A stretch of DNA of 64,000 bases, from assembly GCF_007795095.1 (NCBI RefSeq), contig NZ_CP042218.1, forward strand, positions 1,302,001 through 1,366,000, given 5' to 3'. Origin of the DNA: Luteimonas granuli (GTDB lineage Bacteria; Pseudomonadota; Gammaproteobacteria; Xanthomonadales; Xanthomonadaceae). The translations under genes and the position numbers were made by a program. The notes under the pieces were generated by a model. It ran no database searches. It had not been told where the DNA came from and was given only the letters and a program-made list of their open reading frames with translations. Positions 1 through 64,000 of this stretch are shown piece by piece. Every line of letters starts with the position of its first letter. Position 1 is the first letter of the stretch.

Positions 1-116
1 CCCGACATGATGGCCAGGCCGATGCCGGCGCCGAGCGCGGCGAGGCCGACCATGATGCCGATACCGAGGGCGGTGAAGGCCTGGACCTGGGCAAGCGTGG
101 TGAGGATGGTTTCCAT
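1..116 (-). CDS. atpE: ATP synthase F0 subunit c (5' part only)
   Basis: Subunit c forms the rotating proteolipid ring of F0 in the inner membrane. Only the first 38 or so residues are in the window, reading in from the edge. They begin METILTTLAQ and continue into a first hydrophobic helix rich in small residues (GLAALGAGIGLA), the glycine motif that packs neighbouring c subunits. The proton-carrying acidic residue in helix 2 lies outside the window. The start is the ATG at 116-114, 73 bp after the atpB stop, which fits the order atpI-atpB-atpE of a normal atp operon. The truncation is due only to the window edge. Confidence 0.93.
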   Translation of the reverse strand, partial: METILTTLAQVQAFTALGIGIMVGLAALGAGIGLAIMS

Positions 117-189
117 GGTTATCTCCGGGCGTATTGCTTGAGTTGGTTGGACGAAAGGGTGGAGGGTGGAACTGGAGGAGCTGGAACGC

Positions 190-988
190 TTAGTGGCTGT
201 CTTCCGACAGGCTCAGGTAGACGATCGAAAGCATCATGAAGATGAAGGCCTGCAGCGGGATCACCAGGATATGGAAGATCATCCAGCCCAGGCCGAACAC
301 CGCGCCGCCGAGCATGCCGATGAGGCCGGCGCCGCCGAGCACCCAGATCAGCAGGAACACGATCTCGCCGCCGAACATGTTGCCGAACAGTCGCATCGCC
401 AGCGAGATCGGCTTCGACAGCCACTCGACGATATTGAGGATGAGGTTGAACGGCATCATCCACTTGCCGAAGGGCGCGGTCAGGAATTCCTTCGTGAAGC
501 CGCCGAGGCCCTTCGAACGCAGGGCGAAGAACAGCATCAGGAAGAAGACGCTGATGGACATGCCGAGGGTGGCGTTGACGTCCGCGGTCGGCACCGGCTT
601 CCAGTACTCGACGCCCACCCACGACAGCGGAATGGCGAAGAAGTCGGCCGGGATGAACTTCAGCATGTTCATCATCAGGATCCAGAAGAACAGGGTGATC
701 GCGATCGGCGTCACCAGCTTGCTGGAACCGTGGTAGGTGTCGCGCGCCTGGCGGTCGACGAACTCGAGCAGGATCTCGACGAAGGCCTGCCACTTGCCGG
801 GCACGCCGGAAGTGGCGCGACGGGTGCCGGCCCAGAACAGGAAGGTGATGAACAAGCCCATCGCCACCGAGCTGACCAGGGTATCGACGTGGAGGGTCAT
901 GAAGCCCCCCCTCGCCGACCGACGCGGTCAGGTTCTGCAGGTGGTGCTGGATGTAGCTGGTGGGGGTGAGTTCCGCCGCAGCCGCCAT
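190..988 (-). CDS. atpB: ATP synthase F0 subunit a, with an apparent one-base frameshift
   Basis: Subunit a provides the proton half-channels facing the c-ring. The uninterrupted frame is 190-900 (236 aa, starting MTLHVDTLV) and has the hydrophobic helices plus the LAMRLFGNM motif with the essential Arg (residue 170 in that numbering). The family's usual N-terminus (AELTPTSYIQHHLQNL) is present directly upstream but in another frame, starting at the ATG at 988, one base after the atpI stop. The two frames meet at a run of seven C at 905-911. Six C would give one protein of 265 aa, the size I expect for xanthomonad AtpB. I read this as a homopolymer indel, probably a sequencing error because the gene is essential. 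An alternative is real initiation at the ATG at 900. Confidence 0.9.
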
Positions 989-989
989 T

Positions 990-1373
990 TCAAGGATTCC
1001 CGTTTCGATGTCCGCCGGCCATGGCCAGCACCTGTGCCACCAGGGCGACGACCACGCCCCCGATGACCGCGAGGGGTGGCAGCTTCGCCACTGCGATCGC
1101 GAAGAACAGCGCCGCGATCACCACGACCCACTTGCCCGTCAGTCCCAGCACCAGCCGCGACAGCGCGCCAGCCGCCGGTGTGATGCCCCCACCGAGCGCG
1201 AGCGCGCCATACAGCGCACCGCCCACGATGATGGCCACGCCCCCCGCCGCCGCCCCCAGGGCCCATGCGGACCCCTTCGCGAGCAGCGCAAGCGCCAGCG
1301 CGGCGACCGCGATCCCCTGCCGGGTGATCGTGCGCCGCACCAGCCGCGGACCTGCGGCGAGGGGATCAAACAC
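990..1373 (-). CDS. atpI: ATP synthase subunit I (assembly factor)
   Basis: This is a 127-aa, almost entirely hydrophobic protein with about four membrane helices, placed first in the atp operon directly before atpB. AtpI proteins assist c-ring assembly in the inner membrane and are poorly conserved in sequence, so the call rests on topology, length and position more than on a motif. The start is a GTG at 1373-1371 with an upstream AGGACA element. A basic stretch (RLVRRTITRQ) precedes the first helix, as in the family. The stop lies one base from the presumed atpB ATG at 988, so the two genes are tightly coupled. Confidence 0.85.
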   Translation of the reverse strand: MFDPLAAGPRLVRRTITRQGIAVAALALALLAKGSAWALGAAAGGVAIIVGGALYGALALGGGITPAAGALSRLVLGLTGKWVVVIAALFFAIAVAKLPPLAVIGGVVVALVAQVLAMAGGHRNGNP

Positions 1374-1432
1374 GTGGTGTCCTGTGGCCGTGGTGCGGGG
1401 GCCGTGACAAACGGGCCCCGTCGAGCCCCGGA

Positions 1433-1463
1433 AGTATAGCAGTCACTCCGCGCGCGCGGCCAA
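1433..1463 (-). promoter_or_regulatory. Possible sigma-70 promoter of the atp operon
   Basis: On the minus strand a good -10 hexamer TATACT (1438-1433) lies about 60 bp upstream of the atpI GTG. A weak -35 candidate TTGGCC (1463-1458) is 19 bp further up, longer than ideal. It is the most promoter-like AT-rich spot in this GC-rich gap. Inferred from pattern only. Confidence 0.4.
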
Positions 1464-1610
1464 TGCCATCCGGGGGAAACAGCTGAACGCGCGCCTGTCC
1501 CGCGGAAGCCGGCGGATTGTCCGCGTGCGGGAACCCTTCGCCGCCGGCGCGGTCTCCAACAGGGCACGGCCTGCCCGGTCTCCTCGTCGATCCGGGCCCG
1601 GCCGCGCAGG

Positions 1611-1641
1611 AAGCCCCGGCACCCGCCGGGGCTTCGGTTTT
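1611..1641 (+). terminator. GC-rich hairpin followed by TTTT
   Basis: A perfect 9-bp stem (AAGCCCCGG at 1611-1619 with CCGGGGCTT at 1626-1634, counting within one base) is followed by CGG and four T at 1638-1641. It looks like a Rho-independent terminator on the plus strand, but no plus-strand gene precedes it. The lpdA transcript reaches it from the other side, where there is no U-tract. It may still protect that 3' end. Confidence 0.45.
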
Positions 1642-1740
1642 CTCGACGATCCCGCTGGCCCGTCCTGAGGCGCGGGCGCCTGCCCGTACTCGCGGGCCCG
1701 TGCAGCACAGGCGCGTTCGCGCCCCGGCCGGAAGCGCGGC

Positions 1741-3552
1741 TCAGCCGCGCTTCTTCTTCGGCATGTAGAGGTCGGTGATGGTCCCCTCGTACGCTTCGGC
1801 GGCCATCGCGACCGACTCCGACAGCGTCGGGTGCGGATGGATGGTGTGGCCGATGTCGGCCGCCTCCGCGCCCATCTCGATCGCCAGCGCCACTTCCGAG
1901 ATCAGGTCGCCGGCGTGCGGGCCGACGATGGCGCCGCCGATGATGCGGTTGCTGCCCTCGTCGAACAGCAGCTTCGTGAAGCCCTCGCCGCGGCCGATAC
2001 CGACCGCGCGCGCGCTGGCGGCCCACGGGAACTTCGCCACGCCGGCCTGGATGCCGCTGGCCTTCGCCTCCGCCTCGGTCACGCCCACCCAGGCGATCTC
2101 GGGATCGGTATAGGCCACCGACGGGATCACGCGCGCGATCCATTCGCGCTTCTCGCCGGCGGCCACCTCGGCCGCGAGCTTGCCTTCATGCGACGCCTTG
2201 TGCGCCAGCATCGGCTGGCCGACGATGTCGCCGATCGCGAAGATGTGGCGGACGTTGGTGCGCATCTGCGCATCCACGGCGATGAAACCGCGCCCGTCCA
2301 CGGCCACGCCGGCCTTTTCCGCGCCGATGCGCCTGCCGTTGGGCACCCGGCCCACGGCCACGAGCACGCGGTCGAACAGCTTGCCGTCGGGAATGCTCTC
2401 GCCCTCGAAGCCGCAGGCGATGCCGTTCTTCTGCGCCCTGGCCTCGACCACCTTCGTCTTCAGGTGGATGGCCACGCCCTGCTTCTTCAGGCGGTCGGCC
2501 AAGGGCTTGACCAGGTCCCTGTCGGCACCCGGCATGAGCTGGTCCGCCAGTTCGACCACGGTGATCTCGCTGCCCAGCGCGCGGTACACCGTCGCCATCT
2601 CGAGGCCGATGATGCCTCCACCGACGACCAGCAGCCTCCTCGGGACATCGGCCAGCTCCAGCGCACCGGTGGAATCCATGACGCGCGGATCGTCCCAGGG
2701 AAAGCCCGGCAGCTCCAGCGGCTGGGAACCGGCGGCGATGATGCACTGGCCGAAGCGAAGCAACTGCACCTGGCCGTCGGCGCCGGTGATCTCGAGCTCG
2801 TGGGCCGAGGCGAAGCTGCCGGTGCCCTGGACCACGCGCACCTTGCGCTGCTTCGCCATCCCGGTCAGGCCTTTGTTGAACTGGCCGACCACGCGCTCCT
2901 TGTGTCCGCGCAGGGCGGCGAGGTCGATCTCCGGCTTGCCGAACGTGACGCCGAAGTCCGCGGCATGCGCAGCCTCGTCGATCACCGCGGCCGCGTGCAG
3001 CAGCGCCTTGGACGGAATGCAGCCGACGTTGAGGCAGACGCCGCCGAGCGCCTCGTAGCGCTCGACCAGGACCACGTCCATGCCGAGGTCGGCGGCGCGG
3101 AAGGCTGCGGTGTAGCCGCCGGGACCCGCGCCCAGCACCACCAGGGCACATTCGATGTCGGCCTTGCGTCCGCTGGGCGCGACCGGCGCGGGCACCTCGG
3201 GTTCGGCGGGCGCGCGGTGCGAGCGCGCGACCGGCGGCTTGCCGGGACCGGCATCGGCGGACGGCGCCGGCGCGGCCGCGCGGGCCCTGTCGTCGGCCTT
3301 GCCACCGGCGCCCCCGGCCTCCAGCAACACCACCACGCTGCCCTCGGACACGGTGTCGCCGACCTTGACCTTCACCTCGCGCACCACGCCGGCGGCGGAC
3401 GACGGCACTTCCATCGTCGCCTTGTCCGACTCCAGCGTCGCCAGCCCCTGATCGACGGCGACGGTGTCGCCCACCGCCACCAGCACTTCGATCACCGGCA
3501 CGCCGTCGAGGCCGCCGATGTCGGGAACCTTCACTTCGATCGTGTTCGCCAT
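1741..3552 (-). CDS. lpdA: Dihydrolipoyl dehydrogenase (E3) with N-terminal lipoyl domain
   Basis: This is the E3 component of the pyruvate dehydrogenase complex, which reoxidises dihydrolipoamide with FAD and NAD+. The protein is 603 aa, longer than a plain E3 of about 475 aa, because residues 1-80 form a lipoyl domain with the lipoylated lysine K44 in ESDKAT. An Ala/Pro linker (about 85-130) follows. The flavoprotein then has the dinucleotide-binding GAGPGG, the redox disulfide in GGVCLNVGC (C173/C178), and the C-terminal HPHPTLSE with the catalytic His-Glu pair. I chose the ATG at 3552 (MANTIEVKVPD) because the lipoyl fold begins there. It lies 10 bp after the aceF stop, so the two form one transcript. 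Lipoyl-E3 fusions are known from several beta- and gammaproteobacteria. Confidence 0.96.
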   Translation of the reverse strand: MANTIEVKVPDIGGLDGVPVIEVLVAVGDTVAVDQGLATLESDKATMEVPSSAAGVVREVKVKVGDTVSEGSVVVLLEAGGAGGKADDRARAAAPAPSADAGPGKPPVARSHRAPAEPEVPAPVAPSGRKADIECALVVLGAGPGGYTAAFRAADLGMDVVLVERYEALGGVCLNVGCIPSKALLHAAAVIDEAAHAADFGVTFGKPEIDLAALRGHKERVVGQFNKGLTGMAKQRKVRVVQGTGSFASAHELEITGADGQVQLLRFGQCIIAAGSQPLELPGFPWDDPRVMDSTGALELADVPRRLLVVGGGIIGLEMATVYRALGSEITVVELADQLMPGADRDLVKPLADRLKKQGVAIHLKTKVVEARAQKNGIACGFEGESIPDGKLFDRVLVAVGRVPNGRRIGAEKAGVAVDGRGFIAVDAQMRTNVRHIFAIGDIVGQPMLAHKASHEGKLAAEVAAGEKREWIARVIPSVAYTDPEIAWVGVTEAEAKASGIQAGVAKFPWAASARAVGIGRGEGFTKLLFDEGSNRIIGGAIVGPHAGDLISEVALAIEMGAEAADIGHTIHPHPTLSESVAMAAEAYEGTITDLYMPKKKRG

Positions 3553-3562
3553 GTCCGCGCCC

Positions 3563-4978
3563 TCAGAGCATGGCCCGGCGCATGTCGCCGAGCAGCTGTG
3601 CGAGGTAGGCGGTGAAGCGCGCCGCCGCGGCACCGTCGATCACGCGGTGGTCGTAGCTCAGCGACAGCGGCAGCATCAGCCGTGGCGCGAATGCCTCGCC
3701 ATTCCAGACCGGCTGCATGGCCGCCTTCGAGACGCCGAGGATCGCCACTTCCGGCGCGTTGATGATCGGCGTGAACGCGGTTCCGCCGATGCCGCCCAGC
3801 GAGCTGATCGAGAAACAGCCGCCGGACATCTCCGCCGGCCCGAGCTTGCCCTCGCGCGCCTTCTTCGCCAGCGCCGCGGTCTCCTGCGCGATCTCGTTGA
3901 TGCCCTTGCGGTCGCAGTCGCGGACCACCGGCACCACCAGGCCGTTGGGCGTGTCGGCGGCGAAGCCGATGTGGAAGTACTTCTTCAGCACCAGGGTCTC
4001 GCCGCTGGCGTCCAGCGAAGCGTTGAACTCCGGGAACTTCTGCAGGGCGGCGACGCTGGCCTTCATGATGAAGGCGAGCATCGTCAGCTTGACGCCCTCG
4101 CCCTTCGCGGCGGCGCGCTCGCCCTCCCTGTTGAGCGCGACGCGCAGGGATTCCAGGTCGGTGACGTCGGCGGCATCGTGCTGGGTGACGTGCGGGATCA
4201 TCGCCCAGTTGCGGGCGAGGTTGGCGCCGCTGATCTTCCTGATGCGCGACAGCGGCTGCTCCTCCACCTCGCCGAACTTGCCGAAGTCCACCTTCGGCCA
4301 GGGCAGCAGCGAGAGCCCGGCGCCGGCTGCCGCCGCGCCGCCCGCCGTCGTGCCGCCCTGCAGCGCGCCCTTGACGAACTGCTGGACGTCTTCCCGGGTG
4401 ATCCGCCCGCCGCGCGCACTGCCCTTCACCTGCGAGAGGTCGACGCCGAGCTCGCGGGCGAAGAGCCGCACCGCGGGGCTGGCATAGGGCACCTTGCCCG
4501 GCAGCACGGCGTCGGCGTCGAAGCGGCGCGGTGGCGCCGCATCCTCGGCCGTGGCGACGCCGGCCTGGTGATCGATCGATGCCCGGGCGATGTTGTCGGC
4601 GGCCTCGGGCACCACCACCGGCGGCACCTGGATGCCGGTCTCCGCGGCGGGCGTGGCCTTCGAGGGCGCGTCGGGCTGGGCGCGTTCCGCGCCGCCTGAC
4701 GGTCCGGATGCGGCGGGCGCGGGGGCACCGTCGGCCTCGGCAGGCTCGATCAGCGCGACCAGGCCGCCCTCCGACAGGGTATCGCCCACCTTGACCTTGA
4801 CCTCGCGCACCGTGCCGGTGAACGGCGCCGGCACCTCGATCGTGGCCTTGTCGGACTCGAGGGTGATCAGGCCCTGGTCCTTTTCGACCTTGTCGCCCGG
4901 CGCGACCAGCACCTCGATCACCGGCACATCGTCGAAACCACCGATATCCGGTACGCGTGCTTCCTGGGGGCTGGCCAT
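3563..4978 (-). CDS. aceF: Dihydrolipoyl acetyltransferase (E2 of pyruvate dehydrogenase)
   Basis: E2 transfers the acetyl group from lipoyllysine to CoA and forms the core of the complex. The 471-aa protein has one lipoyl domain (1-75, lysine K44 in ESDKAT), an Ala/Pro linker, a peripheral subunit-binding domain (around 165-205, with YASPAVR and GGRITREDV) and the catalytic domain ending with SYDHRVIDGAAAARF, which carries the active-site His and Asp. E. coli E2 has three lipoyl domains, so this is the short type, with a further lipoyl domain on the neighbouring E3. The ATG at 4978 follows GGAGATCCCG, a good ribosome binding site, and in-frame upstream sequence is not E2-like. It lies 10 bp before lpdA. 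The E1 gene aceE is 16 kb away. Confidence 0.96.
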   Translation of the reverse strand: MASPQEARVPDIGGFDDVPVIEVLVAPGDKVEKDQGLITLESDKATIEVPAPFTGTVREVKVKVGDTLSEGGLVALIEPAEADGAPAPAASGPSGGAERAQPDAPSKATPAAETGIQVPPVVVPEAADNIARASIDHQAGVATAEDAAPPRRFDADAVLPGKVPYASPAVRLFARELGVDLSQVKGSARGGRITREDVQQFVKGALQGGTTAGGAAAAGAGLSLLPWPKVDFGKFGEVEEQPLSRIRKISGANLARNWAMIPHVTQHDAADVTDLESLRVALNREGERAAAKGEGVKLTMLAFIMKASVAALQKFPEFNASLDASGETLVLKKYFHIGFAADTPNGLVVPVVRDCDRKGINEIAQETAALAKKAREGKLGPAEMSGGCFSISSLGGIGGTAFTPIINAPEVAILGVSKAAMQPVWNGEAFAPRLMLPLSLSYDHRVIDGAAAARFTAYLAQLLGDMRRAML

Positions 4979-5354
4979 CGGGATCTCCACATCTGTTCGC
5001 TCGGGCGGACCGCTATTGTGGCCCCGCCCCGCAGCACGCGCCAACCTTGACGCCGCAGCCGGCGCCGGACCGCATGTCCGCGCCACCTCCGATGCTGTCC
5101 GGCAGCGCCCTTTCTTGGTTCTTCTACAGACTCCGGGACGAGAGTGATGCACCCTGGCGAGCTGTTGCGCCTCGGAAGCTCTGCTGGCCATTCCTTCGCC
5201 TCCTCTCCGCGTGGACGCGCTGTGTGCACGATGAACCCGGCGTGTGGAAGTTCCCCTCGCCGCGCGGCCGCGACAAGAGCGATTCATGCGCGCCCCGATA
5301 GCTTGGCGGCGCCCCACTCCCGGGGCCGATACGTTCGTAACGAGGAGACTTGCC
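4979..5354. other. Divergent intergenic region aceF / ompW-like gene
   Basis: These 376 bp must contain the promoters of aceF (leftward) and of the OmpW-like gene (rightward). I see no strong -35/-10 pair and no convincing small gene. The region ends with the GAGGAG ribosome binding site of the rightward gene at 5342-5347. Confidence 0.5.
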
Positions 5355-5969
5355 ATGTCCCCCATGAAGATGCTGATTCCCGCCGCCCTGGCCATTGCCA
5401 TCACCCCGATCGCCTTCGCCCAGGACAGCGCCGCGGACAAGCGCGTGTCCGTCGTCGCCGGCTATTCGATGGTCGAGCCAACCCGCAATCCCGGGATCGC
5501 CGGCACCCGCACGCAGTTCGACGGCGAAGGCACGCCGACGCTCGGCGTCACCTGGCACATCAGCGACAACTGGGGCATCGAAGCCTGGGCCGCGGACAGC
5601 TACGGCCAGCGGGTCAACGCCGACGGCGGCAAGGTCGGCAGCGTCGATGCGCAGCCCTACTCGCTGAGCGGCCAGTACCGCTTCGGTACGCCCGAGAGCA
5701 TGCTGCGCCCGTTCGTCGGCCTCGGCTACCACGAGACCAACTACGACAAGGAGACGGCCACCGCCGCGGGCGAACGCGTCGGCGTCGAGACCGCCAAGGG
5801 CGCAGTGGCGACGGTGGGCCTCGACATGAACATCACGCCGACCTGGTTCGCCCGCGCCGATGCGCGCTGGTTCCAGGCCGATTCCGACCTGAGGATCGAT
5901 GGCGTGAAGGCCGGCGATGCCCGGCTCGACCCGGTGATGCTGGGCGTGGGCGTCGGCGCGCGCTTCTGA
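5355..5969 (+). CDS. OmpW-like outer membrane beta-barrel protein
   Basis: This is a 204-aa exported protein. A signal peptide (basic start, hydrophobic core, cleavage after AFA near residue 21) precedes alternating beta-strand patterns and a terminal ...GVGVGARF, the aromatic C-terminus of outer-membrane barrels. The recurring YxF/W strands, length and the phrase LGVTWHISDNWGIE fit the OmpW family, small eight-stranded porins for hydrophobic compounds. The ATG at 5355 has a GAGGAG box 8 bp upstream. An intrinsic terminator follows the stop, so the gene appears monocistronic. The substrate is unknown. Confidence 0.85.
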   Translation: MSPMKMLIPAALAIAITPIAFAQDSAADKRVSVVAGYSMVEPTRNPGIAGTRTQFDGEGTPTLGVTWHISDNWGIEAWAADSYGQRVNADGGKVGSVDAQPYSLSGQYRFGTPESMLRPFVGLGYHETNYDKETATAAGERVGVETAKGAVATVGLDMNITPTWFARADARWFQADSDLRIDGVKAGDARLDPVMLGVGVGARF

Positions 5970-5995
5970 CCACTGCATTTCGCGTCAGTACCCCG

Positions 5996-6025
5996 AGCGG
6001 GCCCCGTCGCGGGCCCGCTTCCTTT
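5996..6025 (+). terminator. Rho-independent terminator after the OmpW-like gene
   Basis: A perfect 9-bp stem (AGCGGGCCC at 5996-6004, GGGCCCGCT at 6011-6019) with a 6-nt loop is followed by TTCCTTT. It sits 26 bp after the stop codon on the coding strand. Confidence 0.8.
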
Positions 6026-6077
6026 CATGCGGAGCGTGTCGCCCGGCGTGGAGCACGTTCCCCGGCGCGATCGCCGC

Positions 6078-7001
6078 TCACCCTTCGTCCGCCACCGCCG
6101 GTCGCGCGCGCACCACGCGCTCGCGCCGCATCAGATAGAGCCCGCTCGCCACGATGATCGCGGCGCCCAGCCAGGTCATGCCGTCGGGCAGGACCTGCCA
6201 CAGCACCAGGTCGAGGAGCACCACCCAGAGCAGCGCCGTGTACTCCAGCGGCGCGATCAGCGAGGCTTCGCCCAGGCGGAACGCGTGGGTCAGCGCGACC
6301 TGGCCCAGGGTCCCGGACACGGCGATGCCGGCCAGCAACCAGCCGTCCTCCATGCGCAGCGGCACCCACTGCGGCCACGCCAGCAGTCCCGCGCCGGCCG
6401 CGACCATGGCCAGGAACCAGAACACCAGCGACTGCGCGCTGTCGCGCTGCGCCAGCATGCGCACGATCACCACCGAAGCCGCGTAGCAGGCCGTGCCCGC
6501 CAGCACGAGGAGGCCGGCGCGCGTGAGCACGCCCTCGCCGCCCGGCCGCAGCACCACCAGCACGCCGACGATGCCGACCACGATCGCCGTCCAGCGCCGC
6601 GGCCCCACGTGCTCGCGCAGCAGCGGAACGGCCATCGCCGTGACCAGCAGCGGGCCCACGAAGCTGATCGCGTAGGCCGTGGACATGGGCAGGTCGCGCA
6701 GACCGGCGATGAAGCAGGACAGGAAAACCACGCCCAGTCCTCCGCGCAGCAGGTGCAGCGGCCAGTGCACGCGGAACAGCGGGCGCAGTCCGGTGGTGGC
6801 CCCGGCCCAGACCAGCACCAGCGGCAGCCCGACCAGGCCGCGCAGCGCCGCCACCTGCATGGGCGGGTAGGTGCCGGCCAGCTGTTTCATGCACGCGTCC
6901 ATCAGGCACAGCACCGCGACCGCCAGCAGCATCGCGACGATGGCACGGCGGCGGTCGCGCGCGGCCACGTCCTCGCTGGCGACGGGGTCCATCGGGTGCA
7001 T
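6078..7001 (-). CDS. EamA/DMT-family inner-membrane transporter
   Basis: This 307-aa protein has about ten hydrophobic segments in two five-helix halves, the usual layout of EamA (drug/metabolite) transporters. Each half carries the family pattern, for example MSTAYAISFVGPLLVTAMAVPL in the first and ASLIAPLEYTALLWVVL in the second. Such carriers mostly export amino acids or other small metabolites, but the sequence does not show which. The start is the ATG at 7001 (MHPMDPVASED); the ATG at 6992 is equally possible. The ribosome binding site is weak for both. It is divergent from yajQ. Confidence 0.88.
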   Translation of the reverse strand: MHPMDPVASEDVAARDRRRAIVAMLLAVAVLCLMDACMKQLAGTYPPMQVAALRGLVGLPLVLVWAGATTGLRPLFRVHWPLHLLRGGLGVVFLSCFIAGLRDLPMSTAYAISFVGPLLVTAMAVPLLREHVGPRRWTAIVVGIVGVLVVLRPGGEGVLTRAGLLVLAGTACYAASVVIVRMLAQRDSAQSLVFWFLAMVAAGAGLLAWPQWVPLRMEDGWLLAGIAVSGTLGQVALTHAFRLGEASLIAPLEYTALLWVVLLDLVLWQVLPDGMTWLGAAIIVASGLYLMRRERVVRARPAVADEG

Positions 7002-7112
7002 GGCGGGGTCCGGACGAGGGCGTGGAAAGGTGGACGCCCATGATGCCCGAGGCCGGCGGCGGCGGCGTTGCGGTACCCTGACGCCCTGTTCCATCGACCG
7101 GAAGTCGCCGCC

Positions 7113-7595
7113 ATGCCGTCCTTCGACATCGTCTCCGAAGTCGACACCCACGAACTCACCAACGCCGTCGACCAGGCCAACCGCGAGCTGACCACGCGCT
7201 TCGACTTCAAGGGCGTCGACGCGGCCTTCGAGCGCGAGGAAGCGGTGATCACCCAGCGCGCGCCCAGCGAGTTCCAGCTGCAGCAGATGACCGACATCCT
7301 GCGCGCGCGGCTGGCCGCGCGGAAGATCGACACCCGTTGCCTGGAGTTCGGCGACGTCGACAGCAACGTCGCCGGCGCGCGCCAGAAGATCACGGTCAAG
7401 CAGGGCATCGAGCGCGAGCTGGCGAAGAAGATCCAGGGCGAGATCAAGGCCTCGAAGCTCAAGGTCGACACCCAGGTGAACGGCGACAAGCTGCGGGTGA
7501 CCGGCAAGAAGCGCGACGACCTGCAGGCGGTGATGGCCCTGCTGCGCGGCAAGGAGTTCGAGCTGCCGCTGCAGTTCGACAACTTCCGCGACTGA
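7113..7595 (+). CDS. yajQ: YajQ-family cyclic-di-GMP/nucleotide-binding protein
   Basis: The 160-aa protein matches YajQ in length and in landmarks: N-terminal MPSFDIVSEVD, the NREL..RFDFKG segment, and KQGIERELAKKIQGEIK in the second half. YajQ proteins are cytosolic double-ferredoxin-fold proteins. A Xanthomonas member binds cyclic di-GMP and modulates a transcription factor, so a signalling role is plausible here, though binding cannot be read from sequence. I place the start at the ATG at 7113, where homology begins. The DUF1415 gene follows 31 bp downstream, suggesting co-transcription. Confidence 0.95.
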   Translation: MPSFDIVSEVDTHELTNAVDQANRELTTRFDFKGVDAAFEREEAVITQRAPSEFQLQQMTDILRARLAARKIDTRCLEFGDVDSNVAGARQKITVKQGIERELAKKIQGEIKASKLKVDTQVNGDKLRVTGKKRDDLQAVMALLRGKEFELPLQFDNFRD

Positions 7596-7626
7596 CGCAA
7601 GCCGCAAGGCTCCCCGAAGGAGGGAC

Positions 7627-8178
7627 ATGATGGATGCGATCGGGGACACGCGGCGCTGGATGGAGCGGGCGGTCATCGGCCTCAACCTCTGTCCTTTCGC
7701 GAAGGCCGTGGTCAACAAGGGCCAGGTGCGGATGGTGCTGAGCGAGGCGCGCGACGAAGTGGCGCTGCTGGCGCAGCTCGGCGAAGAGCTGCTGCATCTG
7801 CGCGACACGCCGGCGACGGACACCGACACCACCCTGATCGTGCATCCGCACGTGCTGCAGGACTTCCTCGATTACAACGACTTCCTCGACGTGACCGACG
7901 GGCTGGTCGAGGAACTCGGGCTCGAGGGCGTGCTGCAGGTCGCGAGCTTCCATCCGCAATACCGGTTCGCGGGCAGCGATCCGGACGACATCGCCAACTT
8001 CACCAACCGTTCGCCTTGGCCGACGCTGCACCTGCTGCGCGAGGACAGCGTCTCCCGCGCGGTCGAGGCGTTCCCCGATCCCGACGGGATCGTCGAGCGC
8101 AACATCGAGACCCTGCGGAAGCTGGGCCATTCCGGGTGGCAGGAGCTGTTCCAGGATCCCCAGGAGTCACAGGGCTGA
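7627..8178 (+). CDS. DUF1415 family protein
   Basis: This 183-aa cytosolic protein shows the conserved features of DUF1415: an early NLCPFAK motif (around residues 21-27), the central TTLIVHPHVLQDFLDYNDFL region and the late HPQYRF, NFTNRSPWPTLHLLRE. The cysteine and histidines suggest metal or redox chemistry, but no function is established. Two consecutive ATG codons (7627, 7630) follow a strong GGAGGGAC box, so the start is secure to one codon. It is probably co-transcribed with yajQ. Confidence 0.92.
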   Translation: MMDAIGDTRRWMERAVIGLNLCPFAKAVVNKGQVRMVLSEARDEVALLAQLGEELLHLRDTPATDTDTTLIVHPHVLQDFLDYNDFLDVTDGLVEELGLEGVLQVASFHPQYRFAGSDPDDIANFTNRSPWPTLHLLREDSVSRAVEAFPDPDGIVERNIETLRKLGHSGWQELFQDPQESQG

Positions 8179-8237
8179 GTTCTGGACTTCGGGCTCGGGC
8201 CGGACGATGGCGTGCAGTTGTTGGCGCGTTGCCGCTG

Positions 8238-8412
8238 CTTGAAGCCCAGCTTCGTTGTGGTCCGCGCGGCCCGTCCCGCGCACAGGGGGTGTGCTCCCCC
8301 GGCAGTCTCCGCGTCCTGCTACCACTGCCGGCCGCCGACCATCCATGGCCGGCTGTCCGCACACCCCCTGTACGCGGGACGGGCTCCGGCGTTCTTCGGC
8401 TTCGGGAAGGAA
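8238..8412. repeat. Dispersed palindromic element, copy 1
   Basis: This stretch aligns almost end to end with 17341-17514. It is built around long inverted arms (8269-8293 and 8360-8384, pairing at 24 of 25 positions) with an inner stem CCGGCAGT / ACTGCCGG inside. In the other copy the inner stem differs but still pairs. It encodes no transposase and lies between genes, so it looks like a non-autonomous, structured repeat family. Confidence 0.85.
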
Positions 8413-8521
8413 TAAAAAGCGGACTGCCCGGACTTCACTTGAGCGTCCAGGGATAAGAACCAGTCAATCGGCCGTGCCATGAAGGTGGTGCGGGAGCCGG
8501 ATGGCGGGGGGAGTGCGGAAA

Positions 8522-8569
8522 GTGGGCCATGGATGGCCCACGGCCCTGTTTCCAGCCATGGATGGCTGG
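8522..8569. repeat. Two adjacent short hairpins with GG loops
   Basis: GTGGGCCAT-GG-ATGGCCCAC (8522-8541) is followed after 10 bp by CCAGCCAT-GG-ATGGCTGG (8552-8569). Both are perfect stems around the same CATGGATG core. They lie downstream of the minus-strand rsuA stop and could act as transcription-end or REP-like structures. Confidence 0.7.
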
Positions 8570-8631
8570 ACGCAGGGTGGAGCATTCCCCCGCCAGCCGG
8601 CTCCCGCGGCGCGCACCCCCACCACTTTTCC

Positions 8632-9339
8632 CTAAGCGGACGCAGTGAAGATCCGGTCGCGATCCGCGGCGTCGAGGATGCGCCACTGCCCCTCGGGAAG
8701 ATCGCCCAGCGACAGTCCGCCCACCTGGCTGCGATGCAGGGCCAGCACGTGGTTGCCCACCGCCGCGAACATGCGCCGCACCTGGTGGTAGCGGCCCTCG
8801 TGCAGCGTCAGCCGCGCCAGGGTGGGCGACACGACATCGAGTTCCGCCGGCAGCAGCGGCGTGGTTTCCGAATCGAGCATCAGCGTGCCGCTGGCGAAGA
8901 TCGCGGCCTCGTCGCCGCGCAGCGGTCCGGCCAGCGTCGCCTCGTACACCTTCGGCAGCTTCGACTTCGGCGAGATGATCCGGTGCAGCAGCTGTCCGTC
9001 GTCGGTCATCAGCAGCAGACCGCTGGTCTCGCGGTCCAGGCGGCCGACCGTCGACAGGACCGGCGAGCGGAGCGCGAAGCGCGGGGGCAACAGGTCGTAC
9101 ACAAGCCGCCCGCGGTCCTTCGTCGAACAGGTGTGTCCGACGGGCTTGTGCAGCATCAGCACCAGGCCCGGCGGCGGATCGAGCGGTTCGCCGTCGACGC
9201 GCACGTCCTCCCAGGCCGGCTGGTCGTCGGCGTACAGCACTTCGCCGGCGGCGTCGGTGACGCGGCCCTCGCGGAACATCAGCGCCACCTGCCTGCGGCT
9301 GCCGTGACCGAGGTTCGCCAGCGCCTTGATCAGCTTCAT
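8632..9339 (-). CDS. rsuA: 16S rRNA pseudouridine synthase RsuA-type
   Basis: RsuA isomerises a uridine of 16S rRNA to pseudouridine. This 235-aa protein has an N-terminal S4-like RNA-binding segment (1-60), then the catalytic motif VGRLDRETSGLLL with the nucleophilic Asp102, and the C-terminal EGRYHQVRRMFAAVGNHV, which closely resembles E. coli RsuA rather than RluB/E/F. The ATG at 9339 was chosen because the family begins there (MKLIKALANLG). Its first bases overlap the stop of the upstream methyltransferase gene by 4 nt (ATGA), so two rRNA-modifying enzymes appear translationally coupled. Confidence 0.9.
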   Translation of the reverse strand: MKLIKALANLGHGSRRQVALMFREGRVTDAAGEVLYADDQPAWEDVRVDGEPLDPPPGLVLMLHKPVGHTCSTKDRGRLVYDLLPPRFALRSPVLSTVGRLDRETSGLLLMTDDGQLLHRIISPKSKLPKVYEATLAGPLRGDEAAIFASGTLMLDSETTPLLPAELDVVSPTLARLTLHEGRYHQVRRMFAAVGNHVLALHRSQVGGLSLGDLPEGQWRILDAADRDRIFTASA

Positions 9340-10463
9340 CGACGCGAAGCCCCACGCACTCCGGCACCGCCCGCCTTCACCGCCTCCACCACCTTGAAGC
9401 CCCCCTCCTGCGCCACCATCCGCGCCTCGCCGAAGCCGCCGCCCAGCGCCTGCTCGTAGGGAAGGTGCCGGTTGGCGACCAGCCACAGCCGGCCGCCGGG
9501 ACGCAGCGCGGCCGCGGCGGCGGCGATGAAGGCACGGCCGATATCGGGGCGCTCGCGCCCGTCCGGTGCGTGGAAAGGCGGGTTGGTCACCACCACGTCA
9601 TAGCTGCCTGGCAGGCCCGTGGCCACGTCGTGCCAGTGGAAGCCCAGCGCCACCCGCGGCGTGAAACCGGCGAGGTTGTGCCTTGCCATCGCCAGCGCGC
9701 GCGCATCGGCCTCGAAGGCGTCGAGAGCGGCGATGCCCGGGTTGCGCTCCAGCAGTTCGGCGGACAGGTAGCCATAGCCGGCGCCGAGGTCGGCGGCGCG
9801 GCCGCGAAGGTCGGTCGGCAGGTGGCGCGCGAGCAGGGCGGAGGCGGCGTCGATGCGGTCCCAGGCGAAGACCCCGGGCCGGCTCAGGAAGCGGCCGCCG
9901 GCGACCAGCCGCGGCGCGTCGAGGGCGCGCCACTGCGCGGCCAGCGCGGGATCACCCCCTGCCTGCCCCGCGCGCGCCCAGAACACGCGGCATTTGTGCT
10001 TGCTGCGGCTGGCCACCGGCCCGGCGATGCGCGCGAAGTCGGCCTCCGCGGACTTCGCGCCGGCGTCGTTGGCGACGCTGGCGACCACCGGCGCGCCCGG
10101 CGCGGCGCGCGCCAGGGCCTCGGCGAACAGCGCCCGGGCCTCGTCGCGCTGGCGCGGCGGCAACAGCAGGACCAGCGGCCAGCGGCCTTCGACGGCATCG
10201 CCCGCACCCGCCTCGCCGGCCCCTCCTCCACGGGCAGCAGCGGTTTCGTCGGCATCTCCGGCCTGCAGCTCGAACCCGGCCCGCCGCAGCGACTCCGCGT
10301 CGGGCCTGAACGGGTTCTCCCAGACCAGTCCGGGCCAGTCGCTCGGCGACAGCGCGGCACCGCCACGCGCCCGCAGGAACAGCGCACCCGGCGCGCGCGG
10401 CAGCGTCCCGTCGGCGAAGGGAAGCATCAGCGCGTCGAGCGCGGGATCGCCGTGGCTGGACAT
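9336..10463 (-). CDS. rsmC: RsmC-like rRNA guanine-N2 methyltransferase
   Basis: This 375-aa protein has the two-domain layout of RsmC/RlmG enzymes. The N-terminal half is a degenerate methyltransferase-like domain. The C-terminal half has the SAM-binding AADLGAGYGYLSAELL and the catalytic VVTNPPFH motif of guanine-N2 methyltransferases. It most likely methylates 16S rRNA G1207, though the related 23S enzyme cannot be excluded. The start could be the ATG at 10463 or at 10475; neither has a clear ribosome binding site. An Ala/Gly-rich insertion follows residue 60. It overlaps rsuA by 4 nt. Confidence 0.85.
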   Translation of the reverse strand: MSSHGDPALDALMLPFADGTLPRAPGALFLRARGGAALSPSDWPGLVWENPFRPDAESLRRAGFELQAGDADETAAARGGGAGEAGAGDAVEGRWPLVLLLPPRQRDEARALFAEALARAAPGAPVVASVANDAGAKSAEADFARIAGPVASRSKHKCRVFWARAGQAGGDPALAAQWRALDAPRLVAGGRFLSRPGVFAWDRIDAASALLARHLPTDLRGRAADLGAGYGYLSAELLERNPGIAALDAFEADARALAMARHNLAGFTPRVALGFHWHDVATGLPGSYDVVVTNPPFHAPDGRERPDIGRAFIAAAAAALRPGGRLWLVANRHLPYEQALGGGFGEARMVAQEGGFKVVEAVKAGGAGVRGASRR

Positions 10464-10608
10464 CGTGGCCTGCATCGGATGGCTTGGAGGCAGGCGATTG
10501 TAGTGCCGCGGGGCACGCGGATGCGCCGCCGGTGCCGGCTTCATCACCCGCGAATGCGCGCTTTGCCAGCATCGGTGCCCAGGCCCACCGCAAGCAGAGG
10601 ATCCCCGC

Positions 10609-10869
10609 ATGCGCGCCCTTTTCGTCGGCGGCCCCGTCGACAACAGCGAACTCGACATCGATGCCGCCGTCCCACCCACGCACTACCCGCCCGATACAGG
10701 CAGCGGCCAGTCGCGCTACCGCCTGCACCAGGTCGGGCGCCGCAATGGCGAAGTGGTCTACGCCGTCTACGGCGCGCCGGACAGCGCCGGGGACGACGTG
10801 GCCGCGATCGCGGTGGAGCGCGGCTACGCGCGGCGCTTCGACGCCGAACCCGGTCCCGTCGAGGGCTGA
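10609..10869 (+). CDS. Small conserved hypothetical protein
   Basis: This 86-aa protein, starting MRALFVGGPVDNSELD, has no signal peptide or membrane segment and matches no function I recognise. The body is soluble and reads like a compact alpha/beta domain (RYRLHQVGRRNGEVVYAVYG). The start is an ATG 145 bp from the divergent rsmC gene. Codon use and clean boundaries argue for a real gene. It is convergent with the ABC permease gene, whose stop lies 14 bp away. Confidence 0.7.
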   Translation: MRALFVGGPVDNSELDIDAAVPPTHYPPDTGSGQSRYRLHQVGRRNGEVVYAVYGAPDSAGDDVAAIAVERGYARRFDAEPGPVEG

Positions 10870-10883
10870 GCCCCGCCCCGTCC

Positions 10884-13409
10884 TCAGCCTTGCAGTTCGC
10901 GCAGCGTCACCGCGGGTGGCGCGTCGAGCACGCGTCGCGTGGCCCACAGGCCGGCGAGCAGGGCGGCGCCCATGCCGGCGAGCCCGCCGATCGCGGCCAT
11001 CACGGGGTCCGGCGTCCACGGCAGGTCGAAGACACGAGTGGCGACCACCCCGGCCAGCACCGAGGCCGCGACGGCCGCCACCAGGCCCGACAGCAGGCCG
11101 ATGGCCGCGAACTCCGACGCCTGCGCCAGCCGCAGCTGGCGTCGGCTGGCGCCGAGCACGCGCATCACCCCGCCCTCGAGCAGGCGCTCGTCCTGGCTGG
11201 CGCTGATCGCGGCCAGCAGCACCAGCAGGCCCGCCGCCAGCGCGAACCAGAACACCACCTCGACCACGGTCGAGACCTGGTCGGCGGTGCCACGCACCTG
11301 TGCCAGCACGGCGTCGACGTCGATCACCGAGACGTTGGGATAGCGCTGCACCAGCGCGCGGGTGAAGGCGGTGTCGCCCTGGGGCACGCTGACCGCCGTG
11401 ATCCAGCTCGCCGGGTAGCGGTCGAGCGCGCCGGGCGAGAACAGCACGAAGAAGTTCGGCCGGAAGCTCTCCCAGTCGACTTCGCGCAGGCTGGTGATTC
11501 GACCCTCGATGCGGCGGCCGGCGATGTCGAAGGCGACGCGGTCGCCCAGCGCCCAGCCCAGCGACTCCGCGAAGCCGGACTCGACGGAAATCTCGACCCC
11601 GTCGGCACCTTCCGGGCCCCAGAACTCGCCCGCGGTGACCCGGTTGTCGTCACGCAGCGCGGCGGCGGTGGACAGGTTGAACTCGCGGTCGGCACGGCGG
11701 CGCGCGCGACGCGCTTCTCCGTCGCCGGAGTCCGCATCGTAATCGGCACCATTCACCGCGCGGCCGTTGTGCGTGGCCAGGCGCCCGCGGACCATGGGAT
11801 AGAGCACCGGTTCGGCCAGCCCCCCCGCCGCCGCGACCTCGGCCACGCCGGCCACCTGGTCCTGCTGCACGTTGATGATGAAGCGGTTCGGCGCCTCTTC
11901 GGCCAAGGACAGCTGCCAGCGCGCGATCAGGTCGGTGCGCACGAAGGTCAGCAGCAGCAGCGCCATCAACCCCAGGCCCAGCGCCGACACCTGGGCGATG
12001 CTGGTGCCCGCGCGCCGGCTGACGTTGGCCAGGCCGTAGCGCGCGGCGCCGCGCAGGCGCGCGCGCAGCCGGCGCACGACCAGGATCATCAGCCAGGCCA
12101 GCAGGGCGAGCACGCCCAGGGTGGCCGAGATGCCCAGCAGCATCGCCAACCCCAGCGCCGCCGAGCCCGCCTGCCACCACAGCAGCGCGGCGATGCCGCC
12201 GATGCCCGCGGCCAGCACGATGAGCGCCGAAGGCTCGGCGGGATCGAGGTCGCGGCGCAGCACGCTCAGCGCCGGCACGCGGCGCAGCGCCAGCACTGGA
12301 GGCGCGGCGAACGCCAGCAGCACCACCAGGCCGACCGCACAGCCGCCCAGCGCCGGCGCCAGGCCCGCCGGCGGGATATCGATCCCGAGCATTCCGGCCA
12401 GCCAGTTGCCGATGAACCACTGCAGTCCCCAGGCGATGACCACGCCCGCGGTGCAGGCCACCAGGCCGAGCAGCAGCAGTTCGCCCACGTGGATCCCGGC
12501 CAGCGTCGCCTGGCTGGCGCCGAGGCAGCGCATCACCGCCGCACCCTGCAGATGGCGCGCGCTGTGCCGACGCGCAGCCATGGCCACGGCCACCGCTGCC
12601 AGCACCACCGACACCAGGGCGGCGAGGCCCAGAAAACGGCTCGCGCGGTCGAGCGCCGAGCGCACCTCCGGCCGCGCGTCGGCCGCGGTCTCCAGGCGCT
12701 GGCCGCGCGCGAGGCCGGCACGCGCCGCCGCGGTGAACCGCTCGACCGCGCCGGCGTCACCGGCCACCACCAGCCGGTAGCGGATGCGGCTGCCTTCCTG
12801 AACGAGGCCGGTGGCTGCGAGGTCGTCCGGATGGATGAAGACCTTGGGCGCGACATTGAAATAGTCCAGCGCGGCGTCGGGCTCCTGCACCACCAGCGCC
12901 GCCAGGCGCAGTTCGAGCGTGCCGACGCCGACGCGGTCGCCGATGCGCGCGCCGAGCGTGTCGGCGCCGCCGCGGCTCATCCACAGCGTGCCCGGCGCAG
13001 GCACGCCCTGCGCCGCGCGCTCGACCCCGTCGGCGCCGGCGACGCGGTATTCGCCGCGCAACGGGAAGCCTTCGCCGATCGCGCGCAGTTCGCCCAGCTT
13101 CAGCTGCGCCGCGACGCCTTCGCCCACACGCACCATGGTGTCGAGCTCGATGGTGTCGGCATGGCGCAGGCCGGCGGCCATGGCCGCCTCGCGCACAGGC
13201 CCGGTGATCGGTGCGTCGCTGCGCAGCACCGCGTCGCCGCCAAGCAGGCGGTTGGCCTCGATCGCCAGCGCGCGCCCCGCGCGGTCGGTGACGAAGCCCA
13301 CCGCGGTCACCGCCACCACCGCCAGCACCAGCGCGGCCAGCAGGATGCGCACGTCGCCCGACGCGAGGTCGCGGCGCAGCTGTCGCCAGGCGAGTCCGGC
13401 GACCTTCAT
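10884..13409 (-). CDS. ybbP: ABC transporter permease, FtsX-like (YbbP family)
   Basis: The 841-aa inner-membrane protein starts with one helix after MKVAGLAWRQLRRDLASGDVRILL, has a large periplasmic region, a cluster of four helices in the middle, a second periplasmic domain and a final FtsX-type three-helix bundle (LLEGGVMRVLGASRRQLRLAQ). This is the YbbP layout. YbbA-YbbP systems belong to the MacB/LolCDE-like mechanotransmitting transporters and sit next to tesA in many proteobacteria, as here. The substrate is unknown. The ATG at 13409 overlaps the ATPase gene's stop by 4 nt, so the two are coupled. Confidence 0.92.
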   Translation of the reverse strand: MKVAGLAWRQLRRDLASGDVRILLAALVLAVVAVTAVGFVTDRAGRALAIEANRLLGGDAVLRSDAPITGPVREAAMAAGLRHADTIELDTMVRVGEGVAAQLKLGELRAIGEGFPLRGEYRVAGADGVERAAQGVPAPGTLWMSRGGADTLGARIGDRVGVGTLELRLAALVVQEPDAALDYFNVAPKVFIHPDDLAATGLVQEGSRIRYRLVVAGDAGAVERFTAAARAGLARGQRLETAADARPEVRSALDRASRFLGLAALVSVVLAAVAVAMAARRHSARHLQGAAVMRCLGASQATLAGIHVGELLLLGLVACTAGVVIAWGLQWFIGNWLAGMLGIDIPPAGLAPALGGCAVGLVVLLAFAAPPVLALRRVPALSVLRRDLDPAEPSALIVLAAGIGGIAALLWWQAGSAALGLAMLLGISATLGVLALLAWLMILVVRRLRARLRGAARYGLANVSRRAGTSIAQVSALGLGLMALLLLTFVRTDLIARWQLSLAEEAPNRFIINVQQDQVAGVAEVAAAGGLAEPVLYPMVRGRLATHNGRAVNGADYDADSGDGEARRARRRADREFNLSTAAALRDDNRVTAGEFWGPEGADGVEISVESGFAESLGWALGDRVAFDIAGRRIEGRITSLREVDWESFRPNFFVLFSPGALDRYPASWITAVSVPQGDTAFTRALVQRYPNVSVIDVDAVLAQVRGTADQVSTVVEVVFWFALAAGLLVLLAAISASQDERLLEGGVMRVLGASRRQLRLAQASEFAAIGLLSGLVAAVAASVLAGVVATRVFDLPWTPDPVMAAIGGLAGMGAALLAGLWATRRVLDAPPAVTLRELQG

Positions 13410-14137
13410 GTCGCCGGCCGGGTGTCGGCCACCAGCCGCCCGCCCTCGATGCGCAGCGTGCGTCGGCATCGGCCGGCCAGGTGCTCGTCGTGCGTCACCA
13501 GGACCAGGGTGGTGCCGGCGTCCTGGTTGAGCGCGAACAGCAGTTCGATGATCGCCTGCCCGGTGGCGGTGTCGAGGTTGCCGGTGGGCTCGTCGGCGAA
13601 CAGCAGCGAGGGCCCGGTGACGAAGGCACGGGCCACGGCCACGCGCTGCTGCTCGCCGCCCGACAGCTGGCGCGGATAGTGGCCAAGGCGCTCGCCGAGA
13701 CCCACGCGGGCGAGGATCGCTCGCGCCGGACCCTCGGCATCGGCGTCGCCGCGCAGCTCCAGCGGCAGCATCACGTTCTCCAGCGCGGTCAGCGAGGGCA
13801 GCAGCTGGAAGTTCTGGAACACGAAGCCGACCCGCGCCGCGCGCACGCGGGCGCGGCCATCCTCGTCGAGCGTCGACAGCGGCGCACCGTCGATGGTCAC
13901 CGCGCCGGAGCTCGGAACGTCCAGGCCGGCAAGCAGCGACAGCAGGGTGCTCTTGCCCGAGCCCGACGGCCCGACCACGGCCACGCTCTCGCCGCGCTCC
14001 ACGCTGAAATCCACGCCGTCCAGGATCACCAGCTCGCCGTCAGGCAGCTTCACCCGCTTGCCGAGCGAGCGCGCCGCGAGGGCGGTGGCGATGGCGATGG
14101 CGGGTGCAGCGGAATCGGTGGGGTGCTGCTCGGTCAT
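13406..14137 (-). CDS. ybbA: ABC transporter ATP-binding protein (YbbA family)
   Basis: The 243-aa ATPase partner of the permease has the full motif set: Walker A GPSGSGKST (56-64), Q-loop in FVFQNFQLLPSLTALENV, signature LSGGEQQRVAVARA, Walker B LLFADEPTGNLD and H-loop VTHDE. The signature and the ADEPTGNLD form are typical of the LolD/MacB subgroup. The ATG at 14137 follows AAGGGACG. The gene is divergent from tesA with about 200 bp between them, and overlaps ybbP by 4 nt. Confidence 0.94.
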   Translation of the reverse strand: MTEQHPTDSAAPAIAIATALAARSLGKRVKLPDGELVILDGVDFSVERGESVAVVGPSGSGKSTLLSLLAGLDVPSSGAVTIDGAPLSTLDEDGRARVRAARVGFVFQNFQLLPSLTALENVMLPLELRGDADAEGPARAILARVGLGERLGHYPRQLSGGEQQRVAVARAFVTGPSLLFADEPTGNLDTATGQAIIELLFALNQDAGTTLVLVTHDEHLAGRCRRTLRIEGGRLVADTRPAT

Positions 14138-14336
14138 GGACGTCCCTTCGGAGGCGGGAGCGGCAAGGATATCGGTCGGCAGCCCGGCGCAGGCGTGCCA
14201 TCGGTTGGCACGGCCGCGACGCGCCGCCCGTGCACAGGCTCCGGCGCACCGGTGGGCGGCGGGCCGGGCGTCGCGCTCAGGCATCATGGCCACCATGAGC
14301 GCCTCTCCACCGCGATGCACCAACATGGAGCCCTGC

Positions 14337-15032
14337 ATGCCGCGACCCCTCCGTCCTGCCCGGCGCATGCTGCTGCGCGCCTGCGGCCTGCTGCTGGCGG
14401 TCCTTGTCCTCGCGCCCGCGATGGCCGCGCCGCAAAGCGCGGACGGCGGAGGCGATACACGGCGCACGGTGCTGGTGATGGGCGACTCGCTGTCGGCCGG
14501 CTACGGACTGTCCGCGGACCAGGGCTGGGTGGCGCTGCTCGAACTGCGCATGGCGCGCGACTTCCCCGGATGCCGCGTGGTCAATGCCAGCATCAGCGGC
14601 GAAACCAGCGCCGGCGGCTCCGCGCGCGTGGTCGGCGAGGTGCTGCATCACCGCCCTGCGGTGGTGGTGATCGCGCTCGGCGCCAACGACGCCCTGCGCG
14701 GCCTGCCGCTGCCCGAGCTGCACCGCAACCTGGCGCGCATGATCGGGGCCTCGCAGCACGTCGGGGCCGAGGTCCTGCTGGTCGGCATGCGCATGCCACC
14801 GAACCTCGGCCCGGACTACACGCGCGGCTTCGAGCGGACCTTCCGCCAGCTGGCGGATTTCTTCGACGTCCCGCTGCTGCCGTTCCTGCTCGAACCCGTC
14901 GCCGCCGAGCGCGCCAAGTTCCAGGAGGACAACCTGCACCCGACCGCGGCCGCGCAGCCGGCGATCGCCGCGCACGTCTGGACCGCGCTGGCACCACTGC
15001 TGGACACGGCGTGTCCGCGCGGAGCAGGCTGA
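14337..15032 (+). CDS. tesA: Secreted GDSL esterase/lysophospholipase (TesA family)
   Basis: This is a 231-aa SGNH hydrolase with a signal peptide (basic PRPLRPARR, hydrophobic core, cleavage after AMA at residue 30). The catalytic blocks are VMGDSLSAGYG (Ser51), the Gly of SISGETSAGG, LGANDALRG (Asn), and DNLHP with the Asp/His pair. It matches TesA/arylesterase, a periplasmic thioesterase and lysophospholipase. I chose the ATG at 14337 because GGAG lies 6 bp upstream; in-frame ATGs at 14325 and 14365 are alternatives. It is divergent from ybbA-ybbP, and the next gene starts directly after the stop. Confidence 0.92.
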   Translation: MPRPLRPARRMLLRACGLLLAVLVLAPAMAAPQSADGGGDTRRTVLVMGDSLSAGYGLSADQGWVALLELRMARDFPGCRVVNASISGETSAGGSARVVGEVLHHRPAVVVIALGANDALRGLPLPELHRNLARMIGASQHVGAEVLLVGMRMPPNLGPDYTRGFERTFRQLADFFDVPLLPFLLEPVAAERAKFQEDNLHPTAAAQPAIAAHVWTALAPLLDTACPRGAG

Positions 15033-15824
15033 ATGGCGGTGTACGTGGACGATGCCGTGACCTCCTGGCGCGGGCGACGCTGGGCGCATCTGATGGCCGA
15101 CACACTCGACGAGCTGCACGCATTCGCCGCCGCCCTGGGGATGCCGCGGCACGCGTTCCAGGACCGTGCCAGCGGTGCGCACTACGATGTCCCCGCCGAG
15201 CTGCGCGAGCGCGCGATCGCGCTCGGCGCGACGCCGATCTCGCGGCACCGCGACCGCGCGCAGATGCGCGCGGTGATCGCCAACGCCCGCCGCCAGGGCC
15301 GCCGCGCGGCGACCCGGGGCGATAATGGGCGCGACTTCCCGCAGCAGGAGCCGCACATGGCCGCCTTCGACCTGTCCCCGCCCGACGACGCGCAGCGCCG
15401 CGCGCTGATCGAAGCGCTCGCCGATGACGCCCGCCGCGTACTGCTCGCGCACGGCACGGAGGCACCGTTCTGCGGCGCCTTCCTCGACAACAAACGGGAC
15501 GGCGTCTACACCTGCGGCCTCTGCGGCCTGCCGCTGTTCCGCTCCAGTGCCAAGTTCGATTCGGGCACCGGCTGGCCGAGCTTCACCACCCCCTTCGACC
15601 CCGCACACATCCGCTACGTGCGCGACCTCGGCCACGGCATGGTCCGCGTGGAAGAGGTCTGCGCCCGCTGCGGCAGCCACCTCGGCCACGTGTTCCCCGA
15701 CGGCCCGCCGCCCACCGGAGAACGCCATTGCCTGAATTCAGTGGCCCTGGGGTTCACCGCCGCGGGCGAGCCGCTGCCCGACCTGCTCGGCCGGGGTGCG
15801 CCGGAAGGCCGGCCCGCGGCCTAG
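15033..15824 (+). CDS. DUF4031 protein reading through into MsrB
   Basis: This 263-aa frame joins two domains that are normally separate. Residues 1-95 ([23 protein letters not shown]...) match DUF4031, a small family of unknown function. Residues 96-108 look like translated intergenic sequence. From residue 109 the protein is a complete methionine sulfoxide reductase B. No stop separates them, although a TAA lies just out of frame near 15322. It starts immediately after the tesA stop. It may be a true fusion, two products from one frame, or a one-base error that removed the DUF4031 stop. Confidence 0.7.
15357..15824 (+). CDS. msrB: Peptide-methionine (R)-S-oxide reductase
   Basis: MsrB repairs R-methionine sulfoxide in oxidised proteins using thioredoxin. 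Counted from the ATG at 15357 the protein is 155 aa, the usual family length. It has both zinc CxxC pairs (C53/C56 and C102/C105), the substrate-binding GTGWPSF, and the catalytic cysteine C125 in [18 protein letters not shown] sits 7 bp before this ATG, so independent initiation is well supported. The gene is nested in frame at the 3' end of the longer DUF4031 reading frame. Confidence 0.9.
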
Positions 15825-15900
15825 CTGCAGCGCGCGCCGCCGCCACGTATCCTCCTGCGCCGCGCCTGTCCGGCGCGACGCCCACAGCAATGGAACCGAG

Positions 15901-16143
15901 ATGAGCCAGACTCCCCCGACCGCCTCAGCAACGACCCGCGCAGCCCGCACTACGACGAGGCCGTCATGGCCCGCGGCGTGGGCATCCGCTTCCAACGGCG
16001 CGGAGCGCACCAACGTCGAGGAATACTGCGTGAGCGAAGGCTGGATCCGGGTCGCGGTCGGACGCGCGCTCGATCGCCGCGGCAATCCCATGACCATGAA
16101 GATGAACGGCAGGGTCGAACCCTACTTCCGCGACATCGCCTGA
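15901..16143 (+). CDS. DUF3297 family protein with two compensating frameshifts
   Basis: The 80-aa frame starts MSQTP and ends in a clear DUF3297 body (ERTNVEEYCVSEGWIRVAVG, then NPMTMKMNG). Residues 6 to about 31 are low-complexity, unlike the family. The +1 frame of exactly that stretch reads DRLSNDPRSPHYDEAVMARG, the family's normal N-terminal half. One C missing in the C-run near 15915 and one extra C at the TTCC near 15993 would explain this. I take the gene as real and the middle as mis-framed by two indels. The function of DUF3297 is unknown. Confidence 0.8.
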   Translation: MSQTPPTASATTRAARTTTRPSWPAAWASASNGAERTNVEEYCVSEGWIRVAVGRALDRRGNPMTMKMNGRVEPYFRDIA

Positions 16144-16225
16144 GTCGGACGTCCGCGTCGCGCGGAAGCGCGCCGCCCCCTGGACGCCGCGGGCGCGCTC
16201 CATGCGCCCGCCGGCGGCGACCCGC

Positions 16226-16672
16226 TCAGCGATCCTTGCCGACCACGCGCCCGGTATCGGGATCCAGGGTCAGCCCGACCTTGCGTCCACCGGGGTCCTC
16301 GGCTTCCGCGGTCCACATGCCGTCCTCGAACTCCACGTCGTGCACCTTGGTATAGCCCTCGGCGGCGAGCCTTGCGCGGACGTCGGCCTCGCTCAGCTCC
16401 GCGACCGCGTCTTCCGGCCAGGCCTTGCCGGTGGCGGGATCGACGCGCAGCTCCACGCGCTGGCCGTCGGCGCTGCGCGCATCGGCCTTCCAGACACCGT
16501 CCTCGAACTCGAGGTCGTTGATCTTCGTATAGCCCTGTGCTTCGAGCGCGGCACGGATCTGCGGTGAGGTCATGGCGTCGTAGGTACCGGGGGGAGCCTG
16601 CGCGACGGCGTTCCCCGCGACGCAGAGCGCGAACGACAGGCCGAGTGCGAGGGTGCCCGCATGTTGTCTCAT
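16226..16672 (-). CDS. Exported protein with two PepSY-like repeats
   Basis: This 148-aa protein has a signal peptide cleaved near AVAQA (residue 25) and two tandem copies of a PepSY-like unit. Each runs from an (V/I)R(A)xL.A.GYTK start through (I/V)(N/H)D(L/V)EFEDG and ends in a (V/L)DP.TG strand. Periplasmic PepSY repeats are associated with protease inhibition or calcium binding, but the role here is not known. The ATG at 16672 has AGGAGC upstream. It is divergent from the BON-domain gene. Confidence 0.85.
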   Translation of the reverse strand: MRQHAGTLALGLSFALCVAGNAVAQAPPGTYDAMTSPQIRAALEAQGYTKINDLEFEDGVWKADARSADGQRVELRVDPATGKAWPEDAVAELSEADVRARLAAEGYTKVHDVEFEDGMWTAEAEDPGGRKVGLTLDPDTGRVVGKDR

Positions 16673-16836
16673 GGGATGCTCCTTGGGTCCTGTGGGGGTT
16701 CGCGACAGTGTTCGCGGCGCCACGCGAAACGGCGATGAAGAGGCCGGACGTTCATCGTCCGTTGCACCCGATCACGCGACGTGGATACCGCCCTGCCGAG
16801 AATCGCAGCCTCCCCCGCAGAAGAGAGCGACTCCCA

Positions 16837-17190
16837 ATGAACAACCGCTTCCAGCACACCGGCCTCGCCGCGGCCGCCCTGGCCCTGTTCATCACCGGCG
16901 GCAACGTCATGGCGAACGACCAGGATCCGCCGACCGAGCGCATGGACCAGCACGATTCCGAGCAGCCCGTCGGCGACACCTGGATCACCACCAAGGTCAA
17001 GAGCAGCCTGCTCGCGGACGAGGATGTCGCCGGCCTGAAGATCCACGTCGAGACCGTCAACGGCGTGGTGACCCTGAAGGGCGACGTCGCCAGCGAGGCG
17101 CAGATCGAGAAAGCCCGCCGCATCGCGAGCGACATCGAAGGGGTGGTCGACGTCGACACCCGGGGGCTGATGGTCAAGCCGACCAAGTGA
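16837..17190 (+). CDS. Periplasmic BON-domain protein (OsmY-like)
   Basis: This 117-aa exported protein has a signal peptide ending in GNVMA (residue 26), an acidic linker, and one BON domain (about 48-115) with the pattern WITTKVKSSLLAD...VNGVVTLKGDV...A..IEGVVDV.. . BON proteins such as OsmY are thought to protect the envelope, often under osmotic stress. The ATG at 16837 lies behind AAGAGAG. A strong intrinsic terminator follows 44 bp after the stop. Confidence 0.9.
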   Translation: MNNRFQHTGLAAAALALFITGGNVMANDQDPPTERMDQHDSEQPVGDTWITTKVKSSLLADEDVAGLKIHVETVNGVVTLKGDVASEAQIEKARRIASDIEGVVDVDTRGLMVKPTK

Positions 17191-17234
17191 CGCACGCGAC
17201 CGCAGCCGAGGGCTGTGACCACGGAAGGACAGCA

Positions 17235-17264
17235 AGACACCGGCCCCGCGCCGGTGTCTTTTTT
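17235..17264 (+). terminator. Rho-independent terminator after the BON gene
   Basis: A perfect 10-bp stem (AGACACCGGC at 17235-17244 with GCCGGTGTCT at 17250-17259), a 5-nt loop and a run of six T give a textbook terminator on the plus strand. Confidence 0.93.
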
Positions 17265-17774
17265 GGTTCATCTCCCAACTCCGGGGAACGCTGCCCGGAT
17301 CTTGAGTAGGCGTTGTCGCGCTTCTAGCGCACCGCCGCGCCTTGAAGTCGCCTCGTTGAGGTCCGCGCAGCCCGTCCCGCGCACAGGGGGTGTGCTCCCC
17401 CGGCCGTCTCCGCGTCCTGCTCCCATCGGCCGGCCGCCGGCCATCCATGGCCGGCTGTCCGCACACCCCCTGTGCACGGGACGGGCTCCGGCGTTCTGCG
17501 GCTTCGGGAGGGAAGGTCAGGAGCGGCGGAGCCGGGCTGCTCCCGGTCATGACGATCTCCGTTTCGACGTCGACGTCGCTCTTGGAAAATCTTCCAGACC
17601 GCGACCAAAGGTCGTGCCCGCCGCGGACTTCACCGGAGCGCCCCCTCGATCGGGAGAAGAACCTTTCTTTTTTCCTTCCATGCAGTTGTTAGCGCTGCCT
17701 GCGCGCACCGTGCACGTCCTCGCAACTTCGAGCAGGCAATAGTCGGCCTCCCCCGACAAGCCAGGAACACGCAC
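17265..17774. other. Repeat-bearing intergenic region
   Basis: These 510 bp hold copy 2 of the dispersed palindromic element (17341-17514). Further short matches to the flanks of copy 1 occur near 17624-17695 (GGACTTCAC..GAGCG, AGAACC, GCAGTTGTTRGCG). I see no gene and no clear promoter for the following gene. Confidence 0.65.
17341..17514. repeat. Dispersed palindromic element, copy 2
   Basis: This is the second copy of the element at 8238-8412. The outer inverted arms (25 nt, 24 pairing) are conserved. The inner stem is CCGGCCG / CGGCCGG, where both sides have changed relative to copy 1 while pairing is kept. A further hairpin GCCGGCCAT-CC-ATGGCCGGC lies near 17426-17445. Confidence 0.85.
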
Positions 17775-18548
17775 ATGAACAGCAGGGACACCACCCCGGA
17801 CGCCAATCGCGATCCCATCAGCGGCGCCCCGGGCTCGCATCCGGTCGGCGTGGCCGCCGGAGGCACCGCGGGCGCACTCGCGGGTGCGGCGTTGGGCAGC
17901 CTGTTCGGACCGATCGGCACCCTGGTCGGCGGCGGCATGGGCGCGGTGGGCGGCGCGATCGGTGGCAAGGCGCTCGCGGAACGCGTCGACCCCACCGCCG
18001 AAGTCGAATACTGGCGCCAGGACGCCACCCGCCGCGACTACTACCAGCGCGACCGCGATTTCGACCGCGACTACGCTCCCGCCTACCGCATGGGCACCGA
18101 GTACCGGAACGAGGCCGGCAGCCGCGACTGGAACGAGATCGAACCGCAGCTCCGGCAGCGCTGGGAGAGCGGCCGCGGCGACTCCGGTCTCGACTGGGAG
18201 GCCGCCCGCCCCGCGGTGCAGGACGCGTACGCACGCACCGACCGGACCTACAACGCCTACGAGGACACCGATCGGCACTTCTCGCAGACCTACGACAAGG
18301 CTGACTACTACAGCGACGGCTACAGCTACGACGATTACCGGGCGGCCTATCGCTACGGCACCCGGGAGCGCAGCGCCCGCCCCGATGCGTCCTGGTCGCC
18401 GGCCACCGAATCCGAGCTCGAACGCGGCTGGGAGCGGGCCAAGGGTGAATCGCGCCTCGGCTGGCAGGATGCCAGGGCCGCAGTGCGGGACGCCTGGCAT
18501 CGCGTCGAGGAACGCCTGCCGGGCGATGCGGACCGGGATGGCCGCTGA
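17775..18548 (+). CDS. Glycine-zipper protein with duplicated Tyr/Trp-rich domain
   Basis: This 257-aa protein has no signal peptide. Residues 24-66 form a glycine-zipper hydrophobic segment (repeated GxxxG, for example GAALGSLFGPIGTLVGGGMG), suggesting membrane insertion or oligomerisation. The rest is hydrophilic and contains two copies of a domain of about 60 residues (around 97-155 and 187-250). Both share AYRxGTE/R, a central W, a (Q/E)L(R/E)..WE element and GxSxLxWxxARxAVxDAxxR. I recognise no family function; a stress-related envelope role is only a guess. The start is the ATG at 17775. Confidence 0.75.
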   Translation: MNSRDTTPDANRDPISGAPGSHPVGVAAGGTAGALAGAALGSLFGPIGTLVGGGMGAVGGAIGGKALAERVDPTAEVEYWRQDATRRDYYQRDRDFDRDYAPAYRMGTEYRNEAGSRDWNEIEPQLRQRWESGRGDSGLDWEAARPAVQDAYARTDRTYNAYEDTDRHFSQTYDKADYYSDGYSYDDYRAAYRYGTRERSARPDASWSPATESELERGWERAKGESRLGWQDARAAVRDAWHRVEERLPGDADRDGR

Positions 18549-18650
18549 GTCCCGAGCACCCCCTTCTGCAACGATGCATCCTCCTTTCGCGCCGCGGTGG
18601 CGCGGGTCGGCCGATAAAATGGACGTCCGACCCGTCCAGGAGCATCCGTC

Positions 18651-20174
18651 GTGCAAGAGCGCATCCGTCATCCCCTGTTCCGGGACCGCGTGGTCTCGGC
18701 GGACGAGGCGGCGAAGGCGATCCGCCCGGGCATGACGGTGGCGATGAGCGGCTTCACCGGCGCCGGCTACCCCAAGGCCGTGCCGCAGGCGCTGGCCGCT
18801 CGCGTGGAACAGGCGAATGCCGCCGGCGAGCGCTTCCGCATCAAGGTCCTGACCGGCGCCTCCACGGCGCCCGAGCTCGACGGCGCACTGGCCAAGGTCG
18901 AGGGCATGGAGCTGCGCCTCCCCTACCAGTCCGATCCCGCCGTGCGCGAGCGGATCAACGCGGGCACGCTGGATTACATCGACATCCACCTCAGCCACGT
19001 CGCCCAGCACACCTGGTTCGGCTTCTTCGGCAAGATCGACATCGCGGTGGTCGAAGTGGCCGGGATCCGCGATGACGGCAGCCTCGTTCCCTCGTCCTCG
19101 GTGGGCAACAACAAGACCTGGCTGGAGCAGGCCGACAAGGTGATCCTCGAGGTCAACCGCTGGCAGCCCGAGGCGCTGGACGGCATGCACGACATCTACT
19201 ACGGCACCGCGCTGCCGCCCAACCGCAGGCCGATCCCGCTGGTCCAGCCCGACGACCGCATCGGCGAGCCCTCGCTGCGCGTGGACCCGGACAAGGTCAT
19301 CGCCGTGGTCGAGACCGACGCGCCGGACCGCAATTCGGCCTTCAGCCCGCCGGACGAGGCTTCGAAGCGGATCGCCGGCCATCTGCTCGATTTCCTGGCG
19401 CACGAGGTGAAGCGCGGACGCCTGACCGACACCCTGCTGCCCCTGCAGTCGGGCGTGGGCAACATCGCCAACGCCGTGCTCGCTGGCCTGGCCGACGGCG
19501 GCTACCGCGGCCTGACCGCGTACACCGAAGTGATCCAGGACGGGATGCTGAAGCTCATCCGGGATGGCGTGCTGCGCATGGCCTCGGCGACCTCGTTCTC
19601 GCTCAGCCCCGACGGCATCGCCGAGTTCAACGCCAACGTCGACTTCTACAGCAAGCGCATCCTGCTTCGACCGCAGGAGATCTCGAACCATCCCGAGGTC
19701 ATCCGCCGCCTGGGCTGCATCGCCATGAACGGCATGATCGAGGCCGACATCTACGGCAACGTCAACTCGACGCACATCGCCGGCAGCCGGATCATGAACG
19801 GCATCGGCGGCTCCGGCGACTTCGCGCGCAACGGCTACCTGTCGGTGTTCATGTCGCCCAGCACGGCCAAGGGCGGCAAGGTCTCCTCCATCGTGCCCAT
19901 GGTCAGCCACGTCGACCACACCGAACACGACACCATGGTGCTGGTGACCGACCAGGGCCTGGCCGACCTGCGCGGACTCTCGCCCACGCAGCGCGCGAAG
20001 CAGGTGGTCGCCCACTGCGCGCACCCCGACTTCCGGCCGCTGCTGCAGGACTACTTCGACCGCGCTTGCCGCGACGGCTACGGACGACACACGCCGCACC
20101 TGCTGGGCGAGGCGCTGTCGTGGCACCAGCGGATGATCGAGACCGGCGACATGCGCCCCGCGGGCGGAGGCTGA
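18651..20174 (+). CDS. Succinyl-CoA:acetate CoA-transferase / acetyl-CoA hydrolase family
   Basis: This 507-aa class I CoA-transferase moves CoA between succinyl-CoA and acetate, or related acids, and links acetate handling to the TCA cycle. The catalytic glutamate is E293 in YTEVIQDG, and the glycine loop QSGVGNIANAV (267-277) precedes it. GSGDFARNGYLS near 380 matches the CoA-binding C-terminal part of AarC/Cat1-type enzymes. It starts at a GTG (18651) with AGGAG 8 bp upstream. Length and motifs fit the acetate:succinate type better than a hydrolase, but substrate preference cannot be fixed from sequence. Confidence 0.9.
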   Translation: MQERIRHPLFRDRVVSADEAAKAIRPGMTVAMSGFTGAGYPKAVPQALAARVEQANAAGERFRIKVLTGASTAPELDGALAKVEGMELRLPYQSDPAVRERINAGTLDYIDIHLSHVAQHTWFGFFGKIDIAVVEVAGIRDDGSLVPSSSVGNNKTWLEQADKVILEVNRWQPEALDGMHDIYYGTALPPNRRPIPLVQPDDRIGEPSLRVDPDKVIAVVETDAPDRNSAFSPPDEASKRIAGHLLDFLAHEVKRGRLTDTLLPLQSGVGNIANAVLAGLADGGYRGLTAYTEVIQDGMLKLIRDGVLRMASATSFSLSPDGIAEFNANVDFYSKRILLRPQEISNHPEVIRRLGCIAMNGMIEADIYGNVNSTHIAGSRIMNGIGGSGDFARNGYLSVFMSPSTAKGGKVSSIVPMVSHVDHTEHDTMVLVTDQGLADLRGLSPTQRAKQVVAHCAHPDFRPLLQDYFDRACRDGYGRHTPHLLGEALSWHQRMIETGDMRPAGGG

Positions 20175-20187
20175 GCCCGCACCAGGG

Positions 20188-20673
20188 CTACGGCGCCTCG
20201 GGCTCCTCCGACCCTTCCAGCCCCTCCGGCTCCGCCATCCGCGCGTCGCTGCGTCCCGGGGCGCGGAGGTCGAAACAGTGGCGGCCCGCCGCGTGGCTCC
20301 ATTCGTCGCTTTCCCAGCGCTGCGCCCGCCGCTGCGCGCTGTCGGTGGCGAACACCGCGCACAGGCGGTAGGCGCGCTCCGCGAGCGACTCGTATCCGTA
20401 GGGCGTGCCCGAGGCCGGATCGGATGGCAACTCCAGGCCCGGCCGCGCCAGCGCCGCAAGGTCGACCGGCAGCACGCCCGTGCGCTCGAAGTGGGCATCG
20501 ACCAGCCGCTCGATGCGGCGCAGGTCCTCCAGCCGCCGCGCGTCGAGCCGCTCTTCGCGCTGCGCCGAGGGTGGGCCCATCACGGCGATCGAGGCCAGCA
20601 GGGTCGCCACCACCACGACCGCCGCTGCGACCAGCACCCGGCGCCCCGCGGACCCCCCGCTCACGCCGCTCAC
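20188..20673 (-). CDS. Membrane-anchored protein of unknown function
   Basis: The 161-aa protein begins at a GTG (20673) overlapping the upstream TGA by 4 nt (GTGA). One N-terminal helix (residues 12-33) anchors it, followed by a coiled, Arg/Glu-rich stretch. A LPSDPASGTPYGYES segment resembles the DP.(S/T)G.PY.Y motif of pseudopilin-like proteins. The C-terminus is acidic (EGLEGSEEPEAP). Translational coupling to the DUF5671 gene implies a joint role. It is convergent with the CoA-transferase gene. Confidence 0.75.
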   Translation of the reverse strand: MSGVSGGSAGRRVLVAAAVVVVATLLASIAVMGPPSAQREERLDARRLEDLRRIERLVDAHFERTGVLPVDLAALARPGLELPSDPASGTPYGYESLAERAYRLCAVFATDSAQRRAQRWESDEWSHAAGRHCFDLRAPGRSDARMAEPEGLEGSEEPEAP

Positions 20674-21314
20674 GCCTCGCGCTCCTCGCGCCGCAGGTCG
20701 TGCAGGTACCAGCCGAAGATGGTGCCGGCGATCACCGCCACCACCAGGACCTTCAGCAGGAAGCGGATCGAGAGCTCGCCGCCCAGCAGGCTGTGGACCA
20801 GGGCGATCATGTCGCCGATCAGCACCGTGGCCGCGATGAACAGCGTGAGGTACGTCAGCCAGCGGCGCACCGCGGACAGGCGCTTGGCCGGGCTGCGGGC
20901 GAGTTCCAGCGACAGGTGGCGGGAGAGGAACACGAACACCGGGAACGCGATCACCACTGACGCGACCGACCAGCGCATCGCCGGACCGAGCCGGGCGACC
21001 GCGTACGCGGAATCGGCCGGATCCGGGAAGGCGCGCTCGATCAGGTTGAACAGCAGGCTGCCGATGTGCCAGGCGCTGAGATAGAGCGTCGCGAACAACA
21101 GCAGGTAGAAGAAGGCCTCGCGCGCCGACAGGTATGGGCGCGGACGCGGCACCGGAAGCGGGAAGACGACATCCGCGTACGCGTCGAGCGCGCTCCGCAC
21201 CTGCGCCTCTTCCCATCCGGCCGCCGCCAGCACGGCGGCGACCTCCGGCTTCGACGCGCCCTTCGCGAGCGCCTCCCGGACGAACAGTTCGAGCTCCTGC
21301 GTTGCCGCCGCCAT
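20670..21314 (-). CDS. DUF5671 multi-pass membrane protein
   Basis: This 214-aa protein has a soluble N-terminal part (1-60) resembling a small helical binding domain (FVREALAKGASKPEVAAVLAAAGW), then four membrane helices (about 66-88, 107-130, 150-172, 182-202). This matches DUF5671-type proteins. The function is unknown. The start is the ATG at 21314. A perfect 16-bp palindrome lies 21 bp upstream (21335-21350). The next gene overlaps its stop. Confidence 0.85.
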   Translation of the reverse strand: MAAATQELELFVREALAKGASKPEVAAVLAAAGWEEAQVRSALDAYADVVFPLPVPRPRPYLSAREAFFYLLLFATLYLSAWHIGSLLFNLIERAFPDPADSAYAVARLGPAMRWSVASVVIAFPVFVFLSRHLSLELARSPAKRLSAVRRWLTYLTLFIAATVLIGDMIALVHSLLGGELSIRFLLKVLVVAVIAGTIFGWYLHDLRREEREA

Positions 21315-21334
21315 TCCGTGCCCCCCGGGTGCTG

Positions 21335-21350
21335 GATTCCGATCGGAATC
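21335..21350. promoter_or_regulatory. Perfect 16-bp palindrome upstream of the DUF5671 gene
   Basis: GATTCCGATCGGAATC is self-complementary and flanked by GCTG/TAGC, which extends the dyad. It lies between the aceE stop and the DUF5671 start and could be an operator for the latter. No promoter hexamers are obvious. Confidence 0.4.
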
Positions 21351-21384
21351 TAGCAGGCCCCGGGGCCCGGCAGCAGCCCCGCGG

Positions 21385-24078
21385 TCACGCCAGCAGCGGG
21401 TTCGGGCGGTCGGTGTCGATCCTGTAGAGCTTCAGCGCGCGCGCCGCGTCCTTCGCGGTCATGCCGCCGTCCTTCGCCAGCGCGTCGATCGCCGCGTGGG
21501 CGATGTGGAAGCGGTCGACCTCGAAGTGGCGGCGCAGGTTGGCGCGGGTGTCCGAGCGGCCGAAGCCGTCGGTGCCCAGCACCGTGTAGTGCATCGGCAC
21601 GAAGGCACGGATCTGGTCGGGGAACGCGCGCACGTAGTCGGTCGCGGCGATCGCCGGGCCCTGGCGGCCTTCGAGCAGCTGCGTGACATAGGCCTTGCGC
21701 GGCGTCTTCGCCTCGGGGTTGTGCCGGTTCCAGCGCTCCACGTCGAAGCCGTCGCGGCGCAGCTCGGTGAAGCTGGGGCAGGACCAGATGTCGGCGGTCA
21801 CGCCGAAGTCCTTGTCCAGCAGCTCCGCCGCCGCGATCACCTCGCGCAGGATCGTGCCCGAGCCCATCAGCTGCACGCGCAGCTCGCCCTTCTTCGGCTT
21901 GCCGGCATCCTTCAGCAGGTACATGCCGCGGATCACGCCCTCGGCCGCGCCCTCGGGCAGCGCCGGGTGGGCGTAGTTCTCGTTCATCAGCGTCAGGTAC
22001 CAGTATTCGTCCTGCTGCTGGTCGAGCATGCGCTCCATGCCGTGCTGCACGATCACCGCCACCTCGGCGGCGAAGGTCGGGTCGTAGGCGCGGCAGTTGG
22101 GAATGGCGCCGGCCAGCAGGTGGCTGTGGCCGTCCTCGTGCTGCAGGCCCTCGCCGTTGAGCGTGGTGCGGCCGGCGGTGGCGCCGAGCAGGAAGCCGCG
22201 CGCGCGCATGTCGGCCGCCTGCCAGGCGGCATCGCCGATGCGCTGGAAGCCGAACATCGAGTAGTAGATGTAGAAGGGCAGCATCGGCAGGTCGTTGGTG
22301 CTGTAGCTGGTCGCCGACGCCAGCCACGAGGCGAACGCGCCAGCCTCGGAGATGCCTTCCTGCAGCACCTGGCCGGCCTCGTCCTCGCGGTAGTACATCA
22401 GCTGGTCGCGGTCGACCGGTTTGTATTTCTGGCCGTGGGGCGCGTAGATGCCGATCTGGCGGAACAGGCCTTCCATGCCGAAGGTGCGCGCCTCGTCGCA
22501 GACGATCGGCACCACGCGCGGGCCGACCTGCTTGTCGCGCAGGATGAGGCCCAGCGACTGCACGAAGGCCATGGTGGTGCTGATCTCGCGCTCGCCGGTG
22601 TCCTTCATCAGGCGCTCGAACACCTCGAGCTTCGGCGCGGCGAGCGTCTGCGTGCTCTTGCGGCGGCGCTGCGGCAGGAAGCCGCCGAGCGCGGCGCGGC
22701 GCTCCTTCATGTACTCCACTTCCTCGGACTTCTCGCCGGGGTGGTAGAACGGCACCGCGCCATCCTTGAGCTGCTCGTCGTCGAGCGGGATCCGGAAGCG
22801 GTCGCGGAACGCGCGCACGGCCTCGTCGTCGAGCTTCTTGGTCTGGTGGGTGGGGTTGAGCGCCTCGCCCGCCGAGCCCATGCCGTAGCCCTTGACCGTC
22901 TTGGCCAGGATCACGGTCGGCTGGCCCTTGGTCTCGACGGCGTTCATGTAGGCGGCGTAGACCTTGTGCGGGTCGTGGCCGCCGCGGTTGAGGCGCCAGA
23001 TGTCCTCGTCGGAGAGGCTGGCCACCATCGCCGCGGTCTCCGGATACTTGCCGAAGAAGTTGTCGCGCGTGTACTTGCCGCCGAAGGCCTTGCAGTTCTG
23101 GTACTCGCCGTCGACGGTCTCCATCATCAGCTTGCGCAGCATGCCGTCGTGGTCGCGCGCCAGCAGCGGATCCCAGTAGCTGCCCCAGATGGTCTTGACC
23201 ACGTTCCAGCCGGCGCCGCGGAAATTGCCTTCCAGCTCCTGGATGATCTTGCCGTTGCCGCGCACCGGGCCGTCCAGGCGCTGCAGGTTGCAGTTGATGA
23301 CGAAGACCAGGTTGTCCAGGCCCTCGCGGCCGGCGATCGAGATCGCGCCCAGGCTCTCGGGCTCGTCGGTCTCGCCGTCGCCGAGGAAGCACCAGACCTT
23401 GCGGTCGGTCTTCGGCATCAGGCCGCGGGCCTCGAGGTACTTCCAGTTGCGCGCCTGGTAGATGGCGGCGATCGGGCCCAGGCCCATCGACACCGTGGCC
23501 GTCTGCCAGTAGTCGGGCATCAGCCAGGGATGCGGATAGGAGGAAATGCCGCGACCGTCGACCTCCATGCGCAGGTGGTCGATCTGCGACTCGGTCAGGC
23601 GGCCTTCGAGGAAGGAACGCGCGTAGATGCCCGGCGACGAATGACCCTGGACGTAGAGCAGGTCGCCGGGATGGTCTTCCGACGGCGCGCGCCAGAAATG
23701 GTTGAAGCCGACGTCATACAGCGTGGCGCCGGAGGCGAAGCTGGCGATGTGGCCGCCGAGGTCGCCGGGCTTGCGGTTGGCCCGCACCACCATCGCCATC
23801 GCGTTCCAGCGGATCATGGAGCGGATGCGCCACTCCATGGCCTGGTCGCCGGGAATCCGGGCCTCCATGTGCGGCGGAATGGTGTTGACGTACTCGGTGG
23901 TGGGCGCGAACGGCAGGTGGCCGCCCGCGCGGCGGGTCAGTTCGACCATGCCCTCCAGCAGCTGGTGCGCGCGCTCCGTGCCGTCGGCGTCGATGACCGC
24001 CTTCAGCGACTCCAGCCACTCCCTGGACTCGGTCGGATCCGGATCGTTGTCGAGGACGTCGTTCAGCCAGCTGTTCAT
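21385..24078 (-). CDS. aceE: Pyruvate dehydrogenase E1 component (homodimeric)
   Basis: AceE decarboxylates pyruvate with thiamine diphosphate and acetylates the lipoyl groups of E2. The 897-aa protein matches the homodimeric E1 family in length. The thiamine-binding motif is GDGETDEPES (233-242) through N262 in INCNLQRLDG. Phosphate and active-site histidines are in ARIPGD and VQGHSSPG. The C-terminal transketolase-like domain carries YVRAFPDQIRAF and GTDGFGRSDTR. I chose the ATG at 24078 (MNSWLNDVLD) because GGAGAAAGC precedes it and homology begins there. The gene is alone, not in an operon with aceF-lpdA. Confidence 0.97.
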   Translation of the reverse strand: MNSWLNDVLDNDPDPTESREWLESLKAVIDADGTERAHQLLEGMVELTRRAGGHLPFAPTTEYVNTIPPHMEARIPGDQAMEWRIRSMIRWNAMAMVVRANRKPGDLGGHIASFASGATLYDVGFNHFWRAPSEDHPGDLLYVQGHSSPGIYARSFLEGRLTESQIDHLRMEVDGRGISSYPHPWLMPDYWQTATVSMGLGPIAAIYQARNWKYLEARGLMPKTDRKVWCFLGDGETDEPESLGAISIAGREGLDNLVFVINCNLQRLDGPVRGNGKIIQELEGNFRGAGWNVVKTIWGSYWDPLLARDHDGMLRKLMMETVDGEYQNCKAFGGKYTRDNFFGKYPETAAMVASLSDEDIWRLNRGGHDPHKVYAAYMNAVETKGQPTVILAKTVKGYGMGSAGEALNPTHQTKKLDDEAVRAFRDRFRIPLDDEQLKDGAVPFYHPGEKSEEVEYMKERRAALGGFLPQRRRKSTQTLAAPKLEVFERLMKDTGEREISTTMAFVQSLGLILRDKQVGPRVVPIVCDEARTFGMEGLFRQIGIYAPHGQKYKPVDRDQLMYYREDEAGQVLQEGISEAGAFASWLASATSYSTNDLPMLPFYIYYSMFGFQRIGDAAWQAADMRARGFLLGATAGRTTLNGEGLQHEDGHSHLLAGAIPNCRAYDPTFAAEVAVIVQHGMERMLDQQQDEYWYLTLMNENYAHPALPEGAAEGVIRGMYLLKDAGKPKKGELRVQLMGSGTILREVIAAAELLDKDFGVTADIWSCPSFTELRRDGFDVERWNRHNPEAKTPRKAYVTQLLEGRQGPAIAATDYVRAFPDQIRAFVPMHYTVLGTDGFGRSDTRANLRRHFEVDRFHIAHAAIDALAKDGGMTAKDAARALKLYRIDTDRPNPLLA

Positions 24079-24249
24079 GCTTTCTCCGCAACGGCGCAGC
24101 GGCCGTGTCAGTCGTGGTTCGGGGACTCCCGATTCTACCAGCGCCGGTCGGCCGGCGGCGGCGGCGGCGTTGCCCCGAGGCCGCGCTTCCCGCATGATCC
24201 TGCGGCCGGCTGCGGCCGGCTCGCCGCCTCAGGGGATCCCGCCAGGCCG

Positions 24250-26049
24250 ATGTCTTCCGCCCCGCTCCAGTTCGACCCGCGCTGGCGGGTGCCGCTGCTG
24301 CTGGCGGCGCTGCTGGCGATCGTCGTCGGCCCGTTCCTGCTGACGCGCGCCGCGGAAGAGCGGATCCGCGAGGCGCAGGCCAGGGCCGCGCACATGCTGG
24401 AAATCGAGGCCACGGCGCAGGCGCTCAACGCCGCGGTGCGCAACATCGAAGCCGCCACGCTGGAGCGCGCGCTCGGCGCACGGGCGTCGGTCCTGGAGGA
24501 GCGCCTGGACCACAGCCTCACCATCGTGGTGCCGGCGCTGGACCGGCTCGAAGAGCTCACCCGCGACTCGCCGGAGCAGCAGGTGCGGGTCGGGGCCCTG
24601 CGCCAGAGCATCAGCCAGCGCCTGGACCAGATCGGGCGACTGCAGGCCAGCGACGGCAGCATCGACGGCGACGAACTGCAGCGCCTCGCCGAACAGTTCC
24701 CGGTGCAGGCGCCGACCGCGGAAATGACGGGGGCCGAGCGCGCGCACCTGGACGAGCGCGCCGCGGAAGCGGAACGTGCGCGGCGCCAGGCGGACTGGCT
24801 GTCGGCCGGCACCCTGATCGCGCAGATCCTGCTGCTGCTGGGAGTGGCGGCGGTGGCCACCCGCGCCGCCGACCACCGCACCCGCGCCGAGGTCGCCTCG
24901 CAGCGCGCCAACCGGCGCTCGACGGCGGTGCTGGACACGGTGCGCGAACCCATCGTGCTGATCGACGACAGGCTGCGCATCGTGATGCACAACGCCGCCT
25001 TCTCCGAACTGTTCGGCATCGAGGGCGATGCCCGCGGCCGCAGCCTGGCCGAAGTCGGCGACGGGGCCTGGGACGACGAGGAAACGCTGCGCCGACTGCG
25101 CGACGTCGGCGGTCGCGGGCGCGAACTGTGGGACTACGAACTGCAGCAGCGGACGGCCGACGGCCTCGAGCGCGTGATGCTGGTCAACGCGCGCCTGATG
25201 GACCTGCCCGACAGCGACGAGCATGCCGTGCTGGTGACCGCCAGCGACATCAGCCTGCAGAAGGCCAGCGAAGCGCACATCCGCGAGCTCAATCGCCAGC
25301 TCGAGGGCAAGGTCGACCAAGTGTCCGACGTCAACCGCGAACTCGAGGCGTTCAGTTATTCGGTCTCGCACGACCTGCGCGCGCCGCTGCGCCACATCGC
25401 CGGCTTCGCCGGGAAGCTGCGCCGCCACCTGGGCGACGGCCTCGACGAGAAGGGCATCCACTACCTGGACGTGATCGGCGATTCCGCCCGGCACATGTCG
25501 GCGCTGATCGACGACCTGCTGGTCTACTCGCGGCTGGGTCGCAGCGCCCTGCGGTTGCAGGCGGTGGACATGCAGTCGCTGGTCGAGGAAACGCGCGCCA
25601 TGCTCGACGCCAACGTCGCCGGCGACGCCCCCGGCCACCATGTGGAGTGGCGCATCCGGCCGATGCCGGTCCTGGTGGGCGACGAGAACATGCTGCGCCA
25701 GCTCTGGAGCAACCTGCTCGGCAACGCGGTCAAGTACAGCATGAACAGGGAGCCCGCCGTGGTCACCGTGACCCATCGCCGGGACGACGAGGGCGCCCAC
25801 GTGTTCACCGTCGCCGACAACGGGGCCGGCTTCGACATGACCTATGCGGACAAGCTGTTCGGCGTCTTCCAGCGGCTGCATTCGCCCAGCGAGTTCTCGG
25901 GCACCGGCATCGGCCTGGCCAGCGTCAAACGCGTGGTCACACGGCACAATGGGCGCGTCTGGGCCGAGTCCGAGCCTGGAAAGGGCGCCGCCTTCCACTT
26001 CACCCTTCCAGCCAACCTCGACCTGGGCCAACGGAGCCAGACCCCATGA
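24250..26049 (+). CDS. Membrane-bound PAS sensor histidine kinase
   Basis: This 599-aa kinase has an N-terminal helix (14-32), a helical periplasmic sensor of about 150 residues resembling CHASE3, a second helix (185-205), a PAS domain (about 225-340), a HisKA domain with the phosphoacceptor H374 in SYSVSHDLRAPLRH, and a HATPase domain (N-box NLLGNAVKYS, GAGFDM, GTGIGLASV). The HisKA type is the one seen in phytochrome-like kinases paired with single-domain regulators. The frame is open far upstream, opposite aceE, but the ATG at 24250 is the sensible start. Its stop overlaps the first response regulator by 4 nt. Confidence 0.93.
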   Translation: MSSAPLQFDPRWRVPLLLAALLAIVVGPFLLTRAAEERIREAQARAAHMLEIEATAQALNAAVRNIEAATLERALGARASVLEERLDHSLTIVVPALDRLEELTRDSPEQQVRVGALRQSISQRLDQIGRLQASDGSIDGDELQRLAEQFPVQAPTAEMTGAERAHLDERAAEAERARRQADWLSAGTLIAQILLLLGVAAVATRAADHRTRAEVASQRANRRSTAVLDTVREPIVLIDDRLRIVMHNAAFSELFGIEGDARGRSLAEVGDGAWDDEETLRRLRDVGGRGRELWDYELQQRTADGLERVMLVNARLMDLPDSDEHAVLVTASDISLQKASEAHIRELNRQLEGKVDQVSDVNRELEAFSYSVSHDLRAPLRHIAGFAGKLRRHLGDGLDEKGIHYLDVIGDSARHMSALIDDLLVYSRLGRSALRLQAVDMQSLVEETRAMLDANVAGDAPGHHVEWRIRPMPVLVGDENMLRQLWSNLLGNAVKYSMNREPAVVTVTHRRDDEGAHVFTVADNGAGFDMTYADKLFGVFQRLHSPSEFSGTGIGLASVKRVVTRHNGRVWAESEPGKGAAFHFTLPANLDLGQRSQTP

Positions 26050-26486
26050 CCGCCATCCGCACCATCCTGCTCGCCGAGGACAGCCCGCACGATGCGGAGA
26101 TGGCCATCGATGCGCTGCGCGACGCCCACCTCGCCAACCCCATCGTCCATGTCGAGGACGGCGTCGAGGCCCTGGACTACCTGTTCCGCCGCGGCCGCTT
26201 CGCCGACCGCCCCGAGGGCGAGCCGGCCGTGCTGCTGCTGGACATCAAGATGCCGCGCATGGATGGCCTGGAAGTGCTCACCCGGCTGCGCCAGCACGAC
26301 GACTTCAAGCGCCTGCCCGTGGTGATCCTGTCCTCATCCCGCGAGGAGAACGACCTGGCGCGAAGCTGGGACCTGGGCGTGAACGCCTACGTCGTGAAGC
26401 CGGTGGACGTCGACCAGTTCTTCGAGGCGGTGCGCACGCTCGGCAAGTTCTGGGCGGTGCTCAACGAAGGCCCCGTCGAGGGTTGA
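26046..26486 (+). CDS. Single-domain response regulator (Rcp1-like)
   Basis: This 146-aa REC domain without an output domain has the acidic pair E11/D12, phosphoacceptor D66 in LLLDIKMPRMDG, the switch Ser in ILSSSREEND and the lysine in VVKPVDVDQF. The C-terminal FFEAVRTLGKFW is typical of Rcp1-type partners of phytochrome-like kinases. The ATG overlaps the kinase stop (ATGA), so the pair is cognate. It must act by protein-protein contact or phosphotransfer. Confidence 0.93.
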   Translation: MTAIRTILLAEDSPHDAEMAIDALRDAHLANPIVHVEDGVEALDYLFRRGRFADRPEGEPAVLLLDIKMPRMDGLEVLTRLRQHDDFKRLPVVILSSSREENDLARSWDLGVNAYVVKPVDVDQFFEAVRTLGKFWAVLNEGPVEG

Positions 26487-26489
26487 GCC

Positions 26490-26870
26490 ATGGCGATCAG
26501 GGTGCTGATCGTCGATGATTCACACGATGACGCGGAGCTCGCCGAGTTCGCGCTGCGCGACGCCGGGCTGCCGGTGGAGTGCCGCAGGCTGCGTCATGCG
26601 GACGACCTCGACGCGGCGCTCGCCGGTTGGGAGCCGCAGCTGGTCCTCTGCGACCTGAACCTGCCCGGCTGGTCCGGGGCCGAGGCCATGTCGGCGGTCC
26701 GTCAGCGTGCGCCCGCGGCGCGCTACGTGCTGCTCACCGGCGCACTGCGCGGCGACGAGGCCGACTGCGGCGCCGACGCCGTGGTGCTGAAGGACGAGAT
26801 GGCGCGAGTGGTGGAACTGGCGCGTCCGCTGGTGCCGGACCCGGGCCGCAGCGGACGCGGGCACGGCTGA
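26490..26870 (+). CDS. Second single-domain response regulator
   Basis: This 126-aa receiver domain starts 3 bp after the preceding regulator. Conserved residues are D9/D10, phosphoacceptor D55 in LVLCDLNLPGWSG, the switch Thr in YVLLTG and a lysine in AVVLKDEM. The C-terminus is shorter than usual, with a Gly/Arg-rich tail, and alpha-4/beta-5 seem compressed. It probably competes with or relays from the first regulator. Its target is not visible in the window. Confidence 0.9.
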   Translation: MAIRVLIVDDSHDDAELAEFALRDAGLPVECRRLRHADDLDAALAGWEPQLVLCDLNLPGWSGAEAMSAVRQRAPAARYVLLTGALRGDEADCGADAVVLKDEMARVVELARPLVPDPGRSGRGHG

Positions 26871-26927
26871 GCCGGCAAGGGGCGATGCAGCCCGCCGCGG
26901 AACCGCGCACGCGCACGCATCAGCGCG

Positions 26928-29267
26928 TCATTGCTGCCCGCCCTCGGCGGCTTCGCCATGGGCGGGTCCCCGCCGCGTCGCGCGAAGCTGCGCCTCCACC
27001 GCCGTGATCGCGGTCATGTTGACCACGCGACGGGGCGTGGCCCCGGCGGTCAGGACATGCGCGGGATGGTCCACGCCCATCAGGATCGGACCCAGGGCCA
27101 CGCCGTCGGTCATCACCCGTACCAGGTTGTAGGCGATGTTGGCGGCGTCGATGTTGGGCAGCACGAACATGTTGGCGCGGCCGGTCAGCGTGGTGTTCGG
27201 ACACATGCGCTCGCGCAGCACCGAGTCCCAGGCGGTGTCGCCCTGCATCTCGCCGTCCATGTCCAGGCGCGGCGCGCGCTTCACCAGGATCTCGCGCACC
27301 CTGCGCATCTTCGCCGCGCTGGGATTGTCGTGGCTGCCGAAATTGGAATGCGAGAGCAGCGCCACCCGCGGCTCGATGCCGAACAGCCGCAGCCGGTAGG
27401 CGCCCTGCAGGGTGGCCTCGGCGATCTGCTCGGCGGTGGGCTCGATCTGGACGTGGGTGTCGAGGAAGAACCACACGCCGCGGTCGTTGATCACGCCGGT
27501 CATGGCCGAAGTCCCGGCCACGCCCCGGTCGAGGCCGAACACCGTGCGCAGATAACCAAGCTTCTTGTGGTAGCGGCCCACCAGGCCGCAGATCATGCCG
27601 TCGGCCTCTCCGCGCTGGACCATCAGCGCAGCGATCAGGGTCGGCCGCGAGCGCATCAGGTTCTTGGCCGCGTCCGGGGTCACGCCACGGCGCTCGGTGA
27701 GCGCATGGTACTGCCGCCAGTAGTCGTTGAAACGCGGATCGTCGTGGATGTTGGTGAGGTCGAAGTCGCGGCCTTCCTGCAGCCGCAGGCCGAGGCGCTC
27801 GATACGGTGGGCGATGACTTCGGGACGCCCGATCAGGATCGGGCGCGCCAGCTGCTCGTCGGCCACCGACTGCACCGCGCGCAGCACGGTCTCCTCTTCG
27901 CCCTCGGCGTAGACGATGCGCTTCACGTCGGCGCGCGCGCGCTCGTAGACCGGCTTCATCACCAGGCCGGTGCGGTGGATGAACTGGGCGAGCCGCTCGC
28001 GGTAGGCGTCGACGTCGATCGGGCGCCGCGCCACGCCCGAGTCCATCGCGGCCTGCGCCACCGCCGGCGCGACGATCATCAGCAGGCGCGGGTCGAAGGG
28101 CCGGGGAATGAAGTAGTCGGGACCGAAGGAGAGCACGTCGCCGCCATAGGCCGCGCCGAGATCGGAGGATTCGCGCTTGGCCAGGTCGGCGATGGCATGC
28201 ACGCAGGCGAGCTTCATCGACTCGTTGATCTCGGTCGCGCCGACGTCGAGCGCGCCGCGGAAGATGTACGGGAAGCAGACGACGTTGTTGACCTGGTTCG
28301 GGTAGTCCGAGCGGCCGGTGGCGATGAGGCTGTCCGGGCGCACGGCGCGCGCCTCGTCGGGCAGGATCTCGGGCGTCGGGTTGGCCAGCGCCAGGATCAC
28401 CGGGCGTGCGGCCATGGTCTCCACCATCTCCGGTTTGAGTACGCCGCCGGCGGACAGGCCGAGGAAGACGTCGGCGCCCGCGACGATCTCGGCAAGCGTG
28501 CGCTTGCCGGTGTCGCGGGCGTAGCGCGCGCGGTCGGGGTCGAGCCCGGCGCGGCCCGTGTACAGCACGCCGTCGCGGTCGACCGAGAGGATGTTCTCCG
28601 GCTTCGCGCCCAGCGCCACCAGCATGTCGAGGCAGGCGATACCGGCGGCGCCGGCGCCCGAGTGCGCGATCTTCACGTCCGCGATGCGCTTGCCGGCCAC
28701 TTCGAGCGCGTTGAGGACCGCCGCGCCCACGGTGATCGCGGTGCCGTGCTGGTCGTCGTGGAAGACCGGGATCTTCATCCGCTCGCGCAGCTTACGCTCG
28801 ACGATGAAGCATTCCGGCGCCTTGATGTCCTCGAGATTGATGCCGCCGAAGGTCGGCTCCAGCGACGCGATGATCTCGACCAGCCTGTCGGGATCGCGCT
28901 CGTCGACCTCGATGTCGAAGACGTCGATGCCGGCGAACTTCTGGAACAGCACGCCCTTGCCCTCCATCACCGGCTTGCCCGCCAGCGGGCCGATATCGCC
29001 CAGGCCCAGCACGGCGGTGCCGTTGGAGATCACCGCCACCAGGTTGCCGCGCGCGGTCAGCGTGCTGGCCTCGTCGGGGTCGGCGACGATCGCCTCGCAG
29101 GCGTAGGCCACGCCGGGGGAGTAGGCCAGCGCCAGCTCGCGCTGGGTCACCAGGGCCTTGGTGGCCGAAACCTTGATCTTTCCGTGCGGCGCCGCGCGGT
29201 GGTAGTCGAGCGCCGCCTGCTTGAATTCTTCGGTGTTCGAGGGGCTGGCGGGCGGCTGTTCGGTCAT
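26928..29267 (-). CDS. maeB: NADP-dependent malic enzyme, MaeB type
   Basis: MaeB decarboxylates malate to pyruvate with NADP+. The 779-aa protein has the malic enzyme catalytic domain (1-160), the NAD(P)-binding domain (about 165-420, [27 protein letters not shown]) and a C-terminal phosphotransacetylase-like domain (about 430-765), which in this family is regulatory, sensing acetyl-CoA, rather than catalytic. The ATG at 29267 (MTEQPPASP) was taken because the upstream in-frame part is not conserved. The dgcN promoter region lies directly upstream in the divergent direction. Confidence 0.96.
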
Positions 29268-29330
29268 GGCGTGGCTGCGGTCCGGGCGGGCCCTCCATTC
29301 TAGCCCCCCGGCAGACGCCGCCCCCGCTGC

Positions 29331-29347
29331 CATAACCCGGGGTTATG
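29331..29347. promoter_or_regulatory. Palindromic T-N11-A operator candidate upstream of dgcN
   Basis: CATAACCCGGGGTTATG is a near-perfect dyad (8-bp arms, one central base) with the T-N11-A shape of LysR-type regulator boxes (TAACCCGGGGTTA). It lies 94 bp before the dgcN ATG. A related 17-mer (13 of 17 identical) occurs upstream of the opposing TonB-receptor operon at 44786-44802. The binding protein is inferred, not shown. Confidence 0.55.
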
Positions 29348-29440
29348 CGCGGGGGGCATCTTTTCAATGGCGGGGTGCGGGCCCAGGACAGAAGATGGAA
29401 TCCCCCCAGCCCATCCGGGCCGCACAGGACGCCCCAGACC

Positions 29441-30484
29441 ATGTCCACCGCTTCCCCCTCCTCCAGCGACCCTTCGCATTGGCCGCCACCCTTCCTGCTG
29501 TACCTGGGCAACGCGGCGGACGACCTCGCCGCCAAGACCGCGCGCGGGCTGGTGCAGTTCCGGCCCGAATGGTGCGTGGGCCAGTTCCGCGGGCCGGACT
29601 GCAGGACCAGCGTGCACATTCCCGACATGGGCTTCGCCGAGGCCCGCGCCGCCGGCGCCAACACCATGATCGTGGGTGTAGCCAACGCCGGCGGGCGCAT
29701 GGGCCCGGACTCGATCGCGGACATCGTCGCCGCGCTGGACGCCGGCATGAACGTCGCTTCGGGCCTGCACGAGCGGCTGGTCTCGCATCCGGCGATCGTC
29801 GAGGCCGCGCAGCGCAACGGCCGACACCTGTTCGACGCCCGCACACCACCGCCCACCCCGGTCGGAAACGGCATCAAGCGCGCCGGACGCCGGCTGCTGA
29901 CCGTCGGCACCGACTGCTCGACCGGAAAGATGTACACCACTCTCGCGATCGAGACCGAGATGCGCGCGCGAGGGCTGGCCGCGGACTTCCGCGCCACCGG
30001 CCAGACCGGCATCTTCGTGGCCGGGCGCGGGATCCCGATCGACGCGGTCGTCGCCGACTTCATTTCCGGTGGCATCGAATGGCTGTCGCCCGACCGCCAT
30101 GACGGCGGCTGGGACCTGATCGAGGGCCAGGGATCGCTGTTCCATCCTTCGTACGCCGGCGTCTCTCTCGGCCTGCTGCATGGCGCCCAGCCCGACGCGC
30201 TGGTGCTCTGCCACGAACCCGGCCGCCCGCACATGCGCGGTCTCCGGCATTACCCGCTGCCGGATCTCGCCGCCACGCTCGAAGCCAACCTCGAGGCCGC
30301 GCGCCTGACCAGTCCCGGGGTGGTCGCGGTCGGCCTGGCGCTCAATACCTCGAAGCTGGACGCCGACGGCGCCGCGCGCGCCTGCCGCGAGGCCGAGGAT
30401 CTGCTCGGCCTGCCGGCGCAGGATCCGATGCGCGACGGCGTGGCGCGCATCGTCGACCGGCTGCTGGACGCCGTGCCGTGCTGA
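29441..30484 (+). CDS. dgcN: DUF1611 protein, D-glutamate N-acetyltransferase DgcN type
   Basis: DUF1611 proteins paired with an enolase-superfamily racemase have been described as DgcN, which N-acetylates D-glutamate in a D-glutamate catabolic route. This 347-aa protein has the family's conserved VGVANAGG (78-85), a P-loop-like GTDCSTGKM (156-164), TGQTGIF and IEGQGSLFHP. No signal peptide is present, so it acts in the cytosol. The ATG at 29441 is weakly supported by ribosome-binding sequence. The next gene, dgcA, overlaps its end by 7 nt, the expected partnership. The acetyl donor cannot be read from sequence. Confidence 0.85.
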   Translation: MSTASPSSSDPSHWPPPFLLYLGNAADDLAAKTARGLVQFRPEWCVGQFRGPDCRTSVHIPDMGFAEARAAGANTMIVGVANAGGRMGPDSIADIVAALDAGMNVASGLHERLVSHPAIVEAAQRNGRHLFDARTPPPTPVGNGIKRAGRRLLTVGTDCSTGKMYTTLAIETEMRARGLAADFRATGQTGIFVAGRGIPIDAVVADFISGGIEWLSPDRHDGGWDLIEGQGSLFHPSYAGVSLGLLHGAQPDALVLCHEPGRPHMRGLRHYPLPDLAATLEANLEAARLTSPGVVAVGLALNTSKLDADGAARACREAEDLLGLPAQDPMRDGVARIVDRLLDAVPC

Positions 30485-31488
30485 GCCTGGCCCACGCCAG
30501 CCATCCGCTGGCCACGCCGTTCCGCATCTCCCGCGGCGTCCGCACCTCGGCCGAGGCGGTAGTGGCGACGATCAGCCGCGGTGGCCTCACCGGCCGCGGC
30601 GAAGCCATGCCCTACCCCCGCTACGGCGAGAGCGTGGGCTCGGTGATCAAGGAGGCTTCGCTGCTTTCGGCGGCGATCGCCGGCGGGCTGGACCGCCGCG
30701 GACTGGGCGAGCTGCTGTCCCCGGGCGCGGCGCGCAACGCGATCGACTGCGCGCTCTGGGACCTGGTGTCGCAGAACATCGGTCTTCCGGTATCCGCGCT
30801 GCTGGGCCATTCCGGCGCGCTGCCGGCGCTGGCCAGTGCGCAGACCGTCAGCCTCGACGCGCCCGAGCGGATGGCCGCGGCGGCGCGCTCGCTCGCCCAC
30901 CTCGACCTGGTGAAGATCAAGGTCGACGCCGTGGACCCGGCGTCGCAGATCCGCGCCGTGCGCGACGTCCTGCCCGATGCGCGCCTCATCGTCGATCCCA
31001 ACGAAAGCTGGACGCTGGACCTGCTGCAGTCGCTGCAGCCGGTACTCGCGGAAGCGCGCATCGACCTGGTCGAGCAGCCGCTGCCGGCCGGCGAGGACGA
31101 CGCACTGCTCGGCTTCACTTCGGTGGCGCGCCTGTGCGCCGACGAGTCATGCCACACCGCCGCCGACCTGCCGCGACTGCGCGGACGCTACCAGGTGGTC
31201 AACATCAAGCTCGACAAGACCGGCGGCCTCACCGGGGCGCTGGAGCTGCTGGACGAGGCGCGCGCGCAGGGCTTCGGGATCATGGTCGGCTGCATGATCA
31301 GTTCCTCGCTGGCCATCGCACCCGCGTGGCACGTCGCGCGCCACGCCGAATTCGTCGACCTCGACGGCCCGCTGTGGCTGAAGGACGACCATGCCGGGGG
31401 CGCGGTCATGCGCGACGGCCTGTTGCAGCCGCCGGCTCCGGAACTGTGGGGCGGTGGCACGCGCGCGAAGGTCGCGCACAGCGCATGA
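30478..31488 (+). CDS. dgcA: Enolase-superfamily racemase, N-acetyl-D-glutamate racemase DgcA type
   Basis: The 336-aa enzyme has the full dipeptide-epimerase-like active site: catalytic lysines in KIKVD (K146/K148), metal ligands D173 (VDPNESW), E199 (VEQPLP) and D222 (CADES), and the opposite-face lysine K244 in NIKLDKTGG. Alone it could be an L-Ala-D/L-Glu epimerase, which acts on murein dipeptide. Next to dgcN it fits DgcA, which converts N-acetyl-D-Glu to N-acetyl-L-Glu. Both roles suit D-glutamate recycling. It begins at a GTG (30478) inside the dgcN stop region and ends with an ATGA overlap to the next gene. Confidence 0.87.
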   Translation: MLSLAHASHPLATPFRISRGVRTSAEAVVATISRGGLTGRGEAMPYPRYGESVGSVIKEASLLSAAIAGGLDRRGLGELLSPGAARNAIDCALWDLVSQNIGLPVSALLGHSGALPALASAQTVSLDAPERMAAAARSLAHLDLVKIKVDAVDPASQIRAVRDVLPDARLIVDPNESWTLDLLQSLQPVLAEARIDLVEQPLPAGEDDALLGFTSVARLCADESCHTAADLPRLRGRYQVVNIKLDKTGGLTGALELLDEARAQGFGIMVGCMISSSLAIAPAWHVARHAEFVDLDGPLWLKDDHAGGAVMRDGLLQPPAPELWGGGTRAKVAHSA

Positions 31489-33104
31489 GGCTCGGGGCAC
31501 TGGCGGCCTGCCTGCCCGGCCTGCTGCTGCTCGCCGGCTGCGCCGGCCCCTTGCCGGAACAGGCGCCGACGGCCGAAGCCGACACGCTGATCCACGATGG
31601 GCTGCTGTTCGACGGTGGCGCGGGCGAGGGCCGGATCGCCGACATCGCGATCCGCGGCGACCGCATCCTCGAGGTCGGCCCCGGTCTTCGGAAGCGCTAT
31701 CGCGCCGCGCGCGAGATCGACGCCGCCGGACTGGTGGTGTCGCCGGGCTTCATCGACCCGCACACGCACCCCGACACCTACCTGCGTTCGCCGGACCCGG
31801 CGATGCGGCGCCTCCTGCCCTGGCTGCACCAGGGCGTGAGCACGATCTTCATCGGCATCGACGGCGGCGGCACGCCCGACATCGCCGCCGAGCGCGCCAC
31901 GCTCGAGGCCGCGGGCACCGGCACCAACGTCGCCGCCCACGTCGGCCTGGGCCCGGTGCGCCGGCGCGTGCTGGGCGATGACGCGCGCGCGCCCGACGCG
32001 GCCGAACTGGCGCGCATGCGCGGCCTGGTCGCGAACGCGATGTGCGAGGGCGCCTTCGGCCTGTCCACGGGCCTGTTCTATACACCGCAAAGTTTCGCTT
32101 CGACCGACGAAGTGGTCGCGCTCGCGCGCGAGGCGGCGATCCGCGGCGGCGTCTACGACACCCACCAGCGCGACGAGTCGAGCTATTCGCTGGGGCTGAT
32201 GGGGTCGATCGAAGAGGTCCTGGAGATCGGCCGGCGCGCCGGGCTTCCGGTGCACATCGGCCACATCAAGGCCCTGGGGGCGGACGTCCACGGCAGTGCC
32301 GGCGCGGTGATCGCGCGCATCGAACGCGCACAGGCCGAAGGGCAGCGCGTGACCGCCGACCAGTACCCCTGGCTGGCGTCCTCCACCGGCCTCGGTGCCG
32401 CACTGCTGCCGGACTGGGCCATGGACGGTGGCCGCCCCGCGCTGTTCGAACGGCTCGACGATCCCGCGACCGCCGCGCGCATCCGCGACGGCATCCGCGA
32501 CAACCTCCAGCGCCGCGGCGGTGCCGACGCGATCCTGATGACCGGCACCGGCTGGCCGTGGAGCGCACGCACGCTGCAGCGCTTCGCCGACGAGGCCGGC
32601 CTCGACCCGGTCGAGGCCGCGTTGCGCATCATCCGCGAGGGCGGCACGGGGCGCATCGGTTCGGCGCAGCGGATCGCGTCGTTCAACATGCACCGCGACG
32701 ACGTCGAGCTGTTCATGCGCCAGCCCTGGGTGCTGACCGCGTCGGACGGCGGCGACGGCCACCCGCGCCAGCACGCCACCTTCCCCGAGAAGTACGCGCG
32801 CTTCGTGGCCGCCGAGGGCGTGATCGACATGGCCGCCTTCATCCACCGGTCCAGCGGCCTGACCGCGACCACCTTCGGCATCCGGGATCGCGGTTTCCTG
32901 CGTGCCGGACAGTTCGCCGACGTCCTGGTGTTCGATCCCGCGGCCTATGCGCCCAGGGCCGACTACGTGCGGCCCGCCGTGCTGTCGGAGGGCGTCGTGC
33001 ACCTGTTCGTCAATGGCGTGCCGATGATCGACGGGGGTCTAGCGGCACATGCCCTTCCCGGCCGGGTGCTGCAGCATCGTCCGCCTCCGGGCACCTGCCC
33101 CTGA
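31485..33104 (+). CDS. D-aminoacylase / N-acyl-D-amino-acid deacylase lipoprotein
   Basis: This 539-aa amidohydrolase-superfamily protein has a lipoprotein signal (LLLLAGC, Cys19), so it is envelope-anchored. Metal-binding residues include H93 and H95 (GFIDPHTHPD), and further ligands occur in THQRDES and HIGHIKALG. The DGGDGHPRQHATFP segment near the C-terminus is typical of D-aminoacylases. The family releases D-amino acids from N-acyl-D-amino acids. The ATG at 31485 overlaps the dgcA stop by 4 nt, so it belongs to the same operon. Periplasmic placement suggests processing of external N-acyl-D-amino acids before import. Confidence 0.87.
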   Translation: MRLGALAACLPGLLLLAGCAGPLPEQAPTAEADTLIHDGLLFDGGAGEGRIADIAIRGDRILEVGPGLRKRYRAAREIDAAGLVVSPGFIDPHTHPDTYLRSPDPAMRRLLPWLHQGVSTIFIGIDGGGTPDIAAERATLEAAGTGTNVAAHVGLGPVRRRVLGDDARAPDAAELARMRGLVANAMCEGAFGLSTGLFYTPQSFASTDEVVALAREAAIRGGVYDTHQRDESSYSLGLMGSIEEVLEIGRRAGLPVHIGHIKALGADVHGSAGAVIARIERAQAEGQRVTADQYPWLASSTGLGAALLPDWAMDGGRPALFERLDDPATAARIRDGIRDNLQRRGGADAILMTGTGWPWSARTLQRFADEAGLDPVEAALRIIREGGTGRIGSAQRIASFNMHRDDVELFMRQPWVLTASDGGDGHPRQHATFPEKYARFVAAEGVIDMAAFIHRSSGLTATTFGIRDRGFLRAGQFADVLVFDPAAYAPRADYVRPAVLSEGVVHLFVNGVPMIDGGLAAHALPGRVLQHRPPPGTCP

Positions 33105-33151
33105 GCGCCACCCGCCGTGTGCGGGCGGCGTGACACCGAGAAGGAACGCCC

Positions 33152-34348
33152 ATGCTGCAACTCGACGCCGTCCAGACCCTCGCCCTCGCGGGCATCGCCC
33201 TGTTCCTGGGGTACGCGCTGTGCCGCGCGATCCCCGTGCTCGAGCGCTACAACCTGCCGCCGCCTGTGATCGGCGGGCTGGTGTTCGCGATCGCGGCCTG
33301 GGTCGCGTACGACCGCGGCACCACGCTCTTCGTGCTCGACACGGGCCTGCAGAGCCCGCTGATGATCGCGTTCTTCACCACCATCGGCGTCAACGCCAGC
33401 CTGCGCCTGCTGAAGATCAGCGGCAAGCAGGTGCTGGTGTTCCTGGCCCTGGCCACGGCCTTCGCGGTCGCGCAGAACCTGCTCGGCATGGCGGTGGCGG
33501 TCGGCTTCGACCTGCATCCGCTGTTCGGCGTGCTGGCCGGGTCCACGACGCTCACCGGTGGACCGGCGACGGGGCTGGCGTTCGCGCCCCTGTTCGAGGC
33601 CGCCGGCGTGGAGGGCGCCGAGTCGATCGCGGTGGCCGCGGCGATGTCGGGCATCGTGCTCGGCGGGCTGATCGGCGGGCCGGTGATCACGGTCCTGATC
33701 CGCCGCTTCGGGCTGGTGTCCTCCCGGCCGCTGGACCACACGGCGCCCGACGGCATCGACACCACGCCCCTGCCCCAGACCGAGGCCCAGCGCGAGTACG
33801 GCGCGCTGAAGAGCATCGTGGTGATCCTGGTGGCCATGTGGCTGGGCAGTTGGGTCAGCGATCTGATCTCGGCCACCGGCATCACCCTGCCCGCCTACGT
33901 CGGCGCGATGCTGGTCGGCGCGGTGATCCGAAACATCGACGACGCCACCGGCTGGATCCGCATGTCGGTGCCGACCACCGACCTGATCGGCAACGTCTGC
34001 CTCGCGCTGTTCCTGTCGGTGGCGCTGATGAACCTCAAGCTGTGGGAACTGGCCGGCCTGGCGCTGCCGCTGCTGGTCAACCTCGGCCTGCAGGTGGCGA
34101 TGGTGGCGGCGTTCTGCCTGGTGGTGTTCCGCGCCATGGGCCGCGACTACGACGCGGCGGTGATGGGCGGCGGCTTCATCGGCTTCATGCTCGGCACCAC
34201 CGCGAACGCGATGGCGGTGATGCGCACCCTGGTCGAGCGCTATGGCGCGGCGCCCCGCGCGTTCCTGGTCGCGCCCCTGGTGGGCGCCTTCTTCATCGAC
34301 TTCACCAACGCGCTGATCATCACCGGCTTCATCAACTTCTGGAGCTGA
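33152..34348 (+). CDS. gltS: Sodium/glutamate symporter
   Basis: The 398-aa protein has about ten helices in two inverted halves, as in GltS. Family signatures are the first-half ERYNLPPPVIGGLVFA and GSTTLTGGPATGLAFAP, and the second-half GGGFIGFMLGTTANAMAVM. GltS imports glutamate with Na+; E. coli GltS also interacts with D-glutamate. It follows the D-aminoacylase gene by 47 bp with GAAGGAACG before the ATG, so it may share the operon. This places glutamate import beside D-glutamate catabolism. It is convergent with alr. Confidence 0.95.
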   Translation: MLQLDAVQTLALAGIALFLGYALCRAIPVLERYNLPPPVIGGLVFAIAAWVAYDRGTTLFVLDTGLQSPLMIAFFTTIGVNASLRLLKISGKQVLVFLALATAFAVAQNLLGMAVAVGFDLHPLFGVLAGSTTLTGGPATGLAFAPLFEAAGVEGAESIAVAAAMSGIVLGGLIGGPVITVLIRRFGLVSSRPLDHTAPDGIDTTPLPQTEAQREYGALKSIVVILVAMWLGSWVSDLISATGITLPAYVGAMLVGAVIRNIDDATGWIRMSVPTTDLIGNVCLALFLSVALMNLKLWELAGLALPLLVNLGLQVAMVAAFCLVVFRAMGRDYDAAVMGGGFIGFMLGTTANAMAVMRTLVERYGAAPRAFLVAPLVGAFFIDFTNALIITGFINFWS

Positions 34349-34386
34349 GCGCGGGCGAGCGCACCCCGGGGGGCGCGCACGCTCAG
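34345..34386. terminator. Hairpin shared by the convergent gltS and alr stops
   Basis: CTGAGCG (34345-34351) and CGCTCAG (34380-34386) form the outer stem of a GC-rich hairpin, and both genes' stop codons lie inside its arms. There is no T-run, so it is at best a weak bidirectional terminator. Confidence 0.4.
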
Positions 34387-35614
34387 GGTCGCCGGAACTT
34401 CGGATTGAGGCTGCCCCAGACGGAGTACTGGTCGGCGAGGATCACTCCGGTGACCGCTTCGATCTCGGCCTGGGTGATCTCGTCCTCCCCCTGCCTGCCG
34501 AACAGCACGACCGCGTCGCCCGGCTCGACGCCGGGGATGGCGGTCACGTCCACCATCGTGGTGTTCATGGTGACGCGGCCCAGCACCGGCGCGCGCTGCC
34601 CGCGCACCAGCACCGATCCCCTGTTCGAGTAGGCGCGCCGATAGCCGTCCGAATAGCCCACGGGCAGGTTGGCGAGCAGCGAATCGCGCTCGAGGGTGAA
34701 GGTGCGGTCGTAGCTCACGGTGCTGCCCGCGGAGTAGGCCTGGACCGAGGCCACGCGCGTCCGGAACGAGGCCACGTGGACGAAGGGCGGCTTGGGCGTG
34801 CCGCCATAGCCGTACAGCGCGCCTCCGGGGCGAACCATGTCCAGATGCGATTCGGGGACGTGCTGGACGGCGAAGGAGTTTGCGGCGTGCAACAGCACGC
34901 GCTCGCGACGCAGCGCGGTGTTGGCGAACAGCCACGCGGCCTCCCGCTTGAATGTCTCCACGCCTTGGCGCAGGTCCGGGGGCTCCTCTCCCGGAAAGTG
35001 CGTCATCAGGCCGACGATCTGGAGGCCTTCGGTCGCCACCATCTCCAAGGCCTCGTGGCGTCCCTGCGCGCTGCCGAGCTCCAGCCCGTTGCGGCTCATG
35101 CCCGCCGAGTTCAGGGCCATGTGGACCCGCGCGGGCCGCCGGCCATGCCTGCGGGCGATCCCGGCGATGGTCCGCGCCGCATCCAGGCCTCCCACCAGTT
35201 CCTCGACGTCATGGGGCAGCGCCCCTTCGACCTCGGCGGACGTGGCCGCGCGCACCCGCATCAGCCGGCCACGGAATCCGCAGGACCGTGCCATCCGCGC
35301 TTCCTCGGTGCTGGCAATGCCGACGTACGGGATGCCGGCCCGGATGATGCTGGGCATCACCAGCTCGATGCCGGCGCCATACGCATCGGCCTTCATCACC
35401 GCGCACGTCCGCGCCCCGCCGGTCGACATGGCCTGGATCAAGCGCAGATTGTGCTCGAAGGCGGCCGGATCGACCTCGATCCAGGCGTTGGCCGCGAGCG
35501 CCCGCCGTCTGTCCTGCGCGCCCAGCAGCGGCGCGGCCCACGCCGGGAGGGGGCGGCAAGGGCCGCCCCCGCGGCCGCCGCGATGAAGCGGCGGCGACCG
35601 GCCTGGAGCGTCAT
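34383..35614 (-). CDS. alr: Tat-exported alanine racemase, with an apparent one-base frameshift
   Basis: This is a PLP-dependent alanine/amino-acid racemase. The intact frame has the cofactor lysine in VMKADAYGAG, the RPGGALYGYG segment, the catalytic tyrosine in TVSYDRTF and NTTMVDVT. The ATG at 35614 begins a twin-arginine signal (GRRRFIAAAAGAALAAP) that runs into another frame at a run of five G at 35549-35553. One more base there continues into LPAWAAPLLGAQDRRRALAA and WIEVDPAAFEHNLRLIQ, the normal racemase N-terminus. The restored protein would be about 410 aa and periplasmic. Its ATG overlaps the receptor stop (ATGA). Biosynthetic Alr is cytosolic, so this is probably a catabolic or broad-spectrum racemase. 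Confidence 0.85.
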
Positions 35615-38511
35615 TCGAACCTGTGCTCGACGATCAGGCCGTACGAACGGCCGCGCGGGTCGCCGATGCGGGCTTCCCACGCCGCCCCGGATGCGAAGTC
35701 GTTCTGGTGGGCCGTGAACGGCGGATCGGTGTTGAGCAGGTTGCGCACGACGAAAGTGATCTTCGTACTTTCCAGGCCGGTCCAGGTCACGCCGTAGTTG
35801 TAGGTGATGTAACGGTCCACGTCGGGGTTCCAGTCCGGCGGCGTCCAGGTGCCCCGCACCATGCTGACCGGCAATTCGTCCTTGTAGCCGTGGCGATAGA
35901 CCTGGGTCAGCGTGTGCGCCCAGTGGCCCTTGACGTAGCCGAAGTTCAAGGTGTGCTTCCATTTCAGCGGCAGATTGAAGAAGCGCACGTACCTGCCCAC
36001 CTCGTTGTCGCCGTAGGGCATCTCCAGCAGCACCCTCTGCTGGAAGTTGTCGATATAGCTCCCGTTGAGGTTGACCTGCCATGCACCTCCGCCCAGTTCA
36101 CCGCGCAGGTTGGCGTCCAGCTCGACGCCGCTCGTCAGGGTGCCGCCCGTATTGGCGAAGGTGCGATCGAGATGATCGAGCGAGCCGTCGGGGTTGCGGA
36201 TCCACCGGTCGGCGAACAGATGGTAGAAATCCCGGAGCATGTTGATGTCGGGCGCGCGGATGGTGTTCAGGCGCTCGATCTCCCACCAGTCGAGGCTGAT
36301 GTTGAAGGTGTCGGTGGGCGCGTAGACCACCCCCAGGCTCCTCTGCTCGGACTCCTCGGGCTGCAGGTTGATGTTGCCGCCGAACACCTGTCCGGGCCGG
36401 TTGATGAACTCGCACCCGGGCACGCTGGAGTTGGGCACGCCGCCGGGGCAGAGGGCCGGGTCGGCGAGATCGAGGCCGGTGTATTCGCCTTCGAGCCTGC
36501 CGCCGTACAGTTTGGTGAACTCCGGCGCCTTGAAGCCGGTGCTGTAGGCTCCCCGGAACGCCAGCGCGTCGAACGGCTGCCACTTGAACGAATACTTCGG
36601 GTTGGTGGTGCCTCCGAAGGTGTCGTAGTCGTCGTGGCGCACGGCCAGGGTCAGCTCCAGGGTCTCGTGCACCGGCGCATAGGCCTCCACGTACAGCGCC
36701 TTGATGTCGCGGCCGACATCGGGCTGGTCGTTGTTGACGTCGAACGGCGCCTGGTAGATGGCCCGGGTGGCGGCTTCGCCTTCCAGCTTGCCGGCGAATC
36801 CGAATTCCTCGCGGCGGAGCTCGATGCCCGTCGCCAGTTGCACCTCGCCGCCCCACAGCGTCCAGCCCAGGCCGCCGGCGAAGGACGCGTCCAGCGTGGT
36901 GACGGTGGATTCACCTCCGTACAGCTTCACGCCGGCCGCCGACGCGGCCCGGAGCAGGTCCATGCCCTGCTCGCTCTGTTGCTCGCCCGGCATGATGAAA
37001 GGATTGATGTGGCCGCTGCCCAGCGCCCGCTGGAATTCGGTCGTGAAGTAGTAGCCGTTGCCCAGGGTGGATTCGCCCCGACTGGAGGCGCGCGACAGGC
37101 CGAGATCGTAGTTCCAGCTGCCGATGTCGCCTTCCATCCCGGCCAGCAGGCGCCAGGCGGTGGTGGTGGTGAGCACCTCGCGCGGGCCGCAGGCCTCGCA
37201 GCGCCAGCGGTAGGGAATGCGGTTGCCGTAGACCAGGTTGCCGACGCTGCTCAGCGCCGCGGAGCCCGGATAGAAGAACCCGCGGATGGCTTCGTACACC
37301 TCGTTGTAGGTGTCGCGGGTGATGTCGTTCAGCGGATACCACGTGCTCGGGTTGAGCGATCCGGTCGTGCCCGAGGTGATCTGCTGGGACTCGAACTGGC
37401 GGTTCGACTTGACCCGCGACTTCATGCCCTCGATATAGAACAGGTGGCCGTCGCCGATCCCGAAGGTGGCGCGGCCCATCGCCTGGACGCTCTCCAGCGG
37501 CTGCTGCATCACCCGTGCGGCCGGGTAGTCCCATGCACAGGCGTATTTGGCGCTGGCCACGCCCCACATCAGGTGTTCATAGGGGCCCATCAGGTCGCCA
37601 CCGGCTTCGCAGCCAGGCCCCCCGGGCAGGTCGAGGGGATTGATGAAGGACTGGTTGCCGCCACCGGCGGGATCGGGCAGGGAGCCGGTGATGATGCCCC
37701 CCGCGGAGTTGGTGACCGTCGCGAACGGCGTGCCGCGCGTATCCGGCGACAGGCCACGGTTCGGCTGGAAGGTGGTGGCGAAATCCCGGTCGGAGCCCGT
37801 CAGGATCTCGTTCTTCTTCCAGTTCAGCGTGCCCCACACGTTCCAGCGATCGGTGCTGATGTCGCCGACGCCGCCGAGGATGTTGGCGTTGTAGATGTCG
37901 CCGCCGCCGTCATGGGTCACGTCGAAGCCCGCATTGACCGTGACGCCCCGATAGTCGCTGCGGGTGATGAAGTTGATCACGCCACCGATGGCGTCGGTGC
38001 CGTACACCGCCGAGGCACCGTCACGCAGCACTTCCACGCGGTCGATCGCGGCGAAGGGGATGGAGTTCAGGTCGACCGCCTGGCCGCGCAGGCCGTGGGT
38101 GGCCACGCGGCGGCCGTTGAGGAGCACGAGCGTCGCGTCGGCGCCCTGGCCGCGAAGGTTGGCACCCGACACGCCGTTGTTGCCACGCATTTCGTCGGAT
38201 CCCACGCCCACCTGGGCGACGAGATTGTCCGAGCCGTTGCCGGAGATGTTCAGGAACTGCAGCAGCTGCTCGGCGGAGGTGATTCCCTGGGCCTCGATCT
38301 CCTGTTTCTGGATGATGGTGATCGGCAATGCCGTTTCCACATCGGTGCGCTTGATGCGCGAACCGGTGACGGTCACCGAGTCCAGTGTCCTGGCGGTGCG
38401 TGCGGGATCAGTGTCTTCCGACTGCGCGGCCGCGGTGCCCGGAACGGCAAGCGCAAGCATGATGGCGGCGGTCGGGGCGTGGCGCCTGGACGAACGACGT
38501 GCGATCGACAT
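35611..38511 (-). CDS. TonB-dependent outer-membrane receptor 1
   Basis: This 966-aa receptor has a signal peptide (cleaved after TAAAQ near 30), a TonB-box-like LDSVTVTGSRIKR, a plug domain with ITSAEQLLQFL, RGQGADATLVLLNGRR and VYGTDAIGGVINFIT, and a large beta-barrel ending in YGLIVEHRFE. This is the large Oar-like type common in xanthomonads, which imports oligomeric or bulky substrates. Its ligand is unknown. It lies 45 bp downstream of the VanX fusion gene and is translationally coupled to alr, so a D-amino-acid peptide is the contextual guess. The ATG at 38511 follows GGAGAGAG. Confidence 0.93.
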   Translation of the reverse strand: MSIARRSSRRHAPTAAIMLALAVPGTAAAQSEDTDPARTARTLDSVTVTGSRIKRTDVETALPITIIQKQEIEAQGITSAEQLLQFLNISGNGSDNLVAQVGVGSDEMRGNNGVSGANLRGQGADATLVLLNGRRVATHGLRGQAVDLNSIPFAAIDRVEVLRDGASAVYGTDAIGGVINFITRSDYRGVTVNAGFDVTHDGGGDIYNANILGGVGDISTDRWNVWGTLNWKKNEILTGSDRDFATTFQPNRGLSPDTRGTPFATVTNSAGGIITGSLPDPAGGGNQSFINPLDLPGGPGCEAGGDLMGPYEHLMWGVASAKYACAWDYPAARVMQQPLESVQAMGRATFGIGDGHLFYIEGMKSRVKSNRQFESQQITSGTTGSLNPSTWYPLNDITRDTYNEVYEAIRGFFYPGSAALSSVGNLVYGNRIPYRWRCEACGPREVLTTTTAWRLLAGMEGDIGSWNYDLGLSRASSRGESTLGNGYYFTTEFQRALGSGHINPFIMPGEQQSEQGMDLLRAASAAGVKLYGGESTVTTLDASFAGGLGWTLWGGEVQLATGIELRREEFGFAGKLEGEAATRAIYQAPFDVNNDQPDVGRDIKALYVEAYAPVHETLELTLAVRHDDYDTFGGTTNPKYSFKWQPFDALAFRGAYSTGFKAPEFTKLYGGRLEGEYTGLDLADPALCPGGVPNSSVPGCEFINRPGQVFGGNINLQPEESEQRSLGVVYAPTDTFNISLDWWEIERLNTIRAPDINMLRDFYHLFADRWIRNPDGSLDHLDRTFANTGGTLTSGVELDANLRGELGGGAWQVNLNGSYIDNFQQRVLLEMPYGDNEVGRYVRFFNLPLKWKHTLNFGYVKGHWAHTLTQVYRHGYKDELPVSMVRGTWTPPDWNPDVDRYITYNYGVTWTGLESTKITFVVRNLLNTDPPFTAHQNDFASGAAWEARIGDPRGRSYGLIVEHRFE

Positions 38512-38554
38512 AGCTCTACTCTCTCCTCATTGGAAGAACGGCTCGACAGGCGGG

Positions 38555-38561
38555 GGTTATG
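38555..38561 (-). promoter_or_regulatory. CATAACC half-site upstream of receptor 1
   Basis: Reading leftward, CATAACC(CCC) repeats one arm of the two full palindromes at 29331 and 44786. It overlaps the TAA stop of the VanX fusion gene and has no second arm, so it may be chance. Confidence 0.2.
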
Positions 38562-40308
38562 GTTTTTCTTGCGTGGCTCCCCTAGTGCGGCGCAGCTCGT
38601 CCCGCAGGAACAGCCCGCCGATCTCCAGCGCGGTCCGGTAGGGCGTGGGATCGTTGCGGTTGCTCAGCAGGACCACGGTCAGGCCGTGCCGCGGCCAGCG
38701 CACATAGGCGTTGCGGAAGCCGATGCTTTCGCCGTTGTGCCACTGCCTGCCGCCGTCTCCGGTCACGCGCCAGCCGAACCCGTAGTACGTCGTTTCCTGC
38801 CCGTCGGGCACCGCGGCCTGCCTGCCGAACGCCATCGCGCGCGTCGCGTCGCTGAACAGGCGGTCGTCGTCCAGCGCAGCGTCCCAGCGGGCGAGGTCGT
38901 CGATGCTGGAGTAGATGCCTCCGTCCCCGAGCACTGCGCTGTACGGGTTCTGGTCGGTCGCGGCCCAGCCCCCGTCGGTCGCGCTGTAGCCCCAGGAACG
39001 GTACGGAATGTCCGGGCCGCCCTCGACCCGGGCGTGGGTGCCGTGCATTCCAAGCGGCACGAAGATGCGGCTGCGCAGGTAGTCGGCGAAGGACATCCCC
39101 GAGGCACGCTCGACGATCAGCGCCAGCAGCGCGTAGCCGCTGTTGCTGTAGCGGTAGGTGCTGCCGGGCTCGAAATGCAGTCGGTCCTGCGTTTCCAGCA
39201 GGGTCAGTACGCCGGCGTCGAGAATCTGGCCCGGCCAGGGCTTCGACATCAGGTCTTCGTAGTCGGGCAGGCCCGAGGTGTGATTCAGCAGGTGGCGCAC
39301 GATGATGCCTTCGGCCGCCGCGGGCAACGAGGGCAGCCACGTGCGCACCGGATCGTCGAGGGAGAGCTTTCCGTCCTGGGCCAGCAGCAGGATCGCGGCC
39401 GCCGTGAACGGCTTGGTGACCGATGCGAGGCGGTAGCTGGTCGCTGCATCCGCCTGCGTGCCGCGCGCCAGGTTCGATCGCCCGTAGCCGCGGCTGACCA
39501 CGGCCCGACCATCCTTCAGCACCAGGAGCGATGCGCCGGGAACGTCGCCGTCGTAAGGCTGCATCAGACGTTCGATCTCCGCCTGCCGGCCCATCGAGGC
39601 GGGAATGGTCACCGGCACGTCGTACAGCGCACCGGCTCCCGGACCCGACCGGTAGGTGTAATGCCACCACTCCATCGGATAGTTGCCGAAGCCCTCGGCG
39701 GCCATCGCTTCGACCAGCAGCTGGCGGTTGGCGCGCTGTGCGTCGCTGGCCTCGGGCGACGCCGTGTTGGCGCGAAGCCCGAAGAAGTCGAAGTCCGTTC
39801 CCATGTCCAGCGGCTCGCAGGCGGCGCCACGCGCGTCGCATCCGAGCAGGGTGAGGTCGACGGTCGTGCCACGGCTGTGGCCGGACACCGGTGCGATGTA
39901 CCCGTCCAGCAGCTGCGACTTGTCCAGGTCCGGGTAATGCCGGGCCCTGGTGCGCTGGTCCGCCGTGTCGTTCACCCAGCGCATGAAGTGCGCCACCGCG
40001 CGCACGGGCCGGTAGCAGTCGAAGATGCGCAGCCGCATGCCGCGCTCACGCAGCGTGGCATCCACCCGCGCCAGCGCCTCGGCCGCATCGCGCTTCAGCC
40101 AGCAGCGTGGCGCCTCGTACCCGTCCACCGGTGCGCCGACGAAGTTGTCGCTGCCGGCGTAGGCGATCGCCTGGGACATGTCCGGCACCAGGCTGCGGAT
40201 GTCGACCATTCCGGCCTGTTCCATCGTGGCCGCGTCCGACACGACGGGCGGATCCGCCGCGAACGCCAACGGAGCCCACGCGAAAAGGGCCAGTGCCATC
40301 CGCTTCAT
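38557..40308 (-). CDS. Periplasmic VanX-type D-Ala-D-Ala dipeptidase fused to a serine beta-lactamase-fold hydrolase
   Basis: This 583-aa exported protein (signal cleaved after AFA, residue 18) has two enzymes. Residues 20-235 are an M15D dipeptidase: CYRP (R100), zinc ligands H144 and D151 in SGHSRGTTVD, catalytic E213 and zinc ligand H216 in EWWHYTY, all as in VanX/DdpX. Residues 240-575 are an S12-type serine hydrolase: SVTK (S296/K299), YSN (387-389) and a WHNG triad near 540. VanX cleaves D-Ala-D-Ala; S12 enzymes include D-specific peptidases and esterases. A fusion of the two is unusual to me. The ATG at 40308 follows GGAGTGGAGG. It is third in a five-gene operon. Confidence 0.88.
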   Translation of the reverse strand: MKRMALALFAWAPLAFAADPPVVSDAATMEQAGMVDIRSLVPDMSQAIAYAGSDNFVGAPVDGYEAPRCWLKRDAAEALARVDATLRERGMRLRIFDCYRPVRAVAHFMRWVNDTADQRTRARHYPDLDKSQLLDGYIAPVSGHSRGTTVDLTLLGCDARGAACEPLDMGTDFDFFGLRANTASPEASDAQRANRQLLVEAMAAEGFGNYPMEWWHYTYRSGPGAGALYDVPVTIPASMGRQAEIERLMQPYDGDVPGASLLVLKDGRAVVSRGYGRSNLARGTQADAATSYRLASVTKPFTAAAILLLAQDGKLSLDDPVRTWLPSLPAAAEGIIVRHLLNHTSGLPDYEDLMSKPWPGQILDAGVLTLLETQDRLHFEPGSTYRYSNSGYALLALIVERASGMSFADYLRSRIFVPLGMHGTHARVEGGPDIPYRSWGYSATDGGWAATDQNPYSAVLGDGGIYSSIDDLARWDAALDDDRLFSDATRAMAFGRQAAVPDGQETTYYGFGWRVTGDGGRQWHNGESIGFRNAYVRWPRHGLTVVLLSNRNDPTPYRTALEIGGLFLRDELRRTRGATQEKP

Positions 40309-40354
40309 GCCTCCACTCCCCCGGTGTGTTGGATCCAGCATGGAACCGGCAAGC

Positions 40355-41524
40355 TCACTCCTCCGGCGGCAGGCTCCCTGCGCCGGTGATGAAGTGCTCA
40401 TGAAGGGCCCCGTTGACCTCGTCCCGCACCCGCATGTCGCGGGTGCCGTTGGTGATCACCACGAAACCATACTTCTTCTCGACGTCGAAGAACATGGAGC
40501 TGTAGAGGCCGTAGGCGGATCCGGTGTGGCCGGTCAGCTCGACGCCGGGCAGCAGCGCACGCTCGGTGCGCAGGCCCAGGCCGTAGGCGGAGGTGGCGTC
40601 GATGGTGACGGTGGGGGACTGCATCGCGCGCGCGTGTTCCGCGCTGATGATCCGCACGCCGTTCCAGGTGCCGTGGTTCATGTGCACCAGCATCCACGTC
40701 GCCAGGTCGGCCGCGGAGATCTTCAGGCCGCCGGTGGGCGAGAAGACGGGCGCGTCCTTGCCGATCACGTGGGTGTCCAGGCGCGGCCCCAGGGGCAGGT
40801 AGGCCTGGTCGGAGCGCACGAAGCCCTGGTCCTCGCGCCAGCGGTAGAGGCGGGCGAACCTGCCTTCGTCGAGCGCGTCCACGAGATGGCCGCCGTACAG
40901 CCCGAGTGGCTCGAGCACATGGCGCCTGACGTAGGCGTCGAAGCGCTCGCCGGACGCCCGCTCCACGATCGCCCCGACCATGTTGTAGCCGAGGTTGGAA
41001 TATTCGTAGCGCTCGCCGGGAGCGCGGTCGGCGTAGCTGTCCCGCCAGGCGCCGCCGGTGCGCGGGTCGATCACGTCCAGGCTGCCGTAGTGCGTCCCGT
41101 CGGTGATTGACGACGTGTGGTTCATGAGCATGCGCAGCGTGATCGGCCGGTCCGGGTATGCGGGGTTGCGCACCGGAAAGCCGATCAGGTCGCCTGCGTC
41201 GTCGTCCAGGGACAGGCGCCCCTGTTCGACCAGTTGCATCACCGCGGTGGCCGCGAACGACTTGGAGATGGAGGCGATCCGGAAGACGTCGTCCTCGTCG
41301 AGCGGAATCTCCCGCTCCAGATCCTTCCAGCCCAGGCTGCTGCGATGGACGACGGCGTTGTCCCTGACCACCACCACCGCAAGGCCGACCGTCCCGTGCT
41401 CGGCCATCAGGGCGCGCAGCCGGTCGTCGATGCCGGGGCTGGCGACGGAGGGCAGCCAGGCGCAGGCCAGCAGGAAGGTCGTGCACAAGGACAGCAGACG
41501 GCCCACGTTCTTCCGTTCCTTCAT
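40355..41524 (-). CDS. Secreted serine hydrolase of the beta-lactamase/DD-peptidase (S12) fold
   Basis: This 389-aa exported protein has a signal peptide ending near SVAS (residue 29). The catalytic set is complete: SISK (S85/K88), YSN (175-177) and GHTG near 340. The family includes class C beta-lactamases, D-alanyl carboxypeptidases and D-amino-acid amidases/esterases. Sequence alone does not decide between them. It lies between receptor 2 (73 bp upstream) and the VanX fusion (46 bp downstream), whose C-terminal half is of the same fold, suggesting related D-peptide substrates. The ATG at 41524 follows GGAGGACGC. Confidence 0.9.
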   Translation of the reverse strand: MKERKNVGRLLSLCTTFLLACAWLPSVASPGIDDRLRALMAEHGTVGLAVVVVRDNAVVHRSSLGWKDLEREIPLDEDDVFRIASISKSFAATAVMQLVEQGRLSLDDDAGDLIGFPVRNPAYPDRPITLRMLMNHTSSITDGTHYGSLDVIDPRTGGAWRDSYADRAPGERYEYSNLGYNMVGAIVERASGERFDAYVRRHVLEPLGLYGGHLVDALDEGRFARLYRWREDQGFVRSDQAYLPLGPRLDTHVIGKDAPVFSPTGGLKISAADLATWMLVHMNHGTWNGVRIISAEHARAMQSPTVTIDATSAYGLGLRTERALLPGVELTGHTGSAYGLYSSMFFDVEKKYGFVVITNGTRDMRVRDEVNGALHEHFITGAGSLPPEE

Positions 41525-41597
41525 GCGTCCTCCGGCAGGTGGTTCGATCGTGTGCGCCGCGGCCGCCGTCGCCATTCCTGGCGACGGCGGCGCTGGC

Positions 41598-44500
41598 TCA
41601 GTCGAAGGACTTGGTCACCGTCAGGTACCAGCCCCGACCGAGCGCGTTGTGCAGCGAAGAGTTGAAGCCCAGCGCGCTCGGGGTCAGCGGCGGCTGGCGG
41701 TCGCCGACGTTGCGGACGGTCAACCGGACCCGCGTCCCGTCGAGGAAGCCGTCGCGTCCGTCGAAGCGGTGCTCGGCCCAGAGGTTCGTCGTGGTCCAGC
41801 TCGGCACCGGATAGTAGTTGCCGAGGTTGGACACCGCTCCGGTGGACTCGAAGCCATCGGTGTAGTTGACGAAGGCGCCCAGCCCCCATGCGCCCTTGCG
41901 CCAGGAGGTGCTGAAGGTCGCGCGCCACTCGGGCTTGCCGTTCACGCCCAGCAGGTTGCCGGCGTTGCGGAGGTCGAAGTTGTCGTCGATCAGCCCCGAC
42001 TCCTGGGCCTCGAAGATGCGCGTCTCGTCGGCGGTGGGATCCTGTGTCATCTGGATCAGGCGCGTGGCGTTGAGGCTGGCGCTGAACGTGCCGGCGGCGT
42101 CGGTGCGCAGGCGCCAGTCGACGCCGAAGTCGATGCCGCGCGTGGTCCGCGGCAGGCGGTTGATATAGAGGTCGTCGACGTAGTCGACCATGCCCACCGG
42201 GTCCAGCCCGGTGCCCTCGAACAGGGCGATCCGCGCCTCGTCCGGGGCCAGGCGGACCACGGCCGGGTTGGACGAGCCCTGCATGCGAAGCAGGTAGTCC
42301 AGGGCCAGGTGGGTGGCCTCGCCCAGGATGCCGATCACGTCCTCCTGCTGGATCTCCCAGTAGTCGGTGGTGAAGGTCATGCGGGTGGATTCGGGCAGGA
42401 AGCGCGGCTGGAACACGAAGCCGGCCGACCAGGTCTCAGCGGTCTCGGGATCCAGGTCGCGGTTGCCGCTGCGGATCGCCATCGTGCTGTAGGTGCGGCC
42501 GCAGCGATGCACGCCGTCGATGGTGCCGTTGCGGATGTCGGCCTCGCACACGTAGTAGTCGGTGCGGCTGTTGCTGACGGTCGTGCCCTCGGCGTACATC
42601 TGCAGGATGTTCGGCGCCAGGAAACTCTGCGACCAGTTGGCGCGGAACATCATGCCGTCGACGATGTCCCAGGCCAGCGACACCTTCGGCTTGGCGACGC
42701 CGCCGAAGTCGGAATAGTGCTCGTAGCGGCCCGCGACCTGCAGGTCCAGCGCGCGCACCAGCGGCACGCCCATCTGCGGCGACACCAGCGGGATCGCGAA
42801 CTCGGCGTACAGCGAACCGACCTCACGGTCGCCCGAGTTGTCCCCCGAGGGGCTGGCACCGAGCACGTCGCTGGTGATCGCGCCGGTCAGCGGGTTGGTA
42901 TAGGTGTAGGTGCCGTCGAAGCGCGGATCGCGGTCGTCGTCCAGGGTCTCGCGGCGCCACTCGCCGCCGAAGGCGACGCCGACGTCGCCGGCCGGCACAC
43001 GGAACAGGTCCTCGCGGATGAAGCGGGTATCGAGCTGGAACAGGGTCGCCCTGCTCTCGCGCACCACCGGCACGGAGAAGTGGTCGATCGCCGCCTGGTT
43101 CTGCCCGGGGTCCTTCGGCGCGCCCCAGTCACCGGGGTTGCCGCCCAGGAAGGGGTTGTAGGCGTCCGGCGTGTTCCAGGACAGCGCCTCGGAGAACAGC
43201 GTGTTGCTGATCGAGCCGTGCTGGGTGTCGGTGGTGGTCGCCGACGAGTACAGCACCGCGCCCTCCCAGTCGAAGCCGCCGACCATGCCGCGAACGCCGG
43301 CGAGGAAGCGGTACTGGTCGTCGTCCACCGTGTAAGGACGCGTGGTGTCGGTGGGACGGTAGCTGGTGAGGCGCACGTCCAGGCCTTCCACCGGCGCGTT
43401 GATGCCCGCCAGTCGATACGGGTTGAGCGAGCCGTCGGCCCGGTACATCGCGCCGAAGGGGTTGTAGTAGTTGTTCTTCGACACCAGGATCGGCGCCGCG
43501 CCCAGCGGTGCGGCCTGCTCGCGCATGCCTTCGTAGCGCGCCTTGTACCAGGCCAGCTCGCCGAAGGCGACGAAGTTGTCGTCGAGGTCGTGTTCGATCG
43601 TGCCGAACGCGTTCATGCGGTCGAGCTCGCCGAGGATCTGGCGCTGGTGGTTCGGGCTGAAGCGCAGCGGCCGGTCGATGGTGGTGTTCTGCGCGCCGGT
43701 GTTGATGCAGACGTTGCCGTCCAGCGCCGCGGTGCAGCCGTGGTGGCCGACCGGGTCGATGTGGAACTGCCCGCTGCCGTTGGTGATCAGCGCGTTGCCG
43801 GGGCCGCGCACGGCCACGTTGCCGACGGTCTGGAACACGCCCCAGGCGCTGCCGGTGATGCGGTCGTCGAAGGCGGCCACGCCCTCGAACTCGGTGCCGT
43901 CCATCAGCGCGCGGCGGTCCATGTTGGCGCTGTAGTCGCGTTCGGTCGCCGGCAGGTCGGTGCGGTGCGTCCAGCCGCCCACCAGCGTCGCGCGGGTGCG
44001 GCCGTCGTTGAACCACTTGCCGGCCTTGAAGTTGATGTTGCCCTGGCGCAGTTCGACGTCCTCGGAGCCGCCGTACTGGGTCTGGACCTGGAAGCCCTGG
44101 TAATGCGTGTCCAGCACCACGTTGACCACGCCGGCGACGGCGTCCGAGCCGTACAGCGCCGAGGCGCCGCCCAGCAGGGTCTCGATGCGGCGCGTGCCGA
44201 ACAGCGGGATCGCGTTCATGTTCGCGGTCTGGCGCGGCACGAGCGATTCGGTCTGCGTGCCCGGGTGCGGCACCATGCGGCGCCCGTTCACCATCAGCAG
44301 CGTGTTGCCGGTGCCCAGGTTGCGCAGGTTGATCGAGCCGACGTCGCCGCGCGCCGCGTTGAGGTTGGCCGCGGTGTCGCTGTTGTTGAACATCATGTCG
44401 CCGACCTGCGGCATCGCCTGCAGCAGTTCGTCGCCGGAGATGGCGCCGGTGGCCTCGATCTTCTCCTCGTCCATCACCACCACCGGCGACGGACCCTCGG

Positions 44501-44681
44501 CGCGCGTGCTCGCGAGCCGGCTGCCCACCACAACGACGGTGTCGAGTTCCTTCGCCCTGGCCTCGGCCTCGGTCTGTGGCTGCGCCGGCTCGGCGCTTGG
44601 CTGCTGCGCGAATGCCATGCTCTGCAGCGTCGATGCGAGGATGACGCTGAGCAGCGTCGGTCTGGTCAGGCGATGGTGCAT
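41598..44681 (-). CDS. TonB-dependent outer-membrane receptor 2
   Basis: This 1027-aa receptor has a signal peptide (cleaved after AFAQ near 25), ELDTVVVVGSRLA as a TonB-box region, a plug with GDELLQAMPQVGDMMF, NLGTGNTLLMVNGRRMVP and LYGSDAVAGVVNVVL, and a long barrel ending in YLTVTKSFD. It is the first gene of the five-gene minus-strand operon. The ATG at 44681 has a strong GGAGGAAG box. A T-N11-A palindrome about 105 bp upstream resembles the one before dgcN. The ligand is unknown; the operon's hydrolases point to D-amino-acid-containing peptides. Confidence 0.93.
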   Translation of the reverse strand: MHHRLTRPTLLSVILASTLQSMAFAQQPSAEPAQPQTEAEARAKELDTVVVVGSRLASTRAEGPSPVVVMDEEKIEATGAISGDELLQAMPQVGDMMFNNSDTAANLNAARGDVGSINLRNLGTGNTLLMVNGRRMVPHPGTQTESLVPRQTANMNAIPLFGTRRIETLLGGASALYGSDAVAGVVNVVLDTHYQGFQVQTQYGGSEDVELRQGNINFKAGKWFNDGRTRATLVGGWTHRTDLPATERDYSANMDRRALMDGTEFEGVAAFDDRITGSAWGVFQTVGNVAVRGPGNALITNGSGQFHIDPVGHHGCTAALDGNVCINTGAQNTTIDRPLRFSPNHQRQILGELDRMNAFGTIEHDLDDNFVAFGELAWYKARYEGMREQAAPLGAAPILVSKNNYYNPFGAMYRADGSLNPYRLAGINAPVEGLDVRLTSYRPTDTTRPYTVDDDQYRFLAGVRGMVGGFDWEGAVLYSSATTTDTQHGSISNTLFSEALSWNTPDAYNPFLGGNPGDWGAPKDPGQNQAAIDHFSVPVVRESRATLFQLDTRFIREDLFRVPAGDVGVAFGGEWRRETLDDDRDPRFDGTYTYTNPLTGAITSDVLGASPSGDNSGDREVGSLYAEFAIPLVSPQMGVPLVRALDLQVAGRYEHYSDFGGVAKPKVSLAWDIVDGMMFRANWSQSFLAPNILQMYAEGTTVSNSRTDYYVCEADIRNGTIDGVHRCGRTYSTMAIRSGNRDLDPETAETWSAGFVFQPRFLPESTRMTFTTDYWEIQQEDVIGILGEATHLALDYLLRMQGSSNPAVVRLAPDEARIALFEGTGLDPVGMVDYVDDLYINRLPRTTRGIDFGVDWRLRTDAAGTFSASLNATRLIQMTQDPTADETRIFEAQESGLIDDNFDLRNAGNLLGVNGKPEWRATFSTSWRKGAWGLGAFVNYTDGFESTGAVSNLGNYYPVPSWTTTNLWAEHRFDGRDGFLDGTRVRLTVRNVGDRQPPLTPSALGFNSSLHNALGRGWYLTVTKSFD

Positions 44682-44785
44682 GTGGTCACTTCCTCCGAAG
44701 ACACGGATCGGCGCGGTATCGCGCCCCCCTGCCCGGACTGTAGCGACCTTGCACCTTCGCGAAGCCTCGCTTTTTGAGCCCATCC

Positions 44786-44802
44786 CATAGCGGCAGGTTA
44801 TG
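44786..44802. promoter_or_regulatory. Palindromic T-N11-A operator candidate upstream of receptor 2
   Basis: Read leftward the site is CATAACCTGCCGCTATG, sharing 13 of 17 positions with 29331-29347 and keeping CATA...TATG ends with T-N11-A. It precedes the operon that starts at 44681 and lies just beyond the ggt1 stop. A shared LysR-type regulator is inferred. Confidence 0.5.
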
Positions 44803-44819
44803 CCTGCGAACCCCCGCAC

Positions 44820-46547
44820 CTACTGCGCGGCGGCGGATGCCCCCGGGCGCCGGGGATCCGCGGCGCCTTCCACGCGGCCCGGCTCCAGCAGCAGCGTCTG
44901 GGTGCTGCCGATGGTCTCGCCCTGCTCCGGCCGGTGCCCGCGCTCGCGCAGGATGCGCAGCGTGTCGGGGCTGAAACCGCGCTCGATGTCGAGCTCGCCC
45001 CGCTCGGTGACCTGCTGGTGGATGCGCGGGAACGCGGTGGCCTCGGCGATGTTCATGCCGAAGTCGACGACGTTGACGATCATCTGCACGATCGTGCCGG
45101 GGATGGTGTTGCCACCGGGACTGCCGGTCACGAGCCAGGGCCGGCCGTCGCGCAGCAGCATCGTCGGCGACATGCTCGACACCGGACGGCTGCCCGGCCG
45201 CAGCGCATTCGCCGGCGCGTCGCGGCCCTCGCGCACGGCCTCGAGCTGCGGCTGCAGCGAGAAATTGCCGATCAGGTTGCCGAGCAGGAAGCCGGTGCCC
45301 TCGATCATCACCCCGGAACCGAAGTCCGAGCCGATGGTGTAGGTGGTGCTGACCGCGTTGCCCTCGCCGTCCACCGCCGAGAAATGGGTGGTGTCGGCGC
45401 CTTCATGGGCCCAGATGTCGCCGGCGGCCACGTCGCTGGCGGGCATGGCGCGGTCCATCGTGATCCCGGCGGCCCGCGACGCGCCGTAGGCCTTCGACAC
45501 GAAGCCTTCGAGCGGCACGCGCGCGGCGGCCGGATCGTTCGCATGCGCCCTGCGATCCCGCCAGGCGCGCTTGGTGGCTTCGGCCAGCAGGTGGACGGCG
45601 TCGGCGGAACCGGCGCCCATCGCGGCGAGATCGAACTGCTCCAGGATATTGAGCGTCATCGCGATGCCCGGACCGCCACCGCTGGACGGCGGCATCGTCA
45701 ACAGCGTGTGGCCGCGATAGCTGCCGCGCAGGGGCTCGCGCTCGATGGCGCGGTAGGCGGCCAGGTCCGCCTTGCGCAGCAGTCCGCCGTGGGCGCGCAT
45801 ACCCGCATCCAGCCGCTCGGCGATGGCGCCGCGATAGAACGCGTCCGCGCCGTGCTCGGCGATCTGGCGTAGCGACCAGGCCAGGTCGGCCTGCACCAGG
45901 CGCTCGCCCGCGCGCAGCGCGGAGCCGTCCGGATGCAGGAAGACCTTCGCCCCCGCCGCGCTGCGCGCTAGGCGCTCCCGGCCCCAGTCCAGCGCGAAGG
46001 CCTCGTCGCGGCTGAGCACCATGCCGTCCTCGGCCAGCCGGATCGCGGGCTCCAGCAGCCGCTTCCACGGCAGCCGCCCGTACTTCCCGTGCGCCAGTGC
46101 CAGCCCCGCCACCGTGCCCGGTACGCCCGCGGCACGAATGCCGGCCTGATGGCCCTGCAGCGTGCCGTCGTCGCCGACGTAGGCATCGAGCGTGGCCAGC
46201 CCGGGCGCCATCGAGCGGAAATCGATCGCGACCGCACGGTCCCCGTCCGCGAGATGGATCAGCATGTAGCCGTCGCCGCCGATGTTGCCGGCGCGCGGCA
46301 GGGTCACCGCCATCGCGAAGGCCATGGCCACGCTGGCGTCGACCGCGTTGCCGCCTTCGCGCAGGACCTCGGCGCCGATCCGGCTCGCCTGGTCGCTCTG
46401 GCTGACCACCATGCCGGCGTCGGCGACGACGGGCTTGTGGATCTGCTCGTAGTTGAGCAACTGCCGTGTCTGCGCCGGCGCGGCCGCGGCGGCGGCAAGG
46501 CAGAGGGCGAGCAGCGCCGCTCGGGAGAAGGCGAAGGGACTGCGCAT
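44820..46547 (-). CDS. ggt: Gamma-glutamyltranspeptidase 1 (periplasmic)
   Basis: GGT hydrolyses or transfers gamma-glutamyl groups and matures by autocleavage before its catalytic threonine. This 575-aa protein has a signal peptide (cleaved in AAAPAQ, about residue 26), the large-subunit GNAVDASVAMAFAM and GGDGYMLIHL, and the cleavage/nucleophile site GADTTHFSAVD with Thr386. Downstream SSMSPTMLL and GSPGGNTIP form the substrate pocket. Family members can act on gamma-D-glutamyl bonds, relevant to the D-Glu genes nearby. The ATG at 46547 follows GGAG. It is divergent from a second GGT. Confidence 0.93.
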   Translation of the reverse strand: MRSPFAFSRAALLALCLAAAAAAPAQTRQLLNYEQIHKPVVADAGMVVSQSDQASRIGAEVLREGGNAVDASVAMAFAMAVTLPRAGNIGGDGYMLIHLADGDRAVAIDFRSMAPGLATLDAYVGDDGTLQGHQAGIRAAGVPGTVAGLALAHGKYGRLPWKRLLEPAIRLAEDGMVLSRDEAFALDWGRERLARSAAGAKVFLHPDGSALRAGERLVQADLAWSLRQIAEHGADAFYRGAIAERLDAGMRAHGGLLRKADLAAYRAIEREPLRGSYRGHTLLTMPPSSGGGPGIAMTLNILEQFDLAAMGAGSADAVHLLAEATKRAWRDRRAHANDPAAARVPLEGFVSKAYGASRAAGITMDRAMPASDVAAGDIWAHEGADTTHFSAVDGEGNAVSTTYTIGSDFGSGVMIEGTGFLLGNLIGNFSLQPQLEAVREGRDAPANALRPGSRPVSSMSPTMLLRDGRPWLVTGSPGGNTIPGTIVQMIVNVVDFGMNIAEATAFPRIHQQVTERGELDIERGFSPDTLRILRERGHRPEQGETIGSTQTLLLEPGRVEGAADPRRPGASAAAQ

Positions 46548-46751
46548 GGTTCCGGATCTCCAGTTTCCATCCCGACACTGCCCCAGACGGCCCCTGCTGT
46601 CGTGCAGCATTCCTGCAGGGAGGTATGCAGCGGGGCTATGGAGCATGGCGGCAAAGCGAGGGGCATGCGGCCCACGATCGCGATAGCCTCGCGGCCACCG
46701 CTACCGGCCGGCGGCCCACGTGGCGCCGGCCTTCCGCAGAGGAGCCCGCCC

Positions 46752-48482
46752 TTGGCCTCGTCATCGCTGCACGCATCCCCGGCGACGCCGTACCGCGCGT
46801 TCGCCCTCCTGCTCCTCCTCGGCCTGGCGGCCTGCGGCACCGGCCTGCGCGAGACGGCGGTTGCCGATGCCGCCGACCCTCCGCAGGCGGGCCTGGTCAG
46901 CAGCGCACACCCGCTCGCCACCGAAGCCGGCCTGGAGGTGCTGCGCCGTGGCGGCAGCGCGATCGACGCCGCGGTCGCGGTGCAGGCGATGCTGGGACTG
47001 GTCGAGCCGCAGAGTTCGGGCCTCCTGGGCGGCGCGATCATGCTGCATTACGACGCGGGATCGGGCCGCGTGGACAGCTGGATCGGCCGCGAACGCGCGC
47101 CCGCCGGCGCCGGTCCGGACCTGTTCAACGACGCCGAAGGCCGCGCGCTGCCGCGCGCCGGGGCGATGCTCAGCGGTCGCGCCACCGGCGTCCCCGGCGT
47201 ACTCCACGCACTCGAGCTCGCGCACGCCGCGCACGGCGCGCTGGACTGGGCGACCCTGTTCGAATCCACCGCGCTGCGCGCCGAACAGGGCTTCACGGTG
47301 ACGCCGCGGCTGCACCGCCACATTGTCGGCACCTTCCCGCAGGCGTCGGCGCCCGACGTGGTGGCACTGTTCGCCGGCCCGGACGGCACGCCGCTGCGCG
47401 TCGGCGACACCTTCCGCAACCCGGCCTATGCCGCCAGCCTGCGCACCATCGCCGCGCGCGGTGCCGATGCCCTGCGCACGGGCCCACTGGCCGACGCCCT
47501 GCTGGCGCGCGTCGCGGACCCGCCGCATGGCGCCCGCATGACGCCCGCGGACCTGCTGGTGGACGTCGCCGAGCGCAGCGATGCGATCTGCCGCCCCCTG
47601 CGCGCCCGGGTGATCTGCACGGCGCCGCCGCCGGCCAGCGGGGTCGGTCTGCTGCAGCTGATGCTCCTGCTCGACGGCACCGACATCGCCGGGCGCGGAC
47701 CCGAGGATCCGCAGGCCTGGCTGCTGTTCGCCGAAGCCAGCCGCCTGATGTACGCCGACCGCGACCACTACGTCGGCGATCCCCTCTTCGTGGACGTGCC
47801 GGTGGACGGCCTGCTCGACCCCGGCTATATCGCCGCGCGGCGCGCATTGATCGGCACGCGCGCCGCGCCCGGCGCACCCGCGCCCGGCCGGCCGCACGGC
47901 GCCCCCGCGAACGACGCCGACGCCACCGCCGAGCCCGCGGGCACCAGCCACTTCGTGGTGGTCGACGCCGCCGGCAACGCGGTGTCGATGACCACCACCA
48001 TCGAGTCCTATTTCGGCTCCGGGCGCGTGGTCGGCGGCATGCTGCTGAACAACCAGCTCACCGATTTCTCCTGGGGCCCCGGCGCGGCGGCCGCCAACGC
48101 GATCGCGCCGGGCAAGCGACCCCGCTCGTCGATGTCGCCGGTGATCGTGCTCGACCGCGACGGCCGCTTCGCCGGTGCCATCGGCTCGCCCGGCGGCAAC
48201 GCCATCCCCGCCTACGTCGCCAAGGCCCTGGTCGGCTGGCTGTACTGGGACCTGCCGCTGCAGCAGGCGATCGCGCTGCCGAACCTGGTGGCCCGCGGCG
48301 AGCGCTTCAACGGCGAGGCCGGCGCCTTCCCGGCACCGCTGCGCGCCGCCCTGTCCGGGCTGGGCATGGAGGTCGTGCCCGGCGCCGGCGAGGATTCGGG
48401 CCTGCACGGGGTGGCGGTGAGCCGGGACGGCCTGCAGGGCGCCGCCGATCCGCGCCGCGAAGGACAGGCGGCACAACCTTAG
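46752..48482 (+). CDS. Gamma-glutamyltranspeptidase-like lipoprotein
   Basis: This 576-aa GGT homologue has a lipobox (LAAC, Cys28). It starts at a TTG (46752) preceded by AGAGGAG; there is no better-placed ATG. It keeps GGSAIDAAVAVQAML, GLLGGAIMLHY, the nucleophile region GTSHFVVVD (Thr398), RSSMSPVIV and GSPGGNAIP, so it is probably active, but it is only distantly similar to GGT 1, with an Ala/Pro-rich stretch just before the cleavage site. Lipid anchoring suggests action in the envelope on incoming gamma-glutamyl peptides. The LysR gene follows 63 bp downstream. Confidence 0.88.
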   Translation: MASSSLHASPATPYRAFALLLLLGLAACGTGLRETAVADAADPPQAGLVSSAHPLATEAGLEVLRRGGSAIDAAVAVQAMLGLVEPQSSGLLGGAIMLHYDAGSGRVDSWIGRERAPAGAGPDLFNDAEGRALPRAGAMLSGRATGVPGVLHALELAHAAHGALDWATLFESTALRAEQGFTVTPRLHRHIVGTFPQASAPDVVALFAGPDGTPLRVGDTFRNPAYAASLRTIAARGADALRTGPLADALLARVADPPHGARMTPADLLVDVAERSDAICRPLRARVICTAPPPASGVGLLQLMLLLDGTDIAGRGPEDPQAWLLFAEASRLMYADRDHYVGDPLFVDVPVDGLLDPGYIAARRALIGTRAAPGAPAPGRPHGAPANDADATAEPAGTSHFVVVDAAGNAVSMTTTIESYFGSGRVVGGMLLNNQLTDFSWGPGAAAANAIAPGKRPRSSMSPVIVLDRDGRFAGAIGSPGGNAIPAYVAKALVGWLYWDLPLQQAIALPNLVARGERFNGEAGAFPAPLRAALSGLGMEVVPGAGEDSGLHGVAVSRDGLQGAADPRREGQAAQP

Positions 48483-48545
48483 TCATGCGACACCCGCGCC
48501 GCGGACGACGATGATGACCGTTGCCCCCAGGAGTGCCGGACCGAC

Positions 48546-49451
48546 ATGCGCTTCCGCCAGATCGAGGTCTTCCACGCCGTCTACACCACCGGCTCGATCA
48601 GTGCCGCCGCGCGTGCGCTGCATGTATCACAGCCCTCGGTCAGCAAGGTGCTGCACCACACCCAGCAGCGCCTGGGCCTGGAGCTGTTCCGCCTGGTGCG
48701 CGGCCGCCTGGTCGCCACCGACGAAGCGCACGAACTGTTCGTCGAGGTGTCCGAAGTCTTCAGCCGGCTGACCTCGCTGCAGAAGACGGTCGGCAACCTG
48801 CGCAGCCTGTCCGGCGGCCGCGTCCGGCTGGCGGTCGTGCCCTCGCTCGGGCTGCACATCGCACCGTTGGCCATCGCCCGCTTCCGCGCACGCCACCCGG
48901 ACGTCACCTTCGACGTGCAGACGCTGCACCACGACGCGCTGTTCCAGGCCCTGTACGAGCGCAGCTGCGACATCGCCATCGCCTACGACCCGCCGACCCA
49001 CCCGCGGATGAAGCGTCGCGACATCGACACCGGCGAGCTGATGCTGCTGTTCCGGACCATGACCCTCCCCGGCGTCGGCGAGCAGGTGCCGCTGCGCATC
49101 CTCGACGGGCAGAACCTGGTGGGCCTGACCACGGGCGGCCCGGTCGGCGACCTGCTCAACCGCGAACTGCAGCACCAGGACGTCACCGTCAACGAAGTGG
49201 TCTCGAACCAGACCTTCTACATCGCCGCCGAGCTGGCGCGGAACGGCGTCGGCATGGCGGTGGTGGACGAGTTCACCGCGCGCGCCGCGGCCGGCCCGGC
49301 CATGTCGCACCGCCCGTTCTCGCCGCCGCTGCGCTTCAAGGTGCAGTGCGTGCACCTGGAGGACCGGCCGCCGCCCGAAGCCGCGCGCCGCTTCCTGACG
49401 GTGTTCGCCAAGACCCTGCGCGACACGCGCGCGCGGGCGGCGACGGACTAG
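48546..49451 (+). CDS. LysR-type transcriptional regulator
   Basis: The 301-aa regulator has an N-terminal winged helix-turn-helix (MRFRQIEVFHAVYTTGSISAAARALHVSQPSVSKVL) and a periplasmic-binding-like effector domain (about 90-300). It closes the D-amino-acid region and is a natural candidate to bind the T-N11-A palindromes at 29331 and 44786. LysR-type regulators have, as I recall, been linked to dgcN-dgcA elsewhere. The ATG at 48546 is at the family start. Its last four bases overlap the convergent rsgA stop (CTAG). Confidence 0.92.
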   Translation: MRFRQIEVFHAVYTTGSISAAARALHVSQPSVSKVLHHTQQRLGLELFRLVRGRLVATDEAHELFVEVSEVFSRLTSLQKTVGNLRSLSGGRVRLAVVPSLGLHIAPLAIARFRARHPDVTFDVQTLHHDALFQALYERSCDIAIAYDPPTHPRMKRRDIDTGELMLLFRTMTLPGVGEQVPLRILDGQNLVGLTTGGPVGDLLNRELQHQDVTVNEVVSNQTFYIAAELARNGVGMAVVDEFTARAAAGPAMSHRPFSPPLRFKVQCVHLEDRPPPEAARRFLTVFAKTLRDTRARAATD

Positions 49452-50542
49452 CCAGGCCCCCGGTCGTGCTTCCGCGGACGCGGGGCATGCACCTTCGCGC
49501 CCGGCCTGTCGGCCAGGCGCGAAGCGAGGCGCTCCGAGGCGGCGGCGACTTCGCCGCCGAGCTTCAGGTAGTTCAGGAAGCGGCCTTCGTCGAGCTCCCC
49601 GCGCGCGATCGCGGCGCGCACCGCGCAGCCCGGCTCCCTGTCGTGCGCACAGTCGCGGAACCTGCATTCCGCGGCGAGCGCCTCGATGTCGGCAAACCCC
49701 CCGTCGGCGAGCTCCTCCTCGCCCGTGGGCTTGAGCTCGCGCATGCCCGGCGTGTCGATCAGGCAGGCGCCGGACGGCAGCGGGATCAGCGCGCGATGGG
49801 TGGTGGTGTGGCGACCCCGGGCGTCGTGTTCGCGCACCGCGGCGGTCTTCATCCTGTCGACGCCGAGCAGGGTGTTGGTGAGCGTGGATTTGCCCGCACC
49901 GGAGCTGCCGACCAGCACGGCGGTGTCGCCGGGTCGCAGCCACGGCGACAGCGCTTCGACCGCAGCGGCGTCCTTCGCATTCACCGCCACCGCCGGCACC
50001 CCCAGCGCCTGGATGGCGGCAAGCGCGGCGTGGGCGGCGGCCGCGTCGGCTCCGGGGAGGTCGGCCTTGGTCAGCACCACCACCGGCTGCACGCCCGCGC
50101 CCTGTACCAGCAACAGGTAGCGCTCGATGCGGCGCGGGTTGAAGTCGCCGTCCAGGCCGCAGACCACGAAGGCCACGTCGACGTTGGCTGCGATGAGTTG
50201 CTGCCGGTAGTGCTCGCCTGCGGCGCCGCGCTTGATCGCGCTGCGGCGCGGCAGCAGGGCGACGATCCGCCTGCCGTCCTCGACGAGCACCCAGTCGCCG
50301 ACCGCGGGCCGGTCGTCCGGCGCCACGGTGCCCCTGCGATATCCGGGCGGGCGCTGCCATTCGGGCAGCGACTCCACCGCGACGCCATCGCCGGGGCCCG
50401 TCGCCACGATGTAGCCGGAGCGATGCTGCTCCACCACGCGCGCGGGGGCGGCGCCGGGATGGGCCGCCATCGCGTCCTGCCAGCGCCGATCGACGGCGTC
50501 GCGCCAGCCGATCGCCTGCAGGTCGGCGGGCGCGGGGTTCAC
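49448..50542 (-). CDS. rsgA: Ribosome small subunit-dependent GTPase A
   Basis: RsgA is a circularly permuted GTPase in 30S subunit maturation. The 364-aa protein has an OB-fold N-terminal part (AVGDWVLVED), the permuted GTPase order with G4 VVVLTKADL before G1 GSSGAGKST and G3 DTPGMRE, and the C-terminal zinc knuckle CRFRDCAHDREPGC. The start is the ATG at 50542. It interrupts the D-amino-acid region functionally and is probably an old housekeeping neighbour. It is divergent from the M14 peptidase gene by 113 bp. Confidence 0.95.
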   Translation of the reverse strand: MNPAPADLQAIGWRDAVDRRWQDAMAAHPGAAPARVVEQHRSGYIVATGPGDGVAVESLPEWQRPPGYRRGTVAPDDRPAVGDWVLVEDGRRIVALLPRRSAIKRGAAGEHYRQQLIAANVDVAFVVCGLDGDFNPRRIERYLLLVQGAGVQPVVVLTKADLPGADAAAAHAALAAIQALGVPAVAVNAKDAAAVEALSPWLRPGDTAVLVGSSGAGKSTLTNTLLGVDRMKTAAVREHDARGRHTTTHRALIPLPSGACLIDTPGMRELKPTGEEELADGGFADIEALAAECRFRDCAHDREPGCAVRAAIARGELDEGRFLNYLKLGGEVAAASERLASRLADRPGAKVHAPRPRKHDRGPG

Positions 50543-50655
50543 GTGCGGTGGCGGCGGCGGCTCATGGCCGCGATTCTACCGTCGGAGGGGCGCACCGGTT
50601 GGCAGGCGCAGGCTTGCCTGCGACCATCGCGCGGCACGTCCCACCTGGATCCGAA

Positions 50656-51981
50656 ATGAACCATCGCACCGACGAACGCCCGCACCGCCGCGGACGCGCC
50701 GCCTTGAACGGCGCTCCCTGGCTGGCCACCGCCCTGGCGCTGCTGCTTTCCGGCTGCGCCTCTAGCCCGGTCGCGGAGGCGCCCGCGGGGGACAGCGTCG
50801 CGCCGACCGCGACCGCCGCTGCGGACGAGCCGCGGGTGGTGCCGCAAGTGCGGCGGTCCTGGCGCTTCGACGAGGACGGCATCGGCTTCGACAACCTGCT
50901 GCCGGCCGCGCGCCTGTCGGCGGTCGAGCGCCTGGGGGAAGGCCGCTACCGGATCGTGGTGGCGCCCGAAACCGACCCGATCAACCCCAGCGCCTGGTAC
51001 GGCTTCCGCGTCCAGGCCGACGCGCCGCGCGCGCTGGAACTGCAGTTCGCCTATGCGCACGACCATCGCCACCGCTACGTGCCCAAGCTGAGCGCCGACG
51101 GCCAGGCGTGGCGCGAGGCCGGTGACGACGAGTTCGAACTCGACGTGGACGGAACCGCGCGCCTGCGCGTCCCGCTCGACGCGGGCGAACTGCGCGTGTT
51201 CGCGCAGCCTCCGTTCCTGCCCGGGGACTTCGAGCGCTGGTCGGCGCGCGTCGCCGCGCAGGCGGGCGTCGCGCCGCGGACCTTCGGCAGCTCGGTGCAG
51301 GGACGGTCGCTGCAGGCCTTCGAGTTCGGTGCCGGCACGGGCGCGCCCCTGCTGCTGGTGCTCGGCCGCCAGCACCCGCCGGAGAACACCGGCAGCCAGG
51401 CGTTGATCGCGTTCGTGGAGGCGCTGGCGGCCGACACGCCGCAGGCGCGTGCGTTCCGCGAGCGGGTGCATGTCCTGGTGGTTCCTCTGCTGAACCCCGA
51501 CGGCGTGGTCGAAGGCCACTGGCGCGGCAACGCCAACGGCGTCGACATCAACCGCGACTGGGGTCCCTTCGCGCAGCCCGAGACGCGCGCGCTGCGCGAC
51601 CTGCTGGATGCACGCGGCATCGGCCCCGGCGACGTGGCCTTCGCCATCGACTTCCACTCCACCTTCCGCGACGTGTTCTACACCGTCACCGAGGATCCCT
51701 CGCGCGCGCCGGGCGGCGTGCTGCATGCGTGGATGGCGGCGATGCAGGCCGGCTTCGACATCGAGGAGAAGCCCTCCGCCGCGCGCACCCCGGTGTTCAA
51801 GAACTGGGCGTTCTGCCGCCTCGGCGCGCCGGCCGTGACGTACGAAGTGGGCGACACCACGCCTGCGGCGGCGCTGGCCGAAGTGGCAAGCCACGCTGCG
51901 CACAGCCTCATGCCGCTGCTGATGGAGACGCAGGCGACGGCTGCGGCCCCCGACTGCCCGGCATTCCGGGAATTCCGCTAG
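50656..51981 (+). CDS. M14-family zinc carboxypeptidase lipoprotein
   Basis: The 441-aa protein carries a lipobox (LLSGC, Cys34) and two domains. An N-terminal beta-sandwich (about 65-190) precedes an M14 peptidase with zinc ligands H240 and E243 (GRQHPPEN), NPDG...GVDINRDW, third ligand H334 (IDFHST) and catalytic E397 (TYEVGD). This subgroup resembles bacterial M14 enzymes of unknown specificity, some of which cut murein-type peptides. The ATG at 50656 follows GGATCCGAA. Its place next to the D-peptide region is suggestive only. Confidence 0.88.
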   Translation: MNHRTDERPHRRGRAALNGAPWLATALALLLSGCASSPVAEAPAGDSVAPTATAAADEPRVVPQVRRSWRFDEDGIGFDNLLPAARLSAVERLGEGRYRIVVAPETDPINPSAWYGFRVQADAPRALELQFAYAHDHRHRYVPKLSADGQAWREAGDDEFELDVDGTARLRVPLDAGELRVFAQPPFLPGDFERWSARVAAQAGVAPRTFGSSVQGRSLQAFEFGAGTGAPLLLVLGRQHPPENTGSQALIAFVEALAADTPQARAFRERVHVLVVPLLNPDGVVEGHWRGNANGVDINRDWGPFAQPETRALRDLLDARGIGPGDVAFAIDFHSTFRDVFYTVTEDPSRAPGGVLHAWMAAMQAGFDIEEKPSAARTPVFKNWAFCRLGAPAVTYEVGDTTPAAALAEVASHAAHSLMPLLMETQATAAAPDCPAFREFR

Positions 51982-52011
51982 TCTCGGCACCCGCCCATCG
52001 CGCCCCGCCCC

Positions 52012-52035
52012 GCAGGAGCAGCTGCAGCTGCGACC
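52012..52035 (+). repeat. Half copy of a GTAGGAGC-type REP palindrome
   Basis: This 24-mer matches the left arm of the full palindrome at 55220-55286 at 22 of 24 positions but has no right arm. It lies just upstream of the GDSL gene. Confidence 0.6.
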
Positions 52036-52059
52036 CCACGTCCCAGGATCGCCGGACCC

Positions 52060-52692
52060 ATGCCCCTGTCCTATCTCGCTCTCGGCGACTCCTACACCAT
52101 CGGCGAAGGCGTCCCGGACTCCGGCCGCTGGCCGCACCAGCTCGCCCGCGCCCTGCGCGCCGAAGGCGTCGACCTCGGCGACCCGCTGACCATCGCCGCC
52201 ACCGGCTGGACCACCGACGAGCTCGACGCGGCCATCGACGCCGCGGATCCGCAGGGGCCGTTCGACTTCGCCAGCCTGCTGATCGGCGTCAACAACCAGT
52301 ACCGCGGACGCAGCGTCGATGAGTACGTCCGCGGGTTCGCGGACCTGCTCGCGCGCGCCATCGGCTTCACCGGCGGCCGCGCCGACCGGGTGCTGGTGCT
52401 GTCTATCCCCGACTGGGGCGTGACTCCGTTCGGCGCCGCTTCCGGCCGCGACACGGACGCCATCGCACGCGAGCTCGATGCCTTCAACGCCGCGGCGCGC
52501 GCCGCCTGCGAGGCGCGCGGCGTCGCCTTCGTCGACATCGCGCCGGTGAGCCGCGCGCGCGGGGCCGAGCCCGCGATGTTGGCCGGAGACGGCCTGCACC
52601 CTTCCTCCACCCTGTATGCCGAATGGACGCGCCTGGCCCTGCCGGTCGCGCGCCGCCTGCTGCAGCCGCCACGGACGACGCCCACGCCATGA
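52060..52692 (+). CDS. SGNH/GDSL-family hydrolase
   Basis: This 210-aa cytosolic SGNH hydrolase without a signal peptide has block I LALGDSYTIGEG (Ser11), block III GVNNQYRG (Asn) and block V GDGLHPS with Asp/His. Family members are esterases or lipases, and this short type often acts as an intracellular esterase. The start is the ATG at 52060. The stop overlaps the following methyltransferase gene (ATGA), so a joint role on one metabolite is likely, but the substrate is unknown. Confidence 0.87.
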   Translation: MPLSYLALGDSYTIGEGVPDSGRWPHQLARALRAEGVDLGDPLTIAATGWTTDELDAAIDAADPQGPFDFASLLIGVNNQYRGRSVDEYVRGFADLLARAIGFTGGRADRVLVLSIPDWGVTPFGAASGRDTDAIARELDAFNAAARAACEARGVAFVDIAPVSRARGAEPAMLAGDGLHPSSTLYAEWTRLALPVARRLLQPPRTTPTP

Positions 52693-53390
52693 CCGCCCGC
52701 TCCGCCGAAGCGCCCTTCCCGCCCGACGAGGCGCGCGCGATCGCCCGCGCCTTCCTGCCGCGACGCTTCTACGGCAACCGCTACGACTACTACTACACGC
52801 TGACCAAGCTGCGCACCGATCCGCTGTATCCCGGCGTGCTGGAGGCGCTGCGCGGGACCACGGCGCCGGTGCTCGACCTCGGCTGCGGACTGGGCCTGCT
52901 GCTGCACGCACTGCGCCTGGACGGGCAGTCGATGCCCTGGCACGGCGTGGACATCGACGCCGACAAGATCCGCCGCGGGCGTGGGATCGCCGCGCGCGCG
53001 GGACTCGCCGACGGCGCACGGTTCGACGTCATGGACCTGGCGCAGGGCTGGCCGCCGCACCGCGGCAGCGTGGCCATCCTAGACGTGCTGCAGTACCTGG
53101 ACGCGCAGGCGCAGGGCATCCTGCTCGACGACACCGCGTCGATGCTGGTGCCCGGCGCGAAGCTGGTGATCCGCAGCGGCCTGGGCGACGACACGCGCCG
53201 TGGCCGCACCACCCGCATCACGGACCGGCTGGCGCACTTCGCCGGCTGGATGCAGGAGGTCCCCAAGCGCTATCCGACGCGCGACGAGCTCGAATCGCGC
53301 CTCGGTGCCGCAGGTCTCGCCGTGGAGTTCCGGCCGCTGTACGGCAACACACCCTTCAACAACTGGCTGATCGTCGCTGCACGCGACTGA
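52689..53390 (+). CDS. Class I SAM-dependent methyltransferase
   Basis: This 233-aa methyltransferase has the SAM-binding motif I VLDLGCGLGLLL (around residues 53-64), the acidic end of beta-2 GVDIDADKI and motif IV AILDVLQYLD. It is not a rRNA or DNA enzyme by motif; small-molecule or lipid methylation is more likely. The N-terminal RRFYGNRYDYYYTLTK segment is distinctive. It is coupled by 4 nt to the GDSL esterase gene and is convergent with the polysaccharide deacetylase gene. Confidence 0.87.
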   Translation: MTARSAEAPFPPDEARAIARAFLPRRFYGNRYDYYYTLTKLRTDPLYPGVLEALRGTTAPVLDLGCGLGLLLHALRLDGQSMPWHGVDIDADKIRRGRGIAARAGLADGARFDVMDLAQGWPPHRGSVAILDVLQYLDAQAQGILLDDTASMLVPGAKLVIRSGLGDDTRRGRTTRITDRLAHFAGWMQEVPKRYPTRDELESRLGAAGLAVEFRPLYGNTPFNNWLIVAARD

Positions 53391-53404
53391 TCACGCTGGA
53401 GCCC

Positions 53405-54184
53405 TCACCCCTCCGGAAGCACCGCCCGGAAACCCGCGCGCCGCACGTCGGCCAGCGCCGCCGCGACGATCTCCACGCTGCGGCCGTGCGGCGCGCCTTC
53501 GTGGAGCAGGACGATGGCGCCCGGGGCGAGGTCGCGGGCGATGCGTGCGGTGACGCGCGCGGGATCGGATTCGACGGCGTCGTAGCCGCGCGCGCTCCAG
53601 CCCAGCCGCGCCAGTCCGGCCTCGCGCAGCGGCGCGTGCACGAAGGGATTGGCGTGGCCGACGACGGGGCGGAACCAGCGCGGCGGAGTGCCGGTGATGT
53701 CGGCCAACGTGCGCTGGCAGTCGAGGATCTCGCGGCGCATCGCGCCCGGCCCCAGCGCCCAGAAGCGCGCCTGGGGATGGGTCTGGCTGTGGTTGCCGAT
53801 GCCGTGGCCACGCGCGGCGATCTCCCGCGTAAGCTCCGGCCGCGCCCGAGCGCGCGCGCCGACCAGGAAGAAGGTGGCCCTGGCGCCGTGGGCATCGAGC
53901 AGGTCGAGGATGGCCGCGGTGTCGTCGGACGGGCCGTCGTCGATCGTGAGCCAGACCTCCGGGTGCGCCGCCGGAAAACGCGTCGCCACCGGCCCGAACA
54001 GCCGCGAGTCCGGGCGCAGGGTGCCCCACACGAAGCCCAGGTGCACGGCCAGCAGCAGCGCCAGGCCCCAAGGCCAGCCCAGCCACCACCACGCCGCGGC
54101 GACGGCGGCATGCAGGGCCAGCGCGGCCCAGGCCCAGGCATGGGGATGGCGCGGGATGGCGTGGAGCGGGGATGACTGCGGCAT
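53405..54184 (-). CDS. Membrane-anchored polysaccharide deacetylase (NodB domain)
   Basis: The 259-aa protein has one or two N-terminal helices (about 16-55) and then a NodB deacetylase domain. Its motifs are TIDDGPSDDT (D82/D83), HSQTHP (metal ligands H132 and H136), RWFRPVVGH and LLHEGAPHG. Such enzymes remove N-acetyl groups from peptidoglycan, chitin-like or surface polysaccharides on the periplasmic side. A lipid-linked sugar substrate is also possible for this short membrane-bound type. The start is the ATG at 54184. It is divergent from the Grx4 gene. Confidence 0.87.
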   Translation of the reverse strand: MPQSSPLHAIPRHPHAWAWAALALHAAVAAAWWWLGWPWGLALLLAVHLGFVWGTLRPDSRLFGPVATRFPAAHPEVWLTIDDGPSDDTAAILDLLDAHGARATFFLVGARARARPELTREIAARGHGIGNHSQTHPQARFWALGPGAMRREILDCQRTLADITGTPPRWFRPVVGHANPFVHAPLREAGLARLGWSARGYDAVESDPARVTARIARDLAPGAIVLLHEGAPHGRSVEIVAAALADVRRAGFRAVLPEG

Positions 54185-54268
54185 GGCCCGCGAATGATGC
54201 CAGTCAAGGCCGTCGCAGGGCGCGGGGGAGTACCCTAGGCGGCCCCACACAACACCGCGGTGCCCGCC

Positions 54269-55195
54269 ATGTCCCTCACGCCCGAACTCCGCCAGCGCAT
54301 CGACGAACTGCTCCAGGCCAACCGCGTCGTGCTGTTCATGAAGGGCGACCCGCGGGCGCCGCAGTGCGGTTTCTCGGCCAAGGCGGTGGCCGCGCTGTCG
54401 TCGCTCGAGGTGCCCTATGCGCACGTCAACGTGCTCGCCGACGGCGAGATCCGCGAGGGCATCAAGGCCTACGGCAACTGGCCGACCATCCCGCAGCTGT
54501 ACATCGGCGGCGAACTCGTGGGCGGCAGCGACATCATCGAGCAGATGGCCGGCTCCGGCGAGCTGCACGCGGCGCTCGGGCTGCCGCCGCCGGACCGCAC
54601 GCCGCCGGCCATCACGGTCACGCCCGCGGCCGTGCCGGTGCTGCGCAAGGCGCTGGACGACGCCGGCGGCGACCTGGTGGTGAAGGTCGACATCGACCCG
54701 CGCTTCCGCACCCGCCTTGCGCTGGCCACGCGCGATCCGAGCGCGCTCACCGTCGACTGCGGCGGCATCGCGGTGCAGGTGGACGTGTCCGCGGCGCGGC
54801 GCGCCGACAACCTGGTGATCGACTGGGCGGACGATTCCCGCGGCAAGGGCCTTGTCGTGGAAAACCCGAACGCCCCGCCGGCGGTGCGCGCGCTGGCGCC
54901 GGTGGATGCGCAGGCCCGCTGTGCGAAGGGCGAGGTGCGCCTGGTCGACGTGCGTCCGGCCGAGGAGCGTGCGCAGGCCGAAGTGCCGGTGCCGCATTCG
55001 ACGCTCGACGCCGGTCCGGGCGCCATCGAAGGCCTGCCGAAGGACACACCGCTGGCCTTCCTCTGCCATCACGGCGACCGCAGCGCGCAGGCGGCGGAAC
55101 ATTTCCGCCAGCTCGGCTTCCGCGCGGTCTACAACGTGGAAGGCGGCATCGACGCCTGGGCGGAACACGTGGACGGGAGCATTCCGCGGTACTGA
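54269..55195 (+). CDS. Grx4-type monothiol glutaredoxin fused to a rhodanese domain
   Basis: The 308-aa protein has three parts: a monothiol glutaredoxin (1-105, active C33 in PQCGFS, with WPTIPQLYI and GGSDII), a middle domain (113-205) resembling the A-type iron-sulfur carrier fold but without the usual CxC end, and a rhodanese domain (215-308, LVDVRPAEER, active C266 in LCHHGDRS). Grx4 proteins bind [2Fe-2S] clusters with glutathione and deliver them. The rhodanese could add sulfur or persulfide handling. The ATG at 54269 was chosen over a GTG 9 bp upstream. A strong REP palindrome follows. Confidence 0.9.
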   Translation: MSLTPELRQRIDELLQANRVVLFMKGDPRAPQCGFSAKAVAALSSLEVPYAHVNVLADGEIREGIKAYGNWPTIPQLYIGGELVGGSDIIEQMAGSGELHAALGLPPPDRTPPAITVTPAAVPVLRKALDDAGGDLVVKVDIDPRFRTRLALATRDPSALTVDCGGIAVQVDVSAARRADNLVIDWADDSRGKGLVVENPNAPPAVRALAPVDAQARCAKGEVRLVDVRPAEERAQAEVPVPHSTLDAGPGAIEGLPKDTPLAFLCHHGDRSAQAAEHFRQLGFRAVYNVEGGIDAWAEHVDGSIPRY

Positions 55196-55219
55196 GGCCG
55201 GCCCCCGCCGGAACTCTCC

Positions 55220-55286
55220 TGTAGGAGCAGCTACAGCTGCGACCGCTTCTCGGCAAGAACGGGTCGCAGCTGTAGCTGCTCCTACA
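55220..55286. repeat. REP palindrome (GTAGGAGC type)
   Basis: Two 25-nt arms (55220-55244 and 55262-55286) pair perfectly around a 17-nt loop. The TGTAGGAGCAGC start is the signature of extragenic palindromes in this bacterial group. It lies between convergent genes, 25 bp after the Grx4 stop, and probably also acts as a transcription end. Confidence 0.9.
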
Positions 55287-55307
55287 TCGGAGGGGACGCG
55301 TGCGGGG

Positions 55308-55865
55308 CTAGAACCCGCCGCCTGCGTCGAGCCAGGCCTGTTCATCGGCGGTGCTGACGCGGCCCAGGGCGCGGTTGCGATGGGGGAAACGGCCGAAGCG
55401 TTCGATGACTTCGTGGTGCTGGATCGCGTAGTCGAGGGCGTCGCCGCCGAGCTCGCGCATCAGGGCGACGGCCTGTTCCTGGTCCAGCAGGTCCTCGGAG
55501 TGCTCGAAGGGCAGGTAGCAGAACATGCGCAGCGCCGGCTCGACCTCCTGGTCGAGACCGGCCTCCAGCATGCGCCGGGCGTAGTGCAGGGCCAGCGGAT
55601 CGGTCGCATAGGCGTGGGCGCTGTCGCGGAAGAGGTTGCGCGGGACCTGGTCGAGCAGGATCAGCAGGGCCAGGGCGCCTTCGGCCTCGTCCATCCAGGA
55701 CTCCAGCCCGCGGCGGGCGGCGGCGAAGTGCGCGGCCTCCAGGAAGCCGCGGACCTCGTCGTCGAAGGCGGCGCCGCCGCCGAACCAGCGGGCGTAGCCG
55801 GCCGCGCGCCAGAAGCCGACCACCTCGCCCGCGGTGGGCAGGGGCAGCGCATCGGCGGCCTTCAT
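55308..55865 (-). CDS. DUF924 family protein
   Basis: The 185-aa soluble helical protein matches DUF924, a TPR-like fold of unknown function. Family marks are VVGFWRAAG, the central LLDQVPRNLFRDSAHAYATD, FCYLPFEHSED and GRFPHRNRALGR. The ATG at 55865 overlaps the stop of the AMP nucleosidase gene by 4 nt, so both are translated together. No biochemical role is established. Confidence 0.92.
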   Translation of the reverse strand: MKAADALPLPTAGEVVGFWRAAGYARWFGGGAAFDDEVRGFLEAAHFAAARRGLESWMDEAEGALALLILLDQVPRNLFRDSAHAYATDPLALHYARRMLEAGLDQEVEPALRMFCYLPFEHSEDLLDQEQAVALMRELGGDALDYAIQHHEVIERFGRFPHRNRALGRVSTADEQAWLDAGGGF

Positions 55866-56638
55866 TCGTCGAACCTCAGGTGGCGCACGGACTTGCCGTG
55901 GCGGCGGATCAGGCGCAGCGCCTCGATGCCCACCTGGATGTGGCCTTCGACGAAGCGCGTGCTCACCTGGGCGTCCGACGCTTCCGTCTTCACACCCTCG
56001 GGGATCATCGGCTGGTCGCTCACGAGCAGCAGCGCGCCGCTGGGGATGCGGTTGGCGAAGCCGGCGGCGAAGACGGTGGCGGTTTCCATGTCGATGGCCA
56101 TGCAGCGCATGCTGCGCAGCCGCTCCTTGAACGCGGCGTCGTGCTCCCAGACCCGGCGGTTGGTGGTGTAGACCGTGCCCGTCCAGTAGTCGAGGCCGGC
56201 GTCGCGGATCGAGGTCGAGACCGCGCGCTGCAGGGCGAAGGCCGGCAGCGCCGGGACCTGCGGCGGCAGGTAGTCGTCGCTGGTGCCCTCGCCGCGGATG
56301 GCGGCGATGGGCAGGATCAGGTCGCCGAGCTGGTTCTTCTTCTTCAGCCCGCCGCACTTGCCCAGGAACAGCACCGCCTTCGGGCAGATCGCCGAGAGCA
56401 GGTCCATGAGCGTGGCCGCGTTGGGGCTGCCCATGCCGAAGTTGATCATGGTGATGCCGTCGGCGGTGGCGCTGGGCATGGGACGGTCGGCGCCAACGAC
56501 CTGCGCGCCGGTGAGGCGCGCGAAATGGCCGAGGTATCCGCCGAAGTTGGTCAGCAGGATGTGCTCGCCGAACCCGTCGAGCGGGACGCCGGTGTAGCGC
56601 GGCAGCCAGTTCTCGACGATCTGTTCCTTTTCCTTCAT
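55862..56638 (-). CDS. amn: AMP nucleosidase
   Basis: AMP nucleosidase splits AMP into adenine and ribose 5-phosphate. At 258 aa this is the short form, which corresponds to the catalytic nucleoside-phosphorylase-like domain. Landmarks are INFGMGSPNAATLMDLL, the phosphate/nucleobase loop FLGKCGGLKKKNQLGD, the catalytic MAIDMETATVFAAGF and LLLVSDQPM. The ATG at 56638 follows GAGGAGG. It is upstream of DUF924 with a 4-nt overlap and divergent from the amidohydrolase pair. Confidence 0.9.
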   Translation of the reverse strand: MKEKEQIVENWLPRYTGVPLDGFGEHILLTNFGGYLGHFARLTGAQVVGADRPMPSATADGITMINFGMGSPNAATLMDLLSAICPKAVLFLGKCGGLKKKNQLGDLILPIAAIRGEGTSDDYLPPQVPALPAFALQRAVSTSIRDAGLDYWTGTVYTTNRRVWEHDAAFKERLRSMRCMAIDMETATVFAAGFANRIPSGALLLVSDQPMIPEGVKTEASDAQVSTRFVEGHIQVGIEALRLIRRHGKSVRHLRFDE

Positions 56639-56747
56639 CGGTCCTCCTCGTTTCCGGGATTCTGGCACGGGGGCCCCCAACCTTCCGCACATTGCCGCCG
56701 GCCCGCCGCCACGGATAGGGTGGACGATGGACCCCGGGGAGCAACTC

Positions 56748-58160
56748 ATGAGACTGAAGACACCCGCCGCGCTCGCCGCGGCGCTCGCGATCGCGCTGGC
56801 CTCGGGCTGCGCGACCACCGGCACGGCGGGCGACCGCGCCGCCACGCCGTCCGCCGGCACTGCATCCGGCTCGCCAGGCGACGCCTATCCCGGCACCTAC
56901 CAGCGCATCGCCAGTGCGCCGGTGCTGATCAGCGGCGCGACCGTGCTCGACGGCGCCGGCGCGCGCCTGGACGGCGCCGACGTGCTGATGCGCGAGGGTC
57001 GCATCGTGGCGGTGGGCCGCGGGCTCGAAGCGCCCGCCGACGCGATCCGCGTGGACGGCCGCGGCAAGTGGGTCACGCCGGGCATCGTCGACATCCACTC
57101 GCACCTGGGCGTCTACCCGAGCCCCGGCACCCGGTCGCACAGCGACGGCAACGAGATGACCTCGCCGGTCACCGCCGCGGTCTGGGCCGAGCATTCGGTG
57201 TGGCCGCAGGACCCCGGCTTCCATGCCGCGCTGGCCGGCGGCGTCACCACCCTGCAGATCCTGCCCGGCTCGGCCAACCTGGTCGGCGGCCGCGGCGTGA
57301 CGCTGAAGAACGTCACCGCCACCAGCTACCAGGCGATGAAGTTCCCCGGCGCACCGCACGGCCTGAAGATGGCCTGCGGCGAGAACCCGAAGCGCGTCTA
57401 CGGCCAGAAGGGCGGCCCGGCCACGCGCATGGGCAACGTGGCCGGCTACCGCAGCGCCTTCATCGACGCCGCCGACTACCGCGACAAGCGCGCCAAGGGC
57501 AATGGCGACAAGGCGGGCAAGCGCGACCTGAAGCTGGAGACGCTGGCCGCCGCGATGGACGGCGACATCCTCGTCCACATCCACTGCTATCGCGCCGACG
57601 AGATGATCACCATGCTCGACCTGGCCCAGGAGTTTGGCTTCAAGGTCGCGGCTTTCCACCACGGCGTGGAGGCCTACAAGATCGCCGACCGCCTCGGCCG
57701 CGATGGCGTCTGCGGCGCGCTCTGGGCCGACTGGTGGGGCTTCAAGATGGAAGCCTTCGACGGCATCCAGGAAAACGTGGCGATCGTCGACCGCGCCCCG
57801 GGTGGCTGCGCGATCGTGCACTCCGACTCCAGCGAGGGCATCCAGCGCCTGAACCAGGAGACGGCCAAGGTGATGGCCAACGCGCGCCGCGCCGGCATCG
57901 ACATCGCGCCGGAGCGCGCCATGACCTGGCTCAGCCTCAACCCGGCGAAGGCCATGGGCATCGCCGACCAGACCGGTTCGCTCGAGGCCGGCAAGATGGC
58001 CGACGTGGTGCTCTGGAACGGCAATCCCTTCAGCTCGTACGCGCTGGCGGAGAAGGTGTGGATCGACGGCGCCGCCGTGTACGACCGCAACGATCCGGCC
58101 TTGCAGCCGCGTTCGGACTTCATGCTCGGCCGCGGCCCGGCCGCCGGAGGTGCCCGATGA
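56748..58160 (+). CDS. Amidohydrolase-family lipoprotein (metal-binding)
   Basis: The 470-aa protein has a lipoprotein signal (ASGC, Cys21) and a TIM-barrel amidohydrolase. The metal motif is H117/H119 in GIVDIHSHLG, further ligand candidates are in HIHCYRADE and AAFHHG, and the C-terminal GSLEAGKMADVVLWNGNPF closes the beta-sandwich. It resembles imidazolonepropionase-like or prolidase-like exported amidohydrolases of uncertain substrate. The ATG at 56748 follows GGGGAG; an in-frame ATG at 56727 is less likely. It overlaps the next gene by 4 nt. Confidence 0.88.
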   Translation: MRLKTPAALAAALAIALASGCATTGTAGDRAATPSAGTASGSPGDAYPGTYQRIASAPVLISGATVLDGAGARLDGADVLMREGRIVAVGRGLEAPADAIRVDGRGKWVTPGIVDIHSHLGVYPSPGTRSHSDGNEMTSPVTAAVWAEHSVWPQDPGFHAALAGGVTTLQILPGSANLVGGRGVTLKNVTATSYQAMKFPGAPHGLKMACGENPKRVYGQKGGPATRMGNVAGYRSAFIDAADYRDKRAKGNGDKAGKRDLKLETLAAAMDGDILVHIHCYRADEMITMLDLAQEFGFKVAAFHHGVEAYKIADRLGRDGVCGALWADWWGFKMEAFDGIQENVAIVDRAPGGCAIVHSDSSEGIQRLNQETAKVMANARRAGIDIAPERAMTWLSLNPAKAMGIADQTGSLEAGKMADVVLWNGNPFSSYALAEKVWIDGAAVYDRNDPALQPRSDFMLGRGPAAGGAR

Positions 58161-59455
58161 ACCGCCGTGGAATCGCGCTGGCCGCGCTGCTGCTGGCCGC
58201 CGCGGGCGCGCAGGCCCAGGACCTGCTGATCCGCAACGCCACCGTGCACACCGCCACCGAGCGCGGCACCCTGCAGGGCGCCGACGTGCTGGTGCGCAAC
58301 GGCCGCATCGCGGCCGTCGACAGCGGCTTGGACGCCGGCGGCGCGACGGTGGTCGATGCCGAAGGCCGCCCGGTCACGCCGGCGCTGTTCGGCGGGATCA
58401 CCGGCATCGGCATCGAAGAGGTCTCGGGCGAAAGCGCGACCACCGACGGCACCCTGGCGCTCGGCGCCAACGCGCACGAGATGACCGTGCGCCCGGAGTT
58501 CGACGTCACCCTGGCCTGGAACCCCGACTCGCTGCTGCTGCCGGTGGCGCGGGTGGAGGGCATCGGCTTCACCCTGCTGTCGGCCGGCACCGGCGCCGGC
58601 GGCTCGATCGTCGGCGGCCAGGGCGCGGTGATGCGTCTGGACGGCGGCGACCAGCCGGCCGGGCCGAAGCTGCTGTTCGTCGACCTTGGCAGCCGCGCCG
58701 CCAATCTGAGCGGCGGCTCGCGGGCGGCGCAGTGGATGCTGCTCGACCAGCTGGTGGACGAGGCCCGCGGGCGCATCGCCGCCGACGCGCGCGTGGCCCT
58801 GCTGACGCCGGCCGGCCGCGCCACCCTGCAGCGCCATCTCGGCGGCGATCGCCCGCTGGTGGTGGCCGTGGAGCGCGCCGCCGACATCCGCCAGCTCCTG
58901 CGCTGGTCGAAGAAGCAGGGCGTGCGTGTGGCGGTGCGCGGCGGCAGCGAAGCCTGGCGCGTCGCCGGCGAGCTCGCCGCGGCCAAGGTACCGGTGTTCG
59001 TGGACCCGCTCGACAACCTGCCCGGCGACTTCGACCGCATCCACGCCAGCCTGCGCAACGCCGCATTGCTGCGCGCGGCAGGCGTGGAGGTCGGCTTCAC
59101 CCAGGCCGGCGACTCCTCGCACAATGCGCGCAAGCTGCGCCAGCTGGCCGGCAACGCCGTGGCCCACGGCCTGTCCTGGGAGGACGCGCTGGCGGGCCTG
59201 ACCCGGGTGCCGGCACGCGTGTTCGGCGTCGACGGCGAGATCGGCGCCATCGCGCCGGGGCTGCGCGCCGACCTGGTGCTGTGGGACGGCGACCCGCTCG
59301 ACGTCGCCAGCCTGGCCCACCGGGTGTGGTTCGACGGCCGCGCGGTGGACATGCGTTCGCGCCAGACCGAACTGCGCGACCGCTACCTGCGCGCCGAGCC
59401 CGACGCCGCCCGCGGCGAGCTGCCGCGCGCCTGGCCGGCCGCCGGCGGCCGCTGA
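58157..59455 (+). CDS. Amidohydrolase-like exported protein lacking the HxH metal motif
   Basis: The 432-aa protein has a signal peptide (cleaved after AGAQA, residue 20). It keeps the family's overall frame: an N-terminal beta part (LLIRNATVHT..GADVLVRNGRIAAV), a barrel and the C-terminal GAIAPGLRADLVLWDGDPL. The strand that should carry HxH reads PALFGGITG (75-83), so metal binding at that site is lost. It is probably a non-catalytic or altered partner of the preceding amidohydrolase, to which it is coupled by ATGA. Confidence 0.85.
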   Translation: MNRRGIALAALLLAAAGAQAQDLLIRNATVHTATERGTLQGADVLVRNGRIAAVDSGLDAGGATVVDAEGRPVTPALFGGITGIGIEEVSGESATTDGTLALGANAHEMTVRPEFDVTLAWNPDSLLLPVARVEGIGFTLLSAGTGAGGSIVGGQGAVMRLDGGDQPAGPKLLFVDLGSRAANLSGGSRAAQWMLLDQLVDEARGRIAADARVALLTPAGRATLQRHLGGDRPLVVAVERAADIRQLLRWSKKQGVRVAVRGGSEAWRVAGELAAAKVPVFVDPLDNLPGDFDRIHASLRNAALLRAAGVEVGFTQAGDSSHNARKLRQLAGNAVAHGLSWEDALAGLTRVPARVFGVDGEIGAIAPGLRADLVLWDGDPLDVASLAHRVWFDGRAVDMRSRQTELRDRYLRAEPDAARGELPRAWPAAGGR

Positions 59456-59567
59456 CGGCGGCTCCTTCCGCCGCCGCGGCACGGTCCGCGGCGGCGATTG
59501 ACCGGGGTCAATACCCCGGCTCCGGTTCCGGCCAATGATCCTCCCCGGTCCCCTGGGGAGAACTGCA

Positions 59568-59738
59568 ATGCATCCTGTCCTGGTCGAACTCCTTGCCCGT
59601 CCCGTGGGCTGGCTGCTGATCGCCGGCACACTGATCATGGTCGGCATCGGCATCGGCGTGCCCCTGTTCATCCGCAGCCGCGAACGGGCGGAGGCCGCCG
59701 AGGCCGCGCGCAGGGACGCGGCCGCACGACAATCCTGA
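59568..59738 (+). CDS. Small single-helix membrane protein (DUF3149-like)
   Basis: This 56-aa protein has one membrane helix (about residues 12-37, PVGWLLIAGTLIMVGIGIG) and a charged Arg/Glu/Ala tail. Size and layout recall DUF3149 proteins, but I hold that assignment loosely. A clear GGGGAG ribosome binding site sits 7 bp before the ATG at 59568. It stands alone between the amidohydrolase pair and the DegV gene. Confidence 0.7.
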   Translation: MHPVLVELLARPVGWLLIAGTLIMVGIGIGVPLFIRSRERAEAAEAARRDAAARQS

Positions 59739-59869
59739 CGGCCGTTCGCGCCGGATCCTGATCGCCCTTCCGGACCGGAACCGGCGCTCCTCCACTCCCG
59801 GAATGTGACCGATACCGCATCTCCGTGCGAGGATCGGGGCCTGCCGGCCCGCCCTGCCAAGGAGATTCC

Positions 59870-60811
59870 ATGCGCATCGGTCTCGTCGTCGATTCCGCCT
59901 GTGACCTGCCGGCCGGGTTCTTCGAGCGCGAACAGGTCGACATCCTGCCGATCACCGTCCGCGTCGGCGACGCGGTCCAGGTCGACCACCGGGACGAGGC
60001 GCAGACGCTCGCCTTCCTCGAGTCCCACATCGCCGAGCGCGGCGCCAGCGCCGAGACCATCCCGTTCACGCCCGAGCAGATCCGCGACCTGTTCCTCGAA
60101 CGTCTGGTGGTCGACTACGACTACGTCTTCTGCATGACCATCACCGGATCGCGCAGCCCGATCTTCGCCAACGCGGAGAAGGCGAGCTACATGATCCTCA
60201 ACGACTACAAGCAGCCGCGCGCGGCCGCCGGCAACAGCACGCCGTTCGCGCTGCGCGTGATCGACACCCGGAACCTGTTCTGCGCCCAGGGCATCCTGCC
60301 GGTCGAGGCCGCGCGGATGCGGGCCGCCGGCGAGCAGCCGCTGAACATCCGCACGCGCCTGGAGGAGCTCGCCCGGCACACCTACGGCTACCTGGTGCCG
60401 CGCGACCTGTACTACATCCGCAACCGCGCGCGCGCCAAGGGCGACCGCAGCATCAGCCTGCTGAGCGCCGCGCTGGGCACGGCGCTGGACATCAAGCCGG
60501 TGCTGCGCGGCTTCCGCGGCGAGACCGGCCCGGTGGCCAGGATCAAGGGCTTCGAGCCCGCGGTCGAGACGATGTTCGACTTCGCGACGCGGCGCGTGCA
60601 GGCCGGCCTGCTGACCCCGACCGTCACCCTCTGCTATGGCGGCCACCTCGACGAAATGCGCGCCCTGCCCGGCCATGAGCGCCTGCGCGACGCCTGCGCC
60701 GACCGCAACATCGAGGTGTTCGAGAGCGTGATGAGCACCACCGGCATGGTCAACGTCGGCCGGGGCGCGGTGGTGGTGGGTTTCGCCGCGGAGGAACACG
60801 CGTTCGAATGA
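59870..60811 (+). CDS. DegV family fatty-acid-binding protein
   Basis: This 313-aa protein is of the DegV fold. It has the N-terminal IGLVVDSACDLPAGF, the TITGSRSPIFANAEKAS loop, which holds the fatty-acid carboxylate, and a C-terminal half with GRGAVVVGF. DegV/FakB proteins bind fatty acids for phosphorylation by a FakA kinase in Gram-positives; in proteobacteria the role is unclear and no fakA is in the window. The ATG at 59870 has AAGGAG 8 bp upstream. Confidence 0.9.
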   Translation: MRIGLVVDSACDLPAGFFEREQVDILPITVRVGDAVQVDHRDEAQTLAFLESHIAERGASAETIPFTPEQIRDLFLERLVVDYDYVFCMTITGSRSPIFANAEKASYMILNDYKQPRAAAGNSTPFALRVIDTRNLFCAQGILPVEAARMRAAGEQPLNIRTRLEELARHTYGYLVPRDLYYIRNRARAKGDRSISLLSAALGTALDIKPVLRGFRGETGPVARIKGFEPAVETMFDFATRRVQAGLLTPTVTLCYGGHLDEMRALPGHERLRDACADRNIEVFESVMSTTGMVNVGRGAVVVGFAAEEHAFE

Positions 60812-60878
60812 TCCCGTGCAACGAGCGGTTAACGCGCTGGTATTAAGCTTCCGCCAACGCCACGCAACGGACGCCTCC

Positions 60879-61220
60879 ATGGCCACACGCTACTTCCTCG
60901 CCATCCCCGACCCGGCCTCTGCCCGCGCCGCCGGCGAGTACGCTTTCACCGCGCAGGGCGCCGAAGCGCTGGCGCTGGAACTGCAGGAGGCCCTGCGCAC
61001 CGGACGGCTGTTCGAGCGCTGGCGCGGCGCGCAGGACGAGCCCGACGAGGTCGACCCGAAGCTGGCCGCCACCGACCCCTCGGCCCGCGTCGAAGGCGTG
61101 CAGCGCGAGCGGCGGGTGGAACTGGTGGCCACCACCACCCTGCCCGGCGACGTGTTCAAGCACCGCATGCGCCTGCTCGCCGGCAGCGCGTGGGAGCTGC
61201 GCGACGTCCGTGCCGGCTGA
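60879..61220 (+). CDS. Conserved hypothetical protein
   Basis: This 113-aa soluble protein starts MATRYFLAIPDPASARAAGEY. It has no recognised motif, signal or membrane segment. An acidic middle (DEPDEVDPKLAATD) precedes a beta-rich end (RRVELVATTTLPGDVFKHRMRLL). Its end overlaps the following gene's GTG start by 11 nt, so the two are probably co-translated. An in-frame ATG at 60816 exists but is less well placed. Confidence 0.75.
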   Translation: MATRYFLAIPDPASARAAGEYAFTAQGAEALALELQEALRTGRLFERWRGAQDEPDEVDPKLAATDPSARVEGVQRERRVELVATTTLPGDVFKHRMRLLAGSAWELRDVRAG

Positions 61221-61914
61221 CGGAGGCGGCGGCACGCGGCCGCGCGCGCTGCTGGCGTGGAGCGGCGGCAAGGATGCGGCCTGGGCGCTGCACGTCCTGC
61301 GCCGGCACGGCGAGGTCGACGTGGTCGGCCTGCTGACCACGATCACCGAAGGCCGGGAGCGGGTGTCGATGCAGGGCATCCGCGTCGACGTGGTGCGCGC
61401 GCAGGCCGCCGCGGCGGGGCTGCCGCTGATCGGATCGCGGATCCCGGAGGGCTGCGACAACGCCCGCTACGAGGCCGCCTTCGCGGCCGCGCTGGACGAG
61501 GCCCGTGCGCGCTGGCCGGGGATCGATGCCATCGCCTTCGGGGACCTGCTGCTGGCCGACATCCGCGCCTGGCGCGAAGCGCTGTGCGCGCGCCTTGGAT
61601 GGCGCGCGCTGTTCCCGCTGTTCGGCGCCGACACCGCCGCGATCGCGCGCGACATGGTCGCCGGCGGGCTCGAGGCCGCCGTGTGCTGCGTGGACACGCA
61701 GCAGCTCGACGCCGGATTCGCCGGCCGCACGTTCGACGCCGCCTTCCTCGCCGACCTGCCCGCGGACGTGGACCCCTGCGGCGAGAACGGCGAGTTCCAC
61801 ACCTGCGTTTCCGCCGGGCCGATGTTCACATGGCCGCTGATGCTTCGCCGGCACGGGACGGTGATGCGGGATGAACGCTTCGTCTACACGGACTTCCGCC
61901 TGGCCGAGCGTTGA
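61210..61914 (+). CDS. PP-loop ATPase, Dph6/diphthine-ammonia ligase-like
   Basis: The 234-aa protein opens with the ATP-pyrophosphatase loop LLAWSGGKDAAWAL (SGGKD at 18-22). It continues with GLLTTITEGRERVSMQG, IAFGDLLLADIRAWRE and the C-terminal DPCGENGEFHTCV, the signature of Dph6/ATP-PP-loop amide synthetases. Bacteria lack diphthamide, so the true substrate is unknown; RNA or small-molecule amidation is possible. It starts at a GTG (61210) inside the previous gene's end. It is convergent with fghA. Confidence 0.85.
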   Translation: MPADGGGGTRPRALLAWSGGKDAAWALHVLRRHGEVDVVGLLTTITEGRERVSMQGIRVDVVRAQAAAAGLPLIGSRIPEGCDNARYEAAFAAALDEARARWPGIDAIAFGDLLLADIRAWREALCARLGWRALFPLFGADTAAIARDMVAGGLEAAVCCVDTQQLDAGFAGRTFDAAFLADLPADVDPCGENGEFHTCVSAGPMFTWPLMLRRHGTVMRDERFVYTDFRLAER

Positions 61915-61928
61915 TCCGTGGCAGTCGC

Positions 61929-62759
61929 TCAGCCCTTCAGCGCCGCCGCGTGGTGCGCGATGTGCTCGCCGATGAAGCTGGCGATGAAGTAGTAGCTGTG
62001 GTCGTAGCCGGGCTGCATACGCAGCTCCAGCGGATGGCCGGCGGCCTCGCAGGCGGCCTGCAGCAGGTGCGGGCGGAGCTGGCTCTCGAGGAATTCGTCG
62101 GCCTCGCCCTGGTCCACGAGGAGCGGCAGCCGCTCCTTCGCGGACTTCACCAGTTCGACCGCGTCATGCTGCTTCCAGGCCTCGCGGTCGTCGCCGAGGT
62201 AGGCCGACAGCGCCTTCTCGCCCCAGGGCACCTGCGAGGGCGCCACGATCGGCGAGAACGCCGACACGCTGCGGTAGCGCCCGGGATTGCGCAGGGCGAT
62301 GGTCAGCGCGCCGTGGCCGCCCATCGAATGCCCGCTGATCGCGCGGCGGTCGCTGGCGGCGGGGTCGGCCTCGACCCAGGCCGGAAGCTCGTCGACGATG
62401 TAGTCGTACATGCGGTAGTGCGCCGCCCACGGCTCCTGCGTCGCGTTGACGTAGAAGCCGGCGCCCTTGCCGAGGTCGTAGCCCTCGGCGTCGGCGACGT
62501 CGTTGCCGCGCGGGCTGGTGTCCGGCGCGACGATGATGATCCCGTGCTCGGCCGCGTAGCGCTGGGCGCCGGCCTTGGTGATGAAGTTCTGCTCGGTGCA
62601 GGTCAGGCCGCTGAGCCAGTACAGCACCGGGCAGGGACCGTCGGCCGCCTGCGGCGGAAGGTACACGCCCACGGTCATGTCGCAGCCGAGCACCTCCGAG
62701 CGGTGGCGGTACACGTCCTGCCAGCCACCGAACGACGCGCGATGTTCAATCCGTTCCAC
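61929..62759 (-). CDS. fghA: S-formylglutathione hydrolase
   Basis: FghA hydrolyses S-formylglutathione to formate and glutathione, the second step of formaldehyde detoxification. The 276-aa alpha/beta-hydrolase (esterase D family) has the nucleophile S145 in GHSMGGHGAL, the oxyanion-side LSGLTCTEQNF, DTSPRGND and the catalytic His in GYDHSYYFI. The start is the ATG at 62759. It follows adhC on the same strand with a REP palindrome in the 126-bp gap, so the two may be one transcript with attenuated flow between them. Confidence 0.95.
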   Translation of the reverse strand: MERIEHRASFGGWQDVYRHRSEVLGCDMTVGVYLPPQAADGPCPVLYWLSGLTCTEQNFITKAGAQRYAAEHGIIIVAPDTSPRGNDVADAEGYDLGKGAGFYVNATQEPWAAHYRMYDYIVDELPAWVEADPAASDRRAISGHSMGGHGALTIALRNPGRYRSVSAFSPIVAPSQVPWGEKALSAYLGDDREAWKQHDAVELVKSAKERLPLLVDQGEADEFLESQLRPHLLQAACEAAGHPLELRMQPGYDHSYYFIASFIGEHIAHHAAALKG

Positions 62760-62781
62760 AAACCACCTCCAGGATAAAAAG

Positions 62782-62852
62782 CTGTAGGAGCGGCTATAGC
62801 CGCGAACCGTTCTGGCGGCGAGCCGCCATCGCGGCTGTAGCCGCTCCTACAG
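62782..62852. repeat. REP palindrome (GTAGGAGC type) between adhC and fghA
   Basis: The arms at 62782-62805 and 62829-62852 pair at 23 of 24 positions and enclose an inner hairpin GGCGGC-GA-GCCGCC. It is the same family as 55220-55286 with a different inner sequence. It could modulate mRNA ends within the formaldehyde operon. Confidence 0.88.
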
Positions 62853-62885
62853 GTGCCGGCCAGATCGGGCCGGGGCGTAGCTTGG

Positions 62886-63998
<1,113 letters not shown>

Positions 63999-64000
63999 GT

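Follow-up and report, generated by a model that had tools for sequence, protein, structure and literature searches.

Two palindromes located upstream of two convergent operons in Luteimonas granuli are very probably recognised by the LysR-type regulator whose gene lies at 48546–49451, and this regulator would switch both operons on together for the scavenging of D-glutamate. The window, i.e., the whole stretch of DNA that was analysed, is 64,000 nucleotides in length. The first-pass annotation had proposed that these 15 kb of convergent operons form one regulon with the LysR gene at 48546 as the candidate regulator, and this proposal gained support, at the level of sequence, from the co-occurrence of LysR and site and from the conservation of the sites in the promoters of relatives.

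The locus and its two palindromes

The genes and sites of the locus are collected in Table 1. DgcN family membership was assigned on an NCBIfam equivalog score that exceeds the cut-off. Both the HTH_1 and LysR_substrate domains are present in the regulator, the gene of which is linked to D-glutamate catabolic enzymes, namely dgcN-dgcA or, in relatives, a D-amino acid dehydrogenase. "Deacylase" is our own label for the amidohydrolase-family protein. Neither the alanine-racemase-family gene nor receptor 1 had a match at this place in the four nearest genomes (G003, G013, G018 and G034). A weak site before tonB1 (38545–38561, 11 of 14 positions) was left uncounted because it lies 33 bp from the tonB1 start and tonB1 was not found there in those four genomes. 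A degenerate conserved site is situated between the divergent ggt genes, with ggt2 followed by lysR; in G013 the same interval holds an additional 24-bp block with a two-mismatch palindrome, absent from the other four aligned genomes. The best fit within the lysR and ggt promoters of L. granuli was 9 of 14 positions.

Table 1. Features of the D-glutamate locus, in window coordinates.
Feature	Position	Strand	Basis or remark
Operator 1	29331..29347	none	Perfect palindrome CATAACCCGGGGTTATG, T-N11-A; presumed LysR recognition site
Conserved operon 1 promoter element	29361..29370	+	TTTTCAATGG; presumed activation site near -40
-10-like hexamer, operon 1	29391..29396	+	GAAGAT; bases 44-49 past palindrome
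dgcN, N-acetyltransferase DgcN family	29441..30484	+	NF041892, 509 bits (cut-off 480)
dgcA, N-acetyl-D-Glu racemase family	30478..31488	+	NF042940, 421 bits (cut-off 400)
Amidohydrolase-family protein, lipoprotein-like N-terminus	31485..33104	+	PF07969; top NCBIfam match under its cut-off
gltS, sodium/glutamate symporter	33152..34348	+	TIGR00210, 340 bits (cut-off 311)
Alanine-racemase-family protein	34383..35441	-	Family match
TonB-dependent receptor 1 (tonB1)	35611..38511	-	Family match
D-Ala-D-Ala dipeptidase domain (M15) fused with beta-lactamase-family domain	38557..40308	-	Domain match
Beta-lactamase-family hydrolase	40355..41575	-	Domain match
TonB-dependent receptor 2, first gene of operon 2	41598..44681	-	Family match
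-10-like hexamer, operon 2	44737..44742	-	TACAGT; offset 44-49, equal to operon 1
Operator 2	44786..44802	none	CATAACCTGCCGCTATG as read on minus strand; identical in G003, G013, G018, G034
ggt1, gamma-glutamyltranspeptidase	44820..46547	-	PF01019, 530 bits
Degenerate third site, ggt1/ggt2 interval	46624..46640	none	9/14; recognisable in five near genomes aligned
ggt2, second gamma-glutamyltranspeptidase	46665..48482	+	PF01019, 428 bits; start codon uncertain
LysR-type regulator	48546..49451	+	Candidate DgcR/DguR-family protein for the binding sites

Both 17-mers were found where the first-pass annotation had placed them, and a recount confirmed their identity at 13 of 17 positions. The LysR-box shape that had been claimed, a T-N11-A within an interrupted palindrome, is present in site 1, and the similar spacings claimed (94 and about 105 bp) were measured as 93 bp to the dgcN ATG at 29441 and 104 bp to the receptor ATG at 44681. 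Site 1 forms an 8+1+8 palindrome without a mismatch, and the window contains eight of this kind in total; since each of 30 second-order Markov copies of the window also held between one and seven, palindromy by itself is ordinary, unlike the A/T-rich arms of site 1. Allowing up to two mismatches, CATAACCNNNNNNTATG gave seven matches in the window, while shuffles averaged 2.19 with a maximum of 7. Site 2 has one mismatch to the consensus CATARCC-N3-GGYTATG; in the four nearest genomes all 17 positions are kept amid variable flanks, and the unchanged form was seen in these four alone.

Promoter geometry and the proposed activation

In both operons a -10-like hexamer lies at the same offset from the palindrome, hence the palindrome centre is predicted, from the hexamer, at about -64 in each. 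LysR proteins usually have their recognition site near -65 and a second site closer to the promoter. In an alignment read by eye, the hexamer occupies offset 44–49 in 12 of 15 operon 1 promoters and is one base off in the other three. The -10 score was picked once the alignment had been viewed, and by this score offset 16 nearly equals offset 44 in operon 1 (3.87 vs. 3.97), with offset 44 ranking third in the distant promoters; the sets compared comprised 15 operon 1 promoters (G056 included, G011 excluded), 6 receptor promoters and 22 hand-picked distant promoters. The element TTTTCAATGG is letter-identical and in the same place in 8 of the 15 operon 1 promoters, the remaining seven having variants, and the operon 2 promoter carries a different conserved stretch. 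In G010, G027, G028, G029 and G033, ggt1 or a receptor gene is preceded by tandem palindromes spaced 23–24 bp apart.

With respect to binding, activation, inducer and substrate, we infer the following course of events. A LysR dimer would occupy each palindrome at about -65, and the inducer, most likely D-glutamate, would bring a second dimer onto the weaker element near -40, after which RNA polymerase would be recruited to the -10 at offset 44–49. Both operons, and perhaps also the ggt1/ggt2-lysR interval, would be activated jointly, such that import and release of bound D-glutamate would be coupled to GltS-mediated uptake and to conversion through DgcN and DgcA. It is conceivable, though unlikely, that the regulator and sites are correct and that the inducer is a gamma-glutamyl/muropeptide fragment or N-acetyl-D-glutamate instead of free D-glutamate. 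The two GGTs, the M15 dipeptidase domain, the beta-lactamase-family hydrolases and the amidohydrolase of the regulon could handle bound D-glutamate; however, the same LysR family is found beside dgcN or a D-amino acid dehydrogenase gene in other bacteria, and an excerpt of PMC10926688 describes DguR as a regulator in D-Glu catabolism. Free D-glutamate is the inducer that we favor.

Occurrence of the site with the regulator gene

A LysR ortholog was present in 15 of 37 genomes of the genus, and in all 15 the site precedes dgcN or the deacylase-gltS operon. These 15 genomes contained 40 sites with at most one mismatch, vs. 5 for the reversed control, whereas the 22 genomes lacking LysR yielded 14 matches, none exact, the same number as their reversed control. 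The difference in site counts gave a Mann-Whitney p of 1.6e-6, and the exact site occurred in 12 of 15 LysR-bearing vs. 0 of 22 other genomes (Fisher 2.5e-7), kinship being ignored in both comparisons. Matches in the genome scan are thus concentrated in LysR-bearing members of the genus and are not random. Among 30 dgcN loci (30 of 47 matches, one locus each from 30 of 31 genomes, with the split ortholog of G011 and second copies omitted), the site was located before 12 of 12 orthologs and 0 of 18 more distant copies; together with the unchanged site 2, this comparison of promoters in relatives supported the first-pass annotation, neither of whose two refuting conditions came true. In G036 and G056, lysR and dgcN diverge from a shared interval that holds the site. 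Whole-genome matches in 24 genomes from other families of the order were at background level (63 vs. 58 for the reversed control).

Within the L. granuli genome itself, CATARCC-N3-GGYTATG with at most one mismatch occurs at three places, one exact and two with a single mismatch; for CATARCCNNNGGYTATG, an i.i.d. model predicts 0.014 exact occurrences in this genome and 0.67 when one mismatch is tolerated. A whole-genome search with CATAACCNNNGGTTATG and up to two mismatches also returned three places, including both window sites, and none for the reversed control. The third place in the genome (298959) falls within an RND membrane-fusion-protein ORF. At the two-mismatch level the consensus was found at 19 places, close to the i.i.d. 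expectation of 15 (reversed control, 6), and extra regulon members in this genome were set aside on these counts; the corresponding numbers against the reversed control were 25 vs. 14 in G013 and 13 vs. 17 in G034.

Related LysR loci were obtained by scanning named genomes of Gamma- and Alphaproteobacteria, and the best 80 of at least 555, among which close relatives are not independent, contained 52 sites in 44 loci. When 419 permuted palindromes were applied to these best 80 loci, the mean was 0.76, the largest count was 31 and none reached 52. No site with at most one mismatch was found in 36 of the best 80 loci, and none in 12 of the 27 among them that have dgcN within 3.5 kb of lysR. The table of site positions for this set, which omits 15 Pseudomonas loci, lists 41 sites. 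Of these, 25 fall within the 300 bp preceding a panel gene, and 13 of the remaining 16 were inspected. In three Colwellia-type loci the site lies between lysR and dgcN, and in some relatives sites precede a D-amino acid dehydrogenase gene in place of dgcN. In a quick LysR tree, built with no outgroup and from sequences other than the characterised DgcR and DguR, Pseudoalteromonas and Pseudomonas relatives share the tree with the window LysR, and at least five changes between DgcN-DgcA and D-amino acid dehydrogenase are implied. On balance we lean toward a joint reading in which an ancient LysR that senses D-glutamate, together with the operator CATARCC-N3-GGYTATG, was retained in lineages of Xanthomonadales, Sphingomonadales, Caulobacterales, Alteromonadales and Pseudomonas, with the enzymes swapped several times, and in which the Luteimonas switch governs a complete gamma-D-glutamyl scavenging route. 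That route would run from outer-membrane receptor through GGTs and D-peptidases to GltS and DgcN-DgcA, a logic comparable to that of a polysaccharide utilisation locus.

That the palindromes are operators of another transcription factor merely co-occurring with the locus is improbable; a second lysR gene does adjoin the receptor-side site in G024, but the pattern follows this LysR family across genomes with little else in common, and the site lies in the interval beside lysR in Colwellia, Sphingopyxis, Woeseiaceae and Pseudomonas loci. It is similarly improbable that site 1 mainly serves maeB, the malic-enzyme gene divergent from dgcN; site 1 lies between the two genes, 63 bp from the maeB start. 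Although maeB is the divergent neighbor in L. granuli, G003, G013, G018, G027, G029, G032, G033 and L116, no maeB was mapped by the site in G036, G010, G028, G008 and G024, where the site still precedes dgcN; lysR (G036) or rsgA (G010) takes its place, and the constant-offset -10-like hexamer sits on the dgcN side. Given this persistence at dgcN without maeB alongside, control of maeB was dismissed as the principal role; an extra effect on maeB besides the control of dgcN may occur. A chance likeness between two short palindromes rich in A/T, within a genome of 71% GC, might be suspected from the 3 of 30 Markov copies of the window that contained one or more 17-mers agreeing with site 1 at 13 or more positions; it was ruled out for practical purposes by the genus counts, the 12 of 12 dgcN orthologs, the co-occurrence with LysR and the 52 sites in the best 80 of at least 555 loci.

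With the palindromes read as operators of this LysR, the operator constitutes a specific, cheaply testable sequence that might serve as a marker of D-glutamate scavenging across whole genomes. Depending on the bacterium, the gene behind the site is dgcN or one for a D-amino acid dehydrogenase, a TonB receptor, a GGT or the deacylase, so the site could reveal D-glutamate regulons that employ unrelated enzymes. It would also tie outer-membrane receptors of unassigned cargo to D-glutamate-containing material, a link bearing on the bacterial recycling of peptidoglycan or other gamma-glutamyl polymers.

Relation to known systems

DgcR and DguR, both regulators of D-glutamate metabolism, resemble the window LysR, which is a candidate relative of theirs. 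DgcR reportedly regulates dgcN-dgcA, with induction by D-Glu. The likeness to that system consists in a LysR-family gene adjoining dgcN and dgcA, and in a Pseudoalteromonas phenolica relative (37% identity) a site with one mismatch precedes dgcN, while another stands ahead of a TonB receptor gene. Unlike the DgcR system, the Luteimonas lysR is about 18 kb away from dgcN, sites are also located before receptor genes, and gltS and GGT genes are in or beside the operons. No operator description for DgcR-type regulation was found in the literature searched.

For Pseudomonas, DguR and dguRABC have reportedly been described, and the likeness here is to a LysR-type regulator of D-Glu catabolism. For the 15 Pseudomonas relatives among the matches listed (34–38% identity), a D-amino acid dehydrogenase gene lies near lysR and is divergent from it in the two loci mapped; 11 of these 15 loci contain CATAAACAAAGGTTATG, starting 25–27 bp ahead of the lysR match. 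Judging from gene order, these loci may be dguR itself; unlike the Luteimonas DgcN-DgcA, the enzyme of the Pseudomonas system is a dehydrogenase.

LysR promoters of the BenM/CatM type carry ATAC-N7-GTAT, a dyad frame matched by ATAR-N7-YTAT in the Luteimonas operators, and BenM is one of the nearest solved structures to the window LysR. The middle bases and the pathway differ, however, and the likeness is limited to the LysR superfamily level. What is new, judged by the literature searched, is the operator together with its tie to the genes for TonB receptors and GGTs.

Two palindromes before facing operons

The first-pass annotation had proposed that two related 17-mers, site 1 before dgcN and site 2 before the gene of TonB receptor 2, join two facing operons into one regulon, with the LysR-type regulator (LysR) encoded nearby as the candidate. 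Both were found at the coordinates claimed, with identity at 13 of 17 positions, and the gaps of 93 and 104 bp to their start codons agree with the similar spacing put forward (94 and about 105 bp). Site 1 belongs to the eight perfect 8+1+8 palindromes of the window; its symmetry alone has little meaning, because each of 30 Markov copies of the window has 1 to 7 of them. The rare feature of the sites is A/T-rich arms within 71% GC sequence. In the Luteimonas granuli genome (2.92 Mb, one contig), CATAACC-N3-GGTTATG with at most two mismatches occurs at three places, including sites 1 and 2, and the reversed control at none. The relaxed CATARCC-N3-GGYTATG with at most one mismatch gave three places versus 0.67 expected at random, the third lying within the ORF of an RND membrane-fusion protein. 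The final three bases of site 1 read ATG in the dgcN frame, which makes a mechanical ORF list start the gene inside the operator.

Features of the locus in the window
Feature	Position	Strand	Content
Site 1	29331-29347		final ATG from 29345
Operon 1		+	dgcN, dgcA, amidohydrolase-family protein ("deacylase", our label), gltS
Operon 2		-	TonB receptor 2, beta-lactamase-family hydrolase, M15-beta-lactamase-family fusion, TonB receptor 1, alanine-racemase-family protein
tonB1 and alanine-racemase-family gene	34383-38511		between gltS and vanX-like gene
Fusion gene	38557-40314		M15 D-Ala-D-Ala dipeptidase domain fused to beta-lactamase-family domain
Site 2	44802-44786	-
ggt1	44820-46547	-	GGT (gamma-glutamyltranspeptidase)
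Degenerate element	46624-46640		ggt1/ggt2 interval
ggt2	46665-48482	+	GGT, divergent from ggt1
lysR	48546-49451	+	with the GGT genes, beside the two operons
M14 carboxypeptidase-family gene	50662-51981		near lysR

Conservation and promoter geometry

A LysR ortholog is present in 15 of 37 genus genomes, that of L. granuli included (the other 14 are 60-94% identical), and in all 15 the site precedes operon 1, as an exact copy in 12 and with a single mismatch in G008, G011 and G024. dgcN was not found in G027, G029 and G033, where the site precedes a deacylase-gltS pair. With at most one mismatch allowed, the motif scan found 40 sites in the LysR-bearing genomes and 5 for the reversed control; the 22 genus genomes without LysR gave 14 and 14, none exact, in a comparison whose p values ignore kinship. 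The latter genomes average 0.64 sites each, beside the random 0.67 for L. granuli. By our reading of the scan and the maps, 27 of the 40 sites lie in this locus, outside mapped genes. Twenty-four genomes of the same order but other families showed a background count (63 vs 58 for the reversed control). Among 30 dgcN loci compared, all 12 orthologs (at least 65% identity; L. granuli and G056 are among them) match the site at 13 or 14 of 14 positions, 69-220 bp upstream of the gene; for the 18 more distant copies (46-53%) the best agreement is 11. In G011 the dgcN ortholog is broken into three matched pieces (L103 5819-6836), with the operator kept. The regulon proposal is supported by a site excess that tracks LysR-bearing genomes and by retention in orthologous dgcN promoters; judged from sequence, the sites are very probably LysR operators of a D-glutamate regulon of the DgcR/DguR type, named after two LysR-type D-glutamate regulators.

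Ranked by a score picked after the alignment had been viewed, the top -10-like hexamer occupies bases 44-49 past the palindrome, and this offset came first of 95 in both promoter sets. Offset 44 has a mean of 3.97 over 15 operon 1 promoters, followed by 3.87 for offset 16, which falls inside TTTTCAATGG; over six receptor promoters it has 5.42, followed by 3.83. It comes third in the set of 22 distant promoters. The operon 1 hexamer (GAAGAT, TATGGT, TAAGGT and the like) is exactly there in 12 of 15 and one base off in three; in the receptor promoters it reads TACAGT, TAGAGT or TACCGT. With the start taken about 7 bases past the hexamer, the palindrome centre would lie near -64 in both operons. 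TTTTCAATGG occupies bases 14-23 (about -42 to -33) in 8 of the 15 genus operon 1 promoters, with variants in the others. The textbook LysR layout has a recognition site near -65 and an activation site near -35 to -40.

Site 2 is identical in the nearest genomes (G003, G013, G018, G034), and the flanks of its interval differ. Elsewhere, sites are paired: 23 bp apart before ggt1 in G027, G029 and G033 (one or two mismatches per site), 24 bp apart before ggt1 in G010 (two mismatches each, with another two-mismatch site before its receptor gene), and 24 bp apart in G028 before a receptor gene only 27% like receptor 2. The degenerate element between ggt1 and ggt2 can be recognised in each of the five near genomes that were aligned; in G013 the interval also has an extra 24-bp block with a two-mismatch palindrome, absent from the other four. 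In the stretches taken from G032 and G036, mapping showed neither receptor 2 nor a ggt gene, and the operon 1 site is the only one. The receptor-side site of G024 (L102 16598-17625) is bordered by a TonB receptor ORF on one side and by a second lysR gene, different from the first, on the other. G039 (L108 6126-7135) has a distant lysR (39%) with three one-mismatch sites on its flanks; two of these, spaced by 32 bp, precede a TonB receptor gene that is divergent.

Loci of LysR relatives beyond the genus

An alignment scan of named genomes yielded at least 555 loci, of which the best 80, down to 32% LysR identity, are considered here; they come from Luteimonas, Stenotrophomonas, Sphingomonas, Sphingopyxis, Novosphingobium, Caulobacter, Pseudoalteromonas, Colwellia, Woeseiaceae, Pseudomonas and others. 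Forty-four of these 80 hold 52 sites with at most one mismatch, 10 of them exact. Of 419 palindromes made by permuting the motif's letters, none reaches 52 (mean 0.76), and the two that come nearest (31 and 29) have the real arm except for the position of the R; without the 15 Pseudomonas loci there are 41 sites (permuted mean 0.57, maximum 20). Twenty-five of the 41 lie at most 300 bp upstream of dgcN, receptor, lysR, ggt, deacylase or maeB genes. Thirteen of the other 16 were examined: five precede a D-amino acid dehydrogenase-like gene (L122, L126, L132, L143, L160; full-length NF001933 matches below the curated cut-off), and the L127 site precedes an ORF resembling it. No such site was found in 36 of the 80 loci, including 12 of 27 with dgcN within 3.5 kb of lysR; the operator has therefore drifted or is absent there. 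In a Lysobacterales MAG (L164 10904), an exact site follows lysR and precedes a diaminopimelate-decarboxylase-like PLP enzyme, not a known D-glutamate enzyme.

A D-amino acid dehydrogenase-like gene also adjoins lysR in G027, G029 and G033 (43-46% to the Sphingopyxis one), which have no dgcN found, and lies near lysR in all 15 Pseudomonas loci of the best 80, divergent in both mapped (L169 and L188); 11 of the 15 contain CATAAACAAAGGTTATG, whose first base lies 25-27 bp ahead of the lysR match. The enzyme partner changes at least five times on a quick tree built from 97 LysR rows, which has long branches and open forks.

Inferred route and known systems

The locus genes are read as a route for peptide-bound D-glutamate, a substrate we infer: import, release, GltS uptake and conversion to L-glutamate. 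Several hydrolases have export or lipoprotein-like signals at their N-termini, judged by eye. PMC12502697 discusses how GltS of Vibrio fischeri takes up D-glutamate, better in mutant forms, and dgcN appears in PMC12363236 as the key gene of an irreversible racemization pathway. DguR figures in PMC10926688 as a regulator in D-Glu catabolism, and dguRABC of Pseudomonas is treated by He et al. 2014. G003, G013 and G018 match the fusion protein over its first 236-299 residues only. tonB1 and the alanine-racemase-family gene had no match at this place in G003, G013, G018 or G034, and look like a lineage-specific insertion. The best site in the 300 bp upstream of the M14 carboxypeptidase-family gene has 9 of 14 positions; in loci of Colwellia, Pseudoalteromonas and Woeseiaceae, counterparts of this gene stand next to those for receptor and deacylase.

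Neither the operator nor its connection with receptor and GGT genes, nor its persistence across enzyme exchange, was found in the literature searched, which covered few subscription journals. We lean slightly towards the view that one D-glutamate-sensing LysR and its operator were kept across lineages while the catabolic enzymes were exchanged, with a full gamma-D-glutamyl scavenging route in Luteimonas. The D-glutamate regulon system is itself of a known kind; the name DgcR, and the response of DgcR to D-Glu, reportedly come from the 2023 work of Yu et al.
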